DNA of 64,000 nucleotides from Cannabis sativa (Eukaryota > Streptophyta > Magnoliopsida > Rosales > Cannabaceae), in contig NC_083605.1 in the NCBI RefSeq assembly GCF_029168945.1, positions 21,589,280 to 21,653,279 of the forward strand. The letters are read 5' to 3'. Below the pieces are notes generated by a model. It saw only the letters and a program-made list of their open reading frames with translations. It made no database searches and was not told the origin of the DNA. Below, in pieces: positions 1 through 64,000 of the stretch (position 1 is the first letter of the stretch; each line of letters opens with the position of its first letter). Both the position numbers and the translations under genes were made by a program.

Positions 1-225
1 TCTGACTTAGAGTATACAAGGATATCATCAATAAACACTACGACGCAGTTATCGAGGAAATCCTTGAACACCCTATTCATGAGATCCATAAAGGCTGCAG
101 GAGCATTAGTCAATCTGAATGACATTACCAAAAACTCGTAGTGCCCATATCTGGTTCGGGACGCAGTCTTTGGTATATCTTCTTCCTGGATTCTAAGTTG
201 ATGACAACCGGATCGCAGGTCAGTG
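1..225 (-). pseudogene. Ty3/gypsy chromovirus reverse transcriptase fragment
   Basis: The minus strand reads as an uninterrupted reverse transcriptase core from DLRSG through the [12 protein letters not shown] block to the catalytic FIDD motif followed by ILVYSKS, which is the Tekay/Del-type chromovirus form. The window edge cuts it on the downstream side. Homology stops abruptly near base 225, where the intron-like T-rich sequence of the DUF1985 gene begins, so this is a fragment and not a working element. It resembles but is not identical to the same region of element G (about 6720-6930), so it comes from a related, separate copy. No LTR or target duplication is visible here. Confidence 0.85.
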
Positions 226-952
226 ACGATTTGGAGATTGGAGTTCCAGATATTATTAAGGTGTATATAATTTCTATTTTATTGTAATTTTTTTGGTTTA
301 TTTTTTGATTTAATATTTGTTTTGATGGATTTATGGTTTATGGTTTTGTTTTTGTTTTTTTTTTTGTTTTTCGGTTTTCGACTTTTGTATTTGCATGTGT
401 TTTTTTTTAATTTTGTTTATTTTGTTTGTGTTAGGGTTTTTTATGGATTTATATTTTTTTTTTGATTTTTCAATAAATTATAGTATATATATTTCAAATA
501 TTAATTTGTTTTTGTGATTGTTCTATTTTAGTTTTTTAGTTTATTTTGTTTTCAGTTTGTATATAATTCGTATATTGTATTTTTATGGTATACAGTTAGA
601 TTCATTTTTTTTATACTTTTTTTAACATAAACTAGATTTAGGTCATATTATATTTTAAAATGAATCTAGTTTGTGTTATATTTATTGAAGATTAAAATGC
701 CATATGTGTTTTGTTTTGTTTATTGATTATGAAGAAATCAAGCTCATTTTTGGGATTTGGGATAAAGCTTAATGCAGTACTTTTTAGACAGTGAAATGTT
801 TGGATTATTTGATTTTGTGGTTTAGTTTTGGTAAAATCTGTATACGTATTAGTTTATGATGTATAATCAGAAAAGTGATTTTTTTGTTAAATCTGTTTGC
901 ATAATAGTTTACAATATGTCTATGCTGATTTTTGTTTTCATTTCTTTTGTAG
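226..952 (+). other. T-rich non-coding stretch upstream of the DUF1985 segment
   Basis: About 730 bases of T-rich sequence with no credible ORF. A short open stretch near 206-252 is followed by a GT at 253 and could be a small upstream exon, but nothing supports this beyond the splice-like signal. The stretch ends with a pyrimidine tract and AG at 951-952, a good acceptor for the next exon. I read it as intron or 5' region of the DUF1985/Ulp1 gene. Confidence 0.5.
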
Positions 953-1785
953 GAGTGGGAGCAATATTTTAAATCTGAAAGTCGAGTTAAGGGTAAGATG
1001 ATTTTCTTCCCTAATACATTGGAGAACAAAGTGATTGCAAATATCAATGCTAAGTTGAGCACTGAACAAATTAGGCTTTTTCGTAAATCATGTCTTGATC
1101 ATTTGTTAGACATGAAACCAATTTTATATCAGCCTTAGTTAATACATAATGCTCTACTTAGGGAGGTACATCAAAAAAAAAAAATGGGAAGGAGATGTGG
1201 TTTAAGTTTGGGTGTGAAAATTTTAAGTTTAGTTTGGCTGAGTTTGCGGTTATAACCGGTTTACTGTGTACTGGTGATAACAATATGAAAAAGTATGCAA
1301 AAAGGGAGCATGCATTTGTCGATAAGTATTTTTTTGAGCATCAAGTAACTCATGGTATGTTGAACAGAGAATTATGTTTAGTGAGTTCGAGAGTGATGAG
1401 TATGCTGTTAAAATAGCAATTTTGTAACTTCTTACAAATGAGTTGATTTGTAATCCTGCAGTTAAAAAAGTTTCTGGTGAGTTGATGAATATTGCGGGGC
1501 TTGGTGAATATGATAGTTTCCCTTGGGGGAAAATTGTTTTTGATCTTACATTGCACAATTTGATGATTACTTTGAGGGGCAGAAAAAGAACAGATTTGTT
1601 TGATGATTCTTGTGGTAAGGGAAAACCTAAGGTGAAACACAAACAGACGAAAGGAAATAGTAAAACATACAAGTTACCTGGGTTTCCTTATGCATTTATG
1701 GTATGGTTAAATGAAACCATTCATTTATGTCTTAAGGCCTCTATTTGCTAATATGATGCTTCGCCAGAGTATAGGATTTGCAGGT
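953..1785 (+). pseudogene. DUF1985 N-terminal segment of a split DUF1985/Ulp1-protease gene
   Basis: Translation starting after the acceptor at 951-952 gives the DUF1985 pattern: a block with FRKSCLDHLLDM, then LIHNALLREVHQ, then MWFKFGCENFKFSLAEFAV and ITGLLC, and near the end an FPWGK block and GFPYAFMVWLNE. DUF1985 is typical of plant genes that end in a C48 (Ulp1/SENP) cysteine protease and are frequently carried by Mutator-like elements. The frame is broken: a TAG at 1136-1138, a shift at the A-run 1172-1184, another shift near 1365-1380 and a TAA at 1424-1426. It is cut at 1785 by element G. The rest of the gene continues at 11708 and 59966. Its own function in cells is unknown. Confidence 0.75.
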
Positions 1786-4382
1786 TGTAACGCCCTAACA
1801 TTTAGGCACGCTACCCAAGATGATTACGAAACCCTAATCCCCTAAATGGGATCACTAATAAAATGAGAGTGGAAATTAAACTTTAAACGAAAACGAAATA
1901 AAAAATAAACTTGTAATAATTTTAACCTAACAAACAAAAGTTACATGTTTTGGAATCCCGAAAATTGTTTTACAAAATATTACAAGTCTTTTCCCTTAGC
2001 CGACCTAAGCAGCAAAACAAAGTTACAAAAGTTCCAACACTGGTAGACCCCAACCCGCTTGGTCTAGTGTGGCCTGAACATGTACATTTATCGTCCCACT
2101 CCTACACTCATGGCTGATTAGAAACCGATTTACCCTTTCCTGTAGAGTAGAGCACCCGTGAGCCAAGCCCAACAAGACAATATAATTATCAACAATCATA
2201 ATTAACACATAACATAAATATTAATGCCATTCCATTTTTGTCTGTATGACACACACCCGCGTGTTACGCTCACACACCTATTTATATCCATGTGGCATAG
2301 ACCTACGTGTTACGCTCACACGTCTATTTACATTAAGGCCTTAGAACGGTTTATCTCGGTTCTAGTTACAGAGTCCAACCTGATTATGTCTTGAACACAT
2401 AACCCTTTACTTCAATATACACTTATATATATCATGGCACAATAATTACATATTAATAATTTACTTGGGTAATAACCCTAAGCCAATAAAGCGCTCACTT
2501 TAGAGTAATAACTCTAATCCCGGTTTCTAGTTTTTCATATATATCACATTCCATATAAGCGCCATTGCTCATATCTCAACGTGCTAACTACTGTCTTACC
2601 TGATGTCCCACAAATATGGACATTCCAAATCCCCGGTGCTCCTGACCAAGTGACGGTAATCCTAGTCACAAACCCGGAGTACACAAGTATAGGGTTAATC
2701 CCTAAATTATTTTCAACAAATTATAAAATTGGCATTTAAATTCTAAATATTCACATAGAGCTCGAAAAGATCTTTCCAAGGATATAAAGAACATCCCAAA
2801 CGGAGTGCCGAGTCAAAAGTTATGACTAAAAAAAAAAAAAAAAAAAACACAACATGCTGCCATAAAATGGCCGCGGCTACTGGGTTTAAAACCCCAGGAA
2901 ACCCAGTTTCTAGCCACGAAAATGCATTCAAAAATACCAATTTTTCATGTTATATCAACCCACAATCATACCAAACTTTTACCTAGCATAAACCAAGTAA
3001 TTAGAGAGAAATTACACCTAATTTACTCTCCAACAACACCAAAAACCAACAACATAAAAATCAGCATTTTACAATAAATTTCAGCCCCCTAAACTCATCT
3101 ATTTCAACCCAAACATGCTTCAATCCAACATAACCTCTTATACAATTAAACAACCATAAAAAGGAAGTTAAACCACAAATTATTAAGCTTAAAATTTCAG
3201 TCCACATGCATAGAAATTCAGATTCAACAACATGAAATCAAAACTCCAAACCTAGAGCAATATTAATCATAAGTTCCTAATCAAGAACTTGAACCTTCAA
3301 GCAACTTTCAAGCAAGCATCAAACTTATTTTTCCAGAAACAACACATCAAACAAAAACTTGAGTTTAAACATGAAAAATACCCTAAAAGTTCATCTAGAA
3401 CCCAACCAACATAATCCATTACAAAACCAAGCAATTCACAACCAAATTTCTCAAGATTAATATTGATTCTCCCACATGCAAACCAAGAACATCATACACT
3501 TTTTTTCATGATTTTGAACAATAAATTTCAGCAAGAAAAATCAACAAATAAAAAGGGTTAAGAACTACCTCAAGCTCCAAACAAAGCTAAGCACAAAACC
3601 CACCAAGAATCCAAGCTTTCAAGATGAATTTTCCAACACTTAGCAAAATAAAAATATGAAGAAAAGAGGGAGAGGGAGTTCAGCTAGGGCAGAGGAAAAA
3701 GCCCAGAAATTTTCCTTTTTCTTATGCGAAAATAACTCTTTTCAATCTCAATCACAAAAGCCACAAACCCCAAGTTTGAATCCAAGCAAGCACAACCCGA
3801 AATCAAGAGTTAGAATGAGTTTTGAGAGGAAAGGGGGTTCAGCCAAAGGGCTGGGAAAAAATGCAGAAAAATAAATCTTTATTTTGCTTAAACTCCCTTT
3901 TATGAATCTTACTCCAAAATGGCAAAATTACTCAATTGCCCTTAAGGCCATAAAACACCCACATAAGCACTTCAAGGGTAAAATAGCCACTTGCACACAC
4001 AAATAAACTCAGATAATTTTCAGATTATTACCACATAAATAAAAAACCAATAATTAAACCCAACATTGTATTTCGGCCGCGAACCCGGTTCGGTCCGAAA
4101 TACCCGGTTGTGACTATACCGCACAAACTTGTCAAAACACACCTGCAAAAAGGACAACACAAGCATACTATATAATAATATAGTCCATAAGCACGTTAAT
4201 AAATTAATTTTACTATTTTACCCTTCTCGGGTCAAAATTACTAAAATACCCCTGGCTCACCAACAGGGTCTTAACATGTCATATCTCATATTAATTCACA
4301 TATACTAATATAATTCCACAATAATAGTCAATTAACCAGTTAGGGTTTTGATAATCCATTTTCTTAATTCCAGGGTATTACA
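1786..4382 (-). repeat. 3' LTR of element G (complete)
   Basis: On the plus strand it opens with TGTAACGCCCTAAC and closes with GGGTATTACA, giving TG..CA ends. It is 2597 bp and matches 9339-11707 along its length as far as 4185. It contains an A-run at 2828-2847 and small ORFs with no recognisable protein. Confidence 0.85.
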
Positions 4383-4400
4383 ATTACCCCCTCCTTATAG
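4383..4400 (-). promoter_or_regulatory. Polypurine tract of element G
   Basis: On the minus strand the bases just before the 3' LTR read CTATAAGGAGGGGGTAAT, a purine-rich tract in the expected place for plus-strand DNA priming. Confidence 0.7.
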
Positions 4401-4441
4401 AAATTTTGTCCCGAAATTTTCCTAAACAACACCGGATATTT

Positions 4442-7400
4442 CTACTGCATATCCGTCTCGAGTTCCCTGGTTGCCTCTTCTACTTTACTGTTTCTCCATA
4501 ACTCTTTCACCAGTGTGATCGTCTTGTTTCTCAAGACTTTCTCCCTTTTGTCAAGTATATGCACCGGTTGTTCCTCATATGATAAATATGGTTGTAGTTC
4601 CAATGCTTCATAACTCAAGATATGGGACGAATATGAGACATACCTCCGAAGCATTAAAACATGGAACACATCATGTACAGCTGCCAGCGCTGGGGGCATA
4701 GCCAACCTGTACGCTACTTGCCCTATCATCTCAAGGATTTCAAAAGGTCCAATGAACCTCGGGCTAAGTTTTCCTTTCCTACCAAAGCGCTTGATGCCTC
4801 TCATAGGCGATACTCAGAGAAATACCATGTCTCCGATCTGAAAATCAATGTCCCGTCCCTTTGGAACACCATAACTCTTCTGTTTGCTTTGAGCAGCGAA
4901 CATTCGTGCTCTGATTTTATCAACTACTTCACTTGTTCTCTGAACATCCTCGGGACCCAAGAACTTTCTTTCACCCACTTCATCCCAATGAATAGGTGAT
5001 CTACATTTCCTTCCATATAAAATCTCATAAGGGGCCATCCCGATTGTTGCATGATAGTTTTCATTGTACGAAAACTCGATTAGGGGAAGGTACTTTACCC
5101 ATGATCCTTCAAAGTCAAGCACACATGCCCGTAGCATGTCTTCTAAGATTTGAATAGTTCTCTCAGATTGTCCATCTGTCTGAGGATGAAATGCAGTGCT
5201 AAACTTTAACTGAGTTCCCGTAGCTTGATGCAAACTCCCCCAAAATCTTGATGTGAATTTTGAATCTCTATCCAAAATAATAGACTTTGGGACACCATGA
5301 AGACGAACAATTTTTCTAACATATAACTCAGCATACTAATCAATGGAGAAGTTCGTTCGTACAGGCAAAAAGTGTGCTGACTTTGTAAACCTATCCACTA
5401 TGACCAAAACAGAGTCGAACTGTCCCGTGGTTCTCGGCAAGCCTACCCCAAAGTCCATAGCAATGTCTTCCCATTTCCACTCTGGAATATTCAATGGCTG
5501 CAGCAACCCTGCAGGCCTCTGATGTTCAGATTTTACTTGCTGACAAGTAAGACACTTAGCAACATACTCTGCGATATCATCCTTCATGCCTGGCCACCAG
5601 AACATGGCCTTGAGGTCTTGATACATCTTCGTTGACCCTTGATGAATTGAGTAAGGAGTTGTATGAGACTCATTCATAATCTCTCTTTTAATAACATCAT
5701 CCATAGGCACACAAACACGATTCATAAATCGTAACATTCCTGTTTCATCCATTGTAAAGTCATTAGATTTCCCAGCTGAAACGATTTCACTAACTTTGGA
5801 TCTTGCAACTGTGCTTCTCTGATTCACTCTAAAAGAGTAGATTACAGGGTAATATTAGCCAACTGCCCCACAACCAGCTCAATTGTAGCTCGAGTCCTTT
5901 CATTTGCTAACTGCTGGGAGATTTGTTTCACAGTATTTATTTGACTCTGTCCCTTTCTACTCAAGGCATCGGCAACCACGTTAGCCTTACCAGGGTGATA
6001 AAGGATCTCACAATCATAATCTTTCACCAACTACAGCCAGTGTCTCTGTCTCATGTTCAGGTCTCTTTGGGTAAAGAAGTATTTCAGAACTTTATGATTA
6101 GTGTATATCTCACATTTCTCGCCATATAAGTAATGCCGCCAAATCTTTAGTGCAAATACTACTACCGCGAGTTCTAAGTCGTGAGTAGGGTACCTCTGCT
6201 CATACTCCTTTAACTACCGAGAAGCATAGGCTATTGCCTTTCTATCTTGCATAAGAACACATCCGAGACCTTGTCTTGAAGCATCACAATAAACAACAAA
6301 CTTTTCCTTATCTGAAGGAAGAGGTAGTACTGGAGCGGTAATCAAGCGTTGCTTTAACTTTAGAAAACTTTTCTCACACCGATCAATCTAAACAAACTTC
6401 AAGTTCTTTCGGGTCAACTCCGTTAAGGGTACAACAATCTTTGAGAAACCCTCAACAAATCGACGATAATACCTAGCTAAGCCCAAAAAGCTTCTGACTT
6501 CAGTAGCCGATTTTGGTGTTGGCCAATCTCGAACAGCTTCAATCTTGGCCGGATCCACCATTATCCCATCTTTATCTACTATGTGCCCCAAGAAAGAGAC
6601 ACGAGATAACCAGAATTCAAACTTTTTGAATTTAGCATACAGCTCGTGGTCTTGTAATCATTGCAATACAGATCTAAGATGCAACTCATGCTCCACTTCT
6701 AATTCGGAATAAACCAAGATGTCATCGATAAACACGATCACACATCTATCTAGGTAATCCTTGAATATCCGATTCATAAGATCCATGAATGCCACCGGGG
6801 CATTAGTGAGTCCAAAAGACATCACTAGAAATTCATAATGTCCATACCGAGTACAGAAAGCAGTTTTCGGGACATCTTCCTCTCGAATTCTCAACTGATG
6901 ATAGTCTGAGCGAAGATCGATCTTGGAAAAGACCGTCTTACCTTTCAGTTGACCAAAAAGGTCATCAATTCGAGGTAAAGGATATTTGTTCTTGATGGTA
7001 AGCTTATTTAACTCCCGGTAATCAATACACATCCGCAGAGACCCATCTTTCTTCTTTACAAACAACACTGGAGCACCCTAAGGAGAGTAGCTCGGCCTAA
7101 TGAATCCCGAATTCAATAACTCTTACAATTGTATCTTTAGTTCTTTCAATTCTGCTGGAGCCATTCGATACGGTGCTTTTGATACTGGTTCCGCTCTTGG
7201 AACCAACTCAATTACAAATTTAATCTCCCAGGTAGCTGGCGATCCTGGTAAATCTTCTGAAAAGACATCAAGGAACTCGCACACCAATCTTGTATTCTCA
7301 GGTCCAGATGTCCCAGGTTGGCTGGTATCCACTGCAGTGACTATGAATCCCAGACAACCTCTGTTCATCAGATCCTTATCTTTCAAAAGTGTTATTCTTG

Positions 7401-9057
7401 GTATACGTGTCCCCTGAACTTTACCCACATACACTGCTGGGTTAGCACTATCGGGCTCAAACACCACCATCTTCCATTTCCAGTCGATCGTTGCCCCATA
7501 CTTGGACAGAAAATCCATTCCCAGGATTATATCAAAATCAGACAATTGCAACTCTATTAGATTGGCGGTTAATTCACAACCGTCAATCCAGGAAGATAAG
7601 GATCGAATCCACCTAGTGGATACTATAAGGTCTCCTAATGGTAACAGGGTACCAAACCCCGAAGCATATATATCACATGGTTTATGGAAACTTTTAATTA
7701 CTCTACTCAACACGTAGGAATGAGTAGCTCCCGAGTTAAACAATACAGAATAAGAACAACCATTTATAGATAACTGACATGTCACCACTGACGGACTAGC
7801 ATTTGCGTCAGCCTGAGTCATGGTAAAAAGTTGTCCTGGGTTCTGAGTAATACTCTTCTTAGGCTCCTCCTTCTTCGCTTGAGGAAAATCTACGATGAAG
7901 TGGCCCACCATGCAACAATGGAAACAAGTCTTGGCCCAATATTCACCTTGATGGTGTTTCTTACATTTTGGACACTCAGGATAAGATCGGAATGAAGATC
8001 CGTGGCTCTCACGGCCACCACTGTTTCCTCAAAACTTTCTGTTACCCCCTGATGATCCAGAAGCATCAACCTTCAATTTGTGATCAGGGTTACCACCGTC
8101 GGTCCCCTTACTGACATTACCACTTGAAGGAGGATTCAATGCCATGGCGGCATCCTTTCCAGTCTGCTCTTTTGTTACATGCTGCTCATCCTCTTCAACA
8201 ATTAAGTCTAGCTCTACCACTTTCTTGTACAAAGTGTCATGTGCAGTGGTAATTTTCAAGTCTCAACTGATTGTGGCATTCAGTTCTCTCACATATTTTT
8301 GTTTCCTGGTGAAATCTGTGGGCACCAAATCACCAGCAAACTTGGAGAGCCGATCAAACTCCAGAGTGTACTCAGCCACAGACATTTTCCCCTGAGTTAG
8401 CTTCACAAAATCTTCCATATGTGAAGTGCTCACAACAATATTATTAAATTTTTCTTCAAACAGATTCTTAAACTCATCCCAAGTCATTACATTGACGTCG
8501 CAAGTCTGTCCCATAATATCCCACTAGACACGAGCATGATCTTGTAACATGAAAGCTACACAATTCACTCTCTCTGTTCTAGTCACTCCCATATTATCCA
8601 GGATACGGGTGATTGTACTCATCCACTGCTCAGCTTTAATTATGTCAGTACCTTCAGAAAAAGTCGGAGGTTGCAGCTTCACAAACCGTTCAAACACGGA
8701 ATCTCTGTGCAGTATCATAAACCCCTGGTTACCCACCACTGGCACAGGTGCTGGTGGTAACACTTGCTCAACAGGGGCAGCCGGTACCGGTTGCCTTAAT
8801 CGACGTAACTCTTCCTCTTGACGAAGTATGATACCTCGCATTTCATGGAACATCTACTGCCAGTCAGTAGGAGGATTAGCATTGCCAACCCCCGTATTAT
8901 CCCTCGAGTTCTGCGGAGGTGCAAGCGTTGCCGATGGATTGGTTTGGTCTACACCATGCTCTACTTGCTCGCCCTCTGGTGTAGATGATTGCGGAGGGTC
9001 CCTTTTTACAAGTACCCCTGTAATCAACAACCCCAGCGAGTTAAGCACCAATACCAC
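4442..9057 (-). pseudogene. gag-pol of element G (chromovirus), inactivated
   Basis: Read from 9057 downwards: gag N-terminus with a coiled RQEEELRRLR segment; gag core (about 8750-8260, with WDEFKNLFEEKFNN and EYTLEFDRLSKFAG); a degraded zinc knuckle near 7930-8000; protease near 7790-7720; reverse transcriptase 7068-6660 with FIDD; RNase H about 6590-6030 with CDAS and ADALSRK; integrase from 5827 with a TCQQ zinc motif and then DRDSKFTSRFW and HPQTDGQSERT; and a C-terminal chromodomain (4442-4620, [15 protein letters not shown]). The frame is one register from 9057 to about 5842, then shifts by one. At least ten in-frame stops occur, e.g. near 8854, 8521, 7120, 7078, 6655, 6385 and 6031. 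The protease motif reads FNSGATHS where the family has an aspartate (DSGA), so the catalytic residue is lost. It cannot move by itself. Confidence 0.9.
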
Positions 9058-9320
9058 ACTTATGCACTTATTACCTTAAACCCTAACTCAACTATTTACT
9101 TCATATAATTAAACACTTAACATATAGCATTTTAAGCATGGCATCATATATCACATAAATACTCTAGATGCTTACATACTGCCTAAAATGGAAAGCGGTA
9201 AATAATTGATCACATAAGTAGTAAAGTATTTACTCTCAACACTTATAGCACCATGAGTTGAGCTTATCTCTTACGATGATTGCACATGTTCGGCCGGCCT
9301 ACAGGAAGTTTAAAAACCTT

Positions 9321-9335
9321 GGCGCTTTGATACCA
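9321..9335 (-). promoter_or_regulatory. Primer-binding site of element G
   Basis: The minus strand reads TGGTATCAAAGCGCC a few bases inside the 5' LTR. The TGGTATCA start matches the usual initiator-tRNA-Met primer site (TGGTATCAGAGC) with one visible mismatch over the first twelve bases. Confidence 0.7.
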
Positions 9336-9338
9336 AAC

Positions 9339-11707
9339 TATAACGCCCTAACATTTAGGCATGCTACCCAAGATGACTAAGAAACCCTAATCCCGTAAAT
9401 TGTCCTACTAATAAAATGAGCGTGGAAATTAAACTTTAAACGAAAACGGAATAAAAATAAACTTGTAATAATTTTAACCTTACAAACAAACGTTACATGT
9501 TCTGGGATCCCGAAAATTGTTTTACAAAATATTACAAGTCTTTTCCCTTAGCCGACCTAAGTGGCAAAACTGAGTTACAAAAGTTCCAACACTGGTAGAC
9601 CACAACCAGCTTGGTCTAGTGTGGCCCTAACATGTACATTCATCGTCCAGCTCCTACACTCATGGCTGATTAGAAACCGATTTACCCTTTCCTGCATAGT
9701 AGAGCACCCATTAGCCAAGCCCAGCAAGACAGTATAATTATCAACAATCATAATTAACACATCACATAAGTATTAATGCCATTTCATTTTTGTCTGTATG
9801 ACACAAACCCGCATGTTACGCTCACACGCCTATTTATATCTATGTGGCATAGACCTACGTGTTACGCTCACACGTCTATTTACATTAAGGTCTTAGAACG
9901 GTTCATCTCGGTTCTAGTTACCGAGTCCAACCCGAATATGTCTTGAACACATAACCCTTTACTTCAATATACACTTATGTATATCATGGCACAACAATTA
10001 CATATTAATAATTAACTTGGGTAATAACCCTAAGCCAATAAACCGCTCACTTTAGAGTAATAACTCTAATCTCGGTTTCTAGTTTTTCATATATATCACA
10101 TTCCATATAAACTCCATTGCGCATATCTCTACGTTCTAACAAATGTCTTACCTAATGTCCCACAAATATGGAGATTCCAAATCCCCAGTGCTCTTGACCA
10201 AGTGATGGTAATCCTAGTCACAAACCCGGAGTACACAAGTATAGGGTTAACCCTTAAATTCATTTCCACAAATTATAAAACTGGCATTTAAATTCCAAAT
10301 ATTCACATATAGCTCGGAAAGAGCTTTCGAAGGATATAAAGAACATCCCCAACGGAGTCCCGAGTCAAAAGTTATGACCAAAACAAAAACTCAAAAAAAA
10401 AAAAAACATAACATGCTGCCATAAAATGGTCGCGGCTACTGGTTTAAAACCCCAGGAAACCCAGTTTCCAGCCACAAAAAATGCATTCAAAAATACTAAT
10501 TTTTCATGTTATATCAACCCACAATCATACCAAACTTTTACCTAGCATAAACAAAGTAATTAGAGAGAAATTACACCTAATTTACTCTCCAACAACACCA
10601 AAAACCAACAACATAAAATTCAGTATTTTACAATGAATTTCAGCCCCCTAAACTCATCTATTTCAACCAAAACATGCTTCAATCCAACATAACCTCTTAT
10701 ACAATTAAACAACCATAAAAAGGAAGTTAAACCACAAATTATTAAGCTTAAAATTTCAATCCACATGCATAGAAATTCAGATTCAACAACATGAAATTAA
10801 AACTCCAAACCTAGAGCAGTATTCATCATAAGTTCCTAATCAAGAACTTGAACCTTCAAGCAACTTTCAAGAAAGCATCAAACTTATTTTTCCAGCAACA
10901 ACACATCAAACAAAAACTTGAATTTAAACATGAAAAATACCGTAGAATTTCATCTAGAACACAACCAACATAATCCATTACAAAACCAAGCAATTCACAC
11001 ACAAATTTCTCAAGATTAATATTGATTCTCCCCACATGCAAACCAAGAACATCGTACACTTTTTTTCATGATTTTGAACAATAAATTTCAGCAAGAAAAA
11101 TCAACAAATAAAAGGGGTTAAGAACTATCTCAAGCTCCAAACAAAGCTAAGCACAAAACCCACCAAGAATCAAAACTTTCAAGATGAATTTTACAACACT
11201 AAGAAAAGAGGGAGAGGGGGTTCAGCTAGGGCAGAGGAAAAAGCCCAGAAATTTTCCTTTTTAAGATGCAAAAAAACTCTTTTCAATCTCAATTACAAAA
11301 GCCACAAACCCCAAGCTTGAATCCAAGCAAGCATAACCCAAAATCAAGAGTTAGAATGAGTTTTGAGAGGAAAGGGGGTTCAACCAAAGGGCTGGGAAAA
11401 AATGCAGAAAAATAAATCTTTATTTTGCTTAAAATCCCTTTTATGAACCTTACTCCAAAATGGCAAAATTACTCAATTGCCCTTAAGGCCATAAAACACC
11501 CACATAAGCACTTCAAGGGTAAAATAGCCACTTGCACACGCAAATAAACTCAAATAATTTTCAGATTATTCTCACATAAATAAAATACCAATAATTAAAC
11601 CCAACATTGTATTTCGGCCCCGAACCCGGTTCGGTCCGAAATACCCGGTTGTGACTATACCGCGCAAACTTGTAAGAACACACCTGCAAAAAGGAAAACA
11701 CAAGCAT
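9339..11707 (-). repeat. 5' LTR of element G (truncated)
   Basis: Matches 1786-4185 closely and begins TATAACGCCC, where the other copy has TGTAACGCCC, so the terminal dinucleotide is mutated. Similarity stops at 11707, in CAAGCAT, and the next bases belong to an exon of the DUF1985/Ulp1 gene. About 220 bp of the LTR is missing. Confidence 0.85.
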
Positions 11708-12377
11708 TATGAGAAATGTGACCCTTATGGTATACAGAGAAGTTATGGTGTGGGGAAGTCTAATCTAGTAGAGTTAAGGAACAATGTGAAGGCGCTTTTT
11801 GGTAATCAAACGAAATTTGATGAGTCTTTGAGTTTGTTGACTAATGAGATGAAGTGTAAGTTTAAGAAATGTGAGTTGAATATGAAGTCATATATTGATG
11901 CAAAAATTGATGGAAGTTTGAAGTTTTATTTGGACATGAAGTTCAACGAGTTGAGAAATTGTTTTATAACTGGAAATGATGGTAGAAATGTTAAGGTCAG
12001 TGATGAGGATACTTATAATATGGTAAGGTTTACAAATTTTTTTTATTGATAGTGTCTATTATTTTTTTTTTTGTTTGCTATTTTTGGTCATTGAGTATGT
12101 CATTAGTTATAATGTTGAGTTTTTACTGATTGTCTTTTAATTTAATGCAGAATGATGATGACCTTGTATTGACAAATGAAAAGGAGCTAGTTGTAGAGGT
12201 AATATTAGTTAAAGAAGAAACTAATAGGTTTACTGTTTTTTAATTATTTGTGAGTTGTTTTTGTGTAAATTTTTGTATGATTATTTTGTTAAATCTGTTT
12301 TATTTTTCATGTTCTTTTATAATTTATTGTTTGTAATGGAAACTTTTATGTTCTTTTATGATTTTTTGTTTATTTTA

Positions 12378-12601
12378 GTGGTATCCTGTTTAAGATTATT
12401 TTTGTGGTTTTATGTTCTAGATTAATTATTGGTTTTTATGTAAACTTTTTTTATTATTTTTGATAATATTTTAATCTAATGTTGTTTGTTTTTTGTGATA
12501 TCCTGTTTTAGATTATTCTTGTGGTTTCATGCTCTAGATTAATTATTTGTTTGTGTGTAAACTTTTTTGATTATTTTTGATAATATTCGTAATCTAATGT
12601 T
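12378..12601 (+). repeat. Tandem duplication of about 106 bp inside an intron
   Basis: 12378-12483 and 12495-12601 are near-identical. Both carry the blocks TATCCTGTTT, CTAGATTAATTATT and TTTTTGATAATATT, and both end AATCTAATGTT. They lie in the intron between the exons ending 12198 and starting 12615. Confidence 0.8.
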
Positions 12602-12614
12602 AAACTTTTTTTAG

Positions 12615-12788
12615 GTTGAAAAAGTTGAAGATGAAATGTTTGTAGAGAATAAGGTAATTTTTTTAAATTTGAATGTTGATGTAAATTATAATGTAAATTA
12701 TTAGATTATTTTTGTTATATATTGTAGTGTAATGTGAAATTATTTACAGGTTGAAAATGTTTTAGATGAGACGATTGTAGAGAATAAG
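12615..12788 (+). other. Two successive duplicated 39-nt exons
   Basis: Exons 12615-12653 and 12750-12788 are each 39 nt, each flanked by AG and GT, and encode the near-copies VEKVEDEMFVENK and VENVLDETIVENK. Each is a whole number of codons, so copies can be added or skipped without changing frame. The exon at 12151-12198 is also a whole number of codons and has a similar acidic character. Confidence 0.7.
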
Positions 12789-13176
12789 GTAACTTTTTTT
12801 TATGTTTTTATTGTAGTTTAGTTTTGTAGTTTACTTGTTGTATTTAAACATCAGTAACAATTTGGTTTATGATTTATTTTTTTATTGCGGAATGATGGTC
12901 GTAGTCATCCTACTTTTGATATAATGTGTTATATTGCATCACAGCCTGCTAATGATAATGGGAACGATGATAAGAAAGAACTGGTTGATGATGATCATGA
13001 GATGTTCAAAAACGGGTCTAACAAGTTAAGGGAAGATGATAATGATGGCGATGACAAGGTTAGAGTTTTTGTTTTATTTATATAGTTTGTGGTGTGAGTT
13101 ATATATATATATATTTGCATATTGATAATTTAATTTTTTATGTTTTATTCTATTTTTTGCAGGGTATTGGTGGTGA

Positions 13177-15081
13177 TGTTGGATATTATTTTACCAGAAT
13201 CTTAGATCTACTCACAAGTATGTTGATTAACACCCTAAATATGAATTTCTAAAACGATTATAAAATTAAACACATATAAAGTATGAGAAACCTTACATTG
13301 GGTGCAGCGGAATAAAATGTCTCCTTCCGTTCACATCTCTAACCCTTGTATAATTTCTGTCGCAGAGTATTATCAAGATCTGAACCTGGATCTCTTTCTC
13401 TCCTTTCTTTAGTGTTGAATCTCCTTCTTGTTGAATGTCTTTCTTCACGATCTTCCTCACTATGATTGAGGTATTACTTGCTGTGTGTGGGCACTACTCT
13501 ATCACTAAGAGATTCGAAATATTCAAGGGAGAAGAAGGAGTGGAAGGTGGCGGCTAGGTATAGAGAGAAGGCTCAGGTTTTTCTCTGAAGGAAACAAGAT
13601 GTGAAAGTCTATATTTCTTGAAGCCTTCACTATCTATTTATAGCATACCACATAGGGTTAGGCTTGAATTATTTGGCATTAAAATAATGAAAATATCAGA
13701 TGATATTTCCTATAAAAGGGGTCGGCCAAGGCTATATGGATTTGGGCCTCACTTTTGCAAAATTTACAGTTTTATCAATTCTGCATCTTACTTTCTCAAA
13801 AATGCCAATTTTCAAATTCAACCATTTAAATGCCAATTCTAACTATTTAATAACTATAAATAATTATTAAATAATATTTTCATTTATCATATTTATTAAT
13901 TGAACCATACAAAGTATCTTAATTAACAAATATGCCCTAAAAACTCTTTCTTTACAATTTCGCCCTTACTTAGTGAAAAATTCACAAATAGATATAGTCT
14001 AATCTGAGAATTATAATTGATTAATCAAAACCAATTAAATGAGTCTGACAGGTAATATTGTCTCAACTAGTGGGGGGACCATGGGTCTATATAATCGAGC
14101 TTCCAATAAGCAGATCAAGAATTTATAATCTAAATTCACTGACTTATTAATTCTTCGTTGAATCCACGCATAGAACTTAGAATTGCACTCTCAGTATATA
14201 GAACGCTCTATATGTTCCACCATATAGACACGTCATTAGTTATCCATTGTTATAATCCTAATTTGATTAATGATCCTCTATATGAATGATCTACACTGTA
14301 AAGGGATTAGATTACCGTAACACCCTACAATGTATTTTATCCTGAAAACACTTAACCCCGTATAAATGATATTTCAGCTATGTGAAATGAGTACTCCACC
14401 ATTTATTTTCGTTTGGTCAAGCTCGAAGGAAATCATCCTTTACTTTCTATTTGTCAGATAGAAGCTATAGATTCCATATTTATGTTAGCGCTCCCACTCA
14501 ATTTCACTACCGTGTTCCCAAAATGTACGTATCACCCTGACCCAAAAGTAGGCTTAACTAACAAATCGAAGAACACGAGTAACACTCTTGAGATTGAGCC
14601 TAATCATATCAGGATTTAGATCATTTGATCTAGGATCAACTAGGCGATATTGACTTGAATAGATATTACGGTAAGTTTGATTAAATCTATGTCAAAGTTC
14701 AATATCGGTCCCTTCCGATGCATACTCCATGCACCCAACCTGAGCTTTACTTTAACCAATGCTCTGGAAAGAACATAGCACTTCTCCAAATGCAAGTAAA
14801 CTCTGTTGTAGATTATCATATCTGTAAAACCCTGTGTCTGATAAATCTAGGAATCTTTATTCACATAGTCATGTTTACTTTCCAATGTGTTGACAACACA
14901 ACAAATAGGATTACGTATGTGAAAAGGGTTTGAAATGAATTTATAAATCAAATAGACAAGCAATTGATAAGATGAACCAAAACATACATAAATGAATGAA
15001 AAATACTTCTGCTTCTTTATTGATGTTGAATAAAATGGATTACATTGAATTGGAGTTTCATTTAGGGCATAAAACCCAACA
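13177..15081 (-). repeat. 3' LTR of element A
   Basis: On the plus strand it runs from TGTTGGATATT to AAACCCAACA. A TATA-like TATAAATA lies on the minus strand at 13635-13642, corresponding to the promoter box in its partner at 58055-59960. Confidence 0.93.
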
Positions 15082-15095
15082 AACTCCCACTTGCA
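15082..15095 (-). promoter_or_regulatory. Polypurine tract of element A
   Basis: The minus strand reads TGCAAGTGGGAGTT directly before the LTR start TGTTGGG, the usual copia arrangement. Confidence 0.75.
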
Positions 15096-15110
15096 CTAAT
15101 ATAAAACTAA

Positions 15111-18100
15111 TCAGTACATATCAATTAATCTTAAATTCTGACAGTGCTTTTCATTTGCAGTTACTGCCAAGACTTTGGTGAATGGATCAGCTAAGTTGTT
15201 TTCTTTTTCTGCTTTCTCAACCAATACATCCCCTCTTGCCACATATTCTCTGATGATGTGATACTTCCTTTCTATGTGTTTGCTTCTCTTGTGGGTTCGA
15301 GGTTCCTTACTATTGGCTATTGCTCCATTATTATCACAAAGTAGGACCACAGGCTTTTCCATTCGAGGCACGACACCGATATTGGTGAAGAACTTTCTTA
15401 GCCAGACAAGCTCTTTAGCAGCTTCTGCTGCAGCTATGTATTCTGCTTCCATCGTAGAGTCTGATATCGCGGTTTGTTTAGCACTTCTCCAAACCACTGC
15501 TCCACCCCCAAGAGTAAACACCATCCCAGATGTAGATTTCCTGTCTTTAAGACATGCCTGAAAATCTGAATCAGTATAGCCTATGGGATTTAAAGCACCA
15601 CCCTTGTAGACTAACACAATATTCCTTGTACTCTTTAAGTATTTCAGAATATACTTAAATGCATTCTAATGTTCCTGTCCTAGATTTGACTGATACCTGC
15701 TCACGATTCCAACTGCATAGCAGATGTCAGGTCTAGTGCATAACATTGCATACATTAGACTTCCAACTGCAAAAGCATAAGGAACTTTTACCGTGTCCTC
15801 TATCTCTTGAGGATCAGTAGCAGACTGTTTCATAGATAAACGAATACCATATCTAGAAGGCATGTTCGCCCCATTGGTGTTGTTCATGGAGAATCTCTCT
15901 AAAACTTTGTCAATATAGGTTGTTTGAGAGAGATCAAGAGATATGTTCTTCCAGTTTTTGATAATCTGAATACCAAGAACATAGGCTACCTCACCCAAAT
16001 CTTTCATATGGAATTGAGTGTTAAGCCATTCCTTGATATTAGTCATTTTCTTGATATTGTTTCCAATAACCAAAATGTCGTCAACATAAAGGACCAGGAA
16101 TACTACTACTTGGTCTTCCTTGAGTTGGTAAACACAAGGTTTATCTTCATTCTGAAGAAAGCCGTAGGTCTTGATGATTTCATAAAACCTTTTGTTCCAT
16201 GAGCGAGAAGCTTGCTTAAGTCCATAGATAGACTTATTTAATTTGCAAACTTTCTTTTCCTGTCCTGGAAGAACATAGCCTTCTGGTTGCTCCATATAGA
16301 AGGTTTCTTCAAGTACCCCATTAAGGAAGGCAGTCTTGACATCCATTTGCCAGATTTCATAATCGAAAGCAGCAGCTATGGAGAGAAGAATTCAGATGGA
16401 TTTGAGCATGGCAACAGGACTAAAAATTTCCTCATAGTCCACACCTTCTCTTTGGGTATAACCCTTGGCTACAAGTCTAGCTTTAAAAGTTTCAACTTCG
16501 CCTCCAGCGCCTCTTTTCTTCTTATAAACCAACTTACATCTGATTGGATGATAGTCATCAGGTGCGTCTACATATTCCCAGACTTTGTTCTTTTTCATGG
16601 AATCCATTTCTGAATCCATGCCGGCTGACCATCGTTTCCGTTGCGGACTAGCCATTGCATGTTTATAGTTTAATGGGTCGTCATCAATACCGTCACCAAC
16701 GACCATATTGATTTCACCATCCAAGCCATAACGAGCTAGTTTTGTGAAAACCCTCCCACTACAATGAGGAGCGGTGATCTTCTGAACATGAACTTTGGTA
16801 GTAGTTTTCTCAGTTGGTTCGACTGAGGGAGTGGGATTATCCTCTTCTTGAGTGGAAGAGGACGGAACATTGGAGGAATTATATCTGCAGGCATTTCCTC
16901 CAACACTACTTTACTTTCTGGTTTGAAATTCTTAATATAGTCATCTTCAAGGAAAGTGGCATTTGTGGAAACAAACACTTTATCATCCTTGCGACTATAA
17001 AATAGTCCACCCCTAGTCTCTTTAGAATTCCCGACAAACATGCAAACTTCAGTTCGCTTTTCAAGTTTGCCATCTTTCTTTCTTAAGACATGAGCAGGGC
17101 ACCCCCAGATTCTATAATGGCGTAAGCTAGGTGTACGACCATTCCATAGTTCTAAAGGTGTCTTAGGGATTGATTTAGATGGAACAACATTTAAAATTTC
17201 GGTTGCCATCTGAATTGCATATCCCTAGAAGGACGTAGGTAGAGTTGAATAACTAAGCATGGACCTAACCATTTCCAAAAGCGTACGATTCCGTCTTTCT
17301 GCAACTCCATTTTGCTGTGGAGTGCTAGGGGCGGTTAATTGCGATTCAATGCCTAGTTCGATCAAATGATCTTTGAACTGCATATCCATATATTCTCCAC
17401 CCCTATCAGTTCGCAAGATCTTTAACGTTTTACCCAATTGGTTTTGAGCCAATGCTTGAAATTCCTGAAACTTTTCCAATGATTCAGATTTCTTATGCAT
17501 AAGGTAAATATGTCCATATCTATAGTAATCATCAATGAAAGTGACAAAGTACTCACAACCACCTCGGGCTTTTACATTCAAAGGTCCGCAAACATCTGAA
17601 TGCACTAACCCTAGGGGTTGTTTGGCATGCTCTCCCTTTGCAGAGAAAGAACGTTTGGTCATCTTTCCTTCTAGGCAAGACTCGCAAATAGGTAATTCAC
17701 CTAAGATGACATTTTTCAATGGACCGTCTTTGGTTAGCCTATTTAGGCTGTCATAGCATGTGTGACCCAAACGTAAATGCCATAGATATGTTTCATTATC
17801 ATCATCGATCTTTTGCTTTTTATGCTTTCTAGGTTTAGCTACATTAAAAAGTTCGTTATGTAGGGCAAATGGTGTTTCTGGTCTAACAACATAAAGCCCC
17901 TGTTCCATGGATGCAACACAAATATGAATGTCATTTTGAGAAATGGTAGAACCAGAACTCAAAAAATCTAATTTGTATTGTTGCAATTGTAAGCATGAAA
18001 CAGAAACCAAGTTTCTACTAAAATTTGGAATGTATAAGACATTGTCTAATTCCAAAATTCTGTTTTGAAACTTGAGTTTGGCTTTTCCTCTACCTCTAAC

Positions 18101-18260
18101 CGAAACCATTTCGCCATTACCAACCTTAAGTTTCAACTCTCCGGATTTCAAATAATTCCATTTATCAAGCAATTTCAATGAACAACTTACATGGTTTGTA
18201 GACCCAGAATCAAGAATCCAAATGGATTTATCATTCTCTAAAACACATGATTCAAAGACT
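15111..18260 (-). pseudogene. copia pol of element A (protease, integrase, RT, RNase H)
   Basis: Read from 18260 downwards: protease motif WILDSGSTNHV at about 18187-18221; GAG-pre-integrase zinc region with HLRLGH and CESCLEGK; integrase core with HSDVCGPL, RTDRGGEY and NGVAERRNRTLLEM as the D,D,E positions; reverse transcriptase with [23 protein letters not shown] and the catalytic YVDD at 16077-16088; C-terminal RNase H with YTDSDF and MEAEYIA, ending at the stop at 15111. Damage is modest: a TAG near 17223 (family tryptophan), a frameshift between about 16870 and 16740, a TGA near 16394 (in place of CGA, fitting CpG decay) and a TAG near 15668. The pol resembles the Tnt1-94 annotation group; I do not assign a finer lineage. 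Solo LTR E splits it from its upstream part at 20157. Confidence 0.92.
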
Positions 18261-18265
18261 AAAGC

Positions 18266-20151
18266 TGTTGGGTTTTATGCCCTAAATAAAACTCATTTCA
18301 ATATAATCAGATTTACTTATTAATATAGATCAGAAATAACATTTAATGTTGCATGGTTCACATGATTTATTTCATGATTATATGTACATAATGTATGAAT
18401 TCATCTGAAACCCTTTTCACATACTTGATCATGTTTATTGTGTTGTCAACATATTGGAAAGTAAACATGACTATGTGAATAAAGTTTCCTAGATTTATCA
18501 GACACATGGTTTTACTGATATGATAATCTACAACAGAGTTTACTTGAATTTGGAGAAATGCTATGTTCTTTCCAGAGCATTGGTTAAAGTAAAGCTCAGG
18601 TTGGATGCATGGAGTATGCATCGGAAGGGACCAATATTGAACTTTGACTTAGATTTATTAAACTTACCGTAATATCTATTCAAGTCAATATCGCCTAGTT
18701 GATCCTAGATCAAATGATCTTAATCCTGTTATGATTAGGCTCAATCTCAAGAGGCTATTCGTGTTCTTTGATTTGTTAGTTAAGCCTACTTTTGGGTCAG
18801 GGTGATACGTACATTTTGGGAACACGGTAGTGCAATTGAGTTGGAGCGCTAACATAAACATGGAATCTATAGCTTCTATCTGGCGAATAGTAAGTAAAGG
18901 ATGATCTCTTTCGAGCTTGACCAAACGAAAAATAAATGGTGGAGTACTCATTTCACATAAGCTAAAATATCATTTATACGGGGTTAAGTGTTTTAAGGAT
19001 TAAATACATTGTAGGGTGTAACGGTAATCTAATCCCTTTACAGTGTAGATCATTCATATAGAGGATCATTGATCAAATTAGGATTATAACAATGGATAAC
19101 TAATGATGTGTCTATATGGTGGAACCTATAGAGCATTCTATATAATGAGAGTGCAATTCTAAGTTCTATGCGTGGATTCAACAAAGAATTAATAAGTCAG
19201 TGAATTTAGGTAATAAATTCTTGATCTGCTTATTGGAAGCTCGGTTATATAGACCCATGGTCCCCCCACTAGTTGAGATAATATTGCTTGTAAGACTCAT
19301 ATAATTGGTTTTGATTAATCAATTCTAATTCTCAAATTAGACTATGTCTATTTGTGAATTTTTCACTAAGTAAGGGCGAAATTGTAAAGAAAGAGTTTTA
19401 GGGGCATATTTGTTAATTATGATACTTTGTATGGTTCAATTAATAAATATGATAAATAACAATATTATTTTATAATTATTTATAGTTATTAAATAGTTAG
19501 AATTGACATTTAAATGGTTAAATTTGAAAATTGGCGTTTTTGAGAAAATTAGATGCAAAATTGATAAAACTGCAAAATTGCAAAAAGTGAGGCCCAAATC
19601 CATATTGTATAGGGCCGGCCACTTTTATAGCATTTATCATATGATATTTTCATTATTTTAATGCCAAATAATTCAAACCTAACCCTAGTGGAATGCTATA
19701 AATAGATAGTGAAGGCTTCAGGAAAATTACACTTTCATTCAGAGAAAAACCTAAGCCTTCTCTTTCTAAACCCTAGCTGCCCACTCTCTCTCTCTCTTCT
19801 TCCTTGAGATTTCGAAATACTTAGTGATTAGAGTAGTGCCCACACACAGCAAGTGATACCTCAATCATAGTGAGGAAGATCGTGAAGAAAGACATTCAAC
19901 AAGAAGGAGTTTCAACACTAAAGAAGGAGAGAAAGAGATCCAGGTTCAGATATTGATAATGCTCTGCTATAGAAAGGAATCAAGGGCTAGATATCTGAAC
20001 GGAAGGAGTCATATTATTCCGCTGCACCCAATGTAAGTTTTCTCATACTTTATATGTGTTTATTTCATAATCGTTTTAGAAGTTCATATTTATGGTGTTA
20101 ATCAACATACTTGTGAGTAGATCTAAGATCCTGGTAAAATAATTTCCAACA
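18266..20151 (+). repeat. Element E: solo copia LTR, plus orientation
   Basis: Starts TGTTGGGTTTTATGCCC and ends AATTTCCAACA, 1886 bp, flanked by AAAGC at 18261-18265 and 20152-20156. No internal region follows: the sequence on both sides is element A, so it is a solo LTR left by LTR-LTR recombination. It lies in the opposite orientation to A. Most of it matches A's LTRs, but roughly the first 140 bases match the LTR of element C better, so it looks mosaic. Confidence 0.92.
19697..19704 (+). promoter_or_regulatory. TATA box of solo LTR E
   Basis: TATAAATA lies in the block CTATAAATAGATAGTGAAG, which is conserved in the LTRs of A and, less exactly, of C. About 300 bp downstream is the G/A-rich R/U5-like part. 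Confidence 0.55.
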
Positions 20152-20156
20152 AAAGC

Positions 20157-20400
20157 ATCACTGCTTATTCGTTTGTGAATTGTTGTTCTTGCTGGTTCAT
20201 TTTGTTGTGAAGTATAACTTGAGGAAGTGGAATCACTTTCTCTTATCTTCTCAACTAAGCTTGAAGTAGTAGGATTTATGGAGTTATGAACTATTTGCTC
20301 ATCAGAGTGAACAATTCCCATCTTACCTGCTTTATGGAATTTCATGTTCATCATGAGCACATTTGAAGTATTATTCTGACCAGGAGTTTTATTATATCTT
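20157..20400 (-). pseudogene. Upstream remnant of element A coding frame
   Basis: An open frame on the minus strand ends at SSDAF, exactly where solo LTR E interrupts, and the protease frame resumes at 18260. It contains KFHKAGKMGIVHSDEQIV and a serine/threonine-rich stretch. No CCHC zinc knuckle is visible. I do not recognise the segment; by position it should be the gag-protease junction or a linker. Confidence 0.5.
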
Positions 20401-21436
20401 CAAGTTCATTTGCTAAGATATTAACTAGGAGTTGATTGGGATGAGGGTTATTGGTACTATAATACATCAATAAAACAGAAGTAAGGTTTTGGTTCAAATT
20501 CATACACAAGTTCAGAAAATAATTACATATGTTATAAAAATACTAAATCTAACATAGTTTATTTTCCAAGGTTTCCAACATAATGAAATACAGTGTCCCG
20601 GTAGGCGAGAGTCAAAGATAATATTATTTGAATAGAGTAGTCAGCTCATCTAAAATAAAACCATTTTAGCAACCTTTTATTCGATCAAAATGAGAATCCA
20701 ACGTTGTCCCGGTAGGCGAGAGTCAAGGTTATTCTCATTTTATGAGCTTCCACCATTGTTTCATGTTTTATGAGTTTATCTCTAAGTAGTCACCGTAGGG
20801 GAGAGTCTAATAGAGACGAAAACTCACAAAACACTTATCAAATGAGATCTTACGGTGTTAAAAGTTTTCAACGAATAACCATCCATAAGGGGGACGAAGT
20901 CTAGCGTCTCGAGGTTATATTGAAAAAATTTAACTATTGTAAGACCAACAATGGAGATTGAATATCTTTTTGATTGAAGCTCATTATTAAAAAAAATACG
21001 TATTTTATTTAATCATCTGTTCCATATTTTAATAATAAAAAATTACAAATTAAAGTTGGTTTAAATAAAAAATTAACTTTAATTAAATTTTAATTATTAT
21101 TTAAATTCAAAAAATAAATTCAAAAATAATGGAACAAATTTGAAAATTACTTGTTTAAGTTTTTTAGAAGAATCTAAAAAATCAACTTAAATATCTTTCA
21201 AATTAGATTTAATTAAATATAAAATTAAGTTGTAACCACTTAAATTGAAAATATTCCATTTTAAGTTAATATTTGAAAAAATATCAACTTAAAAAATATC
21301 TAAAAATCTTAATAACCAATTCCTAAAATTTCTCAACTTAATTTTGAAGTTTGAAATTCAAAAGATATTCAGATTTAAGTTGATTAGTTAGAGATAACTA
21401 ATTTTCAACTTAAATAGGATTATTTAATGAAAAATT
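20401..21436 (-). other. Leader-type non-coding region of element A
   Basis: AT-rich, no ORF. It contains three modules of the type GTCCCGGTAGGCGAGAGTCAA (20595-20615, 20706-20726 and a weaker one at 20789-20810), spaced about 111 and 83 bp. The same modules occur in element C at 35854-35875 and 35966-35987. The stretch as a whole aligns with about 35820-37000 of C. Confidence 0.65.
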
Positions 21437-21439
21437 TAA

Positions 21440-21932
21440 GGTGCCGTTTGGTAACACTTTTGTTTTTTAATTTTTTGATCACAAAATGCAAGTAAAATCT
21501 TTGTTTTTAAAAATTTCTTTTTAAAAAATAAAAATGCGTTCTGTAACCACTTTTGTTTTTCAATATTAAAAAAAGAAAACAAAAGTGTGTTCTGTAAAGT
21601 TCATTTTCTTTTTTATTTTTTGATTTTATTTAAGTCGGGTCAAGATCCGAGATTGGATTCGGGTTCGGGTCAAAAGCCGGGTTCAGTGCCAAGGCCGTGA
21701 AGAGGGGATTTGGGTCCGGGTCTAGTTGTAATCCAAAAGATTGATTAAGAAAAAAAAACTGTTTAAAAAAATTTTGAAAGTGATTTTTTTTTTTTTGTTT
21801 TTAAAATTTTGATTTCTAATTATAAAATTAAAAAGTAAAAATAGTTTTATAGAACATGTTTTTGACAAATATTTTCACTTTTCTACTTTTAAAAACAGAA
21901 AACTTATTAAAAAAGTATTACCAAACGCCACC
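21440..21932. mobile_element. MITE with Harbinger-like TAA duplication
   Basis: Terminal inverted repeats GGTGCCGTTTGGTAA and (reverse complement of the right end) GGTGGCGTTTGGTAA, flanked by TAA at 21437-21439 and 21933-21935. Length is 493 bp and there is no ORF. The three-base TAA flank suggests PIF/Harbinger. The middle (about 21630-21730) is a GC-rich island with repeated GGGTCGGGT-like units. Confidence 0.75.
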
Positions 21933-22120
21933 TAAATTAAGCTTCAGAAAGAATCTAGTTGGTTATAATTCTATATTTAATTAAATACAAAAAAATAGAT
22001 ATAGTTTAGCTTAGAATATAATTCATTAAACTATGTTTTTCTTTAATTAATTTCAAAATAAATAAAATTAATTATGTTGCGAATAAATTTTATTAGGTTA
22101 AACTAATTTAATTAACCTAG

Positions 22121-22938
22121 TGTTATAGTGAGATTTCTCTCACCTAGAAACTCGAGACCAGACCCCTATTTAGAGGACACGTATACTCAGATTTCCCACA
22201 GAAAGCTGAGATGTCCCTGAGGGACTCCTCGAAGTTTCAAACCTCGCTTAAGATAGAATCAGCGAGAGGTAGCGAGCATGACCGAAGTCTAATCTCATCC
22301 GAGACAAGAGAGTAGCTCGCATATATCAAACTATATGCGAGTATCCTCCCCGTGTCCGTGTATAACCCAGGAGAACGACTCTCTGTAAATACGAGTTGGT
22401 CTTAAGAACCCTGCAGCCTTTATAATGCAATATAGACTCGCATGTCTAGGTTCTATCAGCTCGACTACGTAAGGACGCAGACATCCCAAACGTAATAGTA
22501 ACCCTGCAAGTTTAACATCGGAACATGAACAGTTAACTCGCAGATGCGGAAGACGCATACGTCGATGGACTTAATAACTGTCATACATTTATTAATGTTA
22601 ACGTTGCTTGATTTAATTCAATGTGTAAATAACGGATTAACAATGAATGCAATCCTTGTATAACCGATTGGACACCTGCTTTGTATATAAAGGGGTGATC
22701 CACCGTGAAATGGCACCTACGGATCTCTTGCTACAGTGGACTAAGCAGACCATAATCTGACTGGACCACTATAATTCTCTGTCTTATTGTTATTTTCCAG
22801 CATTCGTGAATTATTTTTCATTCCCAGTTGAGTACTCGCCATTCTAGGTTGAATACTCACATTTGTCTTTCCATGTAAATTGCTTCTTGTCACTAATAAT
22901 ATCATATAATTTGGTGTTGCGAAATTCACTCGACAACA
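22121..22938 (+). repeat. 5' LTR of element B
   Basis: Starts TGTTATAGTGAG and ends CTCGACAACA, with a small stem GTGAGA/TCTCAC at its very start. TATATAAA at 22684-22691 is the likely promoter box. The ends resemble those of element D, so the two are members of one family with diverged LTRs (818 against 867 bp). Confidence 0.93.
22684..22691 (+). promoter_or_regulatory. TATA box of element B 5' LTR
   Basis: TATATAAA followed by GGGGTGATCCACC. The same block is in the 3' LTR at 54634-54641 and, on the minus strand, in both LTRs of D (38758-38765 and 49472-49479). Confidence 0.6.
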
Positions 22939-22940
22939 TT

Positions 22941-22958
22941 TGGTGCCGTCTATGGGAA
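22941..22958 (+). promoter_or_regulatory. Primer-binding site of element B
   Basis: TGGTGCCGTCTATGGGAA lies two bases after the 5' LTR. Element D has TGGCGCCGTCTGTGGGAA at the same place, so B has drifted at two positions. The TGGCGCCGT start suggests a tRNA-Asp-type primer; this is an inference from the first nine bases. Confidence 0.7.
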
Positions 22959-23000
22959 ACGCGAGACTAAGATTTTATTCATTTCAAGAAAAATACCATC

Positions 23001-26000
23001 ATGGCTGGAAATTAAACAAACGGAGGAGCTAACAACGGGTCCATCAACATTGGGACGATGAACGTACCATTATCTGGAGCTGGAATGCCACCTGTGGACG
23101 TCATTAATGGCGGAGTAGGGAGAAGTAATATCAAACCTCTCAACCTGTTCCCAGAAACAATTGACCCTCAAGTCGGGGACACATCCACAGCACCAAAAAC
23201 CATGCATTTTCCCCCCGTCACTCCGGCAGTGGTATCCGAGGGAATCATCCAACTCACCACTGATCAATATACTGCGATTCAGGATCAACTGCGCGCACTA
23301 CAGGCCGAAGAAGATGGACAAAACCGGGCCCGACGCCCCCCTCGAGTTCCTGCTACTCGCACGGACAAACCTCAGGTAGCAAATTCTAAACGTCATACTA
23401 ATCGTGTACGCAGGGAACGAAGAACCAACCCTGAAGGTTTGGACCTGAACCAACCAACATCGAGGGATCAATCCGCAAGGTATCCAAACCAAAGCACACA
23501 GGTTGATGAAGACCCTGAACGACGCAATCGTCGCTGTCGACCATCAAGAGACAACGACGCAGAATCAACCTCTTCGTCATCGCATGGTCGTACACCAAGT
23601 AGATATACAAGGTCTGGCTCTGTACAGACGCAACAAGGAGGACATTACCAGGTACATCGGGGTGATCTGCGTGATCACCTCAACGCAGTTTTTAGAGCGC
23701 GTTCTCGCGCCCCTCATAATATGGAGACACTTTGTGATCCCCATGCGGACGATCAGGGTGTCAACACTTACAATAACCCGCCTACCGCGCCGATCGCGAC
23801 CACTGGGATCAATGTCCCAGCAAATCTCGCCGCAGTAGTTGCGACTCCCACAGTCGTAGCAGCCCCGACTCCTGCGACTGGAGGGATTGACCAGAGCATG
23901 CTTCTGTAGGCTTTGAAAATGCTCGAGCAGCAACGGAAGCCCATATACAAGTTGCATGGTACCTCGCCCTTCACTACGGAAGTGCGACAAGCTCAACTCC
24001 CCAAGGGGTTTCGTCTATCCGAATCCCTCAAGTATAAAGGTACTTCTAACCCTATAGATTATCTTGAAAAATTCAATACTATAATGGAGGTGGATCAGGT
24101 ACCACAGCTTGCAAAATGCCGCATTCTTGCGGCAACACTCGAGGAGAACGCCCACGATTTGTTTACCCAATTGCCTGAGGCATTAATATCGACATGGGAA
24201 ACCTTCGTGGACTTATTCCTCACACATTTCCAGGCTACAATGACCTATAGGCCGCCTTATACGACTTTGGCCAACATCAAACAAGAAACTGGTGAGTCTT
24301 TACAAGACTATTTTAAACGGTTTAATGCAGAGGTAACAAAAGTCGAGAAGGCTCCTGAGTCTTCGCTTGTTTACATGCTGATAACAGGTATCTTGCCAAG
24401 GACCGACTTCTGGAAGGAGTTACAAGCTCGAAGGCCAGAATCCTTAGTCGAATTCTTCGCCATGCCCGAACACCACAAGAGAATCGAGAATTCTCTGGCA
24501 GAGTTAGAGAAGGGCAAAGACAAACGCAAATCACCAATACCGCGTTCACGATCTCGCAGTCCCCGAGGGAAGAACTCCAGGGGCTGAAGCCCAAGGAGAC
24601 GTAGCCCGCGGAGACACCGAAGTCTGAAGTTGGCCAAGTCTCCTCCAAAGAAGGAATCCTCGCCGAAAAGGAAAGGTGGACCTCGTTTCGTCAATTATAC
24701 TGAACTCGCAGCCCGAGACCATATCTACGCAATCGAAGAAAGAAACGGAGTCTTCAAGAAGCCGCCCCCCATCAAGGGAAATTGCGACAGAAGAGACCCC
24801 AAAAAATTCTGTAAGTACCACAAAGACATTGGTCATACTACCTTAGAATGTTGGGTCTTGCAGGATGAAATCGAGGAGCTGATTCGGAGAGGAGAGTTCG
24901 ACAAGTATAAGAAGGGCGAGGAAAGTCATCCCCGAGCGGATGACAAAGGAGAAAACCAAAATGCAAGTGGTTCCAGAACACCTCGCAACATCCTAACCAT
25001 CATTGGAGGACCCCATATCGTAGGAGACTCTCGCAAGTAACAAGAGCGGTATCCCAGAGAAGCTAAAGAAAAGCCGTTCACCAATGTCAACAATCTTAGT
25101 GAGCGGCCCGAGAAACTATTTAAGAAGGAATGCGACGACATCACCTTTATGGAGAGTGATGCGAGATGGGTCCATCACCCGCATTCCGATGCACTAGTTA
25201 TAATTGCCAATATTGGCGGGGATAATGTCCACCGCATACTCGTCGACAATGGGAGTTCAGTGAATCTGTTGAACTTCCAAGCATTCAAACAAATGGGATT
25301 GCAGGAGAAGGACCTGCGACCTGTGACGTCGAGCATCTATGGTTTTACAGGCGACGTCATAACATTAAAAGGAATGATCAAACTCCCAATCACTTTGGGA
25401 ACCGCCCCGGTGACAGCCAAGTCAATGGCTGACTTCGCGGTAATCGACCAGTACTCTGCATATAACGCCGTGATTGGTCGACCGATCCTGAAGGAGATGA
25501 AGATCATAACCTCGATCTATCATATGACAATGAAGTTCCCTACTTGCGCTGGAGTAGGTTTTGTGCGGGCAGTCCAAGCCGATTCGCGGGAATGCTACAA
25601 CACAGCAGTTAAACTCGTCGAGAAAAAGACGGTAAAGGTTATCTACCTGTTGGAGGCACCACCTCCTCGCCAGGAGATCCTCAGAATCGAGGAGGTGCCG
25701 CACATAGATGAACCAGACTTGGATCCAAGAATCCTCGATCACACCGCCGCAGCCCAAGCCGCGGAAGACATCATTGAGGTACCTATAGATCCTGTAGATA
25801 ATAACAAAGTTTTGAAAATTGGTTCTACATTAAATTTTCAGCTGCGAGAACAATTAATGACCTTTTTAAAGCAAAATCTTGATGTTTTTGCTTGGAAACA
25901 CTCAGATATGGTCGGGATATCTCCGCAAGTCATGTGTCATCGCTTGAACATTGACCCCGAGGTGCGAGGTGTCCGACAAAAGTGCCGCAAAATGGACCCT

Positions 26001-28997
26001 GCGAGGTACCAAGCGCTAAAAGAAGAAGTCGACCGCCTCCTTGCCTGCGGCTTTATACGGGAGTCATTTTACTCCAACTGGTTAGCGAACCCCCTACTCG
26101 TGCCTAAGCCTAATGGCTCATGGCGCACATGTGTTGACTTTACAGACCTAAACAAAGCCTGTCCCAAAGACAGTTTTCCCCTTCCTAGCATTAACCAGCT
26201 TGTTGATGCCACTGCAGGTCACGAACTCCTGAGTTTTATGGACGCATACTCGGGATATAATCAGATCTCGATGTATGAACCCGACCAGGAACACACCTCG
26301 TTCATTATTGATCGAGGACTATACTGTTACAAAGTGATGCCTTTTGGTTTAATAAATGTAGGTGCGACTTATCAGAGGCTAGTGAACATGATGTTCGCAG
26401 ATCTCATTGGAAAAACCATGGAGGTATATGTTGATGATATGCTCGTGAAATCTCAACATGCGAAGGATCATATTGCCCACTTACAGGCCATGTTCGATAT
26501 ATTACGACGGTATAAGATGCGGCTAAACCCTCTGAAATGTGTCTTTGGAGTTGGCTCCGAGAAATTCCTTGGGTTCATGGTTAATCAGCGAGGAATAGAG
26601 GCCAATCCTGCGAAGATCAGGGCATTGGTGGAAATGCCATCACCAACCAAGCGAAAAGAAGTTCAAAGCCTCACAGGTAAAGTCGCAGCCTTAAACCGCT
26701 TTATATCACGATCTTCTGATAAGTGCAAGGAGTTTTTTCAGATTCTAAAAGGCAACAAAAGGTTCCATTGGACCAAAAAATGCGAGCAGGCTTTTCAAAC
26801 CTTAAAAACGCACCTGGGGCAACCTCCGATCTTGTCAAAGCCAATGACCGGTGAAGTCTTGTCCATCTATTTAGCAGTGTCGGAATATGCGAATAGTTCG
26901 GTACTAGTACGCGAGGATCAAGGACGGCAATACCCGGTGTATTATGTCAGTAAGCAATTACTGGATGCCGAGACGCGCTATCTTCAAATGGAAAAGTTGG
27001 CGTTTGCCTTGATAACATCGTCAAGAAAATTGCGACCTTATTTCCAGGCTCACAGTATTGAAGTTTTGACAAACTACCCCTTAATGTAAGTTCTGGCAAA
27101 ACCAGAAACATCGGGGAGGTTATTGAAGTGGGCGATGGAGTTGAGTCAATTCGACATCAAGTATAAACCAAGAACTGCGATCAAGGGGCAAACCCTAACA
27201 GATTTTATCCTTGAATTCCCCAGCACCGAGGTAGCGCTCATAGAGCACAAAAGTGACATCGCTATAGCAAATAGAGAACTGCGGACACTGTACGTCGACG
27301 GAGCCTCAAATAGCGAAGGTTCTGGTAGCAGAGTTTTATTAATCAGTCCCAGTAATTTTAAGGTATATGCTGCTTTACGTTTTGAATTTTCTGCATTTAA
27401 CAATGAAGCCGAGTACGAGGCATTAATCGCAGGATTGAAACTCGCTCTCGAGATGAAAGTCGAGTATCTTCAAGCTTTTAGCGACTCCCAAATCGTGGTG
27501 TGTCAGGTGAATGGAGAATATCTGGCAAGAGGTGGGAGATTGGTTAAATATTTAGCCATTGTATGTGAGCTAATGCAGAAATTCAAAAAAGTAATTGTGT
27601 CTCGAATACCGCGTGCTCAAAATTCACACGCAGACGCATTGGCCCGTTTAGCCTCAACCAGAGAAGCCGAATTGCTCGATGTAATTCTGGTAGATGTGTT
27701 AGCTCACCCAACTATAAATCGTGAAATGATCATGGAGATAGATACCGTTCAGGAGGTCACCTGGATTACTCCTATCGTCGCATATCTGGAAAAGGGTCTC
27801 TTGCCCGATGACAAAGTAGAAGCAAGAAGGTTGCGACAGCGAGCCGCCCGTTATGTAATATATGATCAAAGGTTGTATCGCAGAAGTTTTAGTCAACCCC
27901 TACTCAAATGCATCAGCGGGGAAGATTGTGATTATATACTTCGTGAGGTACACGGGGGGATTTGTGGCAATCATACCAGAGGTAACTCCCTCGCATTAAA
28001 AATCACGCGACAAGGGTATTACTGGCCAACCTTGCGACAAGATGCTCTTGCATTTGAGAAAAAATGTGACAGGTGCCAGCGAATAGCCACATATACCCAC
28101 CAACCTCCGAGTAACCTCCATTCTATCACAAGTCCATGGCCCTTTGCAGTATGGGGGATTGACTTAATAGGCGAGCTACCTAAAGGGAAAGGTGGAGTCA
28201 AATATGCGGTAGTCGCAGTAGATTACTTCACCAAATGGGCCAAAGCCAAAGCACTCGCAACCATCACAGCAACTAAATTGCGCGAGTTTGTCTATAATTC
28301 CATAATTTATCGATTTGGTATTCCATACAAACTCATTTCAGACAATGGAAAATAGTTCGATTGTAAAGAGATGCGACAACTATGTGACGATCTAGGAATC
28401 AAAAAGGCGTTCTCCGCAGTTGCTTACTCGCAAAGCAACGGACAGACTGAAGCTGTTAACAAAATAATAAAACACACCATTAAAGGGAGACTAGAAGAAT
28501 GCAAAGGGACTTGGCCAGATGAGTTACCGCAAGTCTTGTGGTCTTATAATACAACTCCTCGATCCACAACTGGCAAAACACCCTTCTCACTTTCCTAGGG
28601 GTGCGAGGCCATGGTGCCAGTTGAAATTGGGGTAGGTTCCCTACGCAGAGATGTTTTCAACATCTCGCAGAACGAAGAGAAGCAGTCACTCTACCTTGAT
28701 CTTCTGGAAGAAAAACGCGATCAAGCGCACTTAAAAAATGCGGCTTGCCACCGACAAACTGCAAGATACTTTAACTCTAAGGTAAAAGTAAAAGTCCTGC
28801 GAGCAGGAGACTTGGTCCTTAGAAGAGTAATGCCAAATACCAAGAACCCAACGCATGGGGTCTTTGGAGATAATTGGGAAGGACCATATCTCATCGCGGA
28901 AAAAATAGGTGACGCCACATATCGACTCGCAGCACTCGATGGTACTGCGATTCCAAGAGCTGGGAATGGCGAAAGCTTAAAATTATATTATCAATAG
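23001..28997 (+). pseudogene. gag-pol of element B, one collinear frame with seven stop codons
   Basis: The start is taken at the ATG at 23001, which aligns with the ATG at 49160 in D. In one reading frame to the end it shows: gag core (about 24010-24380, LKYKGTSNPIDYLEKF and FKRFNAEVTKVEKAPES); an arginine/serine-rich stretch; a CKYHKDIGHTTLEC zinc knuckle (about 24811-24852); protease ILVDNGSSVNLL (about 25236); RT with VPKPNGSWRTCVDF and catalytic YVDD (about 26430); gypsy RNase H; a second archaeal-type RNase H (YVDGASN, NNEAEYEALIAGL, SDSQIVV, HADALARLAS, about 27290-27660); integrase with zinc motif and D (GIDLIG), D (SDNGK) and E (NGQTEAVNK). Stops lie at 23013, 23907, 24585, 25038, 27087, 28353 and 28596. 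I see no frameshift. It is dead as written but little scrambled. Confidence 0.93.
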
Positions 28998-29033
28998 TAC
29001 TCGCATTACTAAATTATGTTCGCTTTGTACTTA

Positions 29034-29070
29034 TACTTAGACATTTTTTATAAAAAAAAAATCCTAAGTA
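29034..29070. other. Hairpin between convergent gag-pol and antisense gene (element B)
   Basis: TACTTAG at 29034-29040 pairs with CTAAGTA at 29064-29070, and a T-run pairs with an A-run inside. It starts 37 bases after the gag-pol stop. Element D has the same structure at 43098-43132, 38 bases after its own stop, so it is conserved in place and form. It could act in 3' end formation for one or both convergent transcripts; that is an inference. Confidence 0.6.
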
Positions 29071-29402
29071 TAGGGGAGTATATATGCCATAATGTACTAT
29101 TGATTATATAAAGGAAATACCTCATATTTGTTAATTCTTCAAGTTTAAACAAATTTTGTCAAGTCTTGAAAGATTTTCTACTTATTACACCAGGTTGTAA
29201 TAGAAGTCGAATATATAAACCAAAAAACGCGAGTACCCGTGTACTGCAAAAATGTTAAACATTAATTATCCCCGCGAGGATATGAATTTGCCCAAAATAA
29301 ATTGCAAATATGTCTAAGTACAGAGTGTGAGTACCCCTGTACCGCATAAAAAACTAACTAGCAAATTCAAAAGAAAAATAGTTCAAACATAGAAGAGAAA
29401 AG

Positions 29403-31258
29403 TCAAGCATTGGGAGCAGCAGGAGCAGATCCATCCGCAACTTTGCTGACGGCTTCATTCTCGACTTCTTCAGCATCTGTAGCCTCAGCCTCCTTGGGAA
29501 GATTCCCTCCACCGCCTTGAGTTTGTGTGGGCGACATGGCGCGAAAGCCTCATCCATTTCAACGGCTTCTGCTCCGAGGATTGAGAAGTCAAAATCTGGA
29601 ATTTTGGAAAGAGTGGTGTAAATATAGTCAAAAACTGCCTGGTCATACTGTTTCTTCCCATTCTCCTTCTCGACCTCTAAGTCGCGAGCCATCTCCTCGA
29701 TCTTCCTCTGAGAGTTCTTGGCCTCGAGCTCAACCTGCTCCTTAGACTTGCGAAGGTCTTCAAGCTCCCTGTCCTTATCAGCCGCGTCTTGTTTCAGTTT
29801 CTTTATGCTCTCCTGGAGCTGGGCATTTTGCCTCTTCAGCAGTTCAGCTTCCTTAGAACCAGCGGCAATGGCTTTCATGAACAGAGTCATCGAATGCAAA
29901 GCCAACTCCACAGAGCGCGGAACAAGCTCCTCAAAAGGGATCCTCTCCGCCTTGGATATGAACTCCTCGCCCACAAACTTCTCCTGCATAGCCAGAAAAT
30001 TGCGGGCTCGGATAGTTGGCTCGATCATGACTTTCTTCCCTTTGTCTTGCACGGTCTTAGCCAGCTTCTTGGAAGAATCCACGGCAAGAGTAGTTATAAC
30101 ATCGCTCTTCCTCTTTTGGGAAATGACAGGCGATGTCGTCGCTGTTCCACTTTTTAGCTTGCGATTAAGGATGAGCGTGGACTTTAAAAAAGTCATCTCT
30201 GCGAGGACAAATAAAAGATAAGTGTGAATAAATTTCAAGGAACTAGTTTATAACGTGGGATATGTTACCTGAGGCTGGTCGAGAAGTTTGCTTGGAGAGG
30301 CGTTTGTCTATCCGCTCTTGTTGTTTCTCAGATGGTTCCTTGTATACTGGCTCTCTTTGAAGACTTGCGTTCTCTGGAATCAGCTTGTGTTCTCGCAGCT
30401 TAGCAGTCGTACACAATAATCGCCAGTCGCGATCTTGTACCGGAAGGCTCCCGAGAACTTCAGCTGTCTCTCTGCGAGTTGCGTCGAGTGCAGGTCGAGC
30501 TGGTCTATCTGCGAAAACAAAAAAGAGCGAGTTAGCATGAGATCTCAAAATAATTTAAAAAATGTCTAAGTTAGAAAACATGCAACGTACTAGGTCTATG
30601 ATTAAAATCAGTTCTAATCCCTGGGACTTTGAAGATGTAGAACTACTTTGATTTCCAATCTCCCATATTAGACATCATTCCTTCTACCCCATTAGTTTCA
30701 GAAGTCGCCCATTTGCTAAAGCAGTAGAAACCATTGTGAAGGCCTACGCTTTTTATATCGTAGAAGTAGCTGAACTCTTCTACCGAGGGAGCCCTATGAA
30801 CGTACTCCATATACATCGCGTAAAAAGCCAGGGTGGTGCGATAACTATTGGGAGTTAGCTGGAAAGGTGATACATCATATCGTTTGAGGATAGCCGCGAT
30901 AAAGGGATGGAAAGGGACTGATACCCCACATCGGAGAATGGGTATTGAGATTACCACATCCCGTGTGGGAATAATCGCAGGATTGGTAAAAGGAAGGTGC
31001 ACCCTCTGAGTCGGTTTAGGTCGCAAAGAAGCAATTCGCAGCAGGTTTAGCCTCGTAAAGGTAGTGAGGTCTGATTTGGTAACTCTCGAAATCAAATCCT
31101 CGCACGAGAAAGGCTCGTTCAGCTGAGCGTCATCGACCGAGTCAGTCCCGCTCCCTTCTGCGTCTTCTTCATCCTCGCCTGATTCACGAGCTGGGGCCGT
31201 CCAGTCGTCATCCGTCTCCTCGACCTCGACGTCAGGAGCATGCCTCGAATGAATAAGG
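29403..31258 (-). pseudogene. Antisense gene of element B: exon 3, exon 2 and the 3' part of exon 1
   Basis: Exon 1 runs 52839-52593 and then 31258-30591 (split by element C; one TAAGG is the insertion duplication), intron 30509-30590, exon 2 30269-30508 (240 nt), intron 30199-30268, exon 3 29403-30198. Splice sites are GT/AG, and phases match the copy in D exactly. The exon 1 part holds the Transposase_28-like block (VPFHPFIAAIL, QLTPNSYRTTLAFYAMY, APSVEEFSYFYDIK, GFYCFSKWA). Exon 3 holds a long coiled coil (RQNAQLQESIKKLKQDAADK and on). Lesions: a TAG near 30643 in place of a tryptophan codon, and a 1-bp loss near 29548 that shifts the last part of exon 3. Exon 2 is intact here, unlike in D. 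The function is unknown; it is annotated in plant elements as a putative gypsy-type transposon protein. Confidence 0.75.
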
Positions 31259-33121
31259 TGTTGTAAATTATTTTACCAGGATCTAGATTTACTAACAAGT
31301 ATGTTGGATTAACAACCTAATATGAATTCTAAAACAATGAAAATAAACACATATAAAGTTAGAAAACCTTACAGTGGGTGCAGCGGAATAATATGACTCC
31401 TTCCGTTCAGATCTCTAGCCCTTGATTCCTTTCTGTAGCAGAGCATCACCAAGATCTGAACCTGGATCTTCTTTTCTCCTTCTTTGATGTAGAATTTCCA
31501 TAGTCTTCCATACTATGATTAAGATACCACTTGATGTGTGTGGGCACTACTCATCACTCAAGGATTTTCGAAAATACAAAGAAGAAAAGAGAGAGAGAAG
31601 GTGGCGTGTGAGGCTTTTTCTGAGAGAAACAAAGTGATCAAAGATGTGTGTGTTTGTTTCCTCAAGCCAACACTTTCTATTTATAGAAAACCCTCTAGGT
31701 TTAGGTTAGAATTGTATGGCATTAAAATAATGGAAACTACAAATGGAATTTCCTATGCATAGGGCCGGTCATACAAAGGGTATTGGGCCTCACTTTGCAA
31801 CTTTCCCATTTTGTTATTTTCCATTCCCATTTCCTCAAAAATGCCAATTTTCCAATTTAACCTTTTAAATGCCAATTCTAATTATTTAATAACTTGGAAA
31901 TAATTATCAAATAATATTGTCATTTAATATATTTATTAATTTAGACATATAAAGTCTCTTAATCAATAAATAAACCTAAAATCTCTTTTCTTTACAATTT
32001 CGCCCTTGCTTAGTGAAAATTCATAAAGTAAACATAGTCTAACTTTTAGAATTTTAATTGATTAATCAAAATCAATTAACTGAGTCTTACAAGCAGTATG
32101 GTCTCAACTAGTATGGGGACCATGGGTCTATATAACCGAGCTTCCAATAAGTCGAACCGAATTTACCAAGTAAATTCCCTAACTTATTAATTCCTCATTG
32201 AATCCACACTTAGAACTTGGAATTGCACTCTCAGTCATATAGAAACGCTCTATATGTTCCACGATATAGACACATCATTAGTTATCCATTGTTATAACCC
32301 TAATGTGATCAATGATCCTCTATATAGATGATTTACACTGTACAGGGATTAAATTAGCGTAACACCCTACAATGTATTTTATCCTTAAAACACTTAACCC
32401 TGTATAAATGATATTTCACCTAATTGAAATGAGATCTCCACCATTTATCTTTGTTTGGTTAAGCTCGAAGGAAATCATCCTTTACTTCTATTTGCCAAAT
32501 AGAAGCTATAGATTCCATATTTATGTTAGCGCTCCCACTCAATTGCATTACCGTGTTCCCAAAATGTACGTATCACCCTGATACAAAACTAGGCTTAACT
32601 AACAAATAAAAGAGCACGAGTAACACTCTTGAAATTGAGCCTAACCATATCAGGATTTCAATCATGTGATCTAGGATCAACAGGTGATATTGAATTGAAT
32701 AGATATTACGGTAAATTTTAACATATCTAATCAAAGTTCAATATCGGTCCCTTCCGATGTATACTCCATACATCCGATACTGGTAAACTTTGCAAATGTC
32801 CTGGAAAGGACATAACACTTTTCCAAGGTGTAAGAATACCTATCGCTGATTATACCATGTCAGTCTAAATCCAGTGTTCTGACAAATCAGGGAATAAACT
32901 TTTGAACATATAATTAAGATTATATTCCACTGTGCTGACAACACTATAATCTTTAACCAACTCATATGTTTTGGACTTAAAAAGAATTCATACATTATAT
33001 ACACATATAATCATGAAATAAATCATGTGAACCATGCAACATAAAATGTTATTTCTGATCTTTATTAATAAGTAAATCTGATTATATGAAATGAGTTTTA
33101 TTTAGGGCATAAAACCCAAAA
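31259..33121 (-). repeat. 3' LTR of element C
   Basis: The plus strand reads TGTTGTAAATT to AAACCCAAAA; the partner ends AAACCCAACA, so the terminal CA is mutated here. A TATAAATA box lies on the minus strand at 31678-31685. Confidence 0.92.
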
Positions 33122-33135
33122 AACTCCCACTTCCA
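33122..33135 (-). promoter_or_regulatory. Polypurine tract of element C
   Basis: The minus strand reads TGGAAGTGGGAGTT just before the 3' LTR, almost identical to that of element A (15082-15095). Confidence 0.7.
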
Positions 33136-35420
33136 CTAATATAAAACAAAAAGTGCATTTCAAATAATCATTAACACCTTGATATACCAATCAAGTGTAA
33201 TAGTAGTAAACTCCTCGTAATAGGATCTGACAGGTTGAATTAAACACAACCTCTTCTCCACCATTACTCTTCCTTAATCACAAAATCCTTGATAATGTGA
33301 AATTCCTCTCTATATGTCTACTTTCTTGGGATACTGGATTCTATACTTTTGGGCAACTACTCTTTGGTTATTCAGGAAGTAACCCTAGTAGTTAAGGCAA
33401 GTTGGAACAGTGCCACAAATGTATAGAACTTTCCTTAGACTGAATAAGTATCTTTCCAGCAACTTTTAACATTCAGTCTCTCTCTGGTAGACCAAGAGAT
33501 TTCAGATAGGTTTTTACACTTTTCCGAAATCACTACTCCACCCCCAAAGTAATCACCATCTCATCAGCAGACTTTCTAGCACAAAGGCAAGTCTCGAAAT
33601 CTGATGTGGTGTAGTCTAAGAGTTTCAAAAACAACCCTTATTGACTAACATATAGTTCCTCTTCTTAATCTTAAAATTTACTTGATTGTCTTCCATTGTT
33701 CTTCTCCTGGATTAATCTGATACTTACTCATTACTCCCACTCAACACCAGGTGTCTGGTCGAAGGCATACAAAAGCATATCTAAGACCTCTCACTGTTGA
33801 TTCAAGAAATTCTTTCATGGCTTTATCTTTTCTGGAATAGTTGAAACTTTTCCTTAGATAAATCAAATCTATATCTAAGAAGTTGTGAAGCTTCTATAGA
33901 TTTCCATTGGAAAGAAAATGCATCAGCATCTTACTAAAGTAAGTTGCTTGCATTAGAGTAAGTAATTACCAGGTATACCATAAGCCATAGGTTTAGATAA
34001 ACTCAAACCTACAATACTAGGAACAGGAATTTTTGTTAAGTCCATTGAATAGACTTATGAACGAAAATTTCCTTTCATGTCCTTGTAATAGAAAACTTTA
34101 GGTTACTCCATGTGAATGGATCAAACCATAGTTCTATTGGCTTTCTTCTTAGTTTCTTATCTTGACAATCCATTACTTGTTTAAACTCACAATGGATTTT
34201 AATCACTAGTGTCTTCCAAGTTATAAGAAGGTGAGTTCCTAGAAACTCTCCCACTACAACAAGGTACTGTGAACTATGTCAAAGAAAACTAAATGGTATA
34301 GACCTCTTTAGTTGTGTTAAGACAACAGAGGCAGTGGGATCATCTTGTAAAATAAGATGATAGAACACTTTTGGAATCAAGAAAAAAAAAATATCTCCTT
34401 TATTTGCTACTTTATTTTCAGATTTAGTCATTTTCTTAGAAAAATAGTATTTGTTTAAACAAACACTTTCTTATTTAATGACTATGGAATGCTCCAACCC
34501 TAATCACTTAGAATAGCTAACAAACATGCAAACCAGGGTTAGCAGTTCTAGCTTTTCTTGAGATTTCGATTAGGTCATCCATGAATCTAGTAATGATTTA
34601 CATAAAGTATACAGCCATTGCATCATTCTGAAATTATATTACCATAGAAGGATTTAGGCAACGACTAGTAACTAATCATCAATATGCAACTCGAATTTCT
34701 GGGTAGGTAAGTTTGGATATAATTCAAAATCAAATTAATGATCTTTGAACTGCATATCTACTAACTTTTTCTCCACCCCTATCAGTTCCCAAGATCTTTA
34801 ACCACTTACCTTCACCATTGCTAGAAATTCATGAAATTTTTGAAACATTTCAAATTTCTTTTGCGTAAGGTAAAATCTAGAGTGATCGTTTTAAGAATAC
34901 AACGAAAACTCATATCCCCCCTGAATGTACATCCATCTGCGAATGAGATGAACTTACTTTCAGTGGATATAGGCATATTAACTCTTTGCAGAGAATGATC
35001 TTGTCAAAACCACTATGAACAAGATACAAATGCCATAGATTTATAAAATATGTGGTTGTATCTTTTGATGACTTAAGTTACATCAACATCAAAGAGTTCT
35101 TAGAATAGTGCAAGTGGATTCTGGTCATAGAATACTAAACTCATACAGTTTGAATCCATTGATAGAAAATGGTTATGAAACACTTGTGAAAGTGTAACTG
35201 TATAATTAGTAATTCTTTCTTGGACCACCACTACTAACTAACTCTATGATTTGCCTATACAAGTAGGAGATATCTAAGATTGAGGATTTATATCATTTAG
35301 GGATAGAATTCCGGGAATATAATCATATGCATCATCCAATTTCTTAAGAGAAAATATGACTTTATATGATTTATAGACCATTCATCCAATGATATGTCAT
35401 TAAGCTAATTCGAAATGAAT
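33136..35420 (-). pseudogene. Heavily decayed copia pol of element C
   Basis: No long ORF remains, but nucleotide blocks follow the pol of element A in order. For example, 34735-34870 matches the integrase region of A near 17365-17510 (the stretch with GATCTTTGAACTGCATATC and CTCCACCCCTATCAGTTC), and 33140-33420 follows A's RNase H end near 15110-15360. Many indels shift the frame. It encodes nothing usable. Confidence 0.7.
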
Positions 35421-38400
35421 AAGCTAAGAGGAATTAGGATAATTTCGTTTTAAATAAGAATCCAACGATGCTCCGATAGTGAGAGTCAAAGTAATCTTAT
35501 TTATACAATCTTCTTGTTTCATATTGTAAAACACTAGTCTAAGGTGTCATCAATTGATGAACAGCTAGATGTTGCATATACAATATTTATCTTTCGAGAT
35601 CTAACACTATTATGTTAGTCTAATGGTGAAAATCTATTAGGGATTTATCTCATTAGAAAAACAAATCAAGTTAGACCAACAATGAAGATTCGAAATTAAA
35701 CTACAATTTAATAACAGAAAATAACATGGTTCAATACAAATTCATACACAATTCAGAAATTATGAAGCACATAGCAAGTAGGAATGACAAGTGAAAATAC
35801 TAAAACATACAATCCTAAATAATTTCCAAGGTTTTCAACAAACTGATATCAGTGTCCCGTTTAGGCGAGAGTCAAAGCTATCATCCATTGAATAGAGTTG
35901 TCAGCTCATCTAAAATGTCAAACATTCTAGCAACCTTTTATTCGATCAAGATTGAAATCCGCGTTGTCCCGTTTAGGCGAGAGTCAAGGCTATTCTATCT
36001 TATGAGCTTCCACCATTGTTTCATATTCTTGCAAGTCTTATACAGTCGCCACCATTAGGGTGGTCATAAACTATATAAAAAAAACTTACAAGATTACTTA
36101 TCTTTCGAGATTAAACGGTGCTAACTTGCTAATGAACGTTCCTCCATTAGGGAGGATTACTCACTAAAACAATAGCTATGTAAAACCAACAATAGAGATC
36201 GAATATCCTTATAATAATAAAGCTCATTATTTAATGAAGGTTGTATTTTCTTCTAATATTTATTTTAATCCATTTATTTTAAATATATATTTATTTAATT
36301 AAAATTTCCAATTTAGAATGAAAAATTCCAAATATAAATTTTAATTTAATATTTATAAATTATACTTAGATGGATATGAAAATAACGTGAATTATTTCCA
36401 TCTTAGTAATAATTTCCATAAATATTTAGAAAATTATTCAATTTAAGTTGTTTCAAAATTAATTTGAATTAATTTACAACTCAAATTTAATTTTCTATAA
36501 ATATATATTGCATTTTCGAAAATGCTTTTAAAATAAAATAAAAATAAATCCTGGAAAATTACTCTAATTTTATGTTGGCCCAAAATTAATAAAAAATTAA
36601 TTTTCAACAAAAAATATAATTTTCGTATTTAATTAAATATCTAAGAAAAATTTCAAATATTTAAGTATCATGATTAAAAAATCAACTTAAATATTAATTT
36701 TCTATTTAATTAAATACACTAGAAAAATACTTCAAGCAAAACAGATAATAACTATCTAGACTTTTCATAGACTAATTAATTCAATTTCTAATTATTATAT
36801 ATTTTAGTTCATTTATTTTAATTAACCATCAAATGAAAAAGTCACTGATTTAAGTTGGTCCAAAATTAAATAAATAATTTTCAACTTTAATCTATTTTTC
36901 AAATAAAATTCGAAATTTCTACATTAAAGAAATGTAATTTCGAAATTTTGGGAAATGATTAATAAAATAAAATAAAATATATTCTGAAAATTATTCAAAC
37001 TTAAGTTATTCTGAAATAAGATTCCAAACTTAAAATAATTTTCAACTTTAATTAAATAACATGAAAATAACAATATTAAAGTATCATGATGAAAATCAAC
37101 TTAGATATTGAAATTTTCAATTTAATTAAATGTATTAAATTCAAGAAAGAAATAATTAAGTAAAGAGGAAATTTAATTATTAATTCTAGTTTAATACTAG
37201 GAAAATATTCTAAACTTAGATTGTACCAAAATTAATTATGAGACAATTAATTTCACAATCAATGATATTTTCCTATTTAATATTAGAAATAATAACTAGT
37301 GGTAGAAATAACTATCTAGAATATATCATTGACTAAGTGTTTTTCTAAAATTAACTTTAAAATATTACAATGAAAAATAAATTTCATATATTTTAAAAGT
37401 TAATTATGTTGCTAATTCAATTTTAATTAGGTTAGACTAATATAATTAACCTAATACAATTATTTAAATAAGGCAAATGGGCCTTCACAATTGGAGTAGT
37501 TCATGTGAGGGGGAGCTGGGTTCAGTATGTCGTACCCATTTCTATGGCCCCCAACTCTCACACAAGGCCCAAAAGAGAGGAATTTAACCTTAAAATAAAT
37601 AATTGTTATTCATTGAATAAGCCCAAATCTAATTGGGCCTAAATAAATTTCCTTATGTCAAAATTTATTTTAGCAACTTAGTCCATTTACTTAGTAAAAA
37701 CTTAAATGGGCTTCCTATATGCATCTAAGCCCAAAAGCAAACATATAGGCTCACACAGGTCAAATAATTTGGATGGACCCTATCATGTTACTAGGTTTAC
37801 ACAAATGAAAGAAGTACAAAATTTACCTGTTACAAATTATTTATAAGATCTATCGTCAATTGGACTATGATTAAAATCAGATCATAAGATCTGTCAACAA
37901 GTTAATCATAACAATTTAGATCAGATAAATAATAGGTTTGTTAAAAAGTTTTGAATAAACAATATAAATAAACAAACATTGTCCATGTAACACATGTGAA
38001 TCAAGATATTAATATAATTAAATTATTATTCTTAAACTAACCAAATAAAGAAAACTAATTTTAAAATATCTAGGTTTATTTGAATCAAATTAAATTAAAT
38101 ATCTAATAAGATCAATGATTTGAAAGGAAAGAATCTTCAATATCACTTTCAGATCTTATAATTTAATAAAATTGAAGTAATAAAATAAACCAATTTTAAA
38201 ATAGATTTGGTTAGATAATTATTATTTTAGGAATAAAATAATAAATGAATAATAATTACCATAATTATATGTCAAAATATCTCAAATTAAGCAATATTCA
38301 AATCTCTACAAAAATATCTATGTTATTTAAATATTTAAGATATGATTTATAAATTTCTAATAAGGAAAATATGATATATATATAGAAAAAATATCATTTT

Positions 38401-38505
38401 TATACTTATAATTTATAAATAATTAAATATTTAACAAAATAACAAATTTTTGAATTTGAAAACATTATGGTAAGTATATCTATAAAAATATCTATGTTAA
38501 TTTCA
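35421..38505 (-). other. Long AT-rich leader region of element C
   Basis: About 3.1 kb without a credible ORF. It holds GTCCCGTTTAGGCGAGAGTCAA at 35854-35875 and 35966-35987, with a weaker copy near 35470, then very AT-rich sequence, then a conserved block at about 37470-37580 (GTGAGGGGGAGCTGGGTTCA followed by GGCCCCCAACTCTCACAC) shared with element A at 56400-56515. A gag gene would be expected around here in an autonomous copia; I see none. Confidence 0.6.
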
Positions 38506-38510
38506 AATTT

Positions 38511-39377
38511 TGTTGTCGAGTGAATTTCGCAACACCAAAAAGTATTATTTAATTGATAAAAAAGAGAATTATTTGAGAAATGACAAGTGCGAGTATTCAA
38601 CCTAAAATGGCGAGTACTCGACTGGGAATGCAAGAACAAACAACAAGGCTGGAAAAAGTAAACAAGACAATGAATTATAGTGGTTCAGTCAGATTTCCTT
38701 CTGCTTAGTCCACTGTAGCAAAGGATTCGTAGGTGCATTTTCATGGTGGATCACCCCTTTATATACAAAGTAGGTGTCCAATCGGTTACATGAGGATCAC
38801 ATTCATTGTTAATCCATTATTTACACATTGAATTGCAATAACTAATACTCAAACAACGTTAACATTAATAAATGTGTGACAGTTACTAAATTCATCAACG
38901 TATGCGTCTTCCGCATCTGCGAGTTGACCGTTCATGTTCCGTTTGTTGAGCTCGCAGGATCGCCAGTACGTTTGGAACGTCTGCGTCCTTAGGTAATCGC
39001 CCTTTGTAGACGTCGCATGTTGGAGCTAGTAAAGTCTGGACATGCGAACTTATATTGGTCTGTCAGGGCTATTGGGTCGTTGGGACCAAACTGCATCATA
39101 GGGGATTGGTCTCTATACTTGTCGCGGAGATATAGAGGGGACACTCGCACATGTTCTGACATATGCGAGTTGGATCTACCCTGCATGATGAGAATTATGG
39201 TTATGGGGTGCGACTTAAATCACACTTACAGTATCTCGCTGTTTTTATCCTGAGCGAGGTCTAAACTTCGAGAAGTCTCTCACGGACATTCAGTCTTCAT
39301 TGGAAATCTGAATACACGTGTCCTTTAAAAAGGAGTCTGGTCTCGAGTTTCTAGGTGAGAGAAATCTCACTATAACA
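38511..39377 (-). repeat. 3' LTR of element D
   Basis: The plus strand reads TGTTGTCGAGTG to CTCACTATAACA. The minus-strand TATA block is at 38758-38765. Confidence 0.95.
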
Positions 39378-39391
39378 CATGCCCCTAGTTT
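39378..39391 (-). promoter_or_regulatory. Polypurine tract of element D
   Basis: The minus strand reads AAACTAGGGGCATG directly before TGTTATAG, the same as the tract of element B at 54057-54070. Confidence 0.75.
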
Positions 39392-40192
39392 CGCGACGTG
39401 ACAAGAGCGGTCACTGAGGGAAACTATTACTCGAGAGACAGGTGAAAGGTTGTCACGAGGAGGTGACCTTTTGGTTGTCCCATCGAGGGTTTCGAAAAAT
39501 GACGGCTGTAATAATTAATTTTTATTATCTCTAGGATGCCACGTCACAAAACCCTTCGGTTTTCGTGTAGGCGTGGCCATAATTGGCCGTTAGATTAGGC
39601 GACTTTAGACATTCTGGATGCCACGTGTCACAATCCCAATTAATAAGGGATATGGGTATTTAAACGCTTTGATACGAATCAAATTTCCCCATTTTTCCCT
39701 CTTCTTAACTTCCCCACAGTTCATACACTTCAGAAAAAATTCATCCCCAGATTTCCTGCCACTTTCCACAACATTTTCAATCTCAGACGTGATCGAGAGC
39801 AATTCGCAGGAATCAAAACTAAAGGTTAGTTTTTTGCATTTTCGTTTTTGTTTTTGGAGAAATTGCGCTTTACTTTTTGGGTTTGGATGTTTTTGAAGGC
39901 TTTTTAGGAATGTATGCTAGTGGGTATTTATGTGTTTTGGGTAAATGAAACTGGGTAACATTCATAGTATAGGGCCTGTAAACTGACATAACCGCACACA
40001 ATTCATTGACACTGATTCACGTCTCGAATACTCGCGGATATTTGAATGAACAATTTGAATGTTCGCGGGTGTTCAGATGAACACCTTGAATAATCGCATG
40101 TTTCCAAGACTTATTTCCGCTTAACTGTTAGCTAGACCTTTTAGGATCTTTACATGTCGCGGGCTGAGTGGTGAGAGTATTAATTGCCATTC

Positions 40193-40277
40193 CAAATGGT
40201 GGGTGTGTCACAGTATTCTAATGGCCATATATGCGATTATATGCCCCTTGAGATACTGTGATACACCCAGCCATTTG
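40193..40277. other. Long imperfect hairpin 1 (element D)
   Basis: Left arm 40193-40219 (CAAATGGTGGGTGTGTCACA then GTATTCT) pairs with right arm 40251-40277 (AGATACTGTGATACACCC then AGCCATTTG), with few mismatches and a 31-base loop. It has an equivalent in B at 53177-53261. Confidence 0.75.
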
Positions 40278-40330
40278 TTGACGTGCGTTAATGCTCGAAT
40301 GATCGCACTCTTTGGTTGATAGGTAGTCTC

Positions 40331-40415
40331 GAAACGGTGGGGGTCTCCCAGTAACTTCAAGGTTATGCTCGAAAATGCATACCCCTTGAGTCACTGGGAA
40401 ACTCCCAGCCGTTTC
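40331..40415. other. Long imperfect hairpin 2 (element D)
   Basis: Left arm 40331-40362 (begins GAAACGGTGGGGGTCTCCCA) pairs with right arm 40384-40415 (ends CTCCCAGCCGTTTC), with a 21-base loop. It has an equivalent in B at 53040-53123. The two hairpins share the CCCCTTGAG segment at their right sides. Confidence 0.75.
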
Positions 40416-40618
40416 TGGAGGTATACCGCACAACCGAGGATGCGTGAATTACTTGCCCAAAGATAGCTATATCTCTTCTCGCATATTGACAGGATGGTCA
40501 GTTTTTGCATGGAGGCTGACCTTTCTGTCGAATGCGACTTTATAATCTACTGCGGGTGAGATCACTTACTTTTATTTTTCACACATCCATCACGCTGAAA
40601 AGATCTTCTATCTTTCAG

Positions 40619-42727
40619 ATGAGCGATCTATCGGATAGCCAGCAGCTCGGCTCAGGAGGCCGCGCCTTTGACGGAGAGTCGGACCAGGAGAGAGACAGTT
40701 TTCTCCCTACGGACATCTCCGAAATGGAGGCTGCGGAAATAGAGTTAGGTCCGATGTCTTCCGTAGACATCGAGAGGATGGTACAGGAGCTCGCTGAACC
40801 TGGGACAATCGATATCCGGGACAGCGAGTCCACAGTGTCAGCACGCGACTACCTCATACATACGAGGCATGCTCCCGACATCGAGGTCGAGGAGGTGGAG
40901 GAGGAATGGACTACTCCAGTCCGCGAGTCAGGTGGGGAAGAGGAGGAAGCGGAAGGGAGTGGGACGGATTCGGTCGACGACTCCCAATTGAACGAGCCCT
41001 TCTCATGCGAGGATTTAGTCTCGAGGGTTGCTAAATGTGACTTCACCACCTTTGTGAGGTTGAATTTGTTGCGACTCGCGTTTCAACGTCCTAAACCATC
41101 TCAGAGAGCGCACCTTCCGTTCACCAACCCTGCGATCATCCCTACAGAGGATGTGGTCATCTCAATACCCATCCTTCGATGTGGTGTATCGGTCCCCTTT
41201 CATCCCTTCGTCGCAGCCATTCTTAGGCGATATGACGTATCGCCCTTTCAGCTGACACCCAACAGTTATCGCACTGTACTGGCTTTCTATGCGATGTACA
41301 TGGAGTATGTCCATAGGGCTCCGTCAGTAGAAGAGTTTAGCTACTTCTATGATATAAAGAGCGTGGGCCTCCATAACGGCTTCTATTGCTTTAGCAAATG
41401 GGCGACTTCTGAAATAAACGGTGTTGAGGGGATGGTATCGAACATGGGTGACTGGAAGTCGAAGTGGTTTTACGTCTTTAAGGTTCCTGGGATTAGGACT
41501 GACTTTAATCGCAAACCCAGTATGTCGCATATTTGTTGACTTAGATATATTTTTTACTTTGCTTTCTGAAATCTTTTGCTAACTCGCTTTTTGTTGTCAT
41601 CGCAGATAGACCAGCTCGACCAACTCTTGACGCGACTAGGAAGGAGACAGCTGAAATTCTCGGGAGTCTTCCGGTATAAGATCGCGACTGGCGATTATTG
41701 TGCACAACTGCGAAGTTGCGAGAACACCAGCTGATTCCCGAGAACGCGAGTCTTCAACGGGAGCCAGTATACAAAGAACCATCTGAGAAGCAGCAAGAGC
41801 GGATAGACAAGCGTCTTTCTAAGCAAACTCCTCGGCAAATTTCAGGTAACTCGTCTTTTTGCTGTAAACTGACGGGTAGGATTGTGATTTTTTACTTATC
41901 TGTCATTTATGCTTGTAGACATGACTTTTTTAAAGGATGCCTCTGTCCTGAAGATCAAACAAAAGGGTGGAACACCGGCGACTTCGCCGGTCGTCGCCCA
42001 GAAGAGGAAGAGCGATGTGATGGCTTCGCTTGTCGCAGACTCTTCCAAGAAGTTGGCCAAGACTACTGAGGATAAGGGGAAGAAAGTCGTCATCGACCCT
42101 CCGCCCGTGCTCGCGACTTCTACGGCCATGCAGGAAAAATTCCTGACTGAGATCCCTTACGAGGATCTCGTTGCTCGATCTACTGAACTGGCCGCGCAAT
42201 CCATGGCTTTGTTCATAAAAGCCGCGGCTACTCCTTCGAAGGAAGCCGACTCGCTGAAGAGGCAGAACGCCCATTTTCAAGAAAATATAAAGAAGCTGAA
42301 GCAGGATGTGGCGAGGATTGAGGAACTTAACAAGGCCAAGGAGAAGGAGCTCGAGGAACTCAGCAGGGCGAAAGAACAGGCGGAGCTCGATGTCAAGAAG
42401 TCGCGGACAACGATCGTTGAGATGGCTCGCGACTTGGAGGCTGAGAAAGAGAATGGGAAGAAACAGTACGATCAGGTTGTGTCTGATTATATTTATACCA
42501 CTCTTTCCAAAGTCCCCGACTTTGACTTCTCGCTTCTTGGAGCTGAAGCTGCTGAGATGGCTGAAGCCTTTCGCGCCATGTCGCCTACCCAGACTCAAGG
42601 TGGGGGAGGCAACCTTCTGGACGAGGTTGAGGACGTACAGGCTGAAGAAGTCGAGAATGAGGTCGTCAGCAAGGTCGCGGATGAGGCTGCTCCTGATGAG
42701 ACTACTCCTGCTGCTCCAGACGCTTGA
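40619..42727 (+). pseudogene. Antisense three-exon gene of element D (Transposase_28-like plus coiled coil)
   Basis: Exon 1 40619-41519, intron 41520-41605, exon 2 41606-41845, intron 41846-41918, exon 3 41919-42727. All borders are GT/AG. The joined length is 1950 nt, 650 codons including the stop. The start ATG is conserved at 52839 in B. Residues about 90-130 are acidic; about 178-261 is the Transposase_28-like block (VPFHPFVAAIL, QLTPNSYRTVLAFYAMY, APSVEEFSYFYDIK, GFYCFSKWA). Exon 3 carries a basic KSDVMASLVADSSKKLAK stretch and a coiled coil at about residues 487-567, and ends in an acidic tail. The only lesion I see is a TAA near 41676 in exon 2 where B has CAA. Genes antisense to gag-pol are known in Tat-group elements; their role is not established. 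The C-terminal coiled coil suggests oligomer formation. Confidence 0.78.
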
Positions 42728-43097
42728 TTATCTTCCAATTTATGTTGTTGTTTAATTTCACTTCTTTTTTTTTTTTATATATGAGGTACATGGGTACTCG
42801 CACTTCTGTACTTGAACAAATTTACTTTATCTTTTGGACAAATTTCTATCCTCGCGGGGATAGCTTATACTTTAATATTTACGCAGTACACGGGTACTCG
42901 CGATTTTATATATTTTTAACTTTGATTACAGCTCGGTGTAATCGCAATTTTATATACATGTGCGACTTTAATTACAGCTTGGTGTAATAAAGTAGGAAAA
43001 TTTTCAAAGTTGGTAAACTAAATTTAAATCACTTGAAAAACTTAGCAAGTAATTTTATTCATGCAATCAATAGTACATGCGGGCATATATCCCCCTA

Positions 43098-43132
43098 TAC
43101 TTAGGATTTTTTGAACAAAAAATATCTAAGTA
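43098..43132. other. Hairpin between convergent genes (element D)
   Basis: TACTTAGGATTTTTT pairs with AAAAAATATCTAAGTA around a GAAC loop. It lies 38 bases beyond the gag-pol stop at 43170-43172 and about 370 bases beyond the antisense gene stop. It matches 29034-29070 in element B. Confidence 0.65.
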
Positions 43133-43169
43133 TAAGTACACGAATTAACATAATCGAATAATGCGAATA

Positions 43170-46100
43170 TTACTGATAATAAAATTTCAAGCTCTCGCTA
43201 TTCCATGCTCGTGGAATCGCGGTTCCATCGAGTGTTGCGAGTCGATAAGTTGCATCACCAATTTGATCTGCGATGACGTATGGTCCTTCCCAATTATCCC
43301 CAAAAACTCCATGCGACGGGATTTTAGTGTTTGGCATTACTCTTCTAAGGACCAAGTCTCCTACTCGCAGAGTTTTTATCTTTACTTTGGAGTTAAAGTA
43401 CCTTGCTGTTCGCTGTTGATAAGCCGCATTTTGTAGTTGCGCTTTATCACGCTTTTCCTCCAAAAGATCAAGGCAGAATAACTGATTCTCGTTGTTCTGC
43501 GAGATATTGAAAGTATCCCTGCGTAGGGAACCTGCCCCAACTTCTACTGGCAACATGGCCTCGCACCCGTAAGAAAGCGAGAAGGGTGTTTCGCCAGTTG
43601 TAGATCGAGGGGTCGTATTATAGGACCATAGGACTTGCGATAATTCATCTGGCCACGCCCCTTTGCGATCTTCTAATTTTCGCTTTATGGTGTGCTTAAT
43701 TATTTTGTTGACTGCTTCAGTCTGTCCATTACTCTGTGGGTAAGCGACTGCGGAAAAAGCTTTTTTAATCCCTAAATCATCGCATAGCTGTCGCATCTCT
43801 TTACAGTCAAACTGTTTTCCATTGTCTGAAATGAGTTTATGCGGAATGCCAAAACGACAAATGATGGAAGTGTAGACGAACTCGCGTAACTTCGTTGCAG
43901 TGATGGTCGCGAGTGCTTTTGCTTCAGCCCACTTCGTGAAATAGTCAACCGCGACCACAGCATATTTGACTCCGCCTTTTCCCTTGGGTAACTCGCCAAT
44001 TAAATCAATTCCCCATATTGCAAAGGGCCAGGGACTCGTGATAGAATGGAGGTTACTCGGGGGCTGGTGTGTGTAAGTGGCTATTCGCTGGTATCTATCA
44101 CACCTTTTTGCAAATGCGAGGGCATCTTGTCGCAATGTTGGCCAGTAATACCCTTGCCGCATAATTTTTAAGGCAAGGGAATTACCTCCAGTATGATTGC
44201 CACAAATTCCCTCGTGCACTTCACGCAGTATGTAACCGCAGTCTTCTCCACTGATACATTTGAGAAGTGGTTGACTAAAACTTCTGCGATACAAACTCTG
44301 GTCATATATCACATAACGGGCTGCTCGCTGTCGCAATTTCCTTGCTTCTATTTTATCATCAGGTAGGAGCCCCTTGTCAAGGTATGTGAGGATAGGAGTC
44401 ATCCAGGTAATCTCCTGAACGTCATCGATCTCCATGATTGTTTCTCGATCTATGGTTGGATGAGCCAATACATCTACCGGAATTACATCGAGTAATTCGG
44501 CTTCTCTGGTGGAGGCCAGTCGGGCCAATGCGTCTGCGTGGGCATTTTGAGTACGCGGTACTCGAGACACAACTACATGTTTGAACTTCTGCATTATTTC
44601 ACGAACGATGGCTAAGTATTTAACCAATCTTCCGCCTCTTGCTAGGTATTCTCCACTCACTTGGCATACCACAATTTGAGAGTCGCTAAAAGCTTGTAGA
44701 TACTCGACTTTCATCTCGAGAGCCAATTTCAGACCTGCGATTAAAGCCTCATACTCGGCTTCATTGTTAGATGCAGAGAATTCAAAACGCAGAGCAGCGT
44801 GTACCTTGAAATTATTGGGACTGATTAACAAGATCCCGCTGCCAGAACCTTCGTTATTTGAGGCTCCATCGACATACAATGTCCATACTTCTTTGCTTGC
44901 CACGGCAATGTCATTTCCACCCTCTACAACTGCCACCTCGGTGCTTGGGAATTCAAGTATAAAATCTGCCAAGGCTTGCCCCTTGATCGCAGTTCTTGGT
45001 TTATACCTGATGTCGAACTGACTTAACTCCACCGCCCATTTTAACAATCTCCCCGATGCCTCTGGCTTTGCCAAAACCTGCCTTAAGGCGAAGTTTGTCA
45101 AAACTTCAATGCTGTGAGCCTGGAAATAAGGTCGCAATTTTCTTGAGGATATTATCAAGGCGAAAGCCAGTTTCTCCATTTGAGGATAACGCGTCTCGGC
45201 GTCTAATAATCGCTTACTGACGTAGTACACCGGGTGTTGACGTCCTTGGTCCTCGCGGACTAGTACTGAACTAATCGCGTATTCGGAGATGGCCAAATAA
45301 ATAGACAAAACTTCTCCGGGCAACGGTTTTGATAGAACTGGAGGTTGCCCCAGATGCGTTTTTAACGCTTGAAAAGCCTGCTCGCATTTCTCATCCCATT
45401 GAAACCTTTTGTTACCTTTCAAAGTCTGGAAAAACTCTTTACACTTGTCAGAGGATCTGGATATGAAGCGGTTTAAAGCCGCGACTTTGCCTGTGAGGCT
45501 TTGAACCTCCTTTGGCTTAGTCGGTGACGGCATTTCTACCAACGCTCTAATCTTCGCAGGATTGGCCTCTATTCCTCGCTGATTTACCTTAAAACCAAGG
45601 AATTTTCCGGAACCCACTCCAAAGACGCATTTTAATGGGTTTAGACGCATCTTGTATCGTCGCAATATGTCGAACATGGCCTGTAAGTGCGTAATATGAT
45701 CCTCCGCATGTTGCGATTTTACGAGCATATCGTCAACATATACCTCCATTGTCTTTCCAATAAGATCTGCGAACATCATATTCACTAGCCTTTGATAAGT
45801 CGCACCTGCGTTTATTAAACTGAAAGGCATTACTTTGTAGCAGTATAATCCTCGATCAGTAATGAACGAGGTATGTTCTTGGTCTGGTTCATACATCGGG
45901 ATTTGATTGTATCCCGAGTACGCATCCATGAATCTTAAAAGTGCGTGACCTGCAGTGGCATCGACAAGCTGGTCAATGCTAGGAAGAGGAAAGCTGTCTT
46001 TGGGACAGGCTTTGTTCAGATCTGTAAAGTCAACGCATGTACGCCATGAGCCATTGGGCTTTGGCACGAGTACTGGGTTAGCTAACCAGTCGGGGTAAAA

Positions 46101-48587
46101 TGACTCCCGTATAAAGCCGCAGGCAAGGAGGCGGTCAACTTCTTCTTTCAGCGCTTGGTACCTCGCGGGGTCCATTTTGCGGCGCTTTTGTCGGACACCT
46201 CGCACTTCGGGGTCAATGTTCAAGCGATGACACATGACCTGTGGAGATATCCCGACCATATCTGAATGTTTCCAGGCAAAAATGTCAAGATTTTGTTTTA
46301 GAAAAGTCGTCAATTGTTCTCGCAACTGTATGCTTAATCTAGAACCAATCTTTAAAACCTTGTTATTATCTATAGGATCTATAGGTACCTCGATTGTATC
46401 TTCCGCGGCTTGGGCTGCGGCGGTGTGATCAAGGATTCTTGGATCCAAGTCCGGTTTGTCCACGTGCGGTACCTCCTCGATCCTGAGGATCTCCTGGCGA
46501 GGTGGTGGTGCATTCAAAAGGTGAATAACATTCACTGTCCTTTTTTCTGCGAGTTTGACAGCTGCATTGTAACATTCTCGAGAGTCAGATTGGACTCCCC
46601 TCACCGATCCTACTCCAGAGGGAGTGGGGAACTTCATCGTTAGATGGTAGATCGAGGTTATGATCTTCATCTCCTTCAGAATTGGTCGATCAATCACGGC
46701 GTTATACGCTGAGTATTGGTCGATTACTGTGAAGTCGGCCATCGACTTGGCAGTTATCGGGGCAGTTCCCAAAGTGATTGGGAGTTTGATCATTCCTTTG
46801 ATTGCTATGACATCTCCCGAGAAGCCATAGATGCTCGATGTCATAGGTCGCAAATCCTTTTCTTGTAATCCCATTTGCTTGAAGGCTTGGAAATTCAGTA
46901 AATTCACCGAACTCCCATTGTCGACTAATATGCGATGGACGTTGTCTCCACCAATATTGGCGACTATCACCAGTGCGTCAGAGTGCGGGTGGTGGACCCA
47001 TCTCGCATCGCTCTCCATAAAGACGATGTCCTCGCATTCTTTCTTGAAGAGCTTCTCTGGCCGTTCACCAAGATTGTTCACATTGGTTAACGACCTCTCC
47101 TTGGCTTCTCTAGCATACCTTTCTTGTGATTTGCGAGAGTCGCCTGCGATATGCGGTCCTCCGATTATAGTTAAGATGTTGCGAGGCATTCTCGAGCCAC
47201 TCGCGTTCTGACTATCTCCTTTGCCATCCGCTTGGGGATGTCCCTCCTCGCTTCTTTTGTACTTGTCGAACTTCCCTCTTCTGATCAGTTCCTCTATCTC
47301 GTCCTGCAAGACCCAACACTCAAGGGTAGTGTGACCAATGTCTTTGTGGTACTTACAGAACTTTTTGGGATCTCTTCGGTCGCGATTTCCCCTGATGGGG
47401 GGCGGCTTCTTGAAGACGCCGTTCCTTTCCTCAATCGCATAGATATGGTCTCGAGGTACGGCCAGTTCGGTATAATTGACGAAGCGAGGTCCCCCTTTCC
47501 TTTTCGGTGAGGACTCCTTCTTTGGGGGTGACTTAGCCAACTTCGGGCTTCGCGGTCTGCGCGGGCTGCGTCTTCTTGGGCTTCGGCCCCTGGAATTCTT
47601 CCCTCGCGGACTGTGAGAACGCGACCGCGGTACGGGTGATCGTCGTTTGTTCTTGCCCTTCTCTAATTCTGCCAAAGAATTCTCGATTCTCTTATGAGGT
47701 TCGGCCATGGAGAAGAATTCTACCAAGGATTCTGGCCTTCGGGCCTGTAGCTCCTTCCAGAAGTCGGTTCTTGGCAAGATACCTGTTATTAGCATGCAAA
47801 CAAGCGAAGACTCGGGGGCCTTCTCGACCTTTGTTACTTCGGCGTTAAAACGCTTGAAATAATTTTGTAAAGACTCACCAGGCTCTTGTTTGATGTTGGC
47901 CAAAGTCGTATAGGGTGGCCTATACGTCATCGTGGCCTGGAAATGTGTGAGGAATAAGTCGACGAAGTTTTCCCACGTCGATATCGATGCCTCTGGTAAT
48001 TGGGTGAACCAATCATGGGCATTCTCCTCGAGTGTGGCCGCGAGAATGCGACACTTCGCAAGTTGCGGTACCTGGTCCACTTCCATTATAGTGTTAAACT
48101 TTTCTAGGTAATCTAACGGGTTAGAAGTACCTTTATATTTGAGGGATTCGGATAAACGAAACCCTTTTGGAAGTTGGGCCTGCCGCACTTCTGCGGTAAA
48201 AGGCGAGGTGCCGTGCAGCTTGTATATGGGCTTACGCTGCTGCTCGAGCATCTTCAAAGCTTGCAGAAGCATGCTTTGATCGATTCCTCCTGTCGCAGGG
48301 GTTGGAGTCGCTACGACTGCGGGGCTCGCAACCACTGCGGCAAGGTTCGAGGGGATATTAATCCCAGTGGTCGCGATCGGCGCGATAGGCGGGTTGTTAA
48401 CTGTATTGACACCCTGATCGCCCAGTATGGGGATCATGGAGCGTCTCAGTGTTATGTGGGCCGCGGGAGCGTGCCCTAAAGACTGCGTTGAGGTGATCAC
48501 GCAGATCACCTCGGTGTACACGATAATATCCTCCCTACTGTGTCTGTACAGAGCCAGACCTCGTATACCTGCTCGGAGTGCGGCCAT
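43170..48587 (-). CDS. Tat-type pol with gag C-terminal part of element D, uninterrupted
   Basis: A single open frame of 1805 codons. The first 55 or so residues (48587-48423) are an out-of-frame reading of gag; the genuine register begins after a +1 insertion near 48423. Then: gag core (residues about 125-300), arginine/serine-rich stretch, zinc knuckle CKYHKDIGHTTLEC (about 417), protease ILVDNGSSVNLL (about 555; the family has D-S/T-G, here DNG), RT with YVDD (about 951, at 45729-45740), gypsy RNase H with EKLAFALIISSRKLRPYF, a second archaeal-type RNase H (YVDGASN about 1236, NNEAEYEALIAGL, SDSQIVV, HADALARLAS) and integrase with D (GIDLIG about 1527), D (SDNGKQFD about 1589) and E (NGQTEAVNK about 1624). 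All enzymatic domains appear complete. The protein would make and insert element DNA, but the damaged gag start means this copy probably does not express it normally. Confidence 0.93.
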   Translation of the reverse strand: MAALRAGIRGLALYRHSREDIIVYTEVICVITSTQSLGHAPAAHITLRRSMIPILGDQGVNTVNNPPIAPIATTGINIPSNLAAVVASPAVVATPTPATGGIDQSMLLQALKMLEQQRKPIYKLHGTSPFTAEVRQAQLPKGFRLSESLKYKGTSNPLDYLEKFNTIMEVDQVPQLAKCRILAATLEENAHDWFTQLPEASISTWENFVDLFLTHFQATMTYRPPYTTLANIKQEPGESLQNYFKRFNAEVTKVEKAPESSLVCMLITGILPRTDFWKELQARRPESLVEFFSMAEPHKRIENSLAELEKGKNKRRSPVPRSRSHSPRGKNSRGRSPRRRSPRRPRSPKLAKSPPKKESSPKRKGGPRFVNYTELAVPRDHIYAIEERNGVFKKPPPIRGNRDRRDPKKFCKYHKDIGHTTLECWVLQDEIEELIRRGKFDKYKRSEEGHPQADGKGDSQNASGSRMPRNILTIIGGPHIAGDSRKSQERYAREAKERSLTNVNNLGERPEKLFKKECEDIVFMESDARWVHHPHSDALVIVANIGGDNVHRILVDNGSSVNLLNFQAFKQMGLQEKDLRPMTSSIYGFSGDVIAIKGMIKLPITLGTAPITAKSMADFTVIDQYSAYNAVIDRPILKEMKIITSIYHLTMKFPTPSGVGSVRGVQSDSRECYNAAVKLAEKRTVNVIHLLNAPPPRQEILRIEEVPHVDKPDLDPRILDHTAAAQAAEDTIEVPIDPIDNNKVLKIGSRLSIQLREQLTTFLKQNLDIFAWKHSDMVGISPQVMCHRLNIDPEVRGVRQKRRKMDPARYQALKEEVDRLLACGFIRESFYPDWLANPVLVPKPNGSWRTCVDFTDLNKACPKDSFPLPSIDQLVDATAGHALLRFMDAYSGYNQIPMYEPDQEHTSFITDRGLYCYKVMPFSLINAGATYQRLVNMMFADLIGKTMEVYVDDMLVKSQHAEDHITHLQAMFDILRRYKMRLNPLKCVFGVGSGKFLGFKVNQRGIEANPAKIRALVEMPSPTKPKEVQSLTGKVAALNRFISRSSDKCKEFFQTLKGNKRFQWDEKCEQAFQALKTHLGQPPVLSKPLPGEVLSIYLAISEYAISSVLVREDQGRQHPVYYVSKRLLDAETRYPQMEKLAFALIISSRKLRPYFQAHSIEVLTNFALRQVLAKPEASGRLLKWAVELSQFDIRYKPRTAIKGQALADFILEFPSTEVAVVEGGNDIAVASKEVWTLYVDGASNNEGSGSGILLISPNNFKVHAALRFEFSASNNEAEYEALIAGLKLALEMKVEYLQAFSDSQIVVCQVSGEYLARGGRLVKYLAIVREIMQKFKHVVVSRVPRTQNAHADALARLASTREAELLDVIPVDVLAHPTIDRETIMEIDDVQEITWMTPILTYLDKGLLPDDKIEARKLRQRAARYVIYDQSLYRRSFSQPLLKCISGEDCGYILREVHEGICGNHTGGNSLALKIMRQGYYWPTLRQDALAFAKRCDRYQRIATYTHQPPSNLHSITSPWPFAIWGIDLIGELPKGKGGVKYAVVAVDYFTKWAEAKALATITATKLREFVYTSIICRFGIPHKLISDNGKQFDCKEMRQLCDDLGIKKAFSAVAYPQSNGQTEAVNKIIKHTIKRKLEDRKGAWPDELSQVLWSYNTTPRSTTGETPFSLSYGCEAMLPVEVGAGSLRRDTFNISQNNENQLFCLDLLEEKRDKAQLQNAAYQQRTARYFNSKVKIKTLRVGDLVLRRVMPNTKIPSHGVFGDNWEGPYVIADQIGDATYRLATLDGTAIPRAWNSESLKFYYQ

Positions 48588-49160
48588 GCGAGGATGAAGA
48601 GGCCGACTCTGCGTCGTTATCTCGAGGTGGACGACTGCGAGGGTTGCGGCGCTCAGGATCCTCGTCGATTTGTGCGCTCTGGTTAGGAAACCTTGCAGAT
48701 TGATCTCTTGACGTCGGGTGATTCAAGTCCAGAACTTCAGGATCAGTTCTTCGTTCCCTGCGTACACGGTTAGTTTGACGTCTGGAAACTGTTACCTGAG
48801 GGTTTTTGTTGCGAATGGCAGGAACTCGAGGAGGGCGTCGAGCTCGACTCTGTCCATCTACCTCGGCTTGTAGTGCTCGCAGCTGATCCTGGATTGCAGC
48901 ATATTGATCGGTCGTGAGCTGGACCACTCCTTCGGACACTACCGCCGGGGTGACGGGGGGAAAGTGCATGGTTGCTGGTGGTGTGGACGTGTCTCCGACT
49001 TGAGGGCCAGTTGTTTCTAGGAATAGGTTGAGAGGTCTGATGTTGCTCCTCCCTACTCCGCCACGTCTACAGGTGGCACTCCAGCTCCAGACAATGGTAC
49101 GCTCATCATTCCAATATTGATGGATCCGTTGTTAGCTCCGTTAACGTGATTTCCAGCCAT
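48423..49160 (-). pseudogene. N-terminal gag of element D, broken
   Basis: ATG at 49160 begins MAGNHVNGANNGSINIG, which matches the start in element B. Compared with B there is a 7-bp loss near 49062, a TAG at 48535-48537 (B has a glutamine codon) and a +1 insertion near 48423. The middle part (48969-48535) is still readable, with PPVTPAVVSEG, a helix QDQLRALQAEVDGQ, and an arginine-rich and serine-rich tail. Three lesions in 740 bp contrast with none in the following 5.2 kb. Confidence 0.85.
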
Positions 49161-49204
49161 GATGAGTGGTGTTCTTTGAAGTGAATAAAATCTTACAGTC
49201 GAAT

Positions 49205-49222
49205 TTCCCACAGACGGCGCCA
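49205..49222 (-). promoter_or_regulatory. Primer-binding site of element D
   Basis: The minus strand reads TGGCGCCGTCTGTGGGAA, two bases inside the 5' LTR. Confidence 0.78.
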
Positions 49223-49224
49223 AA

Positions 49225-50091
49225 TGATGTCGAGTGAATTTCGCAACACCAAAAAGTATTATTTAATTGATAAAAAAGAGAATTATTTGAGAAATGACAA
49301 GTGCGAGTGTTCAACCTAAAATGGCGAGTACTCGACTGGGAATGCAAGAACAAACAACAAGGCTGGAAAAAGTAAACAAGACAATGAATTATAGTGGTTC
49401 AGTCAGATTTCCTTCTGCTTAGTCCACTGTAGCAAAGGATTCGTAGGTGCATTTTCATGGTGGATCACCCCTTTATATACAAAGTAGGTGTCCAATCGGT
49501 TACATGAGGATCACATTCATTGTTAATCCATTATTTACACATTGAATTGCAATAACTAATACTCAAACAACGTTAACATTAATAAATGTGTGACAGTTAC
49601 TAAATTCATCAACATATGCGTCTTTCGCATCTGCGAGTTGACCGTTCATGTTCCGTTTGTTGAGCTCGCAGGATCGCCAGTACGTTTGGAACGTCTGCGT
49701 CCTTAGGTAATCGCCCTTTGTAGACGTCGCATGTTGGAGCTAGTAAAGTCTGGACATGCGAACTTATATTGGTCTGTCAGGGCTATTGGGTCGTTGGGAC
49801 CAAACTGCATCATAGGGGATTGGTCTCTATACTTGTCGCGGAGATATAGAGGGGACAGTCGCACATGTTCTGACATATGCGAGTTGGATCTACCCTGCAT
49901 GATGAGAATTATGGTTATGGGGTGCGACTTAAATCACACTTACAGTATCTCGCTGTTTTTATCCTGAGCGAGGTCTAAACTTCGAGAAGTCTCTCACGGA
50001 CATTCAGTCTTCATTGGAAATCTGAATACACGTGTCCTTTAAAAATGAGTCTGGTCTCGAGTTTCTAGGTGAGAGAAATCTCACTATAACA
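49225..50091 (-). repeat. 5' LTR of element D
   Basis: 867 bp, the same length as 38511-39377. The inner end reads TGATGTCGAG where the partner has TGTTGTCGAG. The TATA block is on the minus strand at 49472-49479. Confidence 0.95.
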
Positions 50092-50096
50092 AATTT

Positions 50097-50710
50097 ATTA
50101 ATTATTTAATTTGTCAAAGTTATCTTTTAATTTAAAATATCTTAAATATCAAAATATCTAATCTTATAATTAAATAATAAATAAATATTAAAGAAGTTAA
50201 CAAATTTTTAAATCTGACCATAATAGGAAATATTTAAAATTGGAAACATTCCAAAATAGAAATATTTAAAATTGGAAAAATTTCAAATTGAAAATATTTA
50301 AAATTGGAAAAATTTCAATTTAGAAATATTTAAAATAGGAAAAATGAATTTTGGGAAACAATCCCATGAAAAAATTGGATTTTTGGGGAAAAAACCTCAA
50401 AAATTCGCAATTTGTGGGGAACTGCCAGGAAAGGCTGCATGCAGCAACCATGATTTCCAATCTTCCAAAATTCATATCTTTCTCAATTTTTATCGGAATC
50501 GAGTTCCGTAAAAAACAAAATTGCTTAATTTTTCACAAGGAATCCAAATAAAATATTTTCAAAAATTGAAAAAATATTTTTCATGGAAAACGAAACTGTA
50601 CAACATCTACATTCATCAAACAAGCACATAAACGAACATGAAACCATCCAAATCAACACAGAACATATCAATCATCGTTTTAATTCATATTACATGAAAG
50701 TAAATCATTA
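50097..50710 (-). other. Leader of element C next to its 5' LTR
   Basis: AT-rich, with repeated short units such as AATATTTAAAATTGGAAA at 50220-50340. A 12-bp perfect palindrome GCTGCATGCAGC is at 50434-50445. No coding signal. Confidence 0.55.
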
Positions 50711-50727
50711 CCATGGGTCTGATACCA
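50711..50727 (-). promoter_or_regulatory. Primer-binding site of element C
   Basis: The minus strand reads TGGTATCAGACCCATGG, two bases inside the 5' LTR, typical of an initiator-tRNA-Met site. Confidence 0.8.
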
Positions 50728-50729
50728 GT

Positions 50730-52592
50730 TGTTGGAAATTATTTTACCAGGATCTAGATTTACTAACAAGTATGTTGGATTAACAACCTAATATGAATTC
50801 TAAAACAATGAAAATAAACACATATAAAGTTAGAAAACCTTACAGTGGGTGCAGCGGAATAATATGACTCCTTCCGTTCAGATCTCTAGCCCTTGATTCC
50901 TTTCTGTAGCAGAGCATCACCAAGATTTGAACCTGGATCTTCTTTTCTCCTTCTTTGATGTAGAATTTCCATAGTCTTCCATACTATGATTGAGATACCA
51001 CTTGATGTGTGTGGGCACTACTCATCACTCAAGGATTTTCGAAAATACAAAGAAGAAAAGAGAGAGAGAAGGTGGCGTGTGAGGCTTTTTCTGAGAGAAA
51101 CAAAGTGATCAAAGATGTGTGTGTTAGTTTCCTCAAGCCAACACTTTCTATTTATAGAAAACCCTCTAGGTTTAGGTTAGAATTGTATGGCATTAAAATA
51201 ATGGAAACTACAAATGGAATTTCCTATGCATAGGGCCGGTCATACAAAAGGTATTGGGCCTCACTTTGCAACTTTCCCATTTTGTTATTTTCCATTCCCA
51301 TTTTCTCAAAAATGCCAATTTTCCAATTTAACCTTTTAAATGCCAATTCTAATTATTTAATAACTTGGAAATAATTATCAAATAATATTGTCATTTAATA
51401 TATTTATTAATTTAGACATATAAAGTCTCTTAATCAATAAATAAACCTAAAATCTCTTTTCTTTACAATTTCGCCATTGCTTAGTGAAAATTCATAGAGT
51501 AGACATAGTCTAACTTTTAGAATTTTAATTGATTAATCAAAATCGATTAACTGAGTCTTACAAGCAGTATGGTCTCAACTAGTATGGGGACCATGGTTCT
51601 ATATAACCGAGCTTCCAATAAGTCGAACCGAATTTACCAAGTAAATTCCCTAACTTATTAATTCCTCATTGAATCCACACTTAGAACTTGGATTTGCACT
51701 CTCAGTCATATAGAAACGCTCTATATGTTCCACGATATAGACACGTCATTAGTTATCCATTTTTATAACCCTAATGTGATCAATGATCCTCTATATAGAT
51801 GATTTATACTGTACTGGGATTAAATTACCGTAACACCCTACAATGTATTTTATCCTTAAAACACTTAACCCTGTATAAATGATATTTCACCTAAGTGAAA
51901 TGAGATCTCCACCATTTATCTTCGTTTGGTTAAGCTCGAAGGAAATCATCCTTTACTTCTATTTGCCAAATAGAAGCTATAGATTCCATATTTATGTTAG
52001 CGCTCCCACTCAATTGCATTACCGTGTTCCCAAAATGTACGTATCACCCTGATACAAAACTAGGCTTAACTAACAAATCAAAGAACACGAGTAACACTCT
52101 TGAAATTGAGCCTAACCATATCAGGATTTCGATCATGTGATCTAGGATCAACAGGTGATATTGAATTGAATAGATATTACGGTAAATTTTAACATATCTA
52201 ATCAAAGTTCAATATCGGTCCCTTCCGATGTATACTCCATAAGTCTGATACTGGTAAACTTTGCCAATGTCCTGGAAAGGACATAACACTTTTCCAAGGT
52301 GTAAGAATACCTATCGCTGATTATACCATGTTAGTCTAAATCCAGTGTTCTGACAAATCAGGGAATAAACTTTTGAACATATAATTAAGATTATATTCCA
52401 CTGTGCTGACAACACTATAATCTTTAACCAACTCATATGTTCTGGACTTAAAAAGAATTCATACATTATATACACATATAATCATGAAATAAATCATGTG
52501 AACCATGCAACATAAAATGTTATTTCTGATCTTTATTAATAAGTAAATCTGATTATATGAAATGAGTTTTATTTAGGGCATAAAACCCAACA
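50730..52592 (-). repeat. 5' LTR of element C
   Basis: Plus strand TGTTGGAAATT to AAACCCAACA, 1863 bp. TATAAATA on the minus strand at 51149-51156 is the likely promoter box. Confidence 0.93.
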
Positions 52593-52839
52593 TAAGGTAG
52601 TCGCGGGCTGACAACGTAGACTCGCTGTCTCGAATATCGATGGTCCCAAGTTCAGCAAGCTCCTGCACCATTCTCTCGATGTCCGCAGAAGACATCGGAC
52701 CTAGCTCTATACCTACAGTAGGTGTGATCTCCTCTTCTAAAATCGAAGCTGGGAGAAAACTATCTTCCTCCTGGTCCTCGTCACCATCGAATGTGTGGCC
52801 TCCCGAGCCGAGCAGTTGACTATCCGATAGGTCGCTCAT
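52593..52839 (-). pseudogene. Antisense gene of element B: 5' part of exon 1
   Basis: Starts with MSDLSDSQLLGSGG, the same start as in D (40619), and runs to SARDYL, where element C interrupts. The rest is at 31258-29403. Removing C and one TAAGG gives an exon 1 of 910 nt against 901 nt in D: a difference of exactly three codons, so phase is kept. Confidence 0.75.
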
Positions 52840-54055
52840 CTGAAAGATAGAAGATCTTTTCAGCGTGGTGAATGTGTGAAAGCAAAATAAGTGATCTCAC
52901 CCGCATTAAAACTATAAAGTCGCACTTGATAGAATGGTCAGCATCCTTGCGAATGCTGACCACCCCCTCAATATGCGAGTAGAGATAATACTAAAAATGC
53001 GAATAAGTCACGCATCCTGGGCCAAGCGATATACCTTCAGAAACGGATGGGAGAAACTCAGTGACTCAAGGGGCATGCGCTCTCAAGCATGACCCTGAAG
53101 TTACTGAGGTACTCCCACCGTTCCGAGAATATCTACCAGCCAAGGAGTATGCTCATTTGAATATTAACGCATGTCGCAAATGGCTCGGTGTATCACAGTA
53201 TCTCAAGGGGCATATAACCGCGTATATGACCATTAGAATACTGTGACACACCCACCATTTGGAAACTCGGTTAATGCTCTTGCGACTTAACTCACAACAT
53301 ATAAAATCCTAAAAGATCTAGCCAATTATGAGAAGTAAGTATATTTTGTCAATTTGTGAGTATTCGAAGTGTTAGTCCGAATACCCGCGAGTATTAAAAG
53401 CATGAAACAGGGCCTATTCAAGTATTTCTTATACAGTATGCAGTTACGCCAATTTCCAGGTCATTTTTTATGAAATTACCCAGTTTTTTACCTAAAAAAC
53501 GTAGCCTCATGCATATTGGAAACCCAGAAAACAGTGTTCCCACTCAAACCGAAAACGAAACACAGAGGAGATTCGAAAACTGACCTTTTGCTTCTGACGA
53601 AATTGTTCCCACGATTCGCCCTTGACAGCACTGTAGAATCAACGGAAAATCCACGGAGAGAGGCGAAAAAACTGGGCAATTTATGGAAGTATTTTTGGTG
53701 GTTTCTCTGAAAGAGAAGAAACAAGGAAGTTTAAGAAAGTTAAAGAAAATGAGGGAAAATGGGATTTTTAGTTCGAATCAGGGAGTTTAAATACCCAAAT
53801 CCCTCATTAATTGGGATCACGACACGTGGCAATTAGGAGGCCTAGGGTCGCCCAATCCAACGGCCAAAGATGCCACGCCTACACAGAAACCGAAGAGTTT
53901 TTGTGACGTGGCATCATCAATGCAACAAAAGTAATGATTATAGCCGTCATTTTTTGAAACCCTCGAAGGGACAACCAAAGGTCACCTCCTCGTGACAACC
54001 TTTCACCTGTCTCTCGAGTAATAGTTTCCCTTTGTGACCGCACCTGTCACATCGC
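52840..54055 (-). promoter_or_regulatory. Upstream region of the antisense gene in element B
   Basis: Counterpart of 39392-40618 in D. Hairpins: 53040-53071 with 53094-53123, and 53177-53203 with 53235-53261. The CTTTCAG before the ATG and the GTGAGATCACTTA block are kept. Small ORFs in the region (e.g. 53488-53724) differ between copies and are not credible. Confidence 0.55.
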
Positions 54056-54070
54056 AAAACTAGGGGCATG
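54056..54070 (+). promoter_or_regulatory. Polypurine tract of element B
   Basis: AAAACTAGGGGCATG directly before the 3' LTR start TGTTATAG. Confidence 0.75.
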
Positions 54071-54888
54071 TGTTATAGTGAGATTTCTCTCACCTAGAAA
54101 CTCGAGACCAGACCCCTATTTAGAGGACATGTATACTCAAATTTCCCACAGAAAGCTGAGATGTCCCTGAGGGACTCCTCGAAGTTTCAAACCTCGCTTA
54201 AGATAGAATCAGCGAGAGGTAGCGAGCATGACTGAAGTCTAATCTCATCCGAGACAAGAGAGTAGCTCGCATATATCAAACTATATGCGAGTATCCTCCC
54301 CGTGTCCATGTATAACCCAAGAGAACGGCTCTCTGTAAATGCGAGTTGGTCTTAAGAACCCTGCAGCCTTTATAATGCAATATAGACTTGCATGTCTAGG
54401 TTCTATCAGCTCGACTACCTAAGGACGCAGACATCCCAAACGTAATAATAACCCTGCGAGTTTAACATCGGAACATGAACAGTCAACTCACAGATGCGGA
54501 AGACGCATACGTTGATGGACTTAATAAATGTCATTCATTTATTAATGTTAACGTTGCTTGATTTAATTCAATGTGTAAATAACGAATTAACAATGAATGC
54601 AATCCTTGTATAACCGATTGGACACTTGCTTTGTATATAAAGGGGTGATCCACCGTGAAATGGCACCTACGAATTTCTTGCTACAGTGGACTAAGCAGAC
54701 CATAATCTGACTGAACCACTATAATTCTCTGTCTTATTGTTATTTTCCAGCTTTCGTGAATTATTTTTCATTCCCAGCTGAGTACTCGCCATTTTAGGTT
54801 GAATACTCGCATTTGTCTTTCCACGTAAATTGCTTCTTGTCACTAATAATATCATATAATTTGGTGTTGCGAAATTCACTCGACAACA
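54071..54888 (+). repeat. 3' LTR of element B
   Basis: 818 bp from TGTTATAGTGAG to CTCGACAACA, matching 22121-22938 with about 26 substitutions and no indel visible. TATATAAA at 54634-54641. Confidence 0.94.
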
Positions 54889-54907
54889 CCTAGTACAGTT
54901 ATCCAAA

Positions 54908-56385
54908 GGGAACTTATAGTAAATGGCCCCAAATCATAGGAGTATGTTAGTTTATGTCCTCATTTCAAAAAAATATAGCAAATGACCCCAAATCATAAGA
55001 CTATGTTAGTAAATGTTCTCATTTCAATTTTTTTTTCTTTTAGAATTAGAAGCAAATTATTTAAACATTATGGTATATCTATATTAGTTTTGTTAAAATC
55101 TTTTTTATTTTAAAGTTATGTCAATTTTTTTTTTAATTTTTTATGAGTTGTTTTGGGTTGTTGGTATATAGATTTTGTTGTACGGTATATTTCTATTTTG
55201 TTTTATGGTATATTATAATTCTTAGATGATATTTATTTTTTATTATAATATGTATAATAGTGGTATATAATTTTATTAGCATAATAAAAATATTTTAATG
55301 TATGTATATAATTTTATTGCCATGCTACATATATTTAATTCTTATTTTTATATTTTTTTTATTGTATGATTATTTATTTTAAATAATATTTAATTAGTTT
55401 TTATTTTATTATATACCATGGTCATGGTATATATATTTTAATTGTGGTATATAATTTAGTTAGTATAGTATACATACATATATATATATATGTATTAGTA
55501 ATCTATATTTTTATTATTATTATTTTTTATATATATGTTTTGGTGTATGGTATATGTATTTTTTGTTATACGATATATAATTTTTTTAAATAATATTTAA
55601 ATTTTATTTTCTATTGTACTTTTGTTGACATGATATATAATTTTATTAGCATCCTATATATTTTTATTTTTATTTGTTGTTATTATTATATATATTTTTA
55701 TTGTAAGGTATATATTTTATGTTATATGGTATATAAGTTTTATTGTATAGTATATCATTTTATTTTAGATAATGCATGTTTAGTTTTTATTTTAGTATAG
55801 GTGATATATAATTTTGTTAATATGATATATATAATTTTTTTTAATAATATTATATTATTTTGTTTTATTTTTTATTGTAGGTATATACGTTTTATTGTAT
55901 GGTATATGATTTTTGTTGTCTATAATATATTATTTATTTAATATGATATTTAGTTTCTATTTTATTATATATAAACTTTTTGGTATGTATTCATATTTTA
56001 GTGGTGGTATATATAATTTTGTTAGCATGATATATATATTTTTTGAGTATTAATTTAGTATTGTTAATTTCTTTGTTGTATATAATTTTATTACTACAGT
56101 ATATTAATTTTCTGTACTACGATATATCTAATAGTGCTGTATATATTTAAATGATCTAATATATTTATTTATTTTTGTTACAATATAATAATATGCAATA
56201 CTAAAAAAAATTATGTAACTTAATTTTGTTATTATATATATATTTTTTAAAAAAATATGTGATAAATCTATTTTTATAATCTTTATTAACTAATTTATTA
56301 GATTTTGCCATTTTCTTAATTTTTTTAAAAAGTGGACATTTACTAACTTAGTTACCAAATTGAGGGCCATTTTGGATCTCAACCC
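54908..56385. mobile_element. Element F: non-autonomous Mutator-like insertion
   Basis: Flanked by the 9-bp duplication TTATCCAAA (54899-54907 and 56386-56394). Ends are GGG..CCC with a short imperfect inverted match: AAATGGCCCCAAAT near the left end against AAAATGGCCCTCAATTT (reverse complement) near the right end. The 1.45-kb interior is extremely AT-rich, built of degenerate GGTATATAATTTTATTAGCAT-like units, with no ORF. A 9-bp duplication points to the Mutator superfamily. Confidence 0.7.
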
Positions 56386-56394
56386 TTATCCAAA

Positions 56395-57550
56395 TCAGGC
56401 AAATCGGCCTTCACAATTGGGGTAGTTCATGTGAGGGGGAGCTGGGTTCAGTATGTCGTACCCACTTCTATTGGCCCCCAACTCTCACACAAGGCCCAAA
56501 AGAGAGGAATTTAACCTTAAAATGAACAGCTATTATTAATTGAATAGGCCCAAAAACTAAATGGGCCTAAATAAAATCTATCAAAAACTATGATATTTTA
56601 TTTAGCAACAACAACCTATATGCATCTATAACAAAATTAAACATATAGGCTCACACAGGCACACATTTGGATGGATCCTATCATGTTGCTAGGTCATACA
56701 CAGATAAAAGAAGATTTTAAAATTTACCTGTTACAAATTATTTACTTGACGTATTGACAATTGAATCATGGGTTAAAATCAGATCATTGGATCTGTAAAC
56801 AAGTTAACCATGACAATTTAGATCAAGCAATAATAGGTTTTATAAAACTTACATACAAGCTAAAACACATACTCCTGCAACAAGATGAATTGGATAGTTG
56901 GATGTAGGAATTATTTAATTTTAAATAATAATTTTGGAAAATAATTAAATAATAAAAAAAATTAGGTTTTTGTTAAAATAAAATAAAAAAAATTAAAATT
57001 AAACCTACAATTTTTGAAAAATAGGTTTCAACTAACCTAAATATCATTTCAAAAATAATTGCTAACCACCTTTTAAATTTTTAAAGTTATTTTATAAATT
57101 AAATATAAAATAAAAAAAATAAATATTTTTCAGATTTTATAATTTAATTTAAATAAAAAATAACAAAATTTAAAAGTTAGCAAAATATCTTACTTCTATT
57201 TAAAATTACATGATTATAGTAATTTTATTTTAAATTTCAATAAGCTCAAATAATTTAAAAATTAATTTAAAAAAAATATTTAATATCTGACCTTTAAATT
57301 TAAAAAAAACTAAGATAAAATAATCAAATTTAAAAATAAGATATAAAATCAAGCAAAAAGATAGATTTTTACTTGTTTTCAAATTCAAATTACACTAATA
57401 TCTAAAATTAAATTTAAAAAATTCAAATTAATTTATTTCTGATATTAGATTTAAAAATTGAAAAGTAAAAATCAAAATACAAAACTACACAAAAAATTGG
57501 AAGTTAATTCCATGAAATAGCATGAAAAATCGAAGAAAAATGAAAAAAAA
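56395..57550 (-). other. Leader of element A between element F and the palindrome cluster
   Basis: Begins with a block conserved with C (GTGAGGGGGAGCTGGGTTCA, then GGCCCCCAACTCTCACAC, 56400-56515). From about 56900 it is A-rich with no coding signal. Confidence 0.6.
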
Positions 57551-57554
57551 AAAA

Positions 57555-57780
57555 TGCATGCAGTACGGACGGTATGCAATGCATACCATCCTAGGCATGC
57601 ACACGAGCGGAATGGGCTGAAAGACACGCTCACGGATGCTGCTAGCAGCATCTACGCGCGCGTAGCCCAGCCCCAGGCACACATGGTGCCTTCAGACCGA
57701 GAAATCTCGGACAAGGGGCTGTCCGAACCCGCACACGACCGAGAAATAAGGGATTCCCGCGCATGTGGGTGAGTGATGTC
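57555..57780 (-). other. GC-rich cluster of palindromes in the leader of element A
   Basis: Within about 160 bases: GGTATGCA/TGCATACC (57571-57587), GATGCTGCTAGCAGCATC (57635-57652), CTACGCGCGCGTAG (57652-57665), GGCAC/GTGCC (57676-57690), CCGAGA/TCTCGG (57697-57710) and GGACA/TGTCC (57709-57724). It lies some 250-500 bases into the leader from the primer-binding site, in a sequence otherwise very AT-rich. A 72-codon open frame crosses it but has no family resemblance that I can see. Confidence 0.7.
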
Positions 57781-58035
57781 ACCCTGATATTTTTTAAAAC
57801 TTCAAAAATCATAACTAATTCAAATTAAATCAAAATTGAGTTCTGTAAAAAAGTAAATTGCTTAATTTTTCCCAAACTATCCAATAAAAATAATTCCAAA
57901 AACAGATATTCAATTATTTTACATGAAAATTCACAAACATCAATAAATCATCATAGAACACACAAAACAACATGATACCATCCAAATAACAAACAAATCG
58001 TTTTAAGTCCAAATTTCTTGCAAGCAAATCAATTA

Positions 58036-58052
58036 CCATGGCTCTGAGGCCA
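58036..58052 (-). promoter_or_regulatory. Primer-binding site of element A
   Basis: The minus strand reads TGGCCTCAGAGCCATGG, two bases inside the 5' LTR. Two bases differ from the TGGTATCAGAGC form. Confidence 0.75.
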
Positions 58053-58054
58053 GT

Positions 58055-59960
58055 TGTTGGATATTATTTTACTAGGATCTTAGATCTACTCACAAGTATG
58101 TCGATTAACACCCTAATTATGAACTTCTAAAACGATTATAAAATTAAACACATATAAAGTATGAGAACCCTTACATTGGCTGCAACGGAATAAAATGTAT
58201 CCTTCCGTTCAGATCTCTAATCCTTGTATCCTTTCTGTCGCAGAGTATTATCAAGATTTGAACCTGGATCTCTTTCTCTCCTTTCTTTAGTGTTGAATCT
58301 CCTTCTTGTTGAATGTCTTTCTTCACGATCTTCCTTACTATGATTGAGGTATTACTTGCTGTGTGTGGGCACTACTCTATCACTAAGAGATTCGAATTAT
58401 TCAAGGGAGAAGAAGGAGTGAAAGGTGGCGGCTAGGTATAGAGAGAAGGCTCAGGTTTTTCTCTGAAGGAAACAAGATGTGAAAGTCTATATTTCTTGAA
58501 GCCTTCACTATCTATTTATAGCATACCACATAGAGTTAGGCTTGAATTATTTGGCATTAAAATAATGAAAATATCAGATGATATTTCCTATAAAAGTGGC
58601 CGGCCAAGGCTATATGGATTTGGGCCTCACTTTTGCAAATTTTGCAGTGTTATCAATTCTGCATCTTACTTTCTCAAATATGCCAATTTTTAAATTCAAC
58701 CATTTAAAGGCTAATTCTAACTATTTAATAACTATAAATAATTATTAAACAATATTGTCATTTATCATATTTATTAATTGAACCATACAAAGTATCTTAA
58801 TTAACAAATATGCCCTAAAAACTCTTTCTTTACAATTTCGCCCTTACTTAGTGAAAAATTCACAAATAGATATAGTCTAATCCGAGAATTATAATTGATT
58901 AATCAAAACCAATTAAATGAGTCTTACAAGTAATATTGTCTCAACTAGTGGGGGGACCATGGGTCTATATAACCGAGCTTCCAATAAGCAGATCAAGAAT
59001 TTATAATCTAAATTCACTTACTTATTAATTCTTCGTTGAATCCACGCATAGAACTTAGAATTGCACTCTCAGTATATAGAACGCTCTATATGTTCCACCA
59101 TATAGACACGTCATGAGTTATCCATTGTTATAATCCTAATTTTATTAATGATCCTCTATATGAATGATCTACACTGTAAAGGGATTAGATTACCGTAACA
59201 CCCTACAATGTATTTTATCCTTAAAACACTTAACCCTGTATAAATGATATTTGAGCTATGTGAAATGAGTACTCCACCATTTATTTTCGTTTGGTCAAGC
59301 TCGAAGGAAATCATTCTTTTACTTTCTATTCGCCAGATAGAAGCTATAGATTCCATATTTATGTTAGCGCTCCCACTCAATTGCACTACCGTGTTCCCAA
59401 AATGTACGTATCACCCTGACCCAAAAGTAGGCTTAACTAACAAATCAAAGAACACGAATAACACTCTTGAGATTGAGCCTGATCAAATTAGGATTTAGAT
59501 CATTTGATCTAGGATCAACTAGGCGATATTGACTTGAATAGATAGTACGCTAAGTTTGATTAAATCTATGTCAAAGTTCAATATCGGTCCCTTCCGATGC
59601 ATACTCCATGCACCCAACCTGAGCTTTACTTTAACCAATACTCTGGAAAGAACATAGCACTTCTCCAAATGCAAGTAAACTCTGTTGTAGATTATCATAT
59701 CAGTAAAACCCTGTGTCTGATAAATCTAGGAATCTTTATTCACATAGTCATATTTACTTTCCAATGTGTTGACAACACAATAAATAGGATTAAGTATGTG
59801 AAAAGGGTTTGAAATGAATTTATAAATCAAATAGACAAGCAATTGATAAGATGAACCAAAACATACACAAATGAATGAAAAATACTTCTGTTTCTTTATT
59901 GATGTTGAATAAAATGGATTACATTGAATTGGAGTTTTATTTAGGGCATAAAACCCAACA
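58055..59960 (-). repeat. 5' LTR of element A
   Basis: Plus strand TGTTGGATATT to AAACCCAACA. TATAAATA on the minus strand at 58513-58520. The flanking GGTGA at 59961-59965 matches 13172-13176. Confidence 0.94.
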
Positions 59961-59965
59961 GGTGA

Positions 59966-61780
59966 TGGGGTTGGTGCCAAGGAAGTTAAAGGTGGAGGTA
60001 ATGTTGGTGCATCTGGTGGTGGAGTGTGAGGTTCTGGTGAGTCAGTTGTCAAAGAAGGCAAGGAGGTAGTTGGTGGGGGTGTAAATGAGAAGGTTGCTGA
60101 TGATAAGGTCTTATTTGATGAAACTAAAGAGTCTACTGTTGCTGTAACTGAAAAGTTGGGTGATAGTCAAGGTATGAATGATAGTATAACACTATCTGCT
60201 CTAGAGAAGATCAATGATATTGAGGAAACCATTGCTAAGGTATTTTTATGTTTGTTTTTTGTAATTGTCATGGATTATTAAAGTATTTTTCTTTTAGTTG
60301 TGTTTTATTAATTTTTTTAAACTATTTTATTATTTTTTTTATAGGGTAAGGTGTTGAACAATGAGAAAATGGTTCCCCATGAGAAGAATAATGCAAAGGT
60401 TCCATGTTATAAATGTTTAATATGTCATTTTGTTTATGTACTTCTTCTTATAACTTTTTAGTTTATTTTCTTATTTTTTTTTTTTGTAATTGTGTTTGTT
60501 GTGTTTGTTGTTAGGGTTTGAGTGGTATGAAGGATTTTACGCCTAAGGTTGTTAAAAGGGCTGTGAAGCCTAGATCTATAATGAAGAGTCCTTACACAAC
60601 AGATTTTTGTTCGACCAGCAGTGGTAAACGAAAGGGTGAAGTGTATGGATTGTTTTTCGTTTTCTGGTGGACTGATGCTCATGCCAGATGAACTTCAATT
60701 TAAATCATTTGAGCAATGGTTTAATGTTGGTTTCAATGATAAAAGCAAATTGAAGAAGTTCAAACAAGAGTATCGAATATTGAAGGTGGCGTTAGATTTT
60801 GTTATTGTGAAGATTGACGATAAAATGTGGTTTTACGATTTGAGAACCCCGAAGAGGAATTTATCATGCTCGGATAGTACTTTTTTATGATATATTAATT
60901 AAATTTATTTATTCTGTTTGTTTTGAGTTTTTTTGTGTGTTTATAATATCTGTTTTTTTATGTTCTACATGGTGCAACATATTGATGTGTGCTTTTATTA
61001 CTTGAGGAAGCAAATTAAGTATGACAAAAGTGTGAGGGTTGCTGCCAGCACCACTGATTTTGTTTTGCAGCACACATATTTGATTTGTACAATAAGTTTT
61101 GTGCAAAAGATGAGGATATTAATTCTGTTTTTCGGGATACTAAGGCAGCTGCGTATATTGATGGGTTTGGTTGGTTGTGTGGTAAACCATGGATCGTTTT
61201 AGATTTCATGCTATTTCCAGTAAATGTAATTGCTTTGGCACATTGGATTTTGTGCATCTTTGACATCAAGATGAGATGTCTTAAGGTGTGCAATTCTTTG
61301 AGGCGTGGAATGTATAAGGACAATCGTAGTTTTGTGAATGCATTTGCTATTATTTTGCGCCATTTGATTATCTCATGTAGATTTCTATGGTCAAAGGTCG
61401 AATATTGACAAGAGCACTGATTATTTTCAGGGAGTGAAGGATACAGATCCTTTGGAAATTGTTTTTTTTAGATAAATTGCCTCAACAAGATCAGTGGTAA
61501 CTATATTGTATACTTTATTATTTTTTTTATTAACTATTTAGTTTACAATGGTTCTGACTGTGTTATTTTTATTTTGTTTTGTAGTGACTGTGGTGTATTC
61601 GTTATAAAGTATGCTGAATACTTTATACATGAAATGATCAACCATGTCCCCAAAACTTTGAATATGGATTTTGTTCGAAAGAAGATGTGCGTTGAGCTTT
61701 TCGTGCATGCTATGAAGAAGGAGTTGAATGAATATGAATCTGGTTCAGAGTTTACTGAAAAAGATGCCCAAAGCTACTAG
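59966..61780 (+). pseudogene. Ulp1-type (C48) protease segment of the split DUF1985/Ulp1 gene
   Basis: Exon pieces: 59966-60239 (continues the exon cut at 13176 in frame, then one TGA near 60029), 60345-60398, 60515 to about 60888, about 60970 to 61490, and 61585-61780. The conserved fold is readable: PDELQFKSFEQWFNVGFND, KMWFYDL, QHIDVCFYYLRKQIKY, GFGWLCGKPW, the catalytic histidine and aspartate in AHWILCIFDIKMRCLKVCNS, and the catalytic cysteine in SDCGVFVIKYAEYF. Splicing QQDQ before the 61585 acceptor rebuilds the CDCGVF motif across the junction. Several frameshifts (near 60640, 61070 and 61380) make it a pseudogene. Proteins of this family would cut SUMO-like modifiers; the transposon-borne ones have no established role. 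Confidence 0.8.
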
Positions 61781-62414
61781 TGGAGCTTTGAAGATTGGAT
61801 GATTAGTTTTACAATCACGATCTGTAGTTTGGATAATATTGTTGTGTTTTTCTGATGTTTGTAATTAGCACATGTAGTATTTTGCAAACTTTAACATGTA
61901 GCTTTTGGTTTTATATTTTTTTGTGATATTTTGGGTATATGTAAGTGTTGTGTGTGCAAGGCTTTTTTTTGGGAACACTTAATCAGGTGGTGACATGTTT
62001 TTTTTGATGGTATATGAACCTTGTATGTTTGGAACCTTATTGTGGGTAAATAGAACTTTTGTGTACTTAAATGTATGCTATTTTTTTATGTAAGCAACTA
62101 ATAAGTTTACTTTTTCAAACTATGATCAATCTAATTAAAATGGATATTTTTTTTTCAGGTAACAAATCAATATCATCAGATAATATTTTTGTATACAAAT
62201 CGATATAAGAGGGTAACAGGTACATATTTTTTTTCAATTAGTGTGAGGATTCCAATAGGTATATATTTTTTTTTTTTTTGTGAAAAATGCATATTAATTT
62301 TCATTCGAAGATCATTATAACAAAATATAAAAATTGAAATAGATGGACATGGGTAACATGTTTGTTTATTTTTTTTGACAAGTTTTTGTTTTTGTAAAAT
62401 GAGAGGAACCATTA
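61781..62414 (+). other. AT-rich region 3' of the Ulp1 gene
   Basis: No gene. T-runs at 62148-62156 and 62261-62279. GGGTAACAGG-like words occur twice (62211 and 62349). I looked for terminal inverted repeats of a Mutator-like carrier here and at 200-300 and found none convincing. Confidence 0.4.
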
Positions 62415-64000
62415 TGTAAAGACCGCATATGATTAATACTTTGAATTATTAAATAATTAGGGTTTATGTATGAGATTAAATTAATATTTATGAAATGTAT
62501 ACTTTGGAAATATATTTAATATCATATATGTTATTATGCTATTTAATGTAAATTACTTAATTTCTGTGTTTGTGTTCGGAAGCTGTGGATAGCGACGTTG
62601 GGCCTTTAGAGAGTCACATTTTGTAAGTTTAGAGTATTATTATCGGGGTTATAATTACCAACTTACCCTTAGTAGTTGGATAGTATTGGGATTTTGGCTA
62701 AGGGCAATTTAGTAAATTGTCAAGGGAAGATTTTGTCTTATTTGGTCTCATTTAGAGCTGAATATAAGTTTAATTGAATTAGAAATTCAATTATTTTATG
62801 TGTGAAGAAATAAAGAGAATAACCTAGAAAACCATTTCTCTCTTTCCCTCTTTCTCTCGAATTGGTAAGAACCAGCACCAAGCTGGAATTTTCTCAGCCC
62901 AATTCAGTAAGTTTCTGTTGTAATTGAAGCTCCAATTCAAGGTAAAACCCTTTTGCTTGCCTTCTTTGATGTTCTTTGATTCTACTTTAAGTTTGGGTTT
63001 GTGGTTTTGGATTTTAAGGGGCTGTGAGTGTATTGTTGGTTTGATTTTCTTTTCTCGAGTTAGGTATTGATTGTTTTGAGTGATTAGGGCTGAATTAGTT
63101 GGTTATTATGAGGTTGTGATAGAATTTGAGTTTAAGAGGTCAAGTTGGAGCTCTAATGGTGGATTAAGATTTTGCGTGAATTGTTGTATTCTGTTGCTTG
63201 GATTTGGTTTATTATAGTGCATATAGGTATTCTGGAAGTTATTGCAAAGTTTGGGATTGATTTGAAGTAAGGGGATCGAAATTTTTGTTCCCAGCTCAGA
63301 ACCGGTCGACCGGTTCTGGGAAGCCTCTACCAACCGGTCGACCGGTTGGTACCCAGGAACTGGGGTTCCGGTTGGGGCTTTTTCCCGAGCCCTAGTTTTT
63401 CCCGTTTTTATGTAATTTAGGGTATTGGCATCCTATTTATCGATAGGGTTAATCTTAGTTTCAATTTTAAATGCTCGATAAGTGTTTTAGCGTGTCTCTC
63501 ATCAAATTCTGAACATTATGGTTTAGGGCCCTGTAAAGCGTCGAGCTGCGTTTCCACTCAGGCTGACCGCCACACTTGAGCACGGAACCAGGTAAGATAG
63601 CATAAGAATATATCTATATATATGAATATATGCTTGTTTTAGATATTTGCACTACTAGCACTAGTTTAAATGTGATTTATAGAGTGTTAGTATAGTGTTG
63701 TTTATAAATGTGGTTACGGTGTTACCAACACGAGTACCAGGGGTACATCGTGCATGTAGTGCAACACTTAGTAGCTTCCGGGAGTACAGTTATGGTCCTA
63801 CCAACACGAGTACAAGGTTGGTACTTTAGTGCATTTGGTACAGTGGTCATACTTCCCTTAAGAATGTTCTTATCCATTTGGTGAGCTTAATTATTGAGCT
63901 TAGGGCGGCTTAATCATAAAGCCGGCATCGCATTATTTTTATTTATATATCTTGCATATCTTACTGAGTCTATTGACTCATCAGTTTGCTACCTTATGTA
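62415..64000 (+). repeat. Probable Ty3/gypsy LTR, cut by the window end
   Basis: A change in composition begins at TGTAAAGACCGC (62415), a TG start of chromovirus LTR style. The sequence then has U3-like text, a region with splice-like and pyrimidine-rich blocks (62830-62960), two palindromes (63297-63351), and near 63710-63850 the repeated phrase TACCAACACGAGTAC. No coding sequence. The partner LTR lies outside the window, so this is an inference from texture and the TG start. Confidence 0.45.
63297..63351. repeat. Two long perfect palindromes with a shared core
   Basis: 63297-63318 (22 bp) and 63328-63351 (24 bp) are both perfectly self-complementary. They share the core AACCGGTCGACCGGTT (63300-63315 and 63332-63347) but have different outer arms (CAG/CTG and TACC/GGTA). 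Confidence 0.85.

Follow-up and report, generated by a model that had tools for sequence, protein, structure and literature searches.

Antisense open reading frames (ORFs) are characteristic of a large group of retrotransposons in plants. For Retand elements (Vicient 2025, PMC11963269), antisense ORFs with a TRP28 domain are described in nearly all clusters, DNA binding is predicted, and Smc-like domains are among the additional ones recorded in antisense ORFs; the sections of that paper and of the review PMC7264820 that deal with the antisense protein assign it no function, and the review calls for the study of antisense and spliced transcripts. According to the account of Grande in the same review, GENE23 is driven by a promoter of its own and its product is nuclear. 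Splicing of retrotransposon transcripts is described for EVADE and for Ogre, which also belongs to the Tat clade, in the relevant parts of PMC12786077 and PMC6317226. The introns of both are on the same strand as gag-pol and function in its expression.

Two further systems work in a comparable way. HBZ of HTLV, which is antisense and spliced, encodes a nuclear regulator that has a coiled-coil-type domain, and its transcription starts from the 3' LTR; VANC of VANDAL elements is an accessory protein that counters the silencing of its own family. We know of no sequence relation of either to the antisense protein described below. Antisense HTLV genes are mentioned in passages of PMC7264820 and PMC11963269, and protection of Vandal elements from silencing in one of PMC11728184; passages of PMC11728184 and PMC3091746 say nothing about how antisense genes are spliced.

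Here we describe a three-exon gene carried by two nested retrotransposons in a 64,000-nucleotide stretch of Cannabis sativa DNA (the window). It shares its domain, its place between pol and the 3' LTR, its orientation and its element type with the Retand TRP28 ORFs, which are already known to be typical of these elements; the ORF descriptions in the main text of PMC11963269 record single ORFs without introns, whereas here TRP28 and a predicted coiled coil belong to exons of one gene. Compared with the accounts cited here, three features are new: the split gene and its conservation, a conserved stretch with G-box and TATA motifs next to the 3' LTR, and a strongly structured leader some 480 nt long. 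Antisense orientation and place are also shared with GENE23 as the review portrays it. In contrast to Ogre and EVADE, the two introns found here lie on the strand opposite to gag-pol, in an accessory gene. The resemblance to HBZ is one of mode of action, and the motifs here lie just internal to the 3' LTR; VANC, likewise comparable in its mode of action, belongs to a DNA transposon, and no clear repeated target motif was seen here.

Two nested Tat/Retand-type elements

Three elements are nested in the window. Element B (22121-54888, forward strand) is bounded by LTRs extending to 22938 and from 54071, which are 96.8% identical, and by the target duplication CCTAG. Element C (31259-52592; LTRs 98.4% identical, 5-bp target duplication TAAGG) is inserted into exon 1 of the antisense gene of B, and element D (38511-50091, reverse strand) sits inside C, with LTRs at 38511-39377 and 49225-50091 that are 99.3% identical and the target duplication AATTT.

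Gag-pol of D occupies 43170-48969 on the reverse strand, as an 1805-codon ORF (43170-48587) and a further ORF (48535-48969). The longer ORF encodes gag, RT, RNase H, a second RNase H-like domain and integrase, with matches to RT_RNaseH (1094-1191), RVT_3 (1240-1357) and rve (1521-1617); the RVT_3 match is presumably the additional RNase H of Tat-clade elements. A second RNase H-type domain thus lies between RNase H and integrase in D, and an antisense TRP28 ORF lies between pol and the 3' LTR. A second, archaeal-type RNase H in this position is described for Ogre and Retand in the element descriptions of PMC6317226. D has LTRs of 867 bp, an internal region of 9,847 bp and 3,792 bp between pol and the 3' LTR, all inside the Retand ranges given in PMC11963269 (315-1,194, 7,380-12,869 and 2,933-6,566 bp, respectively). 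B and D are nested Ty3-gypsy elements of the Tat/Retand type.

A three-exon gene antisense to gag-pol

In both B and D the gene runs antisense to gag-pol, between pol and the 3' LTR. In D it lies on the forward strand: coding exon 1 (40619-41519, 901 nt) opens with the start codon at 40619 and is followed by intron 1 (41520-41605, 86 nt), exon 2 (41606-41845, 240 nt), intron 2 (41846-41918, 73 nt) and exon 3 (41919-42727, 809 nt), which ends in the stop codon. In B, on the reverse strand, exon 1 starts at 52839 and is interrupted by C; its first part (52593-52839) runs up to the insertion, its own copy of the target duplication included, and its second part (30591-31253) brings it to 910 nt. 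Intron 1 (30509-30590, 82 nt), exon 2 (30269-30508, 240 nt), intron 2 (30199-30268, 70 nt) and exon 3 (29403-30198, 796 nt) follow. Both introns are GT-AG in both copies, and read-through of intron 1 meets an in-frame stop in either.

An initial annotation of this DNA had stated that start codon, GT/AG borders, phases and the 240-nt exon 2 agree between the copies and that exon 1 differs by three codons, all of which was reproduced; its protein of about 650 residues corresponds to a joined frame in D of 650 codons, final stop included. The further statement that each copy has a single stop held for D, where the stop lies in exon 2, but not for B, in which the stop in the second part of exon 1 is accompanied by a one-base deletion near the end of exon 3 and by the inserted element C. 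This deletion shifts the frame ahead of the conserved stop, and up to it the frame is continuous. The three-exon layout is conserved in two diverged copies, with the frame continuous across the introns. The conserved exon map supplies exact junctions for RNA-seq and a whole protein in place of single ORFs.

A promoter-like stretch lies beside the 3' LTR of D (39539-39664, forward strand) and comprises CCACGTCAC (39539), the G-box CCACGTGTC (39621) and TATTTAAA (39657), each identified by its match to a consensus. The same three motifs, likewise consensus matches, recur in identical order and spacing in B (53786-53911, reverse strand); the pair of G-box and TATA motif, equally spaced in the two elements, is absent from the rest of the window. 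We regard this stretch as a putative promoter of the antisense gene's own. Upstream of the start codon of D, a leader intron may span 39825-40618 on the forward strand, from a donor-like AAAG/GTTAGT to CTTTCAG/ATG; a further donor-like site occurs at 40556 and another acceptor-like end at 40144. The layout would be that of a complete small plant gene, with promoter-like motifs, a probably noncoding first exon, three coding exons and two short introns.

The predicted product and its possible role

Exon 1 of D matched the Pfam family Transposase_28 (TRP28, PF04195) at residues 180-247 with 47.6 bits against a cut-off of 26.2, as the initial annotation had proposed from the sequence. That annotation had also called a long coiled coil. 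Exon 3 gave weak coiled-coil-type Pfam matches, every one under its cut-off; a sequence search of solved structures, taken to E 1, gave nine matches, which without exception fall within residues 445-558, and none to TRP28; and structure prediction placed one long helix at residues 487-577, the sole well-predicted part of a poor model. Together these results support a long coiled coil encoded by exon 3. The whole-protein model, for which an alignment of 10 Cannabis proteins was used, had a mean pLDDT of 38.8, and residues 121-300 of D, around TRP28, reached 39.2, so that both models are of low confidence. Exon 3 also encodes a conserved basic patch and a conserved C-terminal stretch; in diverged relatives, basic residues are among the few nearly invariant columns.

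We favour, with moderate confidence, the view that this antisense accessory gene is self-promoted and spliced, that it encodes a nuclear regulator with a coiled coil, and that its orientation shields the introns when the genomic RNA is spliced. The product of about 650 residues would consist of an acidic N-terminal part, TRP28, the exon-2 region, the basic patch and the long coiled coil. In its most likely role it would dimerise or otherwise self-associate in the nucleus and act on DNA or chromatin of the element itself, and this would regulate expression of the element or counter its silencing. A repeated target motif, as for a VANC-like protein, was sought in the noncoding parts; some six-letter words occur there 4-5 times, and none is convincing. 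Since the splice signals lie on the strand complementary to genomic gag-pol RNA, reverse transcription would pass the gene on unspliced; the exon map thereby suggests why genes of this kind might be antisense.

The coiled coil and basic patch would equally well suit a spliced protein that acts not in expression but in nuclear import of the pre-integration complex, in packaging or in the choice of integration site; both nuclear import and the accessory proteins of retroviruses are put forward as models in PMC7264820. We consider such a role rather unlikely; that the gene has promoter-like motifs of its own outside the LTR suggests that it is expressed independently of gag-pol.

Selection on the joined frame and other copies

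Because B and D share ancestry, the conserved phase that had been taken to argue for selection on the protein is by itself weak evidence, and it is the codon test that carries the case. Maximum likelihood comparison of B with D over 632 codons gave an omega of 0.143 for the antisense gene (LRT 261.5), far from 1 and close to the 0.118 obtained for gag-pol; by exon, omega was 0.085, 0.104 and 0.213 for exons 1, 2 and 3, respectively. Two of the six shifted-frame omega rows, exon 2 at offset 2 and exon 3 at offset 2, coincide with the true reading frame and do not serve as controls. Exon indels between the copies measured 9, 24, 21 and 15 nt, all multiples of three, plus the single base in B, whereas those in the introns measured 4, 1 and 2 nt. 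Purifying selection acts on the joined three-exon frame.

Gene models of other Cannabis copies show the same exon structure, with 26 of 59 homologous protein models joining all three exons. Selection on a spliced antisense protein, as proposed in the initial annotation, is supported. Residues of intron 1 were kept in 6 of the 59 models and of intron 2 in 6; splicing may thus be variable, or these models wrong. Five models (P0049, P0050, P0051, P0054 and P0055) start at the exon-3 methionine. Such models, together with the recording of antisense ORFs singly and with no mention of introns in the ORF descriptions of PMC11963269, would be expected if TRP28 and the coiled coil were encoded by two or three distinct antisense ORFs that are not spliced, the form in which surveys by ORF length list them, and if the GT-AG match were incidental. 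We judge this improbable, as exon 2 is constrained in a frame that joins exons 1 and 3 only via these introns, both copies of intron 1 hold in-frame stops, indel lengths in the introns are not divisible by three, and nearly half of the models make both joins.

Searches for relatives, which depended on shared five-residue words, listed 47, 59 and 38 proteins, among which none came from outside Cannabis; in the 59-protein search, scoring covered the 7995 candidates with the most words in common. In viral contigs, 22 pattern matches included no relative.

The structured leader

A conserved, strongly structured stretch directly precedes the start codon in both copies. In D it spans 40137-40618 on the forward strand, with conserved tandem hairpins H1 (40188-40282) and H2 (40328-40424), and its counterpart in B spans 52840-53316 on the reverse strand, with hairpins at 53170-53264 and 53031-53127. 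This leader of about 480 nt was far more stable than shuffled sequences (z -12.5 and -9.8), and the tandem hairpins show covariation. Two of the five covariation measures were weaker: pairs changed on both sides numbered 8, a value reached in 27 of 500 shuffles, and further pair types 13, reached in 178 of 500. In a further test, compensated double changes numbered 5 where 2.9 were expected (maximum 8), a difference without significance. The D leader folded at -204.6 kcal/mol on the gene strand compared to -183.1 on the opposite strand; hairpin H2 is at least as stable on the gag-pol strand, so that the structure may belong to either strand.

Such stability and covariation, and a dsRNA role of antisense transcripts raised in PMC7264820, could point to the antisense RNA or its folded leader as the functional product, as dsRNA or a structured regulator, with the protein secondary; we hold this to be very unlikely, as codon constraint in all three exons needs a translated product. 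Least probable of all is a captured host gene carried by chance without a role for the element, since the resemblance of its layout to a host gene, promoter motifs and introns included, which would suit such a capture, is outweighed by an omega near that of gag-pol in copies that diverged mostly before they inserted, and by the passages on TRP28 in PMC11963269, which report no similarity outside transposable elements.

The favoured reading, a self-promoted spliced accessory gene, might extend to Retand at large, in that the TRP28 ORF and the coiled-coil (Smc-like) ORFs would be exons of one self-promoted, spliced antisense gene, able to retain introns by virtue of its orientation, and a conserved, highly structured leader some 480 nt long and rich in upstream AUGs would control its expression; we put this forward tentatively, as a possibility towards which we do not yet lean. 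A comparison of 39378-43200 with Rfam gave three matches, which scored 22-25 bits where the gathering scores are 70-90 and were rejected. In the leader of D, other acceptors, or a 63-nt intron at 40556-40618, are also possible.

Layout of and selection on the antisense gene

Elements B and D, two nested Tat/Retand-type Ty3-gypsy elements, each carry a three-exon gene antisense to gag-pol. The D gene (40619-42727, + strand) has exons of 901, 240 and 809 nt and introns of 86 and 73 nt; the B gene, which runs from 52839 to 29403 and whose exon 1 is interrupted by element C, has the same layout, with exons that measure 910, 240 and 796 nt and introns that measure 82 and 70 nt, and both introns have GT-AG borders in both elements. 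This bears out the shared three-exon GT-AG structure with a 240-nt exon 2 that the initial annotation had described; its claim that each copy holds a single stop of its own fails for B, in which the exon 1 stop is accompanied by a one-base deletion late in exon 3. In D, exon 1 matches the Transposase_28 domain (TRP28; PF04195) at 47.6 bits (cut-off 26.2). Exon 3 gave coiled-coil-type profile matches, all under their cut-offs, and contains one long helix in the predicted structure.

Codon models were applied to the B and D genes, a single pair of copies, with 632 of 650 codons kept and the 18 containing gaps or stops left out. Maximum likelihood yielded an omega of 0.143 for the whole gene (LRT 261.5 versus an omega of 1) and of 0.085, 0.104 and 0.213 for exons 1, 2 and 3; gag-pol of the same pair gave 0.118 (1796 codons, 10 dropped). 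The second half of exon 1 had an omega of 0.026, which is approximate only because dS is saturated there (3.06). Nei and Gojobori counting returned 0.108 for the antisense gene and 0.081 for gag-pol, against 2.07, 1.87, 2.32 and 1.12 for four truly shifted frames used as controls. These data show that purifying selection acted on the three-exon frame while B and D diverged; the finding of the initial annotation is real, and its main inference, selection on the protein, holds once the damage to B is corrected.

Since dS (1.16 for the antisense gene, 0.76 for gag-pol) far exceeds the divergence of the LTR pairs (3.2% in B, 0.7% in D), most of the change is older than the insertion of B and D. 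Exon indels between the copies measure 9, 24, 21 and 15 nt, plus one base in B, and intron indels 4, 1 and 2 nt. Exons 1 to 3 of the two copies are 79.0%, 85.8% and 73.4% identical, and introns 1 and 2 are 75.6% and 58.6% identical. T accounts for 49% and 45% of the introns of D and for 19-24% of its exons.

Exon joins in other Cannabis gene models

Listings of 47 and 59 proteins, to which a further search added none, gave 59 different relatives, all from Cannabis sativa and up to 97% identical, which makes this species the very probable source of the window; many come from two assemblies, CsatA and CsatB, and the 59 models are not 59 independent loci. The first exon join was found by pattern in 31 of these gene predictions, the second in 40 and both in 26, counts that reflect a strict pattern and a set that includes fragments. 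Matching exon structure in other copies, one of the checks named by the initial annotation, is present in these gene predictions, and 19 models of 639 or 646 residues share a common start. In P0024, one of the 26 models with both joins, the second join is one residue shorter.

Residues of intron 1 appear in six of the 59 models and those of intron 2 (41846-41918) in six (P0026, P0027 and P0034-P0037), three models having both. P0026 translates through intron 2 in frame, which may represent alternative splicing or a modelling artefact.

Promoter-like motifs and a structured putative leader

Adjacent to the 3' LTR, B and D both contain the promoter-like motifs CCACGTCAC, CCACGTGTC and TATTTAAA, alike in order and spacing, and the CACGTG/TATTTAAA pair occurs only twice in the 64 kb, once per element. 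Donor-like sites downstream of the motifs (D 39825, B 53584), together with a perfectly conserved CTTTCAG/ATG at the antisense start, suggest a putative noncoding first exon and leader intron. We read the N-terminal extension of P0024 as fitting another, short intron with its end at the same ATG.

Beside the exon map, the putative leader is a second point of interest. In 100-column windows, conservation was 0.77-0.91 over the ~480 nt directly 5' of the ATG and 0.50-0.70 over the stretch in front of them. This putative leader (D 40137-40618, B 52840-53316) folded far more stably than its shuffles, with a z of -12.5 in D, -9.8 in B and -10.7 for the complementary strand of D. It holds two tandem hairpins similar to each other; across the four hairpins of both elements, 93.1% of 144 cells were paired, and 15 cells had changed on both sides versus 7.0 +/- 1.6 when shuffled, a count that none of 500 shuffles reached; of the five measures in this comparison, two were weaker. 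Placed on the D fold, the B sequence kept 154 of 173 pairs versus 139.6 +/- 3.4 (maximum 152 in 2000 trials); compensated double changes alone in this placement were not significant (5 versus 2.9). The leader contains 13 AUGs in D and 11 in B, with ~8 expected.

Relation to known antisense ORFs

Antisense ORFs between pol and the 3' LTR are reviewed in PMC7264820, which gives their function as unknown, describes GENE23 of Grande as nuclear and having its own promoter, and calls for study of antisense and spliced transcripts. The antisense gene belongs to this known family. PMC6317226 reports Transposase_28 in 23% of Retand elements; in Ogre and Retand, it places a further RNase H domain after RNase H and ahead of integrase. 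According to the main text of PMC11963269, from which the word "intron" is absent, only two of 63 clusters lack antisense TRP28; 72 of 104 antisense ORFs have known domains, 57 of them TRP28, with other domains in 17 cases (11 being Smc). As 57 and 17 add up to only two above 72, TRP28 and other domains probably seldom share an ORF, which, judging from these published counts, is as expected if they were exons of one gene. Among the titles and abstracts searched, with the subscription literature, including the Grande paper, outside that scope, none reported a spliced antisense TRP28 gene.

We propose that the antisense gene is spliced in cells and that its product would be a nuclear coiled-coil protein, which may regulate its own element. 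Ogre and EVADE are named in PMC12786077 as notable plant LTR elements with introns. Introns on the gag-pol strand could vanish when genomic RNA is spliced; those on the opposite strand would not be recognised as introns in that RNA. The exon map turns the open question on antisense genes into a directly testable one.

Nested elements of the window

Four LTR retrotransposons are nested in the window, all flanked by perfect 5-bp target duplications: E (13177-59960, outermost; GGTGA; LTR identity 96.9%), B inside E (22121-54888; CCTAG; 96.8%), C inside B (31259-52592; TAAGG; 98.4%) and D inside C (38511-50091; AATTT; 99.3%). Their LTR identity climbs inward in keeping with the order of insertion, except that E and B hardly differ. 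Gag-pol lies on the + strand in B and on the - strand in D. A 46-bp tandem repeat of ~2 copies (42894-42988) lies in D immediately 3' of the antisense gene. At 15111-18178, - strand ORFs matching Copia-type reverse transcriptase (RVT_2) and integrase are flanked by stretches resembling the LTR of E. A separate LTR element at 1788-11707 has direct repeats (1788-4166 and 9341-11707) that are 93.5% identical, between which - strand ORFs match retroviral protease and reverse transcriptase.
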